Assembly: GCA_964036295.1 (NCBI GenBank)
Contig: OZ038471.1
Location: 6,818,001-6,882,000, forward strand
Source: Plumapathes pennacea
Lineage: Eukaryota; Cnidaria; Anthozoa; Antipatharia; Myriopathidae
Direction: 5' to 3'
DNA: 64,000 nt
The translations under genes and the position numbers were made by a program. The notes beneath the pieces are model-generated. The model was not told where the DNA came from. It saw only the letters and a program-made list of their open reading frames with translations, and made no database searches. Each line of letters opens with the position of its first letter. Within the stretch, counting starts at the first letter, position 1. Shown here in pieces: positions 1 through 64,000 of the stretch.

Positions 1-405
1 GTTTACAGCGGAAACTCTTTTACAAAAACGTTAGCCCTGACTGTTTATTTAACAATTTGGCATCAGCTTTTTATGTGCGTGTCCTGTGATTAGTGATGAA
101 ACGCATCCTAACATTCATTGTCAGAAAGGCCGTAGATCCATGAGCAGTTTCACATTTGCCCTCAACTTTTTTTGTTCCAGGGTTTAGATGCATCAGACGA
201 GCACGGACTTAGTTTGTTTGGAATGGAATCCAGGGAACAAAACGAGCACAAAGCCTTCGAAGCCCGCGTACGTTGATTGTGAAGCGGTGGGAATTCAGGT
301 GGACAGCGTGGGATAAATTCAGTAAAGAGGAGACCCGGAAACCAATTATTAGAGATGCATCTGTGGCAGCTGGGATCCCCGAGAAAGCAGTAATCGCGAC
401 AGCAG

Positions 406-476
<71 letters not shown>

Positions 477-1006
477 GGGGGGGGGGGGACACCTGCGACT
501 CAGATACAGCGTTGGACGTACAGATAGTAGTTCGAAGAATGGCGTTGATATGGACAGTAAGCAATGGCCCGAGATCCAGTGATACCAAGTTCGGACAATG
601 ATGGTACACCACGGGCTGACTTGCAGGAAACACCAAGTGCAGTGTCCGACAGCGTTTCTCAGAAGAAGAGTGAATTCTCGTCGAGCCTGCACCAGGTAGT
701 CAACCTTTCATTCCCTATTCCTTATGTTTTTGTTTGTTTGTTTGTTGTTTGTTTGTTGTTTGTTTTTAATACTGTTTTTGTATTTCTGTGTTTTATAGAA
801 CAAAAAACAAACATAATGTAACTATTTACAGTTAAATTATTCACTGGTAATAATTCAGATAAAAGTTTTAAATTAAATGAAGTTGTTTTATAGAAAAGCC
901 GATCAGTCATATTATTGTCATAAAATCTCGTGACTATGACATAGTATTAGAAGCCAAGGACACCCTTGTGTTTGGCTTTAGGGTATGTTGTTTATGTGCT
1001 TTCTTA
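1..1006. other. No gene seen; microsatellites
   Basis: No supportable coding region. Contains a (TG)n run at 407-473 followed at once by a G run (476-488), and a (TTTG)n-like run at 727-770. Both ORFs crossing the TG tract are repeats read as codons. Confidence 0.6.
407..488 (+). repeat. (TG)n microsatellite plus poly-G run
   Basis: About 33 TG units followed by TATG and 13 G. Alternating purine-pyrimidine of this length can adopt Z-DNA. Confidence 0.95.
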
Positions 1007-1790
1007 CTAGATAATTTCGTGAAACAGGAGTGTGTTTTTTTTTAAGAGGCTCTTCCCAGTAATTCCACAGTACTGATGGCCTGTATGTGACTGACTTACG
1101 AACGGCGTCCGTGCGTGGTTGTGGGATGACTTACTTTTTCTATTTCTTAGAGAATATTTAGAACTCCTTTGAGTGAAAAGTTTACTAAGGATGGTTTCTG
1201 AATGTGCTGACTTATGCACAAATGTCTCTAACTTATTATATTTACAAATTAGTGTGTTCCATTGTACTCTTTCAAGGACGTCAGTGCTGGGAGTGTTCCA
1301 TTCAATCTTGTAAATGATCTTGGCTGCCCTTACAGTCATTTTCTCTAGATCTTGGAATATGGTCTTATTACCCCTGAGGAGTATTCTGTAAGTGATTGAC
1401 GGCAGGATCACTCTGAAGTGGATTGTTGCGAGAGTACTGTTTGGTAGGAATTTCAGAGATTTGAGCAGATTGAGTTTGTTAGCATATGATTTGATTATGT
1501 CCTGGAGGTGCGTTGTCCAGTTCAATTTATTGTCAATATGTTGATGTCAAGGCAAAAACACTGGTTTAGCAGCTCAGCCTTTTCCGTGTCACTGCGGGTG
1601 GCCAGAGCCCCATCATCTCTTCTTATTGCTGGTGGCGGGGTCACTGCTGGAATATGCTGCTTTCTTTAATAGCTTCCAGAAGCTTTTGGCGACTTACGCT
1701 TCTTAAATTGGTCTGCGAAGTATTTCTCTTTGGTACGTCTTAGTTCGTACGCGTGACTTCGTTCCTTGGTGTCTCCATTCTTTGTTGGCT
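1007..1790 (-). pseudogene. LINE (non-LTR retrotransposon) reverse-transcriptase remnant with the catalytic core deleted
   Basis: Reading the minus strand, 1780-1680 encodes the pre-RT segment (RTKEKYFADQFKKRKSPKAS, then a stop), and ~1625-1553 encodes IRRDDGALATRSDTEKAELL, both typical of the stretch before the RT domain in LINE ORF2. Then 1525-1007 encodes the C-terminal thumb region (LNWTTHLQDIIKSYANKLNL, Leu/Ile-rich, MTVRAAKIIYKI). The RT palm motifs that should lie between are absent, and frames shift. It is a dead, internally deleted copy. The LINE clade cannot be named without a search. Confidence 0.72.
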
Positions 1791-1949
1791 TCACCTCGTT
1801 TAGCGTTCTATAAACTTGAGACTGCTAGCATCGAAAGAAAACAAGTTTATTCCATTATGCTTGCCGTTCCGTGACTGACCACGACTAAAGTTAAAATCTC
1901 TTCAGATCTAAGTGCTCTCACCTATTTGAGAAGAAATTTGAGAACACAG

Positions 1950-2193
1950 GGCCCAGTTTTTCAAAGCACGATTAGGCTAATCCTGGATTAGGTCTAAACT
2001 TTCTTGTCATTTATAAGTTAGCCTAAAAACGTGAAAGTTTTGTCCACAACGACTTTCTTGATAACGTTGTAAGCTGGAACAAGCTTTTTATTCCATCTTC
2101 GAACAAAATCCTGCAGTATATTGGCAGAGAGGTCGACAGAAAGAATTTCGTTTATCCTGGATTAGCTTAATCGACTTTCGAAAAAGCGGGCCC
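1950..2193. mobile_element. MITE-like element with terminal inverted repeats (family 1)
   Basis: The left end (GGGCCCAGTTTTTCAAAG, then the GATTAGGCTAATCC core) is inverted at the right end (2155-2193, GATTAGCTTAATCG then AAAAAGCGGGCCC). About 244 bp, no coding capacity. Related sequence occurs at 33892-34131, and half copies occur at 41278-41362 and about 58385-58490. Confidence 0.7.
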
Positions 2194-3557
2194 AGTTCTT
2201 TTAAAACATTCCTAACCTCGTCCCCAGGGCCATCACGCGGATGGCCCTGGGGAGGAGGTTGTGGCTCTCTCGACAAAATGGCGGCTCGGTTCGTTATGGA
2301 AGGCCGATATTTCGCCGAAAATCTGCTTTGTTATGGAACAATCATGACCAGGGAGTCGAAATATACTTGGGTGAAAGTTTCACGCTGTCGGCAGTGGCGA
2401 AAATCCATCATATCAGCATTGGAGGAATGAACTAGTTAAGGTGTGTGTCGTTGTTTGACGTATTCTCTAATCATTCTTGATAAATATAATCTATTGCGAA
2501 TCATGCATGTTATACGTACAGATACATACAGTACATGTGCATAGTAGTAGTACATTAGTAATGGTCTATTTGACAGAACAGCTAAATTTAAATCAAGTGA
2601 GGCCAAACGGGCCATATAACTACAGTACAGTATACAAGAATTAAAAATATTAAAGATAATAAATAATGTGTATTTAAATCAATAAGTAAATAAGTGAGAA
2701 AGTATAATACACAATAGCTAAATTATAGTAATGCATGATTTACCACTGAGTAGAACAGAGGCTATGTGCATGATGTTAGGGTATACAAATGCGTAACATT
2801 GGGCTGTGCATCGGGCATCAGGGATTTCATGTATCTGGCATATCAGAATTAGTATCAGTCATATCAGTGTTGGTATCAGTATCAGGCATTTCATGTATTG
2901 GGCATCAGGGATTTCATGTATCGCAGGGCATTTCATGAATCATGCATTATGATTTCGTGTATCGGCGCCATCGGGAATTGGAGACTTTGTATTGCTTGAT
3001 TGTCTACAAATTATATATTGGCAATAAACATGCACTCTGTGATCAACCACTATTTATCACATCAGAAGTCGACAATAGCGTACAAAAATTCAGTGAAATG
3101 CCACAAACCAAATTGACTGTATTAACCAGATGACCTTGGACTAATAAGCTACGTATAGTAACTAATATTTATAATTTTCAAGAAGGGAGTAGATTGAAGG
3201 AACTTCCTAAAGGGTATGTGAGTAGTATCTAAACTTACCCAGAAAATATGTTTATATCGCTGTGTTTGCTGCTCCCAAATGTTGGTGAAATATCTGGTGA
3301 TTGTGATTGCATTTACACATGCAAGCACATATCAGCTGCATGCACCCACACTTGGTGGCAGGAGCTTGTTCTTGATAAGACTCTCTTTGGTGAATGCATA
3401 TAAGGAAGCTGATGTACATCTTTGTACAACATTATGTGCCAACCCCAGCGACAATCACTTCACTTGGCAGTGATTCCCAGCTTTCAAAATCAATTTAGCC
3501 ACATAATACTTATTGCTCGCGGCTGTGCATCGAGTTTCTTTTCTTTCTTTCTTTTTT

Positions 3558-3590
<33 letters not shown>

Positions 3591-6500
3591 CTGGGTCGAG
3601 AATCAGCACACAGTGATTGGTTCATATTGTCACGTGATATGCAGTGACACAAATTGACTTGAGAGTTGGGCTATTGAATTGCTCGTTACTTGCATGTGAA
3701 AGTTAACTGCATCTGTTGCATTATCTGTGTTGCTCAAACTTTATGTAGAGCACACACAACAACGTGTATTGAACAAGAACTGTCTTTTTAATGTTCATCT
3801 GCCGAGTACATACAGTTGACTGATGTATCGGTTATTGTAGTCTGTTCATGGCATGCTGATCATTCTAAATATGACGATAGGATTATGTTATGAATACGAT
3901 ACGATACTGAACAGCTATTGTTGTAGTTGAACTGCTAAATGTCAAACTGTCACAACATCCCATCCAAACTCAACACCGTTTGGCTCTGTGGAACATGTAC
4001 GGATAAACTGGATTTTAGGGTGGAATAATTTTGATTGTGTTGCTAAGTTCACCGTGGAAATGTGATGGATTTGATTATTTGATGGATACCACTACGGGAT
4101 TGCAAATAACTCTGTCGCTGCTAATTATTTAGTCTCGACAAAACTTTCTGTGGCGACAAATACTTAGAACTGGGAAGATAACAGGCCAAAAACCAAAGCT
4201 ACAGTGAGCTTTTGCCGTAGAACAAAAGTGATCTATGCTTTACACTGTACATGACATAAATGCTTCTGCTTATCATACATTGCCTGTTGAAATGTTTCTT
4301 CCATTCGATCATGTAGCCTTTGTTTTGCAATGGTCATTGTATAGTAGAAATGAAAAATACGCCGAAATAGTCCTGAGCATTGAGTTTGCAGTCACAAATG
4401 GACTGAACACGCTGTGAACAAAACCACAATAATATTGTAAACAAGTCTCGTGTTGGGCTCGTGTTATACTCACTTTCAATTTGTTACAAAGCACGAATAC
4501 TTGAAAGCCTGATAGAAGTGAAACACATTCAGTTAAAAAACAAGACAGACTAGTATTGAAGCGAAGGCTGGAATAATCGTGGCCTCTGATTAGAATTAAG
4601 TGTTCGAAGTCAAACTGTCAAAATCGATTACGTTCATAAAAAGACAAATCACGCATTACTCAGGTTTACTCGGTGGCGAACCGTTTCGCTTCTAAACTCA
4701 AAATGCAGAGTCGCTCAACCTTTAAGAACCAAGTGTATGAGTGTTGTAATGATAAATAATTTATAGTTTAACCAGGTTTCATTTAAGCAAGGTGTCAAAA
4801 GCCAAGTTCTCTATACTGTGTGATATATTTCTGGTGAGAAACTGGAAGTCGCTTGGGAGTTCCGCTCTCGACCCAACTAACGCCGCGAGCTAACTGGCAA
4901 CTCCAGTCTAGTTATGAGACTTGAATTGAAGTGTTATTTTCTGACAACAGTTCAATATACAGTAGCCTCTCTTGCTTCAGCAAGCGAATTAACTAGTGTT
5001 ACTAACAAGTAAATGTACATGAACAGTCATGTAAATGTATGAATGCACTGCCTACAAATTTATGTCAATCAACAAAATTTATCAGTCGTTTCCCAGAACA
5101 ATATTGCGGGCCAACTTGTTTTTACACTGAGTCACTGGGACGCCACTTGTTGTGTGTACGCAGTGAGACAAACAAAACATGCTGCAGGTGTAGCTGGATC
5201 CTAAACAGATATTAAATGGAATAGCCCATTACATAACCATTATGCAAATCACGATATTTTGCGATAACCAAGTTCCACAATTATTGTTTTATTATTCAAG
5301 TGAGCTTGCATTTCACACATTTTTTAACATAAAATGTGCTGGAAAGCACACATTGTAGTGAAAACGAGTTGCCGTGTTCACACAGGTGGAGAAAACTGCA
5401 CATGAGCAGACACATTTTGTAGACAGTATTTTCAGTGACATAGCAGTCTCTCTGCCAATAGAAAGAGATGGAGGAAAGAAAAAGTATCGATTGATAATAT
5501 AATTTCTTTTGTTTAGAGTTATAATTCACAAACAAATTAATTGCTTCCCTCAAGAGAATATATAGCAAGAAAGGCCCTGTTTACAGGATACAGTGTTACA
5601 GTGCCACAAGAAACAAAAAATGTATCAAACACAATATTAAGGTGACTGGAAAAAATGGTGGGCCATTTTAAAATAGGTTACCACGCTGAATCAGCTGTTG
5701 TTCTGCCCCCATTTCTGACAAACACAATATGAAAATGCACTTGTAAAACTGAAATCTTGCTCTTGTACCATTTTATTTATTTGAAAGTTCTGTTTATGCT
5801 GAGAAAAGCAAGAGGTTTCATGTTTGCTTTCTTCAATTCACCATTTTGTATTTAATATTAAAGAGAAAACCCAGTGGGGGTCCCCTTTTATTATTATAGT
5901 GCGCCCAGTGTTTAAACTTTGAAGTAACTTTTTGCTCAATTGATATTTTGATCAGAAAAATATAGAACTCAAGGCAATGAAATGAAATGAAATTGAATTA
6001 AATTAAATTAAATTAAAAAGGTGCAAAAGTGAACAAGAAAATTTTAGGCAGTTTAGAGTTATCAAATTTGTATTTAAGTATAATATATGTATATATAATA
6101 TAATGTAATCATGATACATGATACATGTAGGTCTAGTATATGCTAAAATTATAAACTAAATGAAGAAAGTAACCTTTATGTACAATAAGACTACTAGGTT
6201 AAATAGAGGCAAGCCCAGACAAACACTTTTAAGCAAGATTTTGCTGGCTACTCTGGCTAAACCAAAGTCTGTAAGTCCATGACCAAATATACTTTTGCAT
6301 AGGCCAGAACTTGATCACCCTGGCTGAAAGATAGAGCACAGCAAACCCAGACAAACATTTTTAGGCCAGGCAATTCCTGGCTTCAGTGCCCTTGTTGAAA
6401 CTAATGTCTGGTACAATAGGCCTAGCCAAATAGCTTAGGCCAGGCTTTCCTGGCCACCTTGGCTGAGCTAATTATCCTATTAAGATATTTTTCCTGTTGA

Positions 6501-8219
6501 AGTCAGTGCTTGTTCACAGGACATATAATTAATTGTCCAAAACAATCTGTTTTGTAAAAGAGTATGTTTATTATGAAACCACTTGTAAGACATAATGTAC
6601 TAAGGGCTTTTTTCCAATCTTCATTTCAGGCCTTATCCATCACTAAAGCCTCTCGCTACTCCTCAGACTTGGTGTCTCATGTGTTGCTTATCCATCCGGT
6701 TTATCCAACGTCCGATCCACCATGGCATGCCCCCGGTGAGTTGATCTGTACTCTAATTAATTATTCTAATAGAAATATAGATATCCCCTTGCCCTGATGC
6801 AGCAGTTTTGATCCTGTGGGAAATGTCTTTACTCTAGAACAGGTATTGGAATAGACAGTCTAAGGTGATTGCATGATTTGTATATTCTCCGAAAAATATT
6901 GCATATCTCTGGCTAAAAAAAAATAGAAAACAACACAAAACAACACAAAACAAAAACAGTGGCACACTTGATAGAAATTAAGCAGTTCAGGTGCAGTGTA
7001 AACAATAATATATCACCAGTCTGGGCCGGCTTTGGCCAGAAAACCTATCAGGTACAGTGGAAACAAGAGGCTTTCAATCATCAGTTTTCATTTTCATGCA
7101 AATCAAACTCATTTTCATGAGAAAGGTTTTGCACTGGGCTTTGGTTTGAAACAAAAGCAACAGGCATCTCGCAAATGGCCTATTCAAGTTGTTTCTTGTG
7201 AGGGATATTGTTTCGTGGTGGCAATTTTTCGTGCCTCCTTTGTTAGCATAAGTTTGTGAGACTGCTGCATATTTTAAATGCATTTTCATCGATGCAGTGG
7301 TGCTCATGTATTTTTTAACACATGTGCATATTTAATGAGCTCAAATCAATTTGTCTGAACGTCAAAACAACCTATTTTTTCCCAAAGGCAATTAAAGCGA
7401 AACTTGAAATGGTTTATTTAAAAGTACTAATCCAAACACCTTGCCTGCATGATCACTACTACTTCTGTGGCAATCAAATACAGTCATACTTCAAAAGGCT
7501 TGTCACCACTTCTCACCGTAATTGCTATCAGGTCAATGGATTTCTTGAACATGCAGTTACAGCTTTCCAGCCCTGTGATTTTAAATCTTGAAAGAAAAAG
7601 GAAGTCATCTGACTAAACTATGCAAGTGACGATCATGCACTGTGGCAGTAAAACTACAGCGAGATACGCTAGATTGGTCCCAGTTCGGTCACAGTGGATC
7701 CAGTTACTTTAAGATCAAATTTCGAGTTGTTTCAATGTGCATGCTGCTTGCTTCAGGGTGAAAATTTCTGGTCGCTCCTTTCGTTGGTGTAAGTTCAGGA
7801 CACTGTTGCAATTCATTTTATTTTGATAAAGGCATAAAAAATATGTAAATCTTTGTGTTTGTCAAATATGTTAATTTCACCATGACGGGTCAGTATTTGA
7901 TTTTACGCATTTCAGGCTTTGTTGCTTTTAAACACAATTGTTGTCATTTGTAACGGAATTAGTATGAGTCTTTACATAAAAGAAAAAATTCGGCTTTGTT
8001 GATTAAATACAATTGTTGTCATTGGCAACATGACAGAGAAGTCCGTGACTGATGAACATTAAGAACCGAGTGTCACGATTAGTAACCCTCGCAGAGCTAA
8101 GAGATTACTGTGTTGAAGGGAGAGTTCGTTTTCCCTCAGAAAGTGACCAACAGTGCCCAACTTTTGCAGTTAAATGACCAACAGTGCCCAACTTTTGCAG
8201 TTAAATGTGATTTCGGGAT

Positions 8220-8246
8220 GGGGGGGGGGGGGGGGGGGGGGGGGGG
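8220..8246 (+). repeat. Poly-G run (27 G)
   Basis: Uninterrupted guanines, capable of G-quadruplex formation; length may be affected by sequencing error. Confidence 0.9.
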
Positions 8247-11200
8247 AGTAGGGGGTGCAATACTCACTGAAGTTTAGGTAGGAGGTTGTAGGCGATCCTA
8301 TTTAAGATCGGACAAAAATATTTCAGTTTACTAGTGCTAAGCACTAGTAAGGCATATGGCATACCGGCATGGCAATGACAGCTTTAAATTCTTTGTGCTA
8401 AGAACGCATTTTATTGGCAAAGTGTCTTAATATTTATCTAACTGTGGACATGACAAAATTTGGAGCTTTTCAAGACTTTCGAAAGCTAAGTGTATGCCCT
8501 GTTTAGACAGAGAACACTTTCAGGAAATGCAGGGGGGTATGTGACCAACAGATAACCCAGAAAGTACTGAACGTTCTTTATTCACTATCTCAAATAAGTA
8601 TCAGCGTCACGCATTTTTTTTTTTTTTTTTTGTTATCTGGCGAGAAACAAAACGATTTACTGAATACCTTTGAGTACAGCTCCGATCGGTGACTCCGTCT
8701 TCTTTAGAACCATTTTTTCTCCCTAGCTTTGCGAGGGTAATGTTCAAGACGTAAAATGGGAACATTTCGTTTTTCGAACAAAAGGGTCGCTTTTTCGCAT
8801 TTTAGTGTTCGTCAATCAGTCAGTCAACAACCTCTGTCATGTAAAGATTGATAGAGGGTCCATTGCCAATACCAACAGTTTGCAAGCCAAATTTCCTCAC
8901 GCGTAGATTCGAATAGTAAACAAGCGACTCGTGTTACACGAAGGTAGTCTCGACTTGCAGGACTTCAATGATACGTTTAAGTTTCACTAACAGTACATTT
9001 TCGATTTTGTATTTAATGTAGTACAGATGAAAATATTCTCAGATTCACATGTACTTCTTGTGCGCAGAGGGATAATCAGTCTGAGTTTCAGTTTTATAGA
9101 CGAGAGCGCTGCACTCTATAAGCAATATAAGTCTTTAGTCAGTGTTTGCACTGATGGTTTATTAGTGTTTACACTGCGCCAGAGCGGCCCAAAATCCTAT
9201 CCATTAAAACCTAACCTGGAATTTTAGTTTCTTTTTAGCGCGGAAAAAAAAAATAAGTCACGCAATTTATGCCTTAGACAATGCAAGGTTTGAATATCTG
9301 TTTTAGAATAAGTACTTTCCCACAGGAAGTAAATTTGTCTACCAGAAATATACACTCCGACTCAAATTCCCCACCCCTCCATGGTAGAGGTCAAAAAATG
9401 TCCCACACTAGGGACAGAGCGGTATGTCAAATTTCCGCCTCCCCGAAATCTACCGAAGACTTCGCATACACGAGTAGTTTTTTCCCCTAGTTTTACTCTT
9501 GCATGTTTTAATTACGTCACATTCTCTTTGGCCCGAGGAGAGACTGTGACCTAATTAAAACATCACACCTTTCTGTATATCATTATTTCGACGTTGTTGT
9601 TGTCGAATGTTTTCTAATGTCGAAATATTCGGTACGTTTCGTGTTCAATCCTGCTATTTGTTTTGCCTAAAAGATGGGTTAGCTGACCGAACGTGTTCTT
9701 GGACTTCAGGGCAAAGATAAAGTGCAGGGCGACGGCAACTGAGCAAAACTACGCTGTCAAGCATTGATGCACGTGGAGACGAGTTGTTTGCCTGGTGAGT
9801 TTTGAGTTCACTGCTTTCGCATTACGTTTAGGGTTTCATCTCAGTCAGTACATGTACATTTAACCCAGCCAAAAGACATTGTTAGCTTACAGAATGCGTT
9901 TCTTTGCACACAGAACTCAAGCGACGACAGAGGAATGGACAAATGGACTGTTGGAATTGAGTAATGGACTACCCTGGATGTTATGAACAACAATGGACTG
10001 TTGGAATTGAGAAATGGACTTGAATGGACAAGTAACAAGCAATGGTTTCTACAAGGACACAAGCGCTAGACTACTGCAAAGTAGGGCTTACTATTGTTAT
10101 TAGTTTGATTCAGGTTTACGAAGCTGATCGGTACCATGCATTCCCTACTGATAAAATTACTGGCTAAATTTGGCTTATAATTTACTGTCTATAACACAAC
10201 CTTATTGGATTTTATTTTACAAAGCGGAGCTTCGCGTCGTATCTTTGTTTTAAACAAATTGTCCATCTCCAAAACAGTTATTTTATGATGCATGAAACAT
10301 ATCAGCCTGGTATACTCGCGTTACTACAATGAGGTATCTCGATAATTTTTCGGAGTTCACGTTTTTTCTCGTGTCAGAAGTATCCCTTTCAGTCAGTCTA
10401 AATTCAACATTTATTTGGCTTAAACGGACATTCCTTTATGTTATTTGAATTAAACATTTATTTTCTTCACAAAAAAAAAAAAAAAAGGCAAATGAATGTC
10501 GTTATGATTTTCTGGAAATCAGTGCTTCGAGTCAAGTTTATGTTCTATCGAGACACCTCATTTCGACGTTAGCCAAGCTTACTTTAAATGACTGCAAACC
10601 CGTGAGATTCAAAGTCATTTTTGCGGCAAACTAAAACCTTCAGCTCAGTGCTACAGATACTTTTTATCTCGAGTTCGACGCAATATCGAGCGCGAACTTT
10701 TAATGTAACAGCCGAGAATTTACGGTATACGCGCTTATACTCGAAATTAGTTCATGTGTTTTCTACATATCTGCTTTTCTGTTGGTTTGTTTCATATCCA
10801 AACGCAAGCTGAGCGAACGGAGTGTTTTCTTTTCTTACGAAACGGTTTCTCGTGCGATTTTCTCTTGCGAAACGAATACAAAACATTCATCTGTTTCTTA
10901 TCGTGTCCAATTTCGCGTCAACGGCATTGCAGTCATTTTAGTATGCTTGATCTGTGTATGTAATGGGAAATGGTTGTTTTCTTTTCGAATCACTGAAAAT
11001 TTAATCGCAAATTTCAAATAGAACTTTGCGATGCTGAAATAGGAACGAGAAGGCTAGGGCAATTTTTATCTCGGCAAATTTCAAATGGAAATTTGCGTTC
11101 GAAGTAGGAATCTTGCTCAATTGGTTAGTCGCAAATTTCAAATGGAACTTTGCGATGGTCAATTGGAACGTTGTTATATGCACAGATTTTCTTTACATTT

Positions 11201-11365
11201 TGACTTCGGGTTTTCAGGCTAAATAACAGCCGTTTGAACAATTTGGTGCGAAGCTAAAACTTCCATTCTACCTTTATGATTTTCTAGTGATTCAACAACC
11301 ATATCTCATATTGTGCGTGTTTATTAGAAGCAAGGGAATACTTTCCCTCTTTATTTCAAAAAGGA

Positions 11366-11583
11366 TTTGAAACGGGAGGCTCTGAGAAACGTCTTTCATT
11401 TTGGCTCCGATATTCTTGATTTGTCTGAAGACTTAGGCCAACTTCATGCGCCGAATTTAACATGAACGGGGACAATGCAAAATATTCTTTTTCCTTAAAA
11501 ATTGTGCAGTTGAATATCCTAGTTTTCAGCAACCTTTTTTCTTCGCGTTATCATCTTTCCGTTTCTCAGAGCCTCCCCTTCAA
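11366..11583. mobile_element. Short inverted-repeat element
   Basis: GGGAGGCTCTGAGAAACG at 11374-11391 is a perfect inverted match to 11560-11577, with weaker matching outside it. About 200 bp and no ORF, consistent with a small non-autonomous element. Confidence 0.5.
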
Positions 11584-11919
11584 TTTACTTAACTACTAGG
11601 TTCGCGAAAGGGCTTTGAAGTAGTAATAGTAATAGTGGTTGTAACAGTTTAGTAGTGCTCTTGTACTACTAGTACAACTCTATTACTCTTGCTGTTTCAA
11701 AGTCCGATCATTAACCTCATTAGGTAAGCAAAAAAATTTGACTATAACTGGTGCCATCCGCTAACCCCGACCAACCTCCCCTACCGGAAAATTTACTTAT
11801 ATACACTCTGAATGTGACGTCAATAAAGTTTGAAAAGCATCATGGTCTTATGTCATCTTTAATTATAAAACAGGTTTTGCAGGTTACACTTCATATTACA
11901 TATTCATGTACATCATATT

Positions 11920-11937
11920 CCCCCCCCCCCCCCCCCC
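11920..11937 (+). repeat. Poly-C run (18 C)
   Basis: Uninterrupted cytosines; equivalent to a G run on the minus strand. Confidence 0.9.
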
Positions 11938-14239
11938 ACAGACATCTTTATTAAGCACATCATTCAACAGAAATATAAAATACATGCAATCAAACTGGAA
12001 GTCCATTAAAAAGTTAAAGGCTACAAACATTTCAAAATACACCGACTACGCTTTTAGAGCCTTCGCGAAAGAAAACAGACACCGATTGCTGCTTAGCAAA
12101 ATGGATCATCTGATAAACTAGGATGGAGGAAGAGAACTGCGCACTGCTCGCAAATGACAATGAATAACTTAGTTTTCGCAAGAAAAATAAATTCAAAATA
12201 AAAACACGGCGTCAAGAACTAAAATTTAACAAAGGTACTCGTCGAAAAGTAATACTTAACGTTACTACATTCTGCAACCGAGGTCAGATGAAAAATTGTG
12301 CGACAGAATTAGAACGACTCTCCAATCCAATAGACAAAGTAAAAGCGCGCGATTCTCTTCCAACCATCCCAACTTAACAGAACGACAAACTAAACAGTTC
12401 TAACTCAAGCAACGCACAAACCTAAACTCTGGTACACCTGAAAATTGGAAGAAAAAAGACGCGACCTGGACAAACTTCGGAGACAATTTAGTCAGGCCAC
12501 CAAAATTGTGGCGGTAATGAATCATAGAAGACACAAAACTGTTGGGTTTCAGCGTCAAATTGTTCCTGTTTGAATACACAAAGTTCCATTCGAATTTTGC
12601 GAGTTAATTTTCAGATCGTACCAGAAAAAGATACACCCTTCAGAAAAGATAATAAAAAGCACAAAATAATTGGGTGTAAAACTTGCCCAAACAGAATTCC
12701 ACAACTGCAATATTTCTGCCGCGAAATACTCTTCATATCTGCCGGAAAAGCTAAGAAATATTCAGATCAAAATTGTCGTAAAAATAATTTGTGTGGACTT
12801 TCAATTTCTGAAGGGTATATCTAACAACAGCATCGGCAAAAAAGAATAATAATAATAAGTTGAGGTGTTCCAAAGAAACCTATTAGATAGTCACGCTTTA
12901 CTCGTCAAGTAGGGAGAAACTGGTGTACACGAATTTAAAAGCGACAAGAGAAATATTGTACAAAACTTTGCAAATATGAACGCGAGGGCGACTAATAAAC
13001 AGCAGTTTCGAAAACAAAAATGATGCTTATGCACTTCACAGAAAACACGAAAAAAAATGCGACAACAAAAGCCGTATTACAAGGGAAGTCGAGCGTTTTG
13101 TACATCGTCGAAACAGAAAACGATAAATTTGCAAGCAGAAACAAATAACGTATCATCAGTATCTGCGTAATCACAACTTGGTTAGAGGAACAAAAAAGTT
13201 ACGCGCAAAAACAAGCGCCAATCGTTCACGATTTAAGAAAAAAAAAGGACAGTCAGTTGAAAAGAAAAAAGTGCGGGCAAAACAAGCATTCTTTGTAAAT
13301 CAAACTAATTGGACCTCACTGTTTTTAGCAGCCAGTTGGCTGTTCCAGATCTCTGTTTTTGCATAATTTATCATTTTAGATTTTTCCGCATATTAATGTT
13401 GATACCGGACCTGGAAATTTTGGTATTTTTCTTAAAGGTCAAATATAGCCACCAGTGAAATAAGCTCCTTCTCTTGCAATAAAACGCTGTTCACACGTAT
13501 GTGACAGATAGCAAATCAGGGTTTTGCCGAAGTACAGCAGTAATAGTAAAACAAATTCGAAAGTGCCCTCGCGTTTAAAATCGTTCTTGTTCGTGAATTT
13601 AAATAAAGAAAAGTCTTGGAGAGAATTTAACTGACCAAAAACGTTTGGAACACCTCTTTTGAAGACAAATCATGACTTCACACGTCATAAATGTGATGCG
13701 ACTGTAGAACATTATTAACGTATTCGAGCTTACGGTTTGCTGTTCATATATTTCTTCAGTCGTCTTCTATTTTGAAGCCATTAACCCTCCAGCCAAATAT
13801 TCCTTGTAAACTTTGAGTCAAGTCCATGTGCCATGCTTCTTTCCACATGTCCCGAAAGCTACGTGACGTGAACGCACTGCGAGAAAAGAGAGCAATGTAT
13901 TGAATAACCTGGAATGTTTCAAACAAGACATGCAGAAGCTAAGCGTACGCTCGCTTCGTTTCGTCCGCTTGTACCTCGCAAGTTTCAATTGAGTGATGCT
14001 CACCAGAAAGTCTGACTTTCGCTTGCTTCGCCATTTTAGGTCTTCTAAGTTCTTCGCATGAAACACGTCCTTCTTCGTCGGAGTCTTCTCACAAATGGCT
14101 GCTGTGCACGATGGAATGAAACGTGTGAAAAATGTTGTCAAGCTGGTTTTGGCACGCTTATTGTTTGGCATATAATTTTATACACATGGGACGCATGAAC
14201 AAAACAGCGCCTGGGGTGGGGTGGGGTGGGGGTTATAAG

Positions 14240-16430
14240 TAAACAGTCACCGCATACGTCTTTCGATTTTCTAGCCCATCCTTATCGATATCTCTTTTTT
14301 GTTGTTGCTGTTGTTTTTGTCTGAAATGAAAATTACTAGGTCTGCAATTATGATAATATATAGAGGGGTTCGCGAATAATAGGAGCAAATCATCGCCTAA
14401 CTTCTGCCCACCCTTTTCAAACAAAAGAGCACAAAAAATGCGTAGTTTTCTTGCTATATCTCGCCACCGCGGCTGAAGAAAAATAAGACAAATGTATTGC
14501 AAAAAGTATCGTTGTAGTCATAGAAAGGTTTCCTGAAAGTTTTAATTTTTTCTTCAAAATCGGCTATTTTGAAAAAAAGCATGGACTATAGCCTTACCAC
14601 TTTACCGACAAATGGCCGCTTTTGACCCAATCTCAAAACCGGAATATAATCTCGGCCTAATCTCAGAATCACATGAAACTTTCAGGAAATGTTTCTGATA
14701 GCATATCAAAGGTTTCGGTGTGCAATTTAGGGTAATATATTGAGCGGGTTGCGAGTAATAAGAACAAATCATCGCCCAACACTTCACCCCTTTCAATCAA
14801 AAGAGCATAAAATTATGCGTAGTTTTCTTGTCATACTGTATCTTGCCAACGGATGAACAAAAACATGACAAATGTATTGCGAAAAGTTTCGTTATACAGT
14901 AGTCCCAGAAAGGTTTCCTGAAAGTTTTGAGTTTTGTTTATTTCGTCAAAGTCGTCTATTTTTGATAAAATGCAAGGGCTATAGCCTTACCATTTTTTTT
15001 TTTTTTTTTTTCAAAAAATGACCATTTTTGGCCCAATTTGAAAACCAGAATATTTCTTTTATCTTCCGGTTTTCAGATTGGGCCGAAATGGTCATTTTTC
15101 GAAAAAATGGTAAGTTTATAGCCCATGCTTTTTGTCAAAAATAGCCGATGTTGACGAAAAAAATAAGAAATTGAAGCTCTTCTTTGAGACAAAAATCATG
15201 GGCTATAGCCTTACCATTTTATCTAAAAATGGCTATTTTTGACCCAATCCCAAAACCGGAATATTAGAATCCCGACCTAATCTGGGAATCATATGAAACT
15301 TCCACGAAATGTTGCCGAGAGCATATCAACGGTTTCTGTGTGCAATTTATGATAATATGTAGAGCGGGTTGAGAGTAATAAGAGCAAATCATCGCCTAAC
15401 ACTCCGTCCTTTTCAAACAAAAGAGCATAAAATTATGAATAGTTTTCTTGCTATATCTCGTCAACGGTTGAAAACAAAATAAGACAAATGTATTGCAAAA
15501 AGTATCGTTATAGTCCCAGAAAGGTTTCCTGAAAGCTTTGAAGTCTTCATTTTTTTCATCAAAATCAGCCAGTTTTGAAAAAAGCATAGGCTATAGCCTT
15601 ACCATTTTATTGAAAAATGGCCATTTTTGGCCCAGTCTCAAAACCAGAATATAGTCTCGGCCTATAGCGATAATGTATAGAGTGGGTCGCGAGTATTAAG
15701 AGCAAATCATCGCCTAACACTTCACCCTTTTTAAACAAAAGAGCATAAAGTTATGAATACAGTAGTTTTCTTGCTATATCTCGTCAACGGTTGAAAACAA
15801 AATAAATCAAATGCATTGCAAAAAGTATCATTATAGTCCCAAAAAGGTTTCCTGAAAGTTTTGAAGTCTTCATTTTTTTTTTTCATCAAAATCGGCCAGT
15901 TTTGAAAAAAAAGCATAGGCTATAGCCTTTACCAGTTTATTGAAAAATGGCCATTTTTGGCCCAGTCATAGTCTCGGCCTATATAGCGAAGGTTTTGGTG
16001 TGCAATTTATGATAATATATAGAGTGGGTCGCGAGTATTAAGAGCAAATCATCTCCTAACACTTCACCCTTTTTAAACAAAAGAACATAAAATTGTGAGT
16101 AGTTATCTTGCTACACTGTCTCTGGCCAACGGACGAAGAAAAATGTATTGCAAAAAGTTTCGTTTTAGTCCCAGAAAGGTTTTCTGTAAGTTTTGATAGT
16201 TTTAGTTTTTTCATCAAAATCGTCTGTTTTTGACAAAAAGCATGGGCTATAGCCTTACAATTTTTTCGAAAAATGACCATTTTTGGCCCATCTGAAAACC
16301 GGAGAATTTCTTAATACATATCTTCCAGTTTTCAGATTAGGCCAAAAATGGCCTATTTTCAAAAAAAAAAGAAAAAAGGTAATAATTAAAGGCTAATAGT
16401 CCATGCTTTTTGTCAAAAATAACTGAAGAA
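14240..16430. repeat. Degenerate tandem satellite, period ~320-380 bp, with an internal inverted segment
   Basis: The landmark AAATCATCGCCTAAC or a close variant recurs at about 14388, 14766, 15386, 15704 and 16045. The landmarks GGCTATAGCCTTACCATTTT, AAAATGGCCATTTTTGG and GGTTTCCTGAAAG also recur in each unit. Around 15045-15125 the CCGGTTTTCAGATTGGGCC segment appears in inverted orientation, making local foldbacks. Short ORFs in it are repeats of one another and not genes. Confidence 0.8.
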
Positions 16431-16432
16431 TA

Positions 16433-17300
16433 GGAAGGAGAAAAAGAGCTCTTGGGAACACTGTCTCTTCAGACTAGTTCTGAAGGTGTGAGGCCTGAGC
16501 ACGGGATGGATTGGACCAAATAATTTATCAGTAATTATATTTTTTGCCCAAATAGCATTTGTTGGCGAATGCTGCACCTGTTGAAAGTCCATGTGCTATT
16601 AAAAAGTCAAAGTGTTTGGCAAGATGGACAAAGCTAAAATCATCTGTTCAATAATTTCTAAATGCCAAGGAGTTCAAAACCGAGCAGAAATGCCATAAAG
16701 GGATGAGGTGTTTGGCTGGTATACTGTCAATGGATTTGGCAAGACTAACTTTTCAGCTTTTGCCAAAGCATTAAATGCTGCCACCCAGACCTTTCCTGCT
16801 GTTTGCAATTCCTGGATATTGCCCTTCAGTCCTGGAGTGGCCACAGCTTTCATTATACGGCCTTACACCACGCGTACATACATACCGCCATACACAGATC
16901 ATTTGGGCACTGATTTAGTACAACCTCAAAGTTTGCGATTAATTCACCTGTAATGTCATCCTCCTGATTTTCTTACTGTCTGTCACACACACACATGACA
17001 ACAATCCATACTACTACCTTTTTTGGTGTGTTATTTAGAGTGCTCGCCATTCATGGAAAAACAGTTTAACAAAAAAAGACCTCTTTGTGTGGTGCAATTC
17101 AAAATAAATCTGAGAACAATATGAAATGTAAACACACACATTTAGCATCAGACTTTTGACAGGCAGCAGTCACCAACAATCACCGATAAGCAAAAAACAA
17201 TGATTGATAATATTTTTTGCCCAATCGGTGGCACGCTAGCCTCACATCTTTAGAACTAGTCTGAAGAGACAGTGTTCCCAGGAGCTCTTTGCCTCCTTCC
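16433..17300. mobile_element. Non-autonomous DNA transposon with ~60-bp terminal inverted repeats
   Basis: The left end 16433-16493 (GGAAGGAG, then AGAGCTC, GGGAACACTGTCTCTTCAGA, CTAGTTCT) is inverted at 17241-17300 with few mismatches. The ~870-bp body has no transposase-like ORF. The TIRs are followed internally by a shared TATATTTTTTGCCCAA-like segment in both arms. Superfamily unknown. Confidence 0.75.
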
Positions 17301-18369
17301 CCTATCTCCCTCTCCCCCTCCCCCTCCACTGGTTTTGCACCCTGCTGCCCCACAAATGTGAGCCTTTAAGGGTCTTCGAGGATGCAGCAAGCCCTGCAAC
17401 TATCAACTAAAAATGCTATTTTAGGAAATCAAACAAGATAAGAAGACCAACCTCACTGTTAAAGGCCCGCTCAATCCCAGCTGCTTTTCATGTCCACTCC
17501 ACAGTTAAGTCAACAGTCTTTCGATGTTTTTTCCATGGTCCACACTGACTATAATCTTGCACGGTGTCATCTTCTTTTATTGATCCCCACCTTTTGCTGT
17601 TGCTCTACAAATAAAGAGATACATGTACATGCAGGGTTTAAAGTTAACTTTTGTGCTCAGTCTACAAAAGGTTGCATTGACTGGAACATTATTTGGCCGT
17701 GTTATTGGATTAAAGTGTATTTTAACATGTGAGGAAATTTGGTATAAATTGTTAAATGCTTTATTGAATTGGGCCCATACACAACTTATGATTTGGTTGG
17801 CCACCATCTCTAATATTATTGGTGCCTCACATACTGTAAGCTGACACATCTAGCACCATGGAATAGAACTAAATTGCATTATTTTTCTCAAAGCCTGCAT
17901 CTGTTGCCTAAGGGACAACCATTAATGCACTGCACTGTTTGGTTGCCTGGCCCAGTATGTTTTCAGTTAACTCATGAATCAACACCATTAATTTCAAACC
18001 CTGTACAAATATTGCTTTAGTGCCGATTGAGTGGGTTAATTTGCACTTGACTTATAAATCATGTTGCAAAGTTGTCCACACTCTTGTACGTTGTACTCGG
18101 GCACTAAAGTGGGCACCCGGTTCCCAGTATGCAGCCTTTGTGTGTGTGTGTGTCCAGGCAGTGTAGTTCAGGCACTATCTATGTATATAATTATACAGTG
18201 CTCCTGGGCACCAAGTGTAAATGCAGCCTCAGAAGCAGAAAGGTTTGACTGTGTATACCTTGAGTATACTTCGAATGAAAACAATAATTGTTTATAAGAA
18301 TATTGCTGTTCTAAAGAATTCAACTGAATAGTCAATGTGCTTTGCCTATGAGAAGTGAATCCATGTATG

Positions 18370-18432
18370 AGTCAATTCCAACTGTGATCATCACCCGGGG
18401 GGAGGGGGGGATGCTCACAGTTGGAATTGACT
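18370..18432. repeat. Perfect 18-bp stem hairpin with G-rich loop
   Basis: AGTCAATTCCAACTGTGA at 18370-18387 is a perfect inverted match to 18415-18432. The loop carries CCCGGGGGGAGGGGGGG. Could be a tiny foldback element or a structured-RNA site. Confidence 0.8.
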
Positions 18433-19430
18433 TATTAAGTGCTACATAACCAGTGTTTAGGAGTCCAAGCTATGACTGATCGATGTCTCGCTATTTTCTC
18501 GTTCAGCCAGATCTATTTTCTCCGACAATAAGTTTGATCTATCCCTAAAGCAATTATGACTTGTTCATTCTCGCTCCCCAATAACCGAGCATGATGAAAC
18601 ACAAATGTTTCTGTTCGAATTGCGTGGGGTTATTTCCAAGTCAAAACTGTAACTTTTATATAGTTTTGTCAAGTGGACGTCAAGTCAATCCTGCCTTATA
18701 CAAAACAAGTGCAGAACTCACCATCACTGGTATCGTTGCTTCGATCGCTGTCGCGATGCTTTGCTGTGTGGTATCGATCATGCATTCTACCGCTTCATGT
18801 TGACGCTGTCGGTGCCCCAAAACCAGTAAACACGTCTTGTCGTCCAAACTATTTCTTAAAAGCTAAAAACAACAAGAACATTCGCACCAAACATTCCAAA
18901 ATGGTGCCGCACGTGTTAGCGCACGTGCCAATAATCAACAAAGATGCTTTGCGCTCCTGTTCAGACGTCTGGAGCTGGTACACAGGCTCTCCCGGCCCTT
19001 TAGAAAAGCACCAGCCCGGGTAAGTATATACTTCGTTTAAGTCTAATATAGTAAACCGTATGTTTTGGTCTGAATAGGGCAAGAGATGTTATTCGTTCGC
19101 TTTTCTTTTTTTGCACCAGAGTTTTGCTGTGCAGCCTAGAGATATTAGCACCTTGCCGGTAGAACTCACCAGAATTTCGCTGAAAGCTTGACTCTCCGTT
19201 GCCGCGGAATTTTTTTTTTTTTTTTTTTTTTTACTTCAACTTTACTGCAACACGTTTGGTCAGCTAACCAATCTTTTTAAGCAATAAACACAGCAAGAAA
19301 GAGACCACGAAACTTACCAAAAACTGCTTCAGGAGTCGTTCGGGCAACAACGTGGCGCTAATGTTGAGTGATGCATTTTTTTATTTTGTTCACAGAATAT
19401 CACAAAAACACAATCGAGGAATATTTCACA

Positions 19431-19722
19431 ATTATTCGCCGAAGTGGAGGTGAATAGCGGTGCGAGCCGTTTCGGCAAGGTAAATATCCACCGCTATTCA
19501 CCGACACTGAGGAGAATAATTGTTTTAGTATATACCACACAAGTTTAATAGCCAACTCCCAAATAGCTATTTTATTTCCGACAAAAGTGGGCAAAAATTG
19601 GGTTCGCGCGCCATTTTGTTTTACCGGAAACCGCCGGGAGGTGAATAGTACTTGATATTCCGAGATTGAGGAGCCAATCAGAGCGCGCAAAAAGCACTAT
19701 TCACTTGTGTGGTATATACTAA
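19431..19722. mobile_element. Composite foldback + MITE, copy 1 (family 2)
   Basis: A hairpin (19431-19520, arms ATTATTCGCCGAAGTGGAGG and its inverse) is joined to a ~200-bp MITE with ends TAGTATATACCACACAAG / CTTGTGTGGTATATACTA. Contains CGCGCCATTTTGTTTTACCG and CCAATCAGAGCGCGC. Copy 2 is at 38474-38779 and copy 3 (MITE part, opposite orientation) at 53221-53417. Confidence 0.8.
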
Positions 19723-19807
19723 TGACCTTTATTGAGGAGCCTGCGTCCAGTTTATAAATTAAATCAAATTACTTCTTTTAGACAAGTTTCCAACTACTGC
19801 GCCTGAT

Positions 19808-20306
19808 TTTATTAATAATTTATAAAATAATCCATTGCGTATTAGCAGGGTTCACTTACTTAGCTCCAGTACAGGTCCTCGACCAAATGTCCTGTAATAA
19901 AACTAGAAGAAGCGAATACCGTTACATAGTTTCCCGACGTTTTTACAAAACTAGCTTGTGAATCAAGAGACCATAGGGTATCTTATGGTTTCCTGTTGTG
20001 AAGCTATTGCGAATGTTATAATTTCAAAAATACAGTAGCTAAATTTCGGGCCTAAAAATTGCAATTACCTATAGTTGCTTCATAACTGCGAGTATACTTT
20101 TCGCTTTAAACATTTAAGAAGTTGTTTTCCATTAGTTTTTAATAACGGTCACTCAAACAGAGAGACCTCTTACTCCAACTGAGTTGTCAATATCGAAACT
20201 CGACTCTCCTAATTGAGCAGTGTTATTGATGTTGTCGAGAAGAATTAGTTATATAGTGTTCCTTGGTAATTCTGTTCCGTTAGTATATGCACCACGACGT
20301 CAGTTA
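19808..20306 (-). terminator. Probable 3' UTR of gene B with candidate poly(A) signals
   Basis: Downstream of the TAA on the minus strand, ATTAAA occurs at 20143-20138 (about 165 nt after the stop) and AATAAA at 19813-19808 (about 495 nt). Either could be used. Nothing coding is seen here. The foldback element at 19431-19722 lies just beyond. Confidence 0.35.
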
Positions 20307-20614
20307 TTACCAACCAAAAAATTTCTTGCGGCCCTTTCCGGACATGAATTGTTCCAATACAAACTGAGCCACGTCCTTCCGACTGATTTCCTCCAAAGAA
20401 ACCGCCAGCTGTGATACCATCTGATTTCTGTTCAGTTTACTGCGTGTCCGCCAGTTGCATAGCAACTGAAACGCTTTCTCCTGCCCTCCGATGCTCAGCT
20501 GCGTCAACTGCAGAAGTTCCTTGTCCCCAAACCCCAGAAAAGTGCCCAGTTGAGACCATTCCTCCCCGGTCAGCTTGTAGGCAACGCGACGAAGCTCACG
20601 ATCACTTAGGAAAT
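20307..20614 (-). CDS. Gene B exon 33: C-terminal Death domain and stop
   Basis: The last exon encodes about 85 residues with the hallmarks of the Death domain fold: DRELRRVAYKL, EEWSQLGTFLGF, KELLQLTQL, KAFQLLCNWRTRS, QMVSQLAVSLEEISRKDVA. It ends with a basic tail and TAA at 20309-20307. The conserved Trp in helix 2 and the leucine spacing match Death domains of adaptor and receptor proteins. Death domains bind other Death domains in apoptosis and NF-kB-type innate signalling, so the protein probably joins such a complex. The N-terminal codon is split with the previous exon (Asn). Confidence 0.9.
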
Positions 20615-23600
20615 CTATAGGATAAGAGAGATTAGAATAGGCCATATATCCATGATTTGTATCCAATTCCAGCGTTTCAAAACGAGGCCTTGTGCAAAGC
20701 CTCTCTCATGAGATTAGCTTTACTTGCATTTTTAGAAAATCAAACCTATTTTATTTTCAAAACAGAAGTAATAGCCAGTCTCAAACGGCCTGCATTAACT
20801 GACAATTCACTCAATGCGAGTGGCTGCATACCATGACAATAAACCTTATTAGGAATTAAAATTAACAGAAGGAGTGCTGCGCGCCCATTTTGGCCATATT
20901 CTAAAAACATGTATGCTTCCAACTGAATGAGTCCAAGATTGACTCGCCTTGTATTTTGCCCTGCCATGCAGAGTTGTGACAAAGTTGTGCGACGCGTTTG
21001 AACATCATTTGCGGATTTATCCTCTTAACGGTCACTTACTTGTAGCTGCTTCCAATCCAGTCCCTCCGTTTGCATTTGGTGTGTCCCCAGATTCGTCAGA
21101 CACTGAATCGAGGCTGAGGGAGCTGCCGGTGTAAACCCTAGCTTTGTGGAGTTCTTGCTCCAGTTTAGTCTTGACTTGTTCCGCTTGTTCCGCCCGTTTA
21201 TCCATCAACAGCTTCATCTGCCGAATCTTCGAATAAATCACAAGAATGAACATCAGTTAATTGCTTACGAATAGTCTTTGTCACTGCGGACGTGGACCAC
21301 AGGAGGGAAAGTCCAAATCGTTAGTCAGCAATTTGCTTACCCTCAAAACTGGGGAAGGATGAAAGATAATAAGAAAGGGCGTGCCCAGGTTTTGATTAGT
21401 GATATTTAGTAGGAAGAGTTTCAAGTGCCATTGCCAGTTTTTCGTAGATCTGGCTTACAGCGCGTATCGTCCTCTTCATTCATTATCCACCGTACATCTC
21501 TTTACAATCAAGCGTGGACAAAACATAACACTAGCCAATACGAAAATTAAAAGTTAACTGGGGGACAGCGGTGGATTTATATCAAAGGTACAACGTAAAC
21601 CCGGAGAACAAACAAGATAAAGAGGACTGGGAAAACGAGAAGTGAATGGAGAAGTTAATAGAGAGGAGTGGAGGAGGAGAGAAGAGGAGAGAGACAGTGG
21701 GAGAAGTGGATAGCAGTGGAGAAGAGAGAAAGAAGGAGAAGTGATGGCAAAACATATGAAAGAAGGACTGATCACAGCAACAGAGGCAGGATAGAATAGA
21801 AGATGAAAATAGATGTTGGTGAAGAACCCGTAGGAAGGGGAAGAAAAACAAAAGACAAAAAAGGAAGAATAATAGAAGACAAGAGAAATTAAAGGAGAGA
21901 AAGTAGGGAAGAACAGCAAAGAAGAGAAGATCGACGAAGTTGAAGAAAATACTGAAAAATAATAGGAGAGTGAAAACATAAGCAATAAAAGACGGGACAG
22001 GAAAGTGCCGGACTAGAAGAGAAGAGGTCTGAAATGAGAATGAGAGGAGAGATGTAGAACAGAGCAAACAGTGCGCTTGTTACACGCACCACGTTCTGTA
22101 GATCCGCCTCCTTCTTTAGCCAGATCCTTTTTTCGATGCTGTGCTTCTCTGAAAGTTCGGCTTGAAGCGCCATGCATTCCTTTCTGCAATAAAAAAGAAG
22201 CCGCCTAAACTTAATATAAGTTAACTAAAGATCGATATACTTGTTCATGTTCACTATAGGTGGTTTAACTAGCATTGCCTAACAGGAATATTATAAGAAG
22301 TGCATCCACATACACGACCAACTAAGAGTATGGAGAAACACCATGCACAGCTTTACACGGAAAAAGATTATAATGATTTATAGACACTATCGATCGAATT
22401 TACAATCCTGCGATAAGTCACCTCAACCGTTTTGTCCACTTTACTTCCATTTCGTCGAGGCTTTCTTGCAACTTGTGTTGGTATTGGTTCTGAAACTGCT
22501 CCAACTCAGCCTGAACAAAAACGGTCATACACTGGAGTTTAGCTATTTTTGTTGGCCAGCTGCCAGTACACTTTTTAAAATACTATAGTCATGACTTCTC
22601 ACGCGCGATTAGTCAGATTTAGCTCGTCCGTAAATGTATACTGTAAGTATACGTAACTGGCACATCAATAAGTCAGTCTTAATCCGTCCGTCAGTCCGTC
22701 AATCAGTCAATTAATCAGTCAGTCAGTCAGTAAGTCAGCCAATTAATCAGTCAATCAATCGAGTCAGTCAATGAGTCAGTCAGTGAGTCAACCAATCAAT
22801 GACTTGGGCAATCAGTCCGTCAGTCAGTCAGTCAGTCAATCGGTCTGTCAGTCGTCAGTCATTTTTTCAGTCGGCCAGTCAGCCAAGTAGGCAGTCAGTT
22901 AATCAATTAGTTATCAATCAAACAGTCAGACAGTCTCAGTCCACCCAATTATTCAAACTAACACTTCTCAGCAGGGCCCACGTCCAATTAGGTATGAATA
23001 AGGAAGTATGCGCTGCGTGGCAAGGGCATGTGATTGGACTCCATATGTCGATATATGTTACGTTCACAAGCTGTAACAGAACTAACCAGTAAATGGGCCT
23101 CCCTTTGTCGTGCTGTTTTCAGCGTCTCATTGTATTCATCGAGTTCGCCATGTTGAGTAACTTCCTCTCGCCCGTGCACTACCTTGCCCGTTTGACTCAG
23201 TTTGCGCGTTCGAAGCTCACTTCTCAAAGCTTCGTTCTCCTTCTCCATCATGAGAACCTGCTTCTCTTTTGCAGTAGATCCCAGCACCAAATCGTCTTTC
23301 TCTGAAGATAACTTCGCATTCAGAGTCTCCAGTTCATTTAGTTCTTTCTGGAGCAAAGCCGCTGAGCTATTATCACCAACCAACTTTTGACTCAGTTCGC
23401 TGTTTGCCTTTAGTAGTTTGACCTTTTCTTCTTTTAGCCTTTCGACCTCAATCCTGATCGCCTCGTTTTGCTGCCCCGACGTTTCTGGAGAAGCGGTAGA
23501 CAGGTCACCGATTCCCTACAGCAAAACAAAGTCCACAAAAAATTGGTATCAACAACTTATTATGTGGAGGAGAGAATAAACACACCAGGACCCATTTTAA

Positions 23601-26600
23601 GATTCAGTGTTGACCCGAGTATTGAATGGCTTGAGTCACTGAAAATCAACTTCTATGAAATACCGATCAATAGCTTCCAAGGACGGTTTGTTTCTAAACG
23701 ATACTTCTACGTTCGGGACAATGGTGGAAGTTATATGCAATGGTAGAGGTTATACAACCAATTAGCCAACAATATGGGACTCTGCAATAAGGGCACGAAT
23801 ATATTTATGGACTGAGATATGATTTGATTAGCTATCGAGGATGAAGCTATCTACAAGAGGGTGACATATATATGGGATGGGGACGTTTATCGGAAAATGT
23901 AGACATGTGCCAGTGACAGGACATTCACTAGGATAACTGTCTAGGATGGAGGAAAAGAGGATGCGGGAATTGTGCTACCTCTACTACGGGTCTTTGACAA
24001 AAAAGTGATATGTGGTCCAAACAGGTAAAAACCTATCATTTTCTCGTGATTTAATGGGCCCTCACAACCACAGTTGTTTGCACGCCCAAATCTTGAATCT
24101 CCATTTTAAGGGTCCCGAAAATTAAAAGATCATGTTGCAACCCATTTGCGTAGAGAGTTGAGAAAATTGGTCAGTTTTGGCAAACGGTGATATATCTGTT
24201 TTGCTATTGACTTATTGCATTTGTTTGTGTTGGGAACTAAATTAAGCCGCTAAAAGGATATACCAGTAGTTCAAATAGTTACACAATGCGCCTTATTGAA
24301 GATGATTTTTAGTAGGTCCTTCTCTATACTCGCCCTGACTCCTACTCACTGCACAATAGACATTAGAGTTAACGTAAGTGTGTAATTGTTAAGTGCAATA
24401 ATTAAATCTAATAAAAGGAATGACTTTACCATACCCCTTAGTGCAATTTAGACCTTGAATACTGCAGTACTTACGTTGCTAAATTCACAGTAATACATTA
24501 CTTTACGTGCAATTTAGGTGATATTGTGCTTATAAGTGCTTATATGCAGCTTACTTGAAGCTGCAATTGAGTAGCGCAGGCAAGAGCTTACCTGTTGTGC
24601 AGTGCACATGCGCATTAAGCTGCAGTGCGCATCTTTTGTGTTTTAAGGTGCGCAAATACGTAAGCGGGTGTTTTACAAACAGGCGCTGGTGCTTCAAAGG
24701 GCACCAGACTTTTACACAAGACATGCAGCAGTGCAGATACATAAACATTTATATAAGATTTAAAAGAGTGCACATAATATTTATTTTAGTTTTACTTGAT
24801 CATGCGCGGTGCCACCAAGTGCTGACTCCTGTGCAGGTGCTTACTGTTGTACAGTTGACCAAACAAACCTGGTGAAGTTCGATTTTGTCTTACCAGCTCT
24901 CGCGCCAATCCCAGCTCCTCTGCTAGATCGGCATAACGCTGGGTTTGCACTTGCGCGTTAGCCAACGCTTCAAGAACGATTTGCTTCGCATCGGAGGGAA
25001 TAACAGCTGGCTCCAAGGAGTCAGACGTCTCTTTTAGCTGTATTTTATACTCTCCTTCCCGGGGCTGATCGTGTGCATTGGTTTGTACAGTTGCACATAC
25101 TTCAGCGATTTTAGGTTTTAAGAGAGAGCTCTCTTCGTTACCATCTCGCTGATAGGATTTCTTTTCAGGAAACTCGTGACTTCCAGTCTGGGTAGTGGGA
25201 AACACGCTTACAACGCTTTCCTTTCTCGCTTCCTCGAGTTGACCACGCAGCGTCTCTTTCTGCTTCTTCAGCTCTTTTATCTCCTCCTCGTGGACTTGTA
25301 GTTCACTTCTAAGGCTTTGCAGTTCCATTCTCGAGGTTTCCATCTGGCTGTCTTTCTGCTCAGACTCGGTGAATTCGTTCTCTGCCTTGATGCTAGCCGG
25401 CCGATGTTCATACTTGGTTTCGATATTGAGCCCCTGTTTCTTCATCTCGCTGTTCTTTCGCAGATTTTCCAACTTCTGTGTATCAAAGAAAAGAGATAAT
25501 CATGTTATTCGATGGAAGGCTAAGGACGAAAGAGGTGCTATGCAACATAATACATGAAAACTTTCGCGCTCGGATTCACAACTAACGAATTTGACTCTTA
25601 CAACTTCGAACAGTCGAGAAAAACCTAAAAATGTGACCACTAAAATGAAAGCCTTCAATGTATGCTATGTATGTATGCTTTCAATAGTAGTGTTCATTTC
25701 TAACTCTTTAACTATCAATATAACCTGCCGAATACGTGACTCTTCATTTGAAAGTTCTCAATCAATATAATCTAATTACAGTACTCGTACAATTTATATC
25801 TTAACGCAGAAAAAGAAAGACGATAGTAAATGGATTAATCGACTAACCTCACAGTTCTGATTCAGCTTTGTTTCAAGTGCTTCGCACTCTTCTAACTTGG
25901 TCTGGTAGTTGTACGTCAGTCTGGACCACGCCTGGTACAGTTTTGCATTCTGCTCGTTCAGCATTTCCCTGTCTTTTATTAAAGCTGTTAACGCCTCTTT
26001 CATCCTGGACCAGGCCTTGTTTTTCCCCTGAGAAATATCAGCCGCGTTTACACGGAACCCACATGGTAACCTAGCCTCCTCCAAAGGCTTGATGACGTTG
26101 GACACCAGTCTATGTCGCATGGTTTCCAACTCGCAGCGAAGGGTATCATCTTCGTCGCGGGAATCTCGCTCTTGCCGCCCTTTTACTTCTCTGAGTTCTC
26201 TTTCCAGTGTGTTCGCTTTTTCTCTAAGTGGCCTCAGTTCGTGAAGCTCCTTGTCCATGGCCGTTTTCTCCTTCTCGTCTTCCTGTATCATTATCTTGAT
26301 GTCTTCTTTCAACGCTGTTATTGTACCTTCAAGTTCAAACTTCTGCTGCTCTAAACTCTCGCTCTTTCTCCGCTCTTCAACAAGAGAAGACTCCAGATTC
26401 TTCTCCTTAGTTACCGCGACAGAGACGTTTTGTGTTAGCTCCTTTACCACTTTGCTCTTTGAGTGTTTTTGTTCTTTCAGTTCCAAAAAGGCTTGAGACA
26501 TCTTGCTGGCCTCTTCCTGTAGAGTCCGTATTTGGGTTTCCATGTTCTTATTTTCTTTAGTCAGGTTACTCAGCGTCTTCTTTGTCTTGGCATGGTTTTG

Positions 26601-29600
26601 GCTCTCGTACTCCAACTCGTCTTCTAGTTCCCAAACGTTTTTCTCTAGGTGCTCCACCTTTCTCTCGACTGCAAGGCGACTTTGAAGAGCTTCGTGATTC
26701 GTGTCCATCAGATCCTGTACTTCATTCTTCAAGGCTTCTGACTTATTCCGCTCTAAAGCGAAGTCATCTATAATGGCTTTCATTTCCGATTTTACTTTCT
26801 CAAGCTCACGTTCAAGCATGCTATAGTTCCAAGTGCTTTCTTCTCTCTCTTTCTCGAGGAATTCAACTTTAGCTTTCAGCTTCTCCACCTCACTTAACTC
26901 CAGAGTTAGACGTGTTTCAAATATTTGAAGCTCTTCTTTGAGACAGGCATGCTCTTTACGAAGCGTCTTCCCGATGTACCATAGCTCTTTCCGTTCGTCT
27001 AGAAGCTGTAATGCTTCTCTCTGGAGGATTGCTATGGTCTTCCTCGTCTCCGAGCTTTCTGTGACGTGTTTCTCAAAATCTTCTTGGAGCTCCCTTAATC
27101 GCTTCTTCAAAAGAAGCTCGCTTTCACTTTCACGACTATACTCCTTCGCCGGAACTTCATCCAAGAATTTGTCCTTTTGTTCATTAATAGGAACAGTGAA
27201 ATTATCCGCCATCTGCATGGATATGTTCGCAGGATTATCATTGTTGCCCGCGTTTTTTGGAGTGGAGATACGAGTGGCTCGTTCAGGTTGTGAATCCTTG
27301 TGTTCGCTTAGAATAGTTTCAAGTCCAGATTGTAATTTCAGCAGTTTCTGGGAGTCTTCTTTGTTTTGTATCTCGAGGTTATTCAGTGTCTTTTCCAAAT
27401 TCTGGATCCGTTGTCTTCCATCTTCTGTCTCCTTTGTCTGCTTTTCCAAGTATCTTTCCACCTCTTGGATTCTCTTTTGAAGTTGAGTCCTTCCCACGAG
27501 ATATTTACCAGAGTGGTCATCGCCTTCGTGTTCTTCTTTATCAGCCATCACCAAGCCCTCATCGAGACTCGAATCGCTTTGGAAGCTCTCTTTCGCAGAG
27601 CCACCTCGTTCCTCTATCACAGAAGACTGCGAGGAGTAAGGTGTACTGGATTCTTCTTTCTCAATGACATCTTCAACATTTTCTGTGTTGAGTTGATTTT
27701 TCACTTCGGAAGCGTTTATTTCATCTGACCATAGGGGCTTGAATTCACTTTCGTGAGTGACGACTCCTTCATAGCCCTGCGAGCTAAGTGGAGTGCACTC
27801 AGATGATTGAACTTCTTGGAATGTTACGAGATCTTCCTGTAATGGGAGTTGATTTTCCTAGAAATTTAAGGGATTAATATGATACCAGGACACAAAAGAA
27901 AACGAAAGCCTTCAAGACTTCACTTTGCACAAGTAGAATTCAAAGCAGTCGGTTTCCTGAGGAATTTCAGCGATTGTTTTGTGGTACCAGGAAACAAAGA
28001 AAGGGTTGATGGACTTTGCCTAATGTTAATACTAACAATGACAGGACTAGTAATCGTTGACGATCATCAGACTGTTTCAAAATTTAAAATAATACTGTAT
28101 TCCTGGCATCTTTTAAGATTTGGGCTCAAAATGTGACCAAATTGACATTTTGCCAATTCTGGTTTGTGGGCGATGCTCCACCCGCTTCAACAAGCTATCG
28201 AACTATATTATGCTCGGGCTCATTGATTGATTGTCATTAGTTATCTCATTCATGAGTTTAGTTCAGTTGACAGAAAGTGTAGACAATTTATGAAAAAACC
28301 TTTAAACTAGAAAAAAAGTCTGGTATAATCATCAAATATAGTGATTTTTTGTTGTTACAAGAATGTGATGACAGAACATTATGCGCTGTCATCTAATTTC
28401 TGAGAGTGCAATACACACACCCCTTATTTCCCCACCCCTCCGCATCATACAATATATAGTGATTTATCTAATGCGGGCATGAGTTAGCCCTGTGGTAGAA
28501 TCATAGGCTAAAAACAACTACAGAAAGACTGAATGCTTTCCTATGTAGTTGAATGATTGTGCGTTTCTCTCCCAAAATATGGAAGAAACCCACATTTATC
28601 CCTGTCATTGCTAAAATATCTTACCTTCTTTTGTGAAATCACCTTCTCTTCCGATTCAAGAGTTCCCTGAGCCTTGGCATCAAGCTTCCTCTGAAGTAGA
28701 ACAATCTCCGATTTCAGTGCAGCGATGGTAGAGTCCTCTCGCTCTTTGTTGTCACCCTGAACTTTAGCTAATTGTTGCTCCAGAAGATTACTTTGCTCCA
28801 TAGCCGCTTCCAACTTAGACTGGAGCTCGTTTTCTTCTCCTGTGGTCGTTAGCAAACTTTTATATTCCTTTGTTAGTCGCTCGTATTTCCCATTCAGTTG
28901 ATTGAGCTCAGTGTCGCGGTGATTTAGGTCATTTTCCACGCGCTCCTTTTCTTCCTCGAGAGAAGAAACTCTCTCTTTGAGATGCGAGAGTTCTCCCTCA
29001 AGATCTCCTGCAAGAATATAGCGTTTTCAGGCAAAGCGAATAAAGTTGACCACATGCAAGGCCTTCATCAACCACATTGCTCTGCCAGCTCGACAAACAT
29101 ATGCTCCGAGTTCAGCGTTCACCTTAAAGCATGTGCTAGCCCAGCCCTTAAACCTTAAACCTAACCATCCTAATTTTAACAACTGAGACTGATCTAAATC
29201 TAAGAGTTTAGAGACTTCGGGTTGACTTATGTGTTAAAATGGAAAATCCTGGTTGTAATAAGAGTACAATTATTTTGTTTCTGGTTGGTTGAAATTATCT
29301 CCTTGTGGCTTCTACAATTGTCGGGTAATCACTTGAATATAGACGACAGAAAACGCGAAAATGCATCGCACTTGCTGCTGTTACCGTCGCATGAAGCATT
29401 GAGGGCGCATCATACAACAGTGCCCAACATGGTGTACAAACGAACGCAACACGTTGTGCCTAAGGCACTGCTGGGCGATGTTGTGCCACCATATTGCGTT
29501 CGTTTGCTCAGGATGCTTAGATGGATGCAGCTTAGTTATGTCTTGTACGACCGGGTCTTAACTGATCAAATTTTCCATCTAAAAAGTGAACTCACCTGGC

Positions 29601-32600
29601 TCAAGTGCCTTTGAGTTCTCACGTCTGATTCGTTCAAGATCCGTGTACGCCTTGCTGAGCTTGGACGCTAGTTGTTCACAAGTCTTCTGTGTTTCCTCTT
29701 TATGTTTCTTCAGTTTACCATTCACCTCTTTAGCCTGCGACAGCTCATTCTTGAGGTCAATGTGAAGTTTCCCTTCCAATTCCCCAAGCTCAGTGATTGA
29801 GTTGCCAAGTTTCAATGTCAATTCCTCGTTTTCTTTTGTCAGAGTACCAAGGCTTTCTTTAAGCAAGTTCTTCTCCTCTGTAATCAACTTTTGTTTTTCT
29901 TCTAGAGCAGCTATAGCAGTTTCTCTCTCTTGGGAACAAGTTCTATGGATGCTTTCAAGTTCGTCTTTTTCTCGTCGAAGTTGCTCGTACATTTCATTCA
30001 CAGCGTTGTTTTCCTCTTGTATTTTGATTAATTCTTGTCTTTCTGCTTCGTAATCTTCTATCCTCACCAGAAGTTGTTGTTTCATATCGTTTGACACTTT
30101 CCTCTCTCTGCCTAAACGGTATACTTTGTCTTCCAACATTTCGTAATCTTCAATCTTTCCTTTGAGTTCTCGACATTTCTTTTCCAATGTTTCCCGAGCT
30201 TTCGATTCTTCCAATAGTTTTTCTTCTAAATGTCTTCGCTCGCCTTCCAAATTCAAAAATTTCAAGAGCTGATCCTGATTAGTTTTTGCTCGTGAGGCGA
30301 GGGTCTTGTTTTCTGATTCTAATTTCGAGAGTTTTCCTTCCAGCTCTTTTTGACAAACGGTAGCATCATCTATATCGTCCTCCAGGCTTTCCACTCTTTC
30401 CCTTTCCTCGTTCAGTTCCTTTTCCAGTTCTTCTTTTTCGCTTTGCAGATTGTTCACTTGAACCAGGAGTTTTTTTAGTTTCTTCTCCAACTCCCTGCTG
30501 TCAAGACTTGAAGAATCTGTAAAGTCCTGAGGCTCTCCTTTAGAGACAAAAAGACATCTTTCAGTGCACGTGCTCACTCTTTTACGGCATTCTACAATTT
30601 GGCCGTTTTGATGTTTTGGTGTGTCGTTGGTCAACGCAAGTCGAAGCAATTTGAAAATAAGTTTTCACAAGTCAACCCCAGTACACACAAGTGAATCCAA
30701 GTCAACACAAGCCAACACAAGGAAACAAAAGTCAATAGAAATAAACAAAATTCACTACAAGTAAACAAAAGTCAATGCAAGTCAACAAAAGTCATACAAG
30801 TCAACACAAGTCAATAGAACTAAACTAAGCAAGTAGCCAATACAGGTAACCACAAGTTAATACGTTGATGTGTAACAATACAAAGTAAAAACAGCAAGAC
30901 ATTAAAAGTATATAGAAGCCAATACAAGTAAACACGAGTTGATATAACTTAATACACTTTGGCTCAATAATAAAGTGAACACTGTTATCCATTTTCATCG
31001 TTCGTGTAAGTTGTGACCACACTTTTAGCCTTTGATCATTTGTTAGTTCAGACAATTTTAAATTTTTCTAGGTTAAATCAAAATCGCCCCTGGAAGTGTA
31101 ACCTGAGTAAAAATCATATCGATGTAAAGTAAATTACCTTCCGCTGTCGATGAAAGCTCCGAAGATGCCTGGCCATTAATTAACATATTAGAGTTCTCAT
31201 CCACAGAAGATTCCCCCTGTTCAAGAGACACAAATGAATTAGTATTTTACACAGTTACTAAAAGACCGATAAGTATACAATAGAAAGCTTAACTTTTATT
31301 GCTATCAATAGCTAGTCCCAGGTGTTGGCGTTTTATGCAACAGGACCCTGGAGGACCTGTCTCTGTCTCTGTTAATTTAGATTTGGTTTTGTAGTGTAGA
31401 TGTTGCACAGTAATTGCATGTTCTAGTGAACCGATGGTATAGGACATCAATGAAACCAATCTTCGTTCGTGCGAATTTTTGTGCATGTTCGTGGGTGCCA
31501 CGTACGTACGAAAATGGAAGGTAAGAGTGTGCGCGTGGGCAGAGAGGGATGTATGTGGGGAGAGAGGAAGGGGGAAAGACAGGTTTCCTGGTGAACTATT
31601 TTTTATCATTCTACAGCAAATATTTTAAACCTATATAATCACTGTTAAACATCTTTTCACAGGTACCTTTATCCACGGGTGCTCTGTGCACTCACTAGCG
31701 GTCATGCGCTTTCTGTGGACGATAGCATCATACAATTTTATTACTTCAAGTGATCATCTGTCTTTCTTATGTGATCTATTATCGTACATATTAAGTGACG
31801 CAGGTGAAAGTTATGCCGAGGAAAGAACCTACTGTAACAACAATGGGAATGCACAAGAGACGAATGTTGGTCAAAGGGAAGTGGTTATGGGCAAAATGTA
31901 AGTTCCCGAAATGGGATATTATAAGCACTTGATCTCTGCAGCAAAATAGGCTGCTTTAACACGTACGGTTTGGCAGGTTTATATGTCCTTTTACAGCGGT
32001 TATTTAGCTTATCTAGAGCCCCACGGTGAATTCCATTACGGTTTGCGACGATAGTGTTAGTGTACTAGACGAATAAAGTGTTTTGTTTTAGTACATTTAA
32101 GGCTCGTTTCTCTCATAGATTCTTCCTGCGCCATTTTTCTTACTTTGGATCTTTGACTATAAGTCTCTTGAGGAAATCCTTCACTTCACGGCTGACATGG
32201 TTGAATTCTTCCGTAAAATCCCATCGTGCGTCAGTAATCAGTCGGAAAGTGTCGGCCTCACTTTCCCCGAGGAATGGCGACTGACCGCTGACCCTGTGCA
32301 ACCGCAAGCAGTAGACAGATATGAAATATTAGGAAAACCGTGCCTTCTGAGGCATATTCTGGTTGGCTTGCATTTTGCTTGGTGATTGTTTCTTAAGAAC
32401 GAAGGATTGACAAACAGAGAAGCTTATAAATGTTTCTACTCACATCATGTAGCCCATTACTCCAACAGCCCTGTAGAAAAATGATAACCGTTAAAATATA
32501 CTCAGTATATCCTATAACTTTCATTCCAGATTACCACTGATTGAGATGTGAACTATCACAGCACTTGCAGCGACCATTCTATTTCATACTCTTTAAAACG

Positions 32601-34717
32601 ATAATCGCGTTTATACTCACCACATGTCCGTAGCCAATGAAACTGGCTCGTAGCTTAAAACTTCAGGTGCTGCGTGAACAAAAGGCCAAGATGAAAAAAT
32701 TACCGTCACAAGCAGAACTAACTAAGAACTATATAACTAGCTAACTTAGAGCGCTTTTCGGATGATTTGCGAAAACCAAAACCAAAGCAATCACAGAGCC
32801 AATCAATGAGGCGAGCAAAAACACGTTTGACTAATTAGAAGTACGACCAAAATCAAAGCCAAAACCAAGTAACTGCGATTGGTTTTACTATCCAAACGGC
32901 AGTGCGAGAACATGCCATCGCCACTTGCTTTCTTGCATGAGAATATCGCAACCAGGTTTTGCTTTTGCTTTTAATTGGCCAAGAATGTTGCTAAACCTGT
33001 TCAGTAGGATCTATCGGAATGCGTAGCAAACTCAAAACCAAAGCAATCACACGATTACCTTCGACAGTCATGCAAAAACAGCTCTATGCGGTTTTAGTCT
33101 TCATGGTCAGCATCCGACAAGCAGACGCACGTGCACCCAGGCGAAGGATGGACAGAAAGACAGAAGAGAAGATACTACACAGACAAGCACAGTTCACTAG
33201 GTGACGACGTGCCCTCACCAACATATTCCGCGGTTCCATAAGAGATCCTGGCCTCTTTTGCAGTGTCAAACTTCCTTGATAAGCTAAAGTCGATCACTTT
33301 AATCTTGGATCCACCTTCGTTCTTGAACATAACATTCTGTGGCTAAAAATGTGAATGCAAATCAATATGAGCACGTATTAAAACTCTTGTTGGAAAAATG
33401 TCACTGCCTTCGTCGTTATAGTTGCTGTTGATGTTGTTGTTGTTGTTGTCGTCGTCATTGTTTCTGTTGTTGTCGACGTTGTTGTTCTCTATTATTATTA
33501 TTATTGTCGTCGTCGTCGATGATGCTGCTGTTGTTGTTGTTATTGTTGTTGCTGCTGTTGCTATGTCAGAGTTCAGATTGATAGATACCTTGAGGTCCAA
33601 ATGCATGATGCTCCTATCGTGCATGAATTTGACGGCCTCCACAATCTGTCTCATGATGTGAAGAGCTTCTTCCTCTGGAAGAGGTTCGGCTAAACGAGAA
33701 AGCAAGTCCCCGCCCCTGGCGCTGCACAGACGCAGAAGGTTAAAATAACAAAAATAGATAACCTGTTTTGCATTCATTCACTCATTCATTCCATGCATCT
33801 CTTTCTCCCTCGTGAGTTTGTCTCTGTGTGTCCGTCTGTCTCTTTGTTGCCTGCTTTAACTAGACTTAAATGTAACACAAATTTCTTTATGGCCCGATCG
33901 TTCAAAGCTGGATTAAGATAACTTAAAATCTATCCAAATTCTTTCCCTCGTGCGTTTGGCCGGTAAACAGCAGAGTTTTACAAGAGTCCAACTAAAAAGT
34001 TCGTTTTAGCGCAAAACATAGCAAGAAAGTCGTTTCGTGAGCGAAAGTTTCTCTCGTTTAGACCTCAAAGTGGCGCAAAGTTTGAACGTAATCCAGGATT
34101 AGCCTAATTGTACTTTGAATAACCGGGCCTGGGTTTTTAGAAAGTACAACTGTACTTTTGTCTATATCACAATTATCACGTTCTCGTATGAGTTTGTCTG
34201 CGTCTGTGTTCTTTTAAAATTGTCGTAAACTACGTATGCGCCACTGTCTTTGTCTGTGCATGTGTCTGTTTGCGTGCACCTGTATCTCTACACGTCTTTC
34301 TATTCGTGTCTTTCCTGTAATTTTAGCTGTGTGTACATACATGTCTGTACAAGTGTCCGTCTTTATATTTGCCTGTTCTAAATGTCATTGCCCTTATCAA
34401 ACATTTAACACTTTCTTTTAACACTTACTATTCTAAAATGAGGACTATTTGGCGAGGTTCTTCAAACGCCTCGTGCAGCCTGATCAAGCGCGGATGATGT
34501 AACAGGTTCATAGTGTCTACTTCTTTCTTCGCTTCTTCCTTTTGACTTGGCCTCGTTTTAATGTACTTCGCGCAGTAGTGCGTGGCCGTATCCAAGTGAA
34601 CGCACTTTTTGACGATTCCAAACCTCCCTCTGCATCGCAAATAAACAAATATGAATGGTGCAAGATATAATGGACTAGAAAGATGACGATGATGATGATG
34701 ATGATAATGATGATGAC

Positions 34718-34748
<31 letters not shown>

Positions 34749-34756
34749 GTGATGAC

Positions 34757-34798
<42 letters not shown>

Positions 34799-37700
34799 GG
34801 TTATATATTATGATGATGATAATGATGATGACCATGATGATGATGGTGATTTAACACATAATTCAAGATAAGTACTCCTGACCAAAAGATGCGACAAAAC
34901 AATGTCTTACCGTCCGACCTCCTCCTCTATGGCGTAATACTTGTCCACTTTGTCTTCGCGGATTACCACGTTTTGAATCTCTGTCTCCTCTTCAGACGCA
35001 TCGCTTTCTATCTCTAAATCACTGTTCTCGACTGTGAAAAAAATATCAACAAAATATGTCAAAGAAAGACAAGCAAAGAACCTGTAAATTCCTTTACAAT
35101 CTTAGTAATAACGGAGGCATGTGTGTGCTATGTTAAATTAGGCGGTATGTAAAAATACCCTAGAATTTCTGCCATGATGCATTCAATTCATTATGTTTGA
35201 TTGAAATGCGGCGCGAAAAACGATTTCAACACCGCGCTTTGGTATCGTGCATTGCGGGCGATAAATCAGAAAAGATAGTCAAATTGCGTATACCCATCGG
35301 CCTATGAGCCGTTTCGGATGACTGTCGAAAGTAATCGTCTGATTAATTTGGTTTTGCCTTGTTACACTTGCACCATCCGCAACTGGCGGCGTAATTACTT
35401 TGACAGTTGGTTTTCAACAATCATGCTAGAACCGCTCTACTTCCCGAATTAACTGCAAGTTTAAAACATGCCGAGTTGTGGAATAAAAAGGCCACTGTCA
35501 CACTCTTGCGCAGCTGGCGAGGTTGAGAAATTCTCGCCAACCACTTGACAATCACACTTGGCAGGCAAAATTAAGAACCACTCCATTTGGCAAAGTTTTG
35601 GGGAAATAAAACCAAAGTCAGTAGACATTTACTTAAAGCAGCCACTCGTTCATATGGGAAGTAAAAGGCACTAATAACTATACTACACATGATGGTAAAA
35701 GTAGGTGATTCACGACAGAAGCCGTGAAAAATATGTACATGACGTCATGTGACGTACCTTCCACCGTCATGTACCCAGCACACGTGACCCGTCCAGCTTT
35801 GTTCTGTGCAACACAGCAGTATTCTCCAGTATCGTCGTCTTCAACGTTGCGAATGACAAGTGAGTGTTTACCTTCTCCGTGATCAATAAAAGAATGTCTC
35901 TCTCCTTCAACGACATCAACAGCATTCTTAAACCACTCCAGCTCACATTCAAGATCCCCGCTCACGACTACATCCAATGAAATGGTCTCTCCTTCCTTGA
36001 TGGTGACGTCATTGAGTTCTTTGTCGAATACCGGAGGCTCTGTTGAAAAATAGACGATACTAGTTAAATTCAGTCCAAAATAGTACTGTATGCCAATTGG
36101 ACAAAGCATTAAAGCCTCTGGGTTTATATAACTTCGTCAGGGGCGTATTGAATTTAAAAGACTAGTGGGCCAATAACAGGTGACATATAAGTGGGGTGAG
36201 AGGGGAGGAGAGGGGAGGAGGGGGGGGGGGGGGGGGGTATAAGTGGGATTTTACGGTATAAAGAAAAAAAAAAACAGTTCACTCACCCAAAGACCCGATG
36301 TCCTCTTCAATAGTGAGGTAGCCAGCGCACGTGGTCCGCCCCCCGGGATTCTCGGCAACACAGCAGTATTCACCTGTATCGTCCTCCTCTGCATCCTGAA
36401 TGAGCAGGGAGTGCTGTCCGTCACCGTGGTCTACAAACGAGTGCCTATCGCTTTCCTCCACGTCCACTCCGTCCTTGAACCACTCCAGCTTACATTCGGA
36501 CGCACTCTGCACCACCACATCCAGAGAGACTGTCTCACCTTCGTGTGCTGTCATGTCTGACAGTTCTAACTCGAATTCGGGCGGGTCTGTTTGGAACACC
36601 AAGAAAGAAAGAGTCATGCATGTATTTTGTAATGCTAGTGATAACCAGAAAACATTTTTAAACCGTTATCTGTGATTTATCTTAACGGATATGTAATTCA
36701 TGCATCTAATGACCACCGCCAAAACTTCAAAATTGAAAATAACAAAACTTACGTTGGACACTCCAGTAACTTATTTCAGTAGTTAGCCCTTTCACTCCTG
36801 AGAGTGATCAAATTCAATTTTCTCCTTTTTTTCAAGGGAGATATATTTTATATTTTTAGAGAATTTGCTACTTGATAGTTTGTTTAGATAAAAGCTGATT
36901 GGCTTATCAATTCTCACTTCATCGCTCATACACTTTCTTCCAAATGGTTGGGAGAATTTGTATTATGAGCTCAGAAGTGAAAGGATTAAAGTAACATTTC
37001 TATTCAAGTTGTGGTATACGTTTAAGGTACGCAAATAAAGGTAGCTGTTGTTGATGACATTTTGTCAAAAGATAAACATTTGGCCTACTGCATCGATTTT
37101 CCATTTAAAACATTGTGTTTTTGTTTGTTGAAATAGACATGTAGTCTAACGCTCAGGTAGCCAGGCTTGTTCAATATGCTGAGCAATCCTCTTCTCCAGT
37201 GTAATGACAGTTAGTTTGTTGATTCATTATTTACTATTTCGATCATAAAACAGAATGAAGACAATCAAATAGCACTACGATGGCTGAGTCGCTAATATAT
37301 AGATCAGGGGTGGAGTGGATATGGAGGTTCAAGTTCAAAGTTCAAGGTTGAAGTGTTATAAATGGCCCAAGCATCCTTTTACAATAGCTTTGACGCTCAC
37401 CTAACGGTTCCTTGTCTTCCTCCACTGTGACGTAACCATCGCACGTGACTCGTCCTGTCCCGTTCTGAGCCGCGCAGCAGTATTGTCCCTCGTCGTCATC
37501 TGTAACGTCCCGGATGACGAGTGAATGATGTCCGTCTCCGCCATTAACGAAAGAGTGCCTTCCTCCCTCAGTTAAGTCCATGCCATTCATAAACCACTCT
37601 ATCTCACACTGAGGATCTCCACCAATCACTACCTCCAGAGTAACGGAGTTGCCTATGCTCACTGCCACGTCTTCGAGGTCTTTCAAGAAAACCGGAGCTC

Positions 37701-40300
37701 CTGACGAAGAAGGGAGAACACTCTCAATTACAGCGACTCCTTCATCGTATTTATATAATCACTCTGTATACAAACAAAACATGATACTAGAGTTCACGTT
37801 TTTCCTCCCAATCATACGGCCCCTGTTTCAAAACAATTCCTGATGCAAACATCTTGGATGAAAATATATTAATTTACGTGAAACATGTAAATAACTTTCT
37901 TGATACGCTGTCAACCCAGTCTCTTTAAAGCATTTAGTTTTTCATGGTTTTGTTATATTTTTGAATTCAGTTAAGTATCCAAAGCAGAAAACAATGACAT
38001 CTTAAGAACGTGATAGATGGGACAACTACAGTATACAGTGCTTCATACTTAAAGTGGGTTTTTTTGCATTCAGCTTCACTGCGGGAATGTCCTGATTTCC
38101 CTCGCTGCTATCGTCCTTTGCGGCCATAACTGTGGGTAAAGAGGGTGCTATGGAGGCTCGAGGCTTTTTGAGGCCAGACAACATGTTTAAGGACGACGAC
38201 AAACGGCGAACAGCAACCAGAGCATTGACTGATTTCTGTGAAGAGAAACGAAATAGAAATCAGTTTGAAACGGTTCTGTCAAAGCTTGCAAGTTACAGCT
38301 GAATAGTCCATTTTAGAGTCGCCCTCAGTGTACGTTTCAAAACTAGCATCAATAAGGACGCATAAAACATAGCATAGAATAGAAAAAGCTATGCAAGTTA
38401 GATTTAACAAAAGATGTCGATACTATACAAGAGAGACAGATTTTGTAGTAATAACCTTTGAAACTAGTTAACTATTATTCGCCGAAGTGGAGGTGAATAG
38501 CGGTGGATATTTACCGAGCCGTTTCGGCGAGGTAAATATCCACCGCTATTCACCGACACTGAGGCGAATAATTGTTTTAGTATATACTACACAAGTTTAA
38601 TAGTTTAATAGTTTAATAGTTTAATATTTTATTTCCGACGAAAGTGGGCAAAAATTGGGTTCGCGCGCCATTTTGTTTTACCGGAAGCCGCCGGGAGGTG
38701 AATAATACTTGATATTCTGAGATTGAGGAGCCAATCAGAGCGCGCGAAAAGCACTATTCACTTGCGTGGTATATACTAACGTTTGCTATCCGCGCCATTT
38801 GATACTGGACGACACGAAAACGTACAACGTGAACACTGCATTGTAGTATAGAATGACATTCTCATTGAGGGCTTTATGTCACACTTCAGTGTTCTTCACG
38901 CCAATTTTTGTAAGTTCAGTCAAATTCGTGGAAAGCGTCACAGAGGAGTCAAGTAAACTAAGTAGTTACTGACCTGCCATCTCCTCTTCGCCAAGAACTG
39001 CTTCAACTTTTGAGTGTTGATCTTGACAGCGTTCGCTGCTGCACTGTCAGCGTTCGCTGTTTTCTTCAAGAAACATTCATTCAGAGAAAAGGCGTTTAGT
39101 TGACAGCTGAGTCAGAAACAACTGTTTTCGTCCCAACAAACCTTTGGAAAATTGATTGGAAAAGCTTTTTTAGTATCAGTAATATTAGTTTCAGTTAGTA
39201 GCTACCTGCATCCAAGCGTGCGCCAAGCTTTCCTCAACTGTATTGCGTTCCCTGATGAAAGAAAATGAGGCGAATGCTAAAGCACAGGTATAAAATAGGT
39301 ATAAAATGACCCAAATGATGATTTAAAAACATTATAAAATGCAGTAACATGAATACTTGATGTACCTATCGAGAGCTTTTGGTATATTTAACAGTTCAGG
39401 AACTGTAAGTTTTCTAGCTCGAGTTTAAATCGCCTTTGGCATAAAAAAAAATTGTAAATAGCTACATGAGAGACTAGATGTGTGAGCTTTGGGCAAAAGA
39501 AAAACACCCATAAATCAATGTCCTATGGAAAAAGGACATCAGACCATCTTTACACTATATTCGTTGAAACAGATTCACGTAAACTCACCCAGGATTTTGT
39601 CGCAGCAGTTGGGTAATAAAGTCCTTGGCCTCGTCAGAAATGACGTCAAAGCTTTCATCATCAAAGTCCCAATCGGCAGCCGTCACATTTGACAACGTCT
39701 CGTTGTCATCGTCGCCCATAAAAGGAGAGAGACCACTGAGACTACAAAAGTAAAAGACAGCAAATACAGATGAATCAAGTAGCAACAAGTAACAACAATG
39801 ATACCAAATGCACTTCCTTCTGCCAATACTACCACCGTTATTAACTTGGTACCCATCTACGTACCAACCTTACAAAAGTCCTAGCAACCAACCAATCTTA
39901 TCTACCCAGCTGCCTGCCTAATAATCGTCACTTATCCACTTTCCTTGCACGACTGCAATACTTATACATACATCTGACATTTCCTTGTACAGCTTCATTT
40001 TTAATTGGGTAGTTAAAGCTACATGCGGCTACAATGTACTTACAGAATGTATGCAATGACTCCTACACCCCTGTAAAAAGAAGTTTTCTTTGTCAGACAA
40101 TGTTCACTTTGCATTACACAGTCAAACACCTATTAAACGGACGCCCTTAGGGACTTGAGAAGTGTCCGCGAAAAAGAAGGCTCGCTAAAAATGAACTTTA
40201 GGTGTAGTCAAACACATTATTTAAATGTGCAACTGGCCACAATAGCATATAGGTTATAGGGATTTAACAAAGCAAATATTTTGCTATTCATATGAAAAAA

Positions 40301-40363
<63 letters not shown>

Positions 40364-43300
40364 ATTCTCTGTCACATGCGTGTTGGTTGCTGTCGTTTTC
40401 TTTTGACGTCCGGCATGGAAAGTGTGAATTCAGATTGTTTGAAAAATTCCCCATAGGGACTGTAGGAATGGTGTCAGCAATCACTTAATTGAAGTAAAGT
40501 TCACGGTATCTGTATGACTGAGTAGATATTTTGGAGTTTTACAATTGTCCGCTTAACACAGAGCCACCTGTACAGGTTTGACTATAGCCGTAGATGAAGA
40601 TGATAATGTTCTTGATAGTGATGTTGATCATGATGAGCAAGATAATGTTGTTGTTGATAATAGATTAAACTCATGATAGGATCATACTCACCACATATCG
40701 GTTCCAAGAGATAAACTGTCAAAGTTAACCGCTTCTGGTGCTGAAAGGACGACACACTATTAACACATGAACGTATCGATTCCTATGAAATACATCATCG
40801 AAAATTATGTCGGATGATTATAAAATCTGTAAACTAATGTAAAGAAGATACTAAACCAGGCCATTCAAATAGAGGGACGGATAGTATCACTTGACTGTTC
40901 GAGCGGTAGACATCTTCGGAGTCAAGTGCAGAGACATTGTCATAAAATGTCATAAAATAATCTTGGATATATATTCTTAGTCGCACTCAATAATTGCATT
41001 CACGTTCTGCTTCAGCGGGCTATTTAGTTGCTATATATACGCGTTAAAGTCAAGTCTTGGGGTGGTTTCACTTATATATGCCACCGATATACACGATTAT
41101 GCACATTAACAGAGAGGACTGTGTTTGCTCTTCTTAAGTTTTAACTGGTACAAGGCTAGATAAAAAAAAGCCAAGGAAACCAGTGCTCTATACTCTCCTT
41201 CCAGAGTCATGTCGGAACACCAAGTTCCAGAACTAATTCACAGCACCTGCCGACAGACCTTAACCCTTTCACTCCTGGGCCCGGTTGTTCAAACCTTGGT
41301 TTAGGTATCCCACGGTTAACCAAATTCTTTCTCTAATGCTTTTGCCGGCAAACTGCAGAGTTTCAACTTACCCATGAACTCTGGCGTCCCTTTTAGTCCT
41401 TTGAGTTTCTGTCCCGGTACAAGCACTTGCGCCAGTCCGAAATCAATCAGCTTAATATCCCAACTGTCTTTACTGACGCACACGATGTTCTCCGGCTGAC
41501 GAGAGATCCAACAGATGTCCATTATATAATATAGTCGCATGTTATCAAAAAGTGACAGAAACAGATTCACGCACTCTTTCGACAAGCATCAGCATGACTT
41601 CTTTAATGAACCACTGATGCAATAACGCCGGCACACAGATATTAGGAAGGACGGGTCACGAATTGTACTAAATTTAGGCATTTTAAGGCCCGTTTCGAAC
41701 GTAGCGCCACTGCTGTGCCTAACGCAACGCAAATTAGGTCAAACAACGGATTTTGCATTGCACTTGCATTGAGCTCGGCACGGCAGTAGCGCGACAGTTA
41801 AAACGGGCCTAACCATTACGATTTTAGTCTTTAAATTGCCAGGTAGAATCCTATACATGCAATTCGAGTAGTTCTACTGTTAAATATAGTGTTATATATA
41901 CATATATCGGTACATTGAACGGTACAGCTTTGTAGTACCATAGGAAACGCACAGTAGACACTACTTTAACATGGACATATATGCAGACAAACTTGTAGCA
42001 TATTTTTTAGTACCTTGAGGTCAAGATGCACGATGTTTTTCTTGTGCATATGCTGTAGTCCTTGAAGCAACTGGTGCATATAGTAAGCTCCTTCTTTCTC
42101 TGTTAGGCAGTCGTTCTCGGCCACGCGTTCAAAGAGCTCTCCCCCCGATATACTGAGAATTAAACAAATCGTGGGTCAGCATCAATGTACGAGTGCACTG
42201 CAGAAACCCCCATCCCCCCCCCTCCCCCCCCCCCCTCTCTCTTTCTCTCTCTTTTCTCGTGTGCCCTTTTTATTCATTCATTCATTCATTCTCATTTTTC
42301 CTTTTCATTCCCAAAAACGAATTGGATTCAGCCTCGGAAACGAACTCCTCTGGAACTGGTAGATGCATGTGTGGCCACTCAAATATGAGAGCTCTCAGTG
42401 AGTGAGTACATTGCTAAGTCGGTGTTCATATTGCTATCGAGTGGAGTACAGTTTAACTTTAATCTGGGCACATACACACATGACACTGGAAGGGATAAAA
42501 TATCTGAATAGAACCTCCAGTGAGAGAAATCACTACGAGACACACAAAAAACGACAAATCAAATGCACGGCACCGTGGTAATAAGTCGTGCATCTCAGGG
42601 CTTTGGGCGTCACTTACAAATCCATGATCATGACCACGTCCCTGGGGGAGTCGAAGCCATCTACCAATCCCACAAGCCTCTTGTGGTGCAGCTTGCTCAT
42701 AATATCAATCTCCTTCATGACGTCATCACGGGTGCAGATGCTGGAGAGCTTGATGTACTTTGCGGCGTAGATCGTGTTGGTGGACTTTTCTGTCACTTTC
42801 TTCACGACTCCGAACTTCCCTCTGAAATGAGACAGGGGAATAACGTTTTCATGGCGTATTAATATCAATCAAATACGAAAAGTGTAAAATTGGAACTGAT
42901 GGAAAATGTACAATTACCTTGACTATTTGTTTGGGTTCAACATTGTCTTCATCTATCCTACAGTATTTGTTGAAAATTTCGAAGAGACCCTCAGCAGTGT
43001 TTCTGTCACCAATCTCAGGAGATGGGCTGCTGTCAATATCTTTTTATTTATGAATTATAACTTATCTCTCAGCCCTAAGTGTCTTACCGTCAGAGTAACA
43101 ATTTTGCTTCAGCATTTATCCTAGCCCGCGGATACAGTCAAATCGGAACCGGAAGCCTGAGGATACAGTCGAACTGGAACCGGAAGCACCCCGATGGGAA
43201 ACTGCTGTATCCGCAGGCTAAATTTTATTCAGGATGCAAAATAGCAATAAATCGGAGAACCTACTTGCCGACCTCTCCGTGAACGATGTAGTGATCTTCA

Positions 43301-45366
43301 ACTTTAGATGTCTTGAGAGTTATAGGGGGCCTCGGCTCAAGCTCAAGGTTTTCGACATCTATAGATAAAGAAGTTAGTAGAATAAGTGAAGAGAAACAAG
43401 GAATGGATGGACAGATAGAGCAAGGATAGACCAGAAACCAACTCAACAAAGATGTAGACATGTATTTTAGAAGTTGGATCAGTAATCTGATAACACTAAA
43501 CGGACTTTAATCTGACAAAAGTAGGAAAAGAGTCGCGAATAAAGGCATGGTTGCAACAGCATTGGCGCGCTTCATCATGCAGGGAAATAATTGGTCTCCA
43601 GGGGACAATTCAATAAAGCATTTACAAGTGTATTAATTAAATTGTTGTATTAAAGTCGGATTAATTCGTCTGCATGTTAAGACTCATTTTAATCCAATAC
43701 CATGGCCAAAATATGTTACAGTTATTCAGGTGAAACTGGTATCTGTAATATTTTGCAGAGCTTTGCTTGATTAGAGTCCGTTTAGTGGTCTTTGAATAAT
43801 GGTCCAACTTGTAAAATAGCTTGTAAAACATTATATTAGCTTGGCCCAAGATCAGCAAAAGTTCAATAATAGCAAGAAAGCTAAGGAAATGAGAAGGCCA
43901 TGAAGTGAAAACTTTCAGAGCGAGGTTAAGTCGCTTCTGTACTCTTCCCATCTTCCTTTGCGCGTGCGTTCTGATTTAGACATTTTGATTGTCCGTATCA
44001 AATAAGAAAGCAATAAACGCCTACATTAACAAAGAGAACTTGGACAAAACCCAGAGGATGAGAACAGGGAGAACAAACAGAGGGTCATGAACTGCTGTGA
44101 TAGCGTTGTGCTGTCGCGTGATAATATCTTAAACCATGAATCAAAACATGAAATATTACACATTTTATTCATTCAAGCGTTGTTTTGCGGCCATTATTTA
44201 GGTATACAAAGAAATACAAACAGACAAAGGATGAAAACAAAGGCTCGTAGCGAGCTGCAAATTGTTTCAAAATTTTCCCACGCTATAGATATTAACGTAC
44301 GACACCTGTTCGTTGCATCTGTGTAAATATTGAGTACTCAGCAGCGATACTTTCCAGTCATGGTAAGTTTGTTGGAATGCGCTGTCTAAGATTTGAATGA
44401 AACGTGATAGTTTGGGCGGCCATTTTAGAAATCCACTTTTAAACGTCCAAAATAAATTGCTAAGGACAAAATGCAGATACATCTGAGTTTACTGAGAGCT
44501 GCTCGCATGTATATATATGCTGTAGCAATGGGTTTGGTATACAATTCTTGTTGAAATTAGGTGACAGTGAAGGGATCAAAGCATCCAGAGAACACTTCTT
44601 TAAATGAAATTGTAAATAACAAAGTTGTACCTGTATTGGTGACTTCTTCCTTCATTTCCTGATGCGGGGGACTCTGCAAGAATCACATAATTGTGTCTTA
44701 GTTAATAAATTCGCCTGCAGGTTTCTCTCCCACCGATTAACGTTTGCACTTCAATTACGAAAGCAATTAAATCATTTAATAGTAGTTCATTTGGCCGTAA
44801 ACCATTGATAAATCAGTTTTGTTAAAACTTGATTTCTGGCAAAAAGTTCTTGTGATAAATAGACGTCTTGGAGTACAACCGAATTGCTGTGTCACAAATT
44901 TAGATCAAGTTAGACGTGTCCTGTTCAATAATACTATTATGACCTACAAAAGCCCTTCGAACTAAAGAAAAAATCAACAAATCGAATAATAATAATAATA
45001 GTAGTAGCACTTTAGTTGTAAGTTGTTTACTCATTGCGTTATTGATAAAACAAGACAAACAGTGCTTTAAGAGAATGGATGTTGGGATATACTGAGAGTA
45101 TTAATCTAGAGCCATGCCATAGCTGAAAAACTCTTAATAACATTACTTAAACACACTGCAGTGAAGAGATCAGCACTTTTGCAAAGACGTATTTGGTATT
45201 CAGTACTAAACGATAGATTTAGGAGTAAACGAGATTCTACGCGGACCTAGCTTAACATATATGGAGTTGTAAACATTTACGCCGAGCATAACGACCCTGC
45301 AGAAACTACCCGTGCACGGTAATGTGTCAACACGCGAAAGCAACTAACCTCCAGAAAGGAAGACAT
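20307..45366 (-). CDS. Gene B: MLCK-type kinase / CaM segment / 3 Ig / second kinase / coiled coil / Death domain protein (33 exons)
   Basis: Exons in transcription order (high-low): 45366-45349, 44673-44631, 43358-43265, 42821-42618, 42152-42014, 41495-41372, 40740-40692, 40070-40044, 39735-39589, 39251-39206, 39063-38974, 38235-38049, 37700-37401, 36586-36287, 36039-35758, 35031-34911, 34629-34429, 33721-33589, 33342-33219, 32669-32621, 32470-32444, 32293-32144, 31712-31667, 31216-31138, 30537-29596, 29007-28625, 27857-25848, 25475-24894, 23515-23087, 22510-22422, 22183-22090, 21226-21040, 20614-20307. All introns are GT-AG and every junction keeps phase. The total is 8004 nt, 2667 residues plus TAA. 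Approximate residues: kinase 1 45-297, CaM-like segment 315-345, Ig 389-683, kinase 2 717-967, coiled coil 994-2560, Death 2568-2653. No signal peptide or membrane segment is seen, so it is probably a cytoplasmic kinase/scaffold. The start is the ATG of an 18-nt first coding exon preceded by a TATA box. Alternative: the two halves are separate genes, but the join from kinase 2 to the coil (31667 to 31216 to 30537) is phase-clean. Confidence 0.87.
21040..21226 (-). CDS. Gene B exon 32: end of coiled coil and Ser/Gly-rich linker
   Basis: 187-nt exon, residues ~2504-2566. It opens IRQMKLLMDKRAEQAEQ (coiled coil) and then becomes a Ser/Asp/Gly/Asn-rich linker (GSSLSLDSVSDESGDTPNAN), which probably frees the Death domain from the rod. 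Confidence 0.82.
22090..22510 (-). CDS. Gene B exons 30-31: short coiled-coil exons
   Basis: Exon 30 (22510-22422, 89 nt) encodes AELEQFQNQYQHKLQESLDE and on to RLR. Exon 31 (22183-22090, 94 nt) encodes KECMALQAELSEKH and on to ADLQNV. They join through a split Arg codon. Both continue the coiled coil. Confidence 0.82.
22665..22965 (+). repeat. Degenerate CAGT/CAAT tandem repeat in gene B intron
   Basis: Imperfect 4-bp units (CAGTCAGTCAATCAGT-like) over ~300 bp within the intron between exons 29 and 30. The ORF across it (NQSVSQSVNRS-like) is a repeat artefact. Confidence 0.85.
23087..23515 (-). CDS. Gene B exon 29: coiled coil
   Basis: 429-nt phase 0-0 exon, residues ~2300-2442, opening GIGDLSTASPETSGQQ and then heptad-rich to TARQREAHLL before GTTAGT. 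Confidence 0.85.
24894..25475 (-). CDS. Gene B exon 28: coiled coil with polar insert
   Basis: 582-nt phase 0-0 exon, residues ~2106-2299. It has two coiled-coil stretches (opening KLENLRKNSEMKKQG and closing ADLAEELGLARELV) separated by a polar, Ser/Thr/Pro-containing segment that is probably flexible. Confidence 0.85.
25848..27857 (-). CDS. Gene B exon 27: 2-kb coiled-coil exon
   Basis: The largest exon, 2010 nt and 670 residues, phase 0-0. The first ~110 residues are acidic and Ser-rich, probably disordered (starting ENQLPLQEDLVTF). The rest is long coiled coil interrupted near residue 180 by a short low-helix stretch. A segment with PCGFRVNAADISQGKNKAW late in the exon breaks the heptads and may be a hinge. 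Role inferred: oligomerisation or spacing between kinases and Death domain. Confidence 0.9.
28625..29007 (-). CDS. Gene B exon 26: coiled coil
   Basis: 383-nt exon, residues ~1308-1435, continuing the heptad pattern (GDLEGELSHLKERVSSLEEE). It joins the preceding exon through a split Gly codon and ends in phase 0 with VISQKK before GTAAGA. Confidence 0.85.
29385..29510. repeat. Small foldback in gene B intron
   Basis: ACAAACGAACGCAA (about 29436-29449) is inverted as TTGCGTTCGTTTG (about 29494-29506), with CAACATGGTG / CACCATAT flanking matches. A short imperfect inverted repeat, likely a MITE remnant. Confidence 0.5.
29596..30537 (-). CDS. Gene B exon 25: long coiled coil
   Basis: 942-nt exon, residues ~994-1307, almost entirely heptad-rich and rich in Glu, Lys, Leu, Gln and Arg with no stops (for example ELEKKLKKLLVQVNNLQ). 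Proline is almost absent after the first few residues. Predicted to form a long alpha-helical coiled coil for dimer or oligomer assembly. It resembles many unrelated coiled-coil proteins, so no specific homology is claimed. Confidence 0.88.
30664..30930 (+). repeat. Degenerate CAAGTCAACA tandem repeat in gene B intron
   Basis: Imperfect ~10-bp units (ACAAGTCAACACAAGTGAAT-like) just upstream, in transcription terms, of exon 25. Confidence 0.8.
31138..31216 (-). CDS. Gene B exon 24: linker from kinase 2 to coiled coil
   Basis: A 79-nt exon encodes a short polar linker starting GESSVDENSNMLINGQ. It receives phase 0 from the end of kinase 2 and passes phase 1 to the large coiled-coil exon. This exon is the key evidence that kinase 2 and the coiled-coil/Death half belong to one transcript. 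Confidence 0.78.
31667..35031 (-). CDS. Gene B kinase 2 (exons 16-23), atypical MLCK-type kinase
   Basis: Exon 16 is an acidic linker (VENSDLEIESDASEEETE) ending in the glycine loop. Visible motifs are EEVGRGRFGIV, ATP-binding lysine in CAKYIK (K745), helix C Glu in KKEVDTM, ARGGDLLSRL, catalytic loop HLDLKPQN (Asp833), IDFSLSRKF (DFS 853-855), GTAEYVGAPEVL, TDMWAVGVMGYMM, and KKRMTASECTEHPWIK. Lys, Glu and both Asp residues are kept, but the metal-binding DFG glycine is Ser and PEN is PQN, so activity may be reduced or altered. Exon lengths parallel kinase 1 (124, 49, 27 and 46 nt are identical), showing origin by internal duplication. No calmodulin-like segment follows. Confidence 0.9.
33419..33562 (+). 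repeat. GTT/GTC trinucleotide-rich microsatellite next to kinase 2 exon
   Basis: Mixed GTT, GTC and ATT triplets, ending 27 nt from the donor side of exon 18 (33589). Confidence 0.9.
33892..34131. mobile_element. MITE-like element, family 1, copy 2
   Basis: Left end GGCCCGATCGTTCAAAGCTG and right end TACTTTGAATAACCGGGCC are inverted, with the internal AATCCAGGATTAGCCTAATT like the element at 1950-2193. Lies in the intron between kinase 2 exons 17 and 18. Confidence 0.7.
34683..34850 (+). repeat. (GAT)n microsatellite in kinase 2 intron
   Basis: Two GATGAT runs (34683-34798 and 34810-34850) separated by AAGGTTATATATT. The long His/Met ORFs through it are artefacts. It lies upstream of exon 17 in the intron. 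Confidence 0.95.
35758..36039 (-). CDS. Gene B exon 15: Ig domain 3
   Basis: Third Ig exon, 282 nt, phase 1-1, opening EPPVFDKELNDVTIKEGETI, core CELEWFKNAVD, F strand DDTGEYCCVAQNKAG. It is slightly shorter than its two neighbours at the C-terminal linker. It joins to exon 16, an acidic linker that leads into kinase 2. Confidence 0.88.
36191..36237 (+). repeat. Purine/G-rich run in intron between Ig exons
   Basis: GGGGTGAGAGGGGAGGAG-type units ending in 19 G, about 50 bp from the donor of exon 14. Confidence 0.9.
36287..36586 (-). CDS. Gene B exon 14: Ig domain 2
   Basis: Second 300-nt phase 1-1 exon, close in sequence to the flanking Ig exons (opening DPPEFELELSDMTAHEGETV, core CKLEWFKDGVD, F strand DDTGEYCCVAEN). 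It has the same missing B-strand Cys and extra Cys before the Trp as domain 1, showing that these exons duplicated after the change. Intracellular scaffold or spacing role is inferred. Confidence 0.88.
36787..36985. mobile_element. MITE-like element (family 3, CCCTTTCACT ends)
   Basis: The left end CCCTTTCACTCCTGAGAGTG is inverted at the right end as CTCAGAAGTGAAAGGA. Related partial copies are seen at about 4690-4860, 46503-46685, 52895-53015 and 54118-54306 (shared GGGAGAATTTG, CAATTTTCTCC and AAGCCAAGTTCTCT segments). No coding capacity. Confidence 0.65.
37401..37700 (-). CDS. Gene B exon 13: Ig domain 1
   Basis: One 300-nt symmetric exon (phase 1 at both ends) encodes one intracellular Ig/I-set-like domain of about 95 residues, starting APVFLKDLEDVAVSIGNSVT. 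It carries the core Trp in CEIEWF and the F-strand motif DDDEGQYCCAAQN. The B-strand position that normally holds Cys is Val, and a Cys sits two residues before the Glu-Trp pair. Exon-per-domain structure fits expansion by exon duplication. In titin/MLCK-family proteins such domains usually tether or space the kinase. Confidence 0.88.
38049..39063 (-). CDS. Gene B exons 11-12: MLCK-like autoinhibitory / calmodulin-binding segment and linker
   Basis: Directly after kinase 1, exon 11 ends AKRRWQ and exon 12 begins KSVNALVAVRRLSSS. This matches the composition and order of the calmodulin-binding region of vertebrate smooth-muscle MLCK (a basic cluster, WQK, then a basic-hydrophobic run ending RRLSS/GRLSS). 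In that family the segment blocks the active site until Ca2+/calmodulin binds. The rest of exon 12 is a Ser/Pro/Lys linker leading to the Ig domains. Kinase 1 is therefore inferred to be Ca2+/calmodulin controlled. Confidence 0.82.
38474..38779. mobile_element. Composite foldback + MITE, copy 2 (family 2)
   Basis: Same structure as 19431-19722: hairpin 38474-38573 with the full loop (GATATTTACCGAGCCGTTTC), then the MITE with TAGTATATAC ends. Contains an extra direct repeat GTTTAATAGTTTAATAG. In the intron between exons 11 and 12 of gene B. Confidence 0.82.
39206..43358 (-). CDS. Gene B kinase 1 (exons 3-10), MLCK/titin-like Ser/Thr kinase
   Basis: A complete protein kinase fold is spread over exons 3-10. 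Visible motifs are the glycine loop VGKGKFGVV (residues ~50-58), the ATP-binding lysine in AAKYIK (K73), a Glu in KEIDIM as the helix C candidate, the catalytic loop HLDLKPEN (Asp164), IDFGLA (DFG 184-186), the activation segment GTPEFMGAPE, DMWGVGVIAYIL, and the C-lobe end ERNTVEESLAHAWMQ. HLDLK in place of HRDLK and the HAWM ending are typical of the myosin light chain kinase/titin/DAPK branch of the CAMK group. All core catalytic residues are present, so it is predicted active. The 27-nt exon at 40070-40044 is a microexon inside the C-lobe. Confidence 0.92.
40300..40365 (+). repeat. (TAAA)n microsatellite
   Basis: About 16 TAAA units in the intron before kinase 1 exon 8. Confidence 0.95.
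41278..41362. repeat. Half copy of family 1 element abutting a kinase 1 splice donor
   Basis: GGGCCCGGTTGTTCAAACCT, then AACCAAATTCTTTCTCTAA and GGCAAACTGCAGAGTTT match the left half of 33892-34131. The similarity stops about 10 nt from the edge of exon 6 (41372). Confidence 0.6.
41686..41810. mobile_element. 125-bp TIR element
   Basis: AGGCCCGTTTCGAACGTAGC at the left is inverted at the right as GCGACAGTTAAAACGGGCCT. The inner arms are also similar (CACTGCTGTGCC / GGCACGGCAGTAG). Small MITE in the kinase 1 intron. Confidence 0.7.
42206..42256 (+). repeat. Pyrimidine-rich C/CT run
   Basis: Poly-C blocks followed by CTCTCTTT, close to the acceptor of exon 5 (42152) but on its intron side. 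Confidence 0.9.
44631..45366 (-). CDS. Gene B exons 1-2: N-terminal leader
   Basis: Exon 1 (45366-45349) encodes only six residues, MSSFLE, and ends in phase 0 before GTTAGT. Exon 2 (44673-44631) encodes an acidic, Pro-containing stretch starting SPPHQEMKEE and ends in phase 1. Neither has a recognisable domain. An AG 15 nt before the ATG would let exon 1 act instead as a 33-nt internal microexon in the same frame, so the status of exon 1 as the true start is not certain. Confidence 0.6.
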
Positions 45367-45371
45367 CGTAT

Positions 45372-45461
45372 TCAATAAAATCTTTGGCCACCGAGAGAGA
45401 AACCTTGGGGCATAAGTCTTTGACGGCGCCCTTTCGGCCTTGTCATGCGTCCGTCTTTATA
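45372..45461 (-). promoter_or_regulatory. Putative TATA promoter and 5' leader of gene B
   Basis: On the minus strand TATAAAG lies at 45461-45455, 89 bases before the proposed ATG at 45366. A start site about 30 bases downstream of it (near 45430) would give a leader of roughly 65 nt. That leader would hold a 13-codon upstream ORF (ATG at 45413-45411, TGA ending at 45372) that stops 5 nt before the main ATG, which could lower translation. This is inference from motif spacing only. Confidence 0.4.
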
Positions 45462-46100
45462 GCAAGCTCACTGTGATACAGACTCGGGCACCTCCAGGGA
45501 CCGATTAGGGGTGTGTGTATTGTTTTGTTTAGAGTGAGAAGCCATGCAATCAAACAGTTGGACTCCAATCGATTAATTAAACTAAAGTAAAAAGTAAAAA
45601 GTAAAGTAAAGTATATCATTCTATTTTTCACGGTAAGTAATTTAGCATAGCTGGTGGGGCCGTGTTTAAACTGAACGTAAGTTTGTTAAGAACCCCAACT
45701 GGTCGGAGGCTAACCAGTTGGCGGTTTACACACGTGGTCTATTTACACTACTTTGGTCAAGGTCTTATGCCTGCGAGTGTTTTACTCAAAGAGCGCTTAT
45801 AAGAATATTGATCCAGAACCAATTCTATTGAGCCTTATAAATGTATTTAGGCTGTGAACTTTGTTTCATGATCAGGTCTTTTTAGTATATTTAATTTCTT
45901 AACACAACACTTGTCTATTAAACGCTTGAGCTAAAGCTGTTTCATTTATAGAGTGATGGAAAGTAAGACCAGTTGCAATTATCCTGTCTTTTAACGAGGT
46001 ATGCATTCATTGTTTCCTGCGGTTGTGCGCGAGGGTCCACTCATTCCGGGCTCTAATAGAGGTCAAGTTTCCTTTATGAGTGGGTCGATAGAAAATTAAT

Positions 46101-46281
46101 AAATTTCCAATGGTTTGCCGTGGTGTGGACTCTTATTTACCACGATTTACGTCATCACATGGTCAAAATGTTGTGGACTCACGAGGCGCTTTGCCGAGTG
46201 AGTCCGCAACTAATTTTGACCATGTGATGACGTAAATCGTGGTAAATAAGAGTCCACACCACGGCAAACCAGTGGAAATTT
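46101..46281. mobile_element. Near-perfect 181-bp foldback between genes A and B
   Basis: Arms 46101-46169 and 46213-46281 are 69 nt each with very few mismatches (AAATTTCCAATGGTTTGCCG at the left end). The loop itself folds again (GTTGTGGACTCAC / GTGAGTCCGCAAC), so nearly the whole element is a hairpin. An adjacent segment, 46286-46435, has its own TTTTACCACAACA / TGTTGTGGTAAAA ends. Confidence 0.88.
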
Positions 46282-47303
46282 GTTTTTTACCACAACATTT
46301 AGAAATATAGAGGAAACTTTCGTTGTATTTCGCTGGAAAACGTGACATGCTAGCGTCAGAATCGTTGTCTGGACTTTTATTTACCACGGTAAATCGACCA
46401 ATCAGAGAGCGAGAAACTAGTGTGTTGTGGTAAAATACCTCATCGCCAAGCTGCGAGTCAGTGAACATTATCACTACATTGAATGATGAATACCGAGGCT
46501 TGACCTTTCTACTCCTGAGAGTAATCAACTTCAATTTTCTACTTCAGTTTCTCATTAGAGATGTGCTGCTTGATAGTTCAATCAGACGAAAACTGATTCG
46601 TCTATAAATTCTCAGTATATCATTCATATATTTCACTCTTGAATGATTAGGAGAATTTGCATTTTGAGCACAGGGGTGAAGGCTTGCTACTCCTGGTCAT
46701 GCATATGTTGCTACCTGTACATCAGTTCACATATCTCGCACATTTTCTCAGTGTGACGCTCCGGATTCTCGGGTTAGCATTGTACCATCTGACACAGTGA
46801 ATTAGGTTTTGTCTTAGCACAAATAAGAAAAACGCTCTAAGGGTTTAAGTTTACAAGTGTACTCGCTTGCATCCCCTGTTCGTTCAGATGGTGTGCATTT
46901 TTGGTAACGAATGGAAATGAATCAGCCTCAATCTCGCGAATCAAAACCACATCGACAATGATCAGATCGTATTGGCACGCGATAATTGTCGAAAATAGAA
47001 ATAGATTAGAGCAACCCGATAAGATGTCAACTGTTCACTGCTTGCCTCGCATTATATCCTTGAGTGATCTCATATCGATCTATAAGCTATCTTGTGAGAA
47101 GATTCCTGATATAGTTAATGTGTTTGGACAGCGGTATTTTGGGCTTTGCGTGTTCGTATTAAAGTTGGACGATTAATCGCAATATTCATCGAACACCAGC
47201 AATTTAGAAAAAGGCATATCACTATCATCATATCAACAATGTTGACAGCATTAAGATTAGTGATTATCATTAACTAGTAATCATAAAATAGTACAAAACA
47301 AAA

Positions 47304-47782
47304 CTAACAAACCTCAGTGTTGTCCATAACGACTTTGACTTCTTCTTCAATACTCTCTAGTTCGTTCAAAACGGCTTCCACATTTTCCTTTTTGTCTTTG
47401 ACTTGGACTTCACTTCCGAGCTCGTTCTCTCTGGTGACCTCGAGTCGTTTGAGATTCTCTATCGCATCTTCCTTCTCGTTAATAAACTGTTCCAGTTCCA
47501 ATTGCAAGCTAATGTGTTTCTGCTGTAGTTTCCCTAAGTCTTCCCGGGCGTATTGCAATCTAACCTTCAAGTCTTCGTTTTCTTCGAGTAGTTTTTCTCG
47601 TCCACTTCGCAAGTCCTTGATTTGTTTGTTGAGTTCACTGCTTTCTTTCTCGAGTTGCAGAGCAATCAAAACCGTCGCCTTGTCTCTCTCTTCTATGGCG
47701 GTATCACGCGCTCGTAAGGCTTGTTTGTACAGCTCTTCTAGTTCACTGTTGCGTTCTTCGAGTTCTTGAAGCTTGTCGAGAC
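47304..47782 (-). CDS. Gene A final coiled-coil exon (terminal, or spliced on to gene B)
   Basis: Opens GLDKLQELEERNSELEELYK and is coiled coil throughout to VVMDNTE. It then either reads VC-stop (TAG at 47306-47304) or is cut at the donor GAG/GTTTGT (exon end 47313). The same donor sequence AAG/GTTTGT is used by the exon ending at 56622. If it is spliced, phase 0 fits gene B exon 2 at 44673. Confidence 0.78.
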
Positions 47783-50700
47783 CTGTAGGGTCGAACGTAT
47801 AAAATTAAAGCATGAATAATTACACTGTACCGACGCTTCAATAAACTGGGCTCTATTATCTCTAACGGAAACGTACAGTCCGTGGTTTCCGACGGTAATA
47901 CAGGGGGAAATTTGAAGAGTGGACAAGTTTGCAAACCAATCTCGTTAGCCGGCCGATAAGTTCAACCTGTCATGCCTGCATATTATATACACATTATATA
48001 TACACAGCGTCCTTGCAAAGCTCACGAGTGATCATTAACCAAATCTTACCGGCAACAATAGCTCACGATGCCACCATTCTGACTCCGCGTACGAAATAGT
48101 CGTAATTAAAATACAAAAAGAAGAAATTATTTCCAGGCGTGACTTCAAATCAAATGTATGCACCACACGCACCGCATGGAACATTGTGCGGTTTGTTCTC
48201 CGGATAATGGCTTTTATATTTGCGTGATGTTCAGCCATTGTTTGTATCAAGACTTGATTTATTAAAAGCTGGTAGGAATTTATACGCCAGTAGGCAATGG
48301 TTGTAGAGAACACAAAGCACACACAGCAGGAAATAAGAACCCATTTCCGAATTGTAAGTTTTTGACAAGAAATCAGCGTCTACATTTAGAAAACGACTGA
48401 AATCAATGGCTAAATTACTCTCAGGCGGTGCAGAGAAAAACGCAAACAAGAAACGCTTATCTGCAATTTCTCAAAATAGTTTCGTTGTTTACTTTATTTC
48501 AAGGGCTTCCCAAATTCCTCTGGTGTGTTCGTTTGGAACTTGTCAGTAATAACTTTAATTTTGTCCGGCAGATTTGAATAATTCGGAGCAGTAATCGGAT
48601 TCACCAAAGTTTTCCAGAATAAAACACGTAACTTACGAGCAGGGAGGGCATAACATTTTCATTTCATTTTAATCTGCTTAAAGCAATAATCGATGTTTCC
48701 ATAGCCGTTTGATTTTGGCCATTCAAACCTCGCCACAATACCAAAACATAAATAATCATCTATTTTTGTGCCAGTTTGCCTAAAGCGATTTTCGCAGCTG
48801 AAATTGTGAGGCCCCCCCTAAATGAAGTTCTGTCACTATTTAGTCTCCACTTCAATATCTTCTGTTTTAAATTAAGATCCTCTCACCGTTGTCTACAAGT
48901 TAGACAAATCTGCTTTATCGAATCATTATACTTACATACCTCCTTTGGAAGAAGCTAGAACAACGTTTCGCTTGGGTGTGTAAAAAGCTTGTGAATGACA
49001 GCTCTGCGAAAGTGCGTTCTATGTAGCGGCATATAAACTATCGCCGTTTCTGTCAACACGAAAATGCCGAATATTTAATAATGCAAAAGTGGTCTTATAC
49101 ATCTTAGCACCAAGATGCTATGTTGAATATGGCATGCTCTTTCCATTACTGATTACGTCGACAATTTGCATAACGACGGAGTAATGTATATCTTTTTTTT
49201 CAGTTGAAACTTTGGAAAACTTTCTAACAAAATCAAGCTGTCGAAAGTTTTAAGGAAGTAAAAGAGCGCCTTTGCGGTTTTCTTAAATTAAATGCATACC
49301 ACGGTAACTCGTTTATTGTTTTGTTATTTCCTGAGTCGGATATTTTGTTTATATCTGATTTGTCTTGTTCCAAGTTTTCAACAGAAATATTGTCGACACG
49401 ACTGGCCACAGTCGACCAACCGGCTGATGAATTATTCGCAAACTTTGCCGAGTAACCTTGATGTAGTATTGACTACTTGCACTCCAATATACGTCGCTAT
49501 ACCAACCGATCGCTGAAACATTATAACATTATAACAAACCATTATCACAGATAAACAGGGTACCCTTACCCATGATCGTGGTCTGGATAATTCCTCTCAG
49601 TGTAAGTAGGACATCAGTTGATGTTCACTCTCCTGCACATCGTAATAGACCAAGCTTGTTCACTTCGGATCATGGCAGTCCAACCATTTCCTCATGTTGA
49701 AAGTGACTACCCTGTGTATGTCAGCTGTTGTGTGGCGGCATTCAAAGTGTAAGCTGTATCATCTCAAACTGCCACAAAATTTGTCATTCCATCACACAAC
49801 TCATTACATATGCTCATTTGAGAACATGTTGTCTGTACTTGGTATCCAACCATGCCCGTCACGTTTATAGACACAAACTTGACAGTAAGTCAACATCAGA
49901 TGGTCAATGCATTTTCGGTTGAAGCTTGCTCTTTTGTCATGCTGATTGAGTGCGGACCGCAAATTTACCAAAAGGGCGATTGTAATTGGTCGAAGCGGGA
50001 AAAACGTAAGCGCCTATTTGCGCTTAAGATGATACTAATACCTGATATTCAAACAGTAATAATGCGATCTGATACTGATTTGACCATTGCTACAACCTAC
50101 GCCATTTTAAACTTTCTTATAACTTGTTTGACAGTGTTCACAGGTTTATCGAAAACTTGACATGACGTCAATTGTCCCATTCTTCCCAAACTGTGACGAT
50201 AATCAAGAGTGGAGTCAAGTGGTTCATATAGCGATTGTTAGTTGTTTGAAGAACGGCGCACAGTTACTGTGCTGGCTTTAGAGCAAATACCTTGAAGTGG
50301 ATAAAACGCAAGACCGCATATAAGATGAGCAAGTACATGGAATATTTCTCTCAATGGGTGTCGTCAGGGTAACTATAGCTATTGTTTGCGACAGTAGCCA
50401 GGTGGAATGGGGAGTATTTTGTTATATCCTTGTCAACTTTAGTCACACAGATACAGAGGTGAACAGAACTTATTTCTGTTAGTGTCTTTTATTTCTTCAA
50501 AATGATTGTTATTGATAAAATCTTGTTTTCGAGAAAAACGTTCTTTATAATTCAAAATATTTTATAAGGCAACAACTGGATTGTTTCAGTTAAACCGTTA
50601 CACAGAAAAAAGCGCAGTATACATGGAGCCGGCTACTTGTCAAAGGGCATTTGATCCGGAATTTGCATGATTTGAACACGAGGTGTGCACGAAAGGTAAT

Positions 50701-53700
50701 TATTTTTATCTGTGGCAGTTTACGTTCTATATAAGATGAAAATATAAAGTTACTAACGGTGTCTGCTTTTTTTTAAAAAGAAGACAATCCCCTAGTATCT
50801 CATACATTTTGTCTGCACAGTTCCTACTGACAATGTCCACAAGTGAGATTGTGTGTCGACTAAAATGACGACTTCCTTATATGTGTACATTTTTGCATCA
50901 CTTGTGTATATGTATTCATAAATACCTCAACGTCACGATAGCGACAATACATTACATATATCTTCTCTAGTATATATTTTGATGTTCTATTCTTGAATAC
51001 TTTATTCAGTCCATAACTGTTTTTGTGCACATTGTAGAGTAACATCTCTCCAGTTTAGGACTGTTATATTTTCAGTTGAACGTCGCGGAATCAAGATCGT
51101 CTGCAAGATGAATGAGTCGTACAAAAATTATCGATACGATACAGTTTATGAGGGAAACTTGGCTTAAGTTTCACGTAAATGTGGAACGTCTTTTCCGGCA
51201 GACCGTCAACCTCGGCAACTGGGTGAACCGGTTAGATTACATATCCTCAGCCTTATAAATTAAGACTACTGGTTATACCAGTTTGGTTACACCTGTAGAG
51301 CCTGAGAACTTGCTTAACTTGCTAAACCGGTTTGGCTACACCTCCTCAGCCTGAGAACTTGCTTAGAATTTCGTAGAAAATGACTTTGTTGTTGTTTACT
51401 GAAGGAGAAAAGAAACAACAACAGAAACTCAGCCATCCCTAATGAAATCAATAATTGTGTAAATAAACATACAAAAAATAGGGAAGTAATCAAGAACAAA
51501 CGCTTGAAGCAACACCAGATGCTTAGAAACAAAACACACAATGAGGAACTTGAACACGAGAAACAACAAAATAACAAAAATACAAGCAAAGGATAAACAG
51601 GAACATGAGGAAACAAACGAACTTAACAGAACGGAATTATGTTACTGTTACAAACAATACCACAATACCATTACTGTCGACAATGTTATCCGCCACCACG
51701 TGTCAAATTAATAATCAGACGTTAAAAAAATTACATTATCAGCACACAAAGAACAGCACTAGGACCAACACAGGCTTAAAGAACATCATCAACAAAACAA
51801 CAACAATAACTGCAAAAGCAACAGCCAAGGTCAATCACCAAACACCAACCAATGACTTTGCATCTATAACTATAAGAAGTTTTAACAAGAACTATAAGAA
51901 ATAAATTGGGCTGAGGAAAACAATTAGTAACTCACCATTTTCGTCCATGTTGTACACGTTGTCCTTACTTTGGCGTTTTCGGAGTTTTCTGTAGCGCTGC
52001 AAAAGACTCTTGCGCTCCGACGAGCCTCGTTTCAGAGTCGACACGGCGTCGTCACTCGTCAGTTCTTCGGATTCGGATTCGAATTTCTGGAATGTTTGTG
52101 ACGAGTCCACGTGGTCGGGTAAACTGCGCGAGAGATTTGGGCTGTCGTTATGCTCATGCGCAACAATCAGTGATCGAGATTGAACGAGGTGTGAATTATT
52201 TAAGAGGAACAAGGGCTTCTGGTACTACGGCGACATACTGACAACAACACAGCGTCAATATTATAGCCAGCATTACCAGCATTACCAGCATTGTTGACAG
52301 TTCGTGTCTTGCTTTTTCAGATAATACCAGTAACAACTGTAACAACAACTGTTCTTTGCCATTGCAGGGTATTTATGTTGATCCTGGTGATAGTGATGGT
52401 ATTGGTAATGGTGCTGGCCCATTCAAAAAATACATTTTACAACAATGCAAAAATGGAACAAGTGAATAAACAACATGAAACACTTTGCACTAGACCTGGT
52501 TTGAAGCTGAGATAAAAGGTAATTCGGCTTTTCACGAACCTTCCCATGCACGGTACCAGGCCTTCCTCGACATCCTTCCCATCCTTCCTCGCGCGCTGGG
52601 CGACCCACTTCCAGCTCTGGCGCGCCTGGTCGTAGTTGGCGCGCGTGTTGATCACGTGCAACGTCTCACCAACAGTGAAACTCAATTCGTCCGGGGCCAT
52701 GGCGCGGTACGCGTGCTTCGTCCTTAAAGAGGACAAAGAGACAGAATATTAAACATGTTTTCCTAGCTATTTTGTGTCTGCGCACATAAAGAGATCCCAG
52801 TAATTTCGTGCACTACGTCATATCTTACAAAACGTACAATGTTTAACTTAAGGTTGACGTGGATATAGTTGAAACGTCAGTTTGCCCCTTACACTTATTT
52901 GGCTTTTGGTATCTCGGATGAAAATTGATTGAACTATCAGTTCTCACTACGTTACTCATACATTTTCTTCTGAAAAGGCTGGGAGAATCTACAGTTTAAT
53001 TTTGGGATTGAAAACCTTAAGTCGACGGTTTATCTTCACACCGGTGCAGACCAAAGCATGATCTGACAGGAACTAGCATTGCGTTGCATCTTGGGTAGGG
53101 ATTATTTTGATTTTTTCCTCTATACTAACGGAAAAGCAGAAGGTATATGTTTTCCGTTCACTAAAATAGTGTGCTTCTTAATTAGTCATATCAGATCGCT
53201 ATAAACACAATAGGGCCGTTTAGTATATACCACACAAGTGAATAGTGCTTTTCGCGCGCTCTGATTGGCTCCTCAATCTCGGAATATCAAGTACTATTCA
53301 CCTCCCGGCGGTTTCCGGTAAAACAAAATGGCGCGCGAACCCAATTTTTGCCCACTTTTGTCGGAAATAAAATAGCTATTTGGGAGTTGGCTATTAAACT
53401 TGTGTGGTATATACTAAAACAATTATACGAGAGGACATAAGCTGCGGCTTACATAGGCCGCGGCTTACATAATACGTGAACACCTCGTATAAAAGGCACG
53501 AAATCCACGTTCACGGCTTGCACAAGCCGCAGCTTATCCTGGCCTCAGGGGTTTTGAGCTATTCTTATCTAAGCCGCGGCTTACCTTGGACGTGAAACAG
53601 CGAACCATTTATACGAGCAGTTAACGTCTTGTGTAAGCCGTACTCGTATAAATTGGTCTGTTCACGTCTATGCAAGCCGCGGCCTATTTTCTCTCGTATA

Positions 53701-56700
53701 AACGGCCCTAATGTTAATGGCCCAAAACAATAAGCAAGCAATGACGCTCCTACCTGACGTAAAGAGAATCGAACGGTGTAACTTTTAAGACTTCTTTGTA
53801 ATCTGCGAAGAGAATCAAATAAATCAGTTTAAGTGTGATACTAGGTGTCGCATAACTCTCTGACAAACAGATACCTTGGACAATAGTCCCTCCCATCCCT
53901 TGTCGGGCAGTGTACTTACTCGCAATATACTGAGCTTCGATTCTGAGGTAGCTGCACGTGTTTAACAGCTTCACCGTTCTCGTTGCGTGATCAAGTGTGG
54001 CGCGGGTGAGATCAAAACTGTTGACCTGGTACAAGAAGAGATTATGTACAACACATTCAGTATTCATTCAATAAATACGACCCAGTGGGGCAATTTATAA
54101 TGATTGTAAGTACACATAACCCTTTCACTCTCAAGTTCAAAATGTAGACTCTCCCAACCTTTTAAGAGGAAATTGTGAGTGATATAGTGATAATTGATAG
54201 TTTAATCAGCTATCATCTGAGCAAGGTATCAAAAGCCAAGTTCTCTTTACTGTATGATATATTTGTGCTGAGGAAACTGAAGGAGAAAATTTAACTTGAT
54301 CACTTAAGGGGACTCACTAACAAACATGTTGAAACATAACGGACACCCTTCTAAGACGGACACCTGGTAGAAGCGGTCCATTCCGTTTCTTCAGTCATTT
54401 ATTCTAACTGAACTCTCTTTGAGACGGACACCTCTCTAAAACGGACAGTTGGAGCTGGTCCTGAGAGTGTCCGTCTTTAGGGGGAGTTGACTGCACACGT
54501 ATACAAACGAACATGCATGTATGCATGCACACAAACATACATATATGCATGCCAAATTACCCCTTACCTTCAAAAGTCTGTCACCAATTTTGAGGCCAGT
54601 AGCTTTCAGCACAGAATCCTCTGTCAATTCTGTGACGTAAATTCCCAAAAGATTGCCACCAGAGACCTCCAAGCCCAGATTATGGAAAGGCTTTTTCTCA
54701 AGGCGAATGATACGAGACCTGAGAAACAAAATAGCGTCTAAACTCACGTAGCTACAGTGGAACCTCTCTGAGCGGTCACCTCCCTATAAGCGCGACCAGT
54801 AACCAAAGTACTGATTGGTTTCTCAGTCAAATTACTATTAGTGAAACTAGCGACCACCACCTTTATGGCTCACCGTTGGAATTTTCTAATTGTTTTTGAC
54901 TTCCCGTAAAGCGACCACTTAAAGCCGAAAGAAGGGTGGTCGCTTACGGAAAATTCTACTGTAGTAAATAACGGATGCAGATAGCACTTTGGTTTCGGCA
55001 GGAGTGACAATGAAAAAGACAGACAAGATAATGACAAATAAGAAAACAATGCTCAGCTCACCCTTCACCCTTTGGTGTAACTGGACTACTGGTTTCTGGT
55101 CTGCGTATTACAGTGTTCAAACCACCCTCTTCGCTGCGAACAGTGGGAATGGCCGATAATACGCGACTCGGGGGCGGCCCGGCTCCTCTTCTACGCGGTA
55201 CCGGAAGTTGGGACGTACTGACCGACTTCCGGTTAATCGACGAGGAGTGAAGTGTCCTTAGACTTCCGTCCGTGTCAGTATCTTCCGGGTTACTTTGGCA
55301 GGTGGCGTCTTCGTCCTTTTCATCTGGCGATTCCCCCATCTTGGACGTGTCTAGCCTGGGCTCTGATGAGGGACTGTAGATTCCAGTCCCAATGCGACCA
55401 CCCACGAGAAAATGGGACGAGTGTTTCGACAGAGAGATGTCCGAGGCCGAGTCTGCCAGACAGGAGTCTGCGTACGAGGACATTGAGCCCATACTGGAGT
55501 TTCCTGAGAACCTGGAGCTCATTGAAATAGAGCTGTCGTTCGAGATGAGTGACAGGCGGTTGTTGTCGTCGCCAGTTGACGAGGGGCGTTTGGATCTCCT
55601 CATGATTAACGCCTCGGCATACTTCAGCTGTTACAAGAGATGACAGTATGGCGTTTTGAAACATCAAGGTAAGATTTAAGGGAGGCACCCAGAGGGATAA
55701 AGAAGACGAACAGCAATACGAACGAAGAAGAATTCAAGCGTCAAAAAGAGTACACAAATACGAACTTGCAGTAGAATTAGAAGTAGTGGTGGTAGTAATA
55801 GCAGCAGCGGCAGCAGCAGCACTTAGTAGTATTAGTATTAGTATTAGTATTAGAGTGATTTCAATAAACCCGTGAAACAGATACTACACTATTAGAGACT
55901 ATAAGAGACACGTACACACTCCAAATAGATGTCAGACTATACGGCAATGGACTATGTTTATTTGCCACCAAAAATTCTTCTCAAAAACCCCTACACAAAA
56001 CTCACAGTAAACTAGACTCTTGTCCATCTAATGTTTGGAAGCAATGTGGGCACTTGGTTGGCGTGTTGAGCTGTGCCAGAGGAGCCCAGAATTGTCATTT
56101 TCCGCGTAATTTGCAAAACTAATGAGCCTGCATGCACTACTGGCATTTGGTCGGTGAAAGGACAAGAAATTGCACAGAGTTGGCGTCGACTCGCATGTTT
56201 TTAGTGACGTTCCGTAGATATGCCTTCAATATATTTGTATCGACGCGGACATTAACATTTGCTAGCTGTCGGATCGCGGCCACTTCGGATATTCAATTTC
56301 CCAATATCGCGACGTTTTGTTTCGAATCAAAGATATAGACAAATACTCTCTACTAGATACTAGTACACCCTCACTAATAAAAACTGTTTCACGGGTTTAT
56401 TGAAATCACTCTAGTAGTAGTAGTAGTAGTAGTGGTAGTAGTTGTAGAAGAAACACAGTAGAGAAGCAAGTAAAGGAGGAAATAGACAAAGAAAGGTAAG
56501 AGGAAAAGCAGTGGAGAAGGACGAGCAAAACAAAAAGGGAAGAGATCACAAAATTATCATGCGAGAAAAACTAAAAAAAAAAAAAAAAAAAACAGAAAGA
56601 CAAAAGTCAAAAGAAACAAACCTTGGTATCTTTACAAAAATTAGCTTGGACAGTTCGCGTCACATTAAGCTTCAGTTTGTCCCCTCCCTTCTTGGTGACT

Positions 56701-59700
56701 TTCTCTAACGCCGATGCAATCACTTTGTCCAAATGTTTCCCGTTGACCTGTCGCCGCAGAGACATGACAAGTTAGATCCGCACTTAGGAAATGAACGTCA
56801 GATTTAAAACCGACATTTACCTTCACAACGTAGTCTCCTGCATACAATGTTCTATTTTCGTCTGCTGCAACTCCATACTTCATCTCCTTCACGTACAGGC
56901 CGCATTCAAAGCCAAGAGCTGTGAGTAATATGACGTTACATCAGTCAATGAGTCTGGCACACGTGCAGATATTGTTAAACGATGCATTTATCAATACCTT
57001 TTGACTTCTTGGGGATGCTCAGTTCGAGGTCAAAGTTCATTTGACAAGTGGTCACTGGACGTCTGAGAACCTGCAAGACAAATGACCAAGATGAATACAG
57101 TAGAACCCTGCTATCTCGAACTCGCAAGGGGAACAATCGAGAAGTATTCGAGATAGAGGGGGATCGAGATGCTGAGGCTTTAATTTGTAATGCATGACGA
57201 TTGCAGCTGAACAGTTGGATATCTGATTCATTTTTATGAAAAATTTGCTAAAGTTAGTTCTAGTTTACAAACAGGCACTGCTCTTTGTCAAGTAAACCAG
57301 GCCAAGCTGGGCTACGCCAACGCCAACGCGAAGCAACGCAACGTAAAGTGACACGTAACATAGCGCAAGGCAAGGCAATGCTTCATAGACACAAAATTCT
57401 GTTGAACTCGACGATCTTGAGTTACAGGTGGAACTTCCAAGGGATTGTTAGCCCAAAACTAGCCACACCAAGGAGAAAACTAACGCAAATGAACGGAGCA
57501 TAAGATCGTTTTATCAGATCATTACCATGTTGATTAGTGTCGTTGCTTCTTGAAGGAGAGACCTGACCAAGTTCTGATCTGCATCTGTCATCGGAACCTC
57601 GTTGATTGATACTATTTCGTCATATTTTCTGCAAAGAATAATTCACGTTCACCATTTATACGTCACAAAAGTAAAAACCTGTGGCAAAAACCCAGAAGGA
57701 GAGCAAGTGCAGTTTTTTTTTTTTTAATACTTATCTTTAGTACTACTGTTCCTTCATTTTAGCTTAGACAGTTTTAGATACATTTCTAACAGGGGAGACA
57801 AATAATGGGTCTGTAAATAGGCCAGCACACACAAGTATACAGTACTTCAGAACAAGCATACAGTACTCACAAGAGTACTTAATACCTGATATTTCGCGAC
57901 TTTTGTATCGGTTTAGAAACATCCATGACAGCAATGAAGGAGCGGCCATTACAGGATACACGGGCAATACTGATGTTACCATGCGGTTCATCCTGTAGTC
58001 ACAAAATTTCGATTAGTCAATCAACCAACCAACTAACTAGATAAGCAGCCAACAAACCAATAAATAAATAATCAATAAATTAATCATTTCTTAGATGAGT
58101 CAGTCAAAACATTTAAGGCACAAGATAAGAGCTACCTTTTCCATGGTCACGCGGATCTCTTCTCCTTCCACATGGGTATGGGACGAGTCGTGCGACTGTT
58201 GATGAGAGAGGAGAGGTCTATACGCCAGTTGAACACAACGGAAAAGCTTTGATATAGTAGTTATGATGTTCACTGCTCTGCCCAAAACTCCCCTTTAGTT
58301 TGTCCTACCCTGCTCTTGTGCGGCAGCATTCTCTGTTATTTTCAGCTAACCCTGACTACGTTATTCTTGTCTACATTGCCAGTCATAGGTTAAGTCTAAA
58401 TTTTCTTGTTATTCTGAGCCTGAAGTTGAAAACCTTTTGCAAACAAAACGACAGAGGGTTAAACCGAGCTTCGAACAACCGGGTCCTGGTCTGCTCATCT
58501 CTTGCTCTACTCTATCCTGACTTAATGTGTTCTACTGTACTGCATTTTACTCTGCAGCCTGCCCTGTTCAACTCCAGTCTAACGAAGATACGCTTTGAAA
58601 TCATTCAGTCCAAAGAAAAGTCACCAAGAATAGTCATGTGACGCGAAACATACCTCGAAGCTGCTGGAAGGATCGTCACTACAGAACTTGCATTCCTTAA
58701 GCGAACAGGGAATGGACTGCTCGCTGGAGTTTCGGGCGTTCAGTCCCGTCTTGGCCAACCTGTTCAACAGCTGGTTATGCTCTTCTTTGAGCCGATTCAG
58801 CTGCTCTGCGGTTGAAAAGCACTTCTGAATCGCCTCATCTCTGGCTTGAACGATGACAGCTACCTCTCTGTGAAGCCGCTTTCTCTCCTTGACCGACTGT
58901 CTCCATTGCTCTTTGGCGTGGTCGCGCTCTCGTCGGTAGCTTTCGGCTTTGTCCGACAGTGACGTCATCTTCGCGTCCATTTCGAGGCACCGTTGTTGTG
59001 CCTTGCTCAGCTCGGTGCTCATTTGGCGTAATGTCTCCGTGTTTTCGTGCTTTTCCCTTGTGATCAAGGAGTTTGAGCGTTCCTTCTGAGGTACGTCCAC
59101 TTGTGTTTGCAGTGCGCCGTTTTCGTCTTTTAGGTTGGCTGTTGTCTGCTTCTGTTGTTTTTTCAAGTTGTCGCGTTCCAATTTGACCTGAAACAAGGCA
59201 AACGAACAAAGTAGATGAAAGTTATTTAGTTTACAACTGGAGATGTGATAGCTTGTTTTGATTCTCAATACAAGGTACGAATATGCCAGATAGTATAAGA
59301 GAGGACAAGAGACAAGCACATTCTTACATCTGCTCGAACCCTCAAGGAAAACGAAAAACAGTTCTGAGCTGATATCGGGAGTTAAGAGTCATCGAATCTG
59401 GCGTCAAAATGTGGAACATTGTTAAGGTATTTTTTATATCACCAACCCAAGAACACGGCAAGTTTAACCTGCTTTCACTGACACGTTCTATTTTAACCTA
59501 ATTCATAATAAATTGCTGCATGGATACACGAAGAGTTCGAGTGAGAAATTGTCCCCAACAGATCCAGAAAATAGTTCGAGTCATCAAAATGTAAAAAGGA
59601 AGTGGTAGTTCCATTACCCACAATGCTCTCTTTCCTGCGTGTCGACGGTGCGCTTACCCCTATCAGTTTCTACCTCTCGTTACCAGTCTACCCCTTCTAC

Positions 59701-61655
59701 TCATGACCTCATAATGCAAATGCTCCCAACCATGAGAAAACAAACGAGTTTTGTAGTGAAAATTGAACTACTTTTCACTTGAGCTGAGCAAGCAATCAAA
59801 CGCCAAGTTTAACTTGGGTTTATGAACAATTGTGCACATGGCCCAATAAGAAGACAAAGTCATTCAGTCTCCCACGCCTGATTGTGGTCACGCTTCATTA
59901 ACAGAGACAATTAGCACGTTATGAATAAAGAATAGATTGCCACACCGGGCTTCGGACAGCTGGGGAGCTCAATATTCTATGGCATTGTTGGTGTTTATCT
60001 TGTTTCACAAAGAATAGCTGCCAGCTTTTCCGGAGACAAATCATCAAAACAACAACTTCAAAGAAACAGGTTTTGGCGAGAAATGAGCAAGAGCGAAGTA
60101 TGCGCCTAACAACAAGACAACTATACGAGAACTTGTTCTTGAAGGTTACAAACGGCTAAGTGAGCATTTGATAAATAAACGTTAGCAAGCAGAAATCAAG
60201 TAAACATCAAGTAATTAAGTAAACGAAAAGAGGAAGTGGTAGTTTACATCGCAGAGATCGAATTCACATAGAAAGACTGTTCCATGTCCAATTCAATTAC
60301 TAAAGAAGAACTTGACTTAACCTTAAAGACTATCAAATAAAAAAAATTAATGTGCAACCACCCAAAGAAAGGCTTTCGCTGAGTGCATTTGAATAGCAGA
60401 TCCATGTTGTTGTTGAACGTTGGAAGGTTTTAGTACGCCATGAAACATAAGTTAGCTTTGGGGTTGCATTAAAAGTATTCGAAAACACCTGCAAAAAAAC
60501 TAGCTGGGCTGGCTATACACCAAGCATAACATATCGCTTAACTCGTCAAGCTTGATTAAAAATCAACAAATGACAGCGCTTGGCAAGAAGCAAGTTGATT
60601 GAACCATCCGTTCGACCGACCTTATACCATCCATGCATTTGAAATTCAACTTTGAAAGAAGGGGGAAAGGGAGAAATATAAATGTTTACGCGATACATAA
60701 ACAAATATTTGGACTGCGCGTGGCCAAGATTGTAATTTTAGACTCTTTGTGGTGGTACGATAGTATAAAGAAGACAACTTTTATAGTAGCCCAGGGGTGG
60801 GGAGGCTGGGTCGTCTCACCTGGTTTAGCTCTGTCATGAGCGAGTCCACCTGATCAAGTGTGTTGTCCCATTTGCCGGCCGCCCTACCCCACTCTTCCAG
60901 CGCTTTGTCCCTCTCACGCACAAGTTGATCTCTCTGATCGATAACATGTGCAAGTTCCTCTAACGCAGTCTCTTTCTCCATTTGTGCGGAGACAAGCTTT
61001 TGCTCGAAATCGTTTAAAAAATTCCTCCTGCCGTGATCGCCCTCCGAGAGGGCCTCGCTTAGCTGAAGGACGTACTTTCTGAGAGCTACTACCTCAACGA
61101 CGCTCTTGCTTCGTATATCTTCTCTAAATCGTTCGCACTCCTTGCATGGAGTAGAGCTGGAGAGGGGAACAGCATTTGCTTCGATAGTCGTTTCGTGCTG
61201 TTCCATTTTCGACGGATAAATCACATTCTTGGTTTTCCCAGTTCCACTGTCAATCATGCTTAACTCCTTTCTGGACATTTCGTTTATTTCGTCCCTGTAA
61301 CTCGATGCAAGCAACAACTTCAAATTTTCGATTTCCCGCTCTGCATCTCTCAGTTTGGCAATCGTCTTGTCGTGCTCCGTTTTGATTTTGTTAGCGTCGC
61401 CCATGGCCTCATTTCTCTCGTTCAGCAAATCTGCGTTCTGGTCTAGTAGAACGCTTACTCTTGAATCCGGCGACGATGGACCCGAAGAGTTCCGATGATC
61501 TTCGTCCGTGGAGTGATCCTTCGAGGCCGACTGCTTCCGACTGCTAAGCGACATCGATCGGAAGAGCTTCGTAGTTGCCGAGCTCCTCTTCTCGTTCGAG
61601 GTTGTTTTCTTGGGCATTTCTGATTGTGTCACTTCACCGTTAGTATATTGGGCAT
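47304..61655 (-). CDS. Gene A: DLG5/CARMA-like coiled coil - PDZ x3 - SH3 scaffold, 3' part (15 exons, 5' end not found)
   Basis: Exons (high-low): 61655-60820, 59187-58654, 58195-58136, 57992-57886, 57628-57526, 57070-56998, 56918-56821, 56747-56622, 55627-55062, 54718-54568, 54025-53920, 53802-53754, 52722-52540, 52141-51936, 47782-47313 (or to the stop at 47304). All phases join, giving at least 1223 codons. The first exon here begins with two bases of a split codon, so at least one exon lies upstream. Order: coiled coil, two adjacent PDZ domains, Ser-rich linker, one PDZ, SH3, basic hook, coiled coil. In DLG5 and the CARMA proteins this order is followed by a guanylate-kinase-like domain, and none is seen here. 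Membrane or junction scaffolding, or signalosome assembly, is inferred. The 3' end is uncertain: the ORF ends DNTEVC-stop, or splices at GAG/GTTTGT. Confidence 0.83.
47783..51935. other. 4.1-kb intron of gene A, nothing else seen
   Basis: No exon with a recognisable domain, specifically no guanylate-kinase-like sequence, on the minus strand. Contains AT-rich sequence and short low-complexity stretches only. Confidence 0.55.
51936..52141 (-). CDS. Gene A post-SH3 hook exon
   Basis: 206-nt exon: acidic then basic. SESEELTSDDAVSTLKRGSS followed by a basic cluster SLLQRYRKLRKRQSKDN. The position equals the HOOK region of MAGUKs. In those, a guanylate-kinase domain follows; here the next exon is a coiled coil. 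The split Gly codon joins cleanly to 47782. Confidence 0.78.
52540..52722 (-). CDS. Gene A SH3 domain exon
   Basis: 183-nt exon, GC-rich. TKHAYRAMAPDELSFTVGET, LHVINTRANYDQARQSWKWV, then VEEGLVPCMG. This is the MAGUK type of SH3, as in ZO-1, DLG5 and CARD11, where DELSF.GE and G.IP are kept but the aromatic Pro-binding residues are degenerate. Probably acts in intramolecular packing more than in PxxP binding (family knowledge). Confidence 0.85.
53212..53709. mobile_element. TIR element interrupted by a nested family 2 MITE
   Basis: The outer ends AGGGCCGTTTA (53212-53222) and TAAACGGCCCT (to 53709) are inverted, and the next bases TACGAGAG / CTCTCGTA also match once the insert is skipped. 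The inner MITE (53221-53417) has the TAGTATATACCACACAAG ends and is the reverse-orientation copy of those at 19.5 and 38.6 kb. The outer body carries repeated GCGGCTTACA units. Confidence 0.8.
53754..54718 (-). CDS. Gene A PDZ domain 3 (three exons)
   Basis: Exons 54718-54568, 54025-53920 and 53802-53754. Motifs: RLEKKPFHNLGLEVSGGN with NLGL as the binding loop, GIYVTELTEDSVLKATGLKI, GDRLLKVNSFDLTRATLDHA, and TRTVKLLNTCSYLRIEAQ. The last exon (YKEVLKVTPFDSLYVR) leads into the SH3, the usual PDZ-SH3 supramodule of MAGUK and CARMA proteins. Confidence 0.87.
54320..54500. repeat. ACGGACAC-rich repeat remnant
   Basis: Units such as ACGGACACCTCTCTAAAACG and the inverted GTGTCCGTCTTTAG flank a short spacer. 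Related sequence is seen at 40130-40190 and 40540-40590. Likely a MITE remnant. Confidence 0.55.
54755..54963. repeat. CAGTGGAACC-type repeat
   Basis: Left CAGTGGAACCTCTCTGAGCG and right GGAAAATTCTACTGTAG are inverted ends. Internal GCGACCAC units occur in both orientations. A similar-ended element begins near 57100. Confidence 0.6.
55062..55627 (-). CDS. Gene A Ser-rich interdomain linker exon
   Basis: 566-nt exon encoding ~189 residues, very rich in Ser, Asp, Pro and Arg and probably disordered. Stretches such as SISMSSRFSGNSSMGSMSSY and VPRRRGAGPPPS suggest phosphorylation and SH3/14-3-3-type binding sites (inference). Position between PDZ2 and PDZ3 matches the long linker of DLG5, though shorter. 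Confidence 0.85.
55851..56413. mobile_element. 563-bp element with perfect 30-bp terminal inverted repeats
   Basis: 55851-55880 (TAGAGTGATTTCAATAAACC then CGTGAAACAG) is exactly inverted at 56384-56413. No transposase-like ORF. In a gene A intron between PDZ2 and the linker exon. Perfect ends suggest recent mobility. Confidence 0.85.
56622..57070 (-). CDS. Gene A PDZ domain 2 (three exons)
   Basis: Exons 57070-56998, 56918-56821 and 56747-56622. Clear PDZ motifs: MNFDLELSIPKKSKALGFEC with an ALGF carboxylate-binding loop, GLYVKEMKYGVAADENRTLY, AGDYVVKVNGKHLDKVIASA, and GGDKLKLNVTR. Tandem with PDZ1 with almost no linker, as in the first two PDZ domains of DLG5. Confidence 0.83.
57526..58195 (-). 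CDS. Gene A PDZ-like domain 1 (three exons)
   Basis: Exons 58195-58136, 57992-57886 and 57628-57526. The strand/helix order is PDZ-like: GEEIRVTMEKDEPHGNISIA, then NGRSFIAVMDV, KYDEIVSINEVPMTDADQN, and LLQEATTLINM. The DEIVSIN motif matches the PDZ D/EIL.VN strand. The peptide-binding GLGF loop is replaced by PHGNI, so ligand binding may be changed or lost. It runs directly into PDZ2. Confidence 0.75.
58654..59187 (-). CDS. Gene A coiled-coil exon 2
   Basis: 534-nt phase 0-0 exon, opening VKLERDNLKKQQKQ. Long coiled coil with many Arg/Glu/Lys heptads (RERDHAKEQWRQSVKERKRL), ending in a Ser/Cys-rich stretch (CSLKECKFCSDDPSSSFE) that leads to PDZ1. It contains the second short Cys-x2-3-Cys cluster of this protein (CKFC), like CKEC in the previous exon. 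Confidence 0.85.
60820..61655 (-). CDS. Gene A coiled-coil exon 1 in window
   Basis: 836-nt exon. The first ~60 residues are basic and Ser-rich (RSMSLSSRKQSASKD), probably disordered with phosphorylation-type sites. Coiled coil follows (LLDQNADLLNERNEAMGDAN and LRDAEREIENLKLLL), then a Cys-containing break (PCKECERFREDI) and a second coil ending WDNTLDQVDSLMTELNQ. Ends in phase 0 before GTGAGA. The alternation of coil with short Cys/Pro breaks resembles DLG5- and CARMA-type N-terminal coils. Confidence 0.85.
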
Positions 61656-64000
61656 CTAGAAACCAAAAAAAAAAAAACATTATTAACACGTATCTCGTAC
61701 TCATATATTGCGCACTAAGTTATTACGTGATTGATGAAGGCTTATAGAGCAAGGTAAAGGTCTTGACAAAACCAATTAGAATACAAAGTTTTGGACATAC
61801 TTCAAGCAGAGTTCAAAGATTGTGGCATTTCCTACAAATAACCAAGTACTTTGGTTTTAAATCACCTTATGGATCTCATGAAAACAATATCTCACAAAAA
61901 CAACCAACCAACAAAGAAACCAAGAAATCATTCAAAACCAAAGACTTAGATTGCTTAAATAATAACCAACATATTTGTATATTAAATTGAAGATTGAGGA
62001 AACTAGCACAAACACACAATAACAACAACAAATTCAAGATAATAATCCATGAATACAACCCAGTTGTTCAAAGCAAGATAATCCAAAATTTGTCTTAATG
62101 TGTAAGGCTGAATATTGAAATATTTCTATGAAATAATGCTTACTCAAAAAGGTTTAACCTAAAAGCTATCCACAATTGCTTATCGACCAAGACTTTTCGT
62201 CATTTGTATTTATGGCAAGAGATTGAAAGAAGGAGCAGTAACCAAATTATTTCTCTTAAACTCTTGGTCGATTAACTGTGGAGTTTCGATCACAGCAGCG
62301 GGAACTCAAAAACACAATATTCATATCAATATGCACACAGATACATGCACAAAACTGCCCACGCAAAATTGTTCAAAGCCTGCGCACACTAACATATTCA
62401 AAGATTGGTCGTTTGTTCGACTTAAAAAGATAGAAAGCCTACATTTCTGTGATTATCAGAATACAGTAAGGCAATTGGCGGCCATGACACATTGCGTGAC
62501 ATCGAGTGGCAGGGCTAAGAGCAAATCAATGCATAAAGTTTCGACTATCGGTTAATAGACTCTTGTCTTTGTGATGTAATTCAAGTTCAAGGTGCAGCAG
62601 TGGCCAAAGAGACCGGAAAAGCTGTATACTTTCATTGTGTTTATCTCGGCGTGCATACAAGAGCAAGCAAGGGAGCCCAAAACCTCATAAGCCTGGAGAT
62701 TTCTTTCTGGGCTTCCCTGCCACATTATCTGTGTGTTTAACCATGTTTTTGTAAAAGATTTTGGCAATTTGGGGAACAAGCTGCAAGTCGATTTTAATGA
62801 ATAGGGCACCTTACTTTAAGTGGGCCCGGACCTAACCATACAACAAAGTCCAAGTTTGTAGATTTTGATGTTTAACGTAACTAACCTGGAAATTCAGTTT
62901 ACTTTATGGCCAAAGGTTTACTATATATATTCAGGAAATACCTCGTTTCATTTTACATAAAAAGTATTATATTTCCGTTGCGTGAGTTTATGCGGCACCA
63001 CGAAAGTGAATACTAGATATGTGATATCCGGAAGACAACTTGATTTATCATCATACCTTTTTAAAGCATTACTAGCAGCCGATAAAATACCAAAAGCTTT
63101 GGTCTTTCTGGTGTAAAACGAGACAATTCTGATATACAGAACGGTTGCTAACATCTCGGAGTAGACAACATTTGAGTAAAAATTAGATTTGCATGTTTAT
63201 TAATTCACCAAGACCGAATTTCTAATTGCCAGTGTATTAAATGCACAAACTCGCACAAATCATTCTCTATTTTCGAATAAGCCATTAGGATGTGCCATAT
63301 ATCTAAAAGGTTGATCTTTCCAGCTCCGGTTTTATCGAATAATTTGGCTCGAAACACTTTATGTCTTTGCGAACAATAAATCTTCGACATATTGTGATAC
63401 TGATCTTTCTGGTGAAGTTTGCTCTTTTTGTAGTGCATATAAGATTGCTCGCAACAAACCTGAATTTGAGCATTGCTTATCTTCTAAGCGAATGTCGGTG
63501 GCGTATGACGGCCATATACGGATCAAATTCAGAACGGTAGTTCCGACAGAAATAACTCGAAGTCATATAATTTATGAATAAAGAACATCTGCTCTTCGTA
63601 TTCATTCGACTGGTCCGCTTTGACCCTTAACATTAGCGTCCCATCTAAACGGAGACGAAATCCTGAAACAACCGAATGTGCGAAGCTACGAAAACGTATT
63701 TTGATACCACTAAAGAACGAGTGGCTGGATGGAAGCAATGTTTCCTATAGTCAAACATTATTCTGAACTCAAACAGAAAAAAGATTAACTGATAAACACG
63801 TTGTGTTCTTATATAAAGAATGACGTGGATTTTCACAGCGTTAAATGACCACACAGAGGGCGAAATCAGGAACCCTAGTTTTAAACTGCGGTTCAATGAG
63901 AGAATAACATTCATACCTGAAATGTTGATATAAGATATACGTTAACACTTAGCCACACGTTCGGTGAAAAACCAAACTTCTTTCGAGCAGCAACGCACTT
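61656..64000. other. Upstream flank or intron of gene A; no exon identified
   Basis: The first exon in the window needs an upstream partner ending in phase 1, but no exon with a clear domain (for example a CARD) was found here. Contains a repeat fragment near 63630-63720 (AGCGTCCCATCTAAACGGAG). Confidence 0.45.

Follow-up and report, generated by a model that had tools for sequence, protein, structure and literature searches.

A cnidarian gene predicted to join two kinases, a variable number of Ig domains, a long coiled coil and a C-terminal Death domain

Introduction

In DAPK, a Death domain is combined with a kinase under Ca2+ control; the Death domain of DAPK1 lies at the C-terminus of the protein, and a basic-loop insertion after the VAIK strand of the kinase serves as the fingerprint of the DAPK family. 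Other described proteins carry more than one kinase, or join a kinase to a Death domain in a different setting. Obscurins carry tandem kinases (available part of PMC10129394), and the cnidarian connectitin comprises Ig domains, two or three kinases, SEC14, spectrin repeats, RhoGEF, PH and SH3 (available part of PMC12198301), while the actiniarian 'Novel Gene 3' is described with a kinase, a central Roc/COR, an SH3 and C-terminal Death and TIR domains (available part of PMC5094078). Death-domain counts and Apaf-1-like domain combinations are treated in PMC2246300, in which the term kinase does not occur; for Acropora digitifera, PMC3750612 lists genes of the DAPK and Death-domain kinds, with no kinase-kinase-coiled coil-Death protein in the portion accessible; and the accessible text of PMC5978004 concerns CARD-CC/Bcl10/MALT1 and does not bear on a double-kinase Death protein. 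Among the matches listed in the open-access literature, there was no description of a double kinase-Ig-coiled coil-Death architecture.

Here, we describe a gene with this architecture in the antipatharian Plumapathes pennacea, located in a stretch of 64,000 nucleotides (contig OZ038471.1, hereafter the window). As far as we have looked, the family is undescribed rather than unseen, because its proteins are already present in public databases under other names.

The predicted protein is akin to DAPK1 in its CaM-type kinase with an autoregulatory segment, as judged by sequence, and in its C-terminal Death domain; kinase 1 finds its best solved-structure matches in DAPK1 with its tail (275 bits over kinase and tail), MYLK4 (271 bits) and twitchin (269 bits). 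In contrast to DAPK1, it has two kinases, Ig domains and a coiled coil, no Pfam match to ankyrin or Roc-COR was obtained up to E 0.001 in its 2669 aa, and the six residues of the basic-loop insertion are absent in the alignment to DAPK1 (2x0g). Smooth-muscle MLCK, twitchin and MYLK4 appear, by sequence, similar in kinase type, CaM-type segment and I-set Ig, whereas the window protein adds a second kinase, a long coiled coil and a Death domain. Tandem kinases with Ig in between are shared with obscurin, SPEG and UNC-89, and the obscurin-like P0008 and P0010 are among the best matches outside Cnidaria, yet the window protein has three Ig domains, a coiled coil and a Death domain, and no joint clade was formed with these kinases in a tree whose backbone is unresolved. 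No Pfam match to Fn3, RhoGEF or PH was found up to E 0.001 in the 2669 aa. Ig domains and multiple kinases are likewise common to connectitin, but its SEC14, spectrin, RhoGEF, PH and SH3 were not found in the window protein by Pfam, and Novel Gene 3 shares a kinase and a Death domain but, as described in the available part of PMC5094078, is without tandem kinase, Ig or coiled coil.

Materials and methods

Exons were placed by splice signals and joined by script. The homologue search scored 7971 candidates that shared most words with the query and fell within the length range, and identities per exon were calculated for five relatives. Heptad periodicity is given as the z of hydrophobic residues against shuffles. 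The kinase tree had 26 rows, drawn from the window, 14 of the 75 proteins found, three solved-structure kinases and citron kinase as outgroup; P0016, P0023 and P0059, which are among those 14, gave no kinase over the cut and thus have no row, and P0035, citron and both P0014 rows sit on long branches.

Results and discussion

A single predicted gene of 33 or more exons

The initial annotation of the window had proposed that 33 exons with consistent phases form a single gene for a kinase, a CaM segment, three Ig domains, a second kinase, a coiled coil and a Death domain. As summarized in Table 1, we rebuilt this 33-exon chain on the minus strand from 45366 to 20307, with all introns being GT/AG, phases agreeing at every joint and no internal stop, so that exon number and phases stand as proposed; the coding sequence measured 8010 nt including the stop (2669 aa), and the earlier figure of 8004 nt was replaced. 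The single gene is supported by the rebuilt chain, by Pfam and by colinear predicted relatives, and the architecture of this kinase-Ig-kinase-coiled coil-Death gene is firm.

Table 1. Positions of the features of the kinase-Death gene and of its upstream neighbour, in window coordinates
Feature	Position	Strand	Basis and remarks
Neighbour: coiled coil, PDZ domains, SH3; 1053 aa from 14 phase-consistent exons, possibly incomplete at either end	51936..61617	-	ZO-1/DLG5-like
Start exon ATGG/gtaagg (M and first base of G), long isoform	49570..49573	-	gives MGL start
N-terminal coiled-coil-like exon, 470 nt	47313..47782	-	in-phase join to exon 2
First exon of the initial annotation, MSSFLE	45349..45366	-	no clear homologue in relatives
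Exon 2, variable linker, 14 aa	44631..44673	-	0-14% identity in five relatives, without support from them
Kinase 1, exons 3-10	39206..43358	-	Pkinase; catalytic residues examined present, including DFG
Segment KRRWQKSVNALVAVRRLSS, putatively autoinhibitory and CaM-binding, with linker; exons 11-12	38049..39063	-	motif and DAPK1 alignment
Ig 1 (I-set), exon 13, phase 1-1, 300 nt	37401..37700	-	Pfam; repeat family D4
Ig 2 (I-set), exon 14, phase 1-1, 300 nt	36287..36586	-	Pfam; repeat family D4
Ig 3 (I-set), exon 15, phase 1-1, 282 nt	35758..36039	-	Pfam; repeat family D4; 64% identity to P0001
Kinase 2, exons 16-23	31667..35031	-	Pkinase; DFS replaces DFG
Exon 24, short variable linker, 26 aa	31138..31216	-	0-26% identity, without support from relatives
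Coiled-coil region, exons 25-32	21040..30537	-	heptad periodicity; residues 1148-2719 of long form
Death domain and stop, exon 33	20307..20614	-	PF00531 and six-helix model

In contrast to the start at 45366 given by the initial annotation, the gene runs 5' to 49573, a start exon and a coiled-coil exon having been missed. The latter exon lies in an open frame (47804-47304) that reads LDKLQELEERNSELEEL...; it has a heptad z of 2.3, and its identity to the N-termini of P0001 (Montipora), P0004 (Nematostella) and P0006 (Acropora), over 116-120 residues, amounts to 57.5-58.6% (E 2e-36 to 4e-36). Two sites of ATGG followed by GT are found between 53000 and 47782, and only the one at 49573 then continues with A or G; the resulting MGL start is common to the window, P0001, P0004 and P0006. 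Joined to the 470-nt exon and to exon 2 onward, this ATGG gives an in-frame long form of 8466 nt and 2821 aa. As P0002 and P0005 start elsewhere, with a short alternative beginning (MERLFE...) and not with MGL, the MSSFLE exon may, on sequence comparison, at best represent an alternative first exon. An inverted repeat (46098-46284) with 72-nt arms, 97% complementary and spaced by 43 nt, is present upstream of the alternative first exon.

Two kinases of common origin and one calmodulin-type segment

Two Pkinase stretches (E 9e-137) were identified by Pfam in the 2669-aa protein. The segment following kinase 1 aligns to the DAPK1 autoregulatory tail and carries the motif KRRWQKSVNALVAVRRLSS, which is present in the window and in 5/5 relatives examined, once per protein and after kinase 1; this WQ-type CaM motif has no second copy behind kinase 2 in the window or in these five relatives. 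For kinase 2, the best solved-structure matches were twitchin (255 bits), MYLK4 (241 bits) and DAPK3 (239 bits). In the window, this second kinase keeps Lys, Glu, the HLD Asp and the DFG Asp, with only the DFG glycine lost, the motif being DFS in the window, P0001 and P0003, DFT in P0006, and DFG in P0011 and P0075. A reading of kinase 2 as a clear pseudokinase was rejected, given the presence of these four residues and the glycine kept in Rhopilema and P0075.

All seven intron positions and phases examined are common to kinase 1 and kinase 2 (7/7), which indicates, at the level of gene structure, that the two kinases arose by tandem duplication. In the 26-row tree, the six rows of cnidarian kinase 1 form one clade (99/97), the anthozoan kinase 2 sequences form a clade of their own (99/99), and kinase 2 of Rhopilema and P0075 falls into a separate clade (100/100). 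Between the cnidarian kinases and those of MLCK, twitchin, DAPK1 and obscurin, the backbone of this tree is unresolved. The earlier proposal of a MLCK/titin-like kinase with a CaM segment and an Ig/coiled-coil linker, possibly invented independently of DAPK, is partly supported.

Ig domains are variable in number

Three I-set stretches were obtained (E 4e-62, Pfam), and the DNA of the corresponding exons, compared over 193 nt, is mutually 70-71% alike (family D4). Since each Ig domain lies in a single phase 1-1 exon and the exons retain this likeness, Ig copies can be gained or skipped with the frame kept. The window protein has three Ig domains, Nematostella P0003 two and Montipora P0001 one; Acropora P0006, Rhopilema P0011 and P0075 lack them, and the number may differ between isoforms. 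Ig 1 and Ig 2 are mostly unaligned in P0001, where 20 and 16 of 100 residues, respectively, are aligned.

The coiled-coil region

Approximately 1,570 residues had been described as mostly coiled coil. Strong heptads extend over 891/1572 residues, with z of 6.2 in exon 25, 6.4 in exon 26 and 10.0 in the later part of exon 27, compared to controls of -0.4 (kinase) and 0.9 (Ig); in the other 681 residues z amounts to 1.0-2.7, so that the description applies to the former part and less so to the latter. Exon 27 (25848-27857, minus strand) contains a conserved island, RHRLVSN...PLEEA...AADI...GK.KAW, for which three relatives show 36-47% identity with the window (alignment A2). No convincing family match to this island was obtained, the best values being E 0.059 among solved structures and E 0.013 in Pfam.

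The Death domain

Scanned alone, the C-terminal domain of the window protein reaches 38.1 bits against the Pfam Death model PF00531 (E 1.7e-9, cut-off 22.6), and within a 562-aa C-terminal piece 32.5 bits. The Death domains of 5/5 relatives are above 22.6 bits when likewise scanned alone; in whole-protein Pfam scans, P0003 passes (28.1 bits), P0011 is below the cut-off (18.6 bits), and Death is not listed for P0001, P0075 and P0006. The predicted structure is a six-helix bundle (pLDDT 87.7). A fold search matched it to Death domains with a ranking that is non-specific, ankyrin-G being equally near, and profile matches were led by RIPK1, a death-pathway protein (E 0.007), followed by PIDD (0.13) and ankyrin-3 (0.24).

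The domain order is kept in gene models of other cnidarians

The initial annotation would have been contradicted if no other species had kinase and Death domain in one protein. At the level of gene models this is not the case: kinase-kinase-coiled coil-Death is present in one gene model in Nematostella, Montipora, Acropora, Rhopilema and P0075. Nematostella vectensis is represented by P0003 (2749 aa) and by P0004 (2013 aa), which lacks the part matching exon 27; both isoforms keep the kinases and the Death domain. The Montipora foliosa protein P0001 has 3258 aa, those of Acropora palmata and A. muricata (P0005-P0007) have 3030-3161 aa, and Rhopilema esculentum P0011 (1833 aa) shows the same four parts in one model, with a weak alignment after kinase 2 and a coiled coil shorter than that of the window. 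The Nematostella C-terminus as query found seven proteins (P0001-P0007, including the query) among 3372 candidates, and the Rhopilema C-terminus found itself and P0075 among 1926 candidates.

Identity to P0001 is 50-88% in the exons of kinase 1, CaM segment, Ig 3, kinase 2 and Death domain, with the exceptions of exon 12 (49%) and exon 16 (42%); it is 21-35% in the coiled-coil exons 25-29 and 50-68% in exons 30-32. Judging from these alignments, the domain order is not due to chance, because P0001, P0003, P0004 and P0006 are colinear through both the kinase 2-coiled coil and the coiled coil-Death joints. The kinase-kinase-coiled coil-Death gene thus looks real and long conserved, and its layout is probably old within Cnidaria, being found in gene models of sea anemone, coral and jellyfish. 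In the databases, the Nematostella proteins P0003 and P0004 go by 'rootletin-like' and 'SPEG-like', and the others are unnamed or named after fragments; such names hide a double-kinase Death family.

A PDZ/SH3 gene next door

The neighbouring gene encodes two PDZ stretches by Pfam (8e-19) and a third weak match; its SH3 is below the Pfam cut-off, with a ZO-1 PDZ3-SH3 match at 834-983 (E 8.7e-16), and its coiled coil has a heptad z of 4.8 over 216 residues (control -0.6). No GUK domain was seen by eye among the open frames between 51936 and 45366. The N-terminal coiled-coil exon of the kinase-Death gene has no similarity to this coiled coil (best E 0.75), and an origin of the exon by duplication from the neighbour was therefore dropped.

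P0075 (EukProt) is a single predicted protein that the kinase tree places as sister to Rhopilema. It is colinear with the neighbour over residues 469-1341 (27%, E 2e-76); from residue 1390 onward it matches stretches of the kinase-Death protein, at 56% in kinase 1 and 25% at the Death end. P0075 matches both genes, which indicates, as far as this predicted protein is correct, that the two are adjacent in both lineages, or form one gene in that of P0075. The fusion of the neighbour to a homologue in P0075 hints that the protein acts at junctions or the cortex and less in the manner of DAPK. A more far-reaching and rather doubtful extension would be that, since before the anthozoan-jellyfish split, a junction-type scaffold of coiled coil, PDZ and SH3 has shared one cnidarian locus with a Ca2+/calmodulin-controlled double kinase that bears a Death domain, and that in at least some species both are parts of one polypeptide, which would anchor at cell contacts, read Ca2+ and assemble a Death-domain complex.

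A proposed working and its alternatives

On balance, we hold with middling confidence that the locus contains one long-conserved cnidarian gene for a Ca2+/CaM-switched double-kinase scaffold, docked through its Death domain and working with the PDZ/SH3 neighbour at the junction or cortex. Its layout would read (coiled coil)-kinase 1-CaM segment-0 to 3 Ig-kinase 2-long coiled coil-Death. At rest, the segment after kinase 1 would block the active site of kinase 1, and binding of Ca2+/calmodulin to KRRWQKSVNALVAVRRLSS would free this kinase for activity; kinase 2, its duplication partner (DFS/DFT in Anthozoa), may act as a weak or docking kinase or as a modulator. The coiled coils would bring about dimerisation and set the spacing of the molecule, which the Death domain at its C-terminus would dock to a Death-domain partner. 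A Ca2+ signal would in this manner lead to local phosphorylation, with myosin light chain or proteins of the junction or cortex as the most likely substrates, at a scaffold that includes the ZO-1/DLG5-like product of the neighbouring gene.

MLCK acts at tight junctions, and it is this role, together with the neighbour gene, that leads us to place the protein at the junction or cortex. The junctional role is suggested by one neighbour, by one gene model (P0075) that is possibly mis-joined, and by a fold ranking that is non-specific. Such a protein would represent a second layout of Ca2+-kinase and Death domain, built from other parts than DAPK, and it bears on whether Death-domain kinases arose more than once; it also offers a gene for probing how cnidarian Ca2+ (stress, contraction, bleaching) is linked to junction tension or cell death.

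The chief rival, tentative but deserving attention, is that the protein is a cnidarian analogue of DAPK which evolved apart from it, and whose Ca2+/calmodulin kinase promotes cell death while the Death domain recruits death-pathway partners. The same pairing of CaM-type kinase and C-terminal Death domain, the rank of DAPK1 with its autoregulatory tail as best solved match of kinase 1 and that of RIPK1 among the Death profiles are consistent with this scenario, but ankyrin, Roc-COR and the basic-loop insertion are missing, the Death fold is equally near to ankyrin-G, and the scaffold neighbour is of junction type. Membership in the DAPK family itself was rejected, as ankyrin and Roc-COR were not found by Pfam and the basic loop is absent from the alignment to DAPK1.

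It appears unlikely that a coiled coil and a Death domain were here added to a muscle gene of the obscurin/SPEG/UNC-89 type, with the product serving as a scaffold of the contractile apparatus in cnidarian muscle. Although tandem kinases with Ig in between would fit such an origin, and the hemichordate obscurin-like P0008 is the best-scoring named match outside Cnidaria, neither Fn3 nor RhoGEF nor PH was found by Pfam, P0006 and P0011 have no Ig, and the cnidarian kinases are not joined to obscurin/SPEG kinases in the tree, the backbone of which is unresolved.

A further reading, which we likewise consider improbable and rank after the muscle gene, takes the neighbour and the kinase-Death gene as one transcription unit (coiled coil-PDZ-SH3-kinase-kinase-coiled coil-Death), with shorter isoforms produced from internal promoters. 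P0075 is a single predicted protein of this kind, and the phase is 1 both at the end of the neighbour's last exon and at the start of the 47782 exon; such a phase fit, however, has a 1 in 3 chance, and P0075 may be a mis-joined prediction. Moreover, the anthozoan models P0001, P0004 and P0006 start at MGL, and if the last donor of the neighbour is read through, its frame can also end at a stop 15 codons further along, an AATAAA being present at 51006.

That two adjacent genes, kinase-Ig-kinase and coiled coil-Death, were wrongly joined is very improbable and was rejected: despite an AATAAA at 31300 in the intron preceding the poorly conserved exon 24, whose in-frame ATG could start a coiled coil-Death protein, the joint is kept by alignment in predicted proteins of three genera (Nematostella, Montipora and Acropora), one Rhopilema model contains these domains together, P0003 and P0004 of Nematostella both keep kinases and Death domain, and the open frame of exon 25 has no ATG upstream of its acceptor.

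Repeats in the window

A short interspersed repeat occurs in three nearly identical copies, at 19463-19722, 38515-38779 and 53220-53426, two of which have 207 nt in common at 100% in inverted orientation; the repeat is probably a recently active MITE. An open frame at 1007-1546 on the minus strand resembles, by eye, the end of a LINE reverse transcriptase, and a cluster of repeat families (D2, D3, D5 and D6) with copies 62-95% alike occupies 14352-16308.
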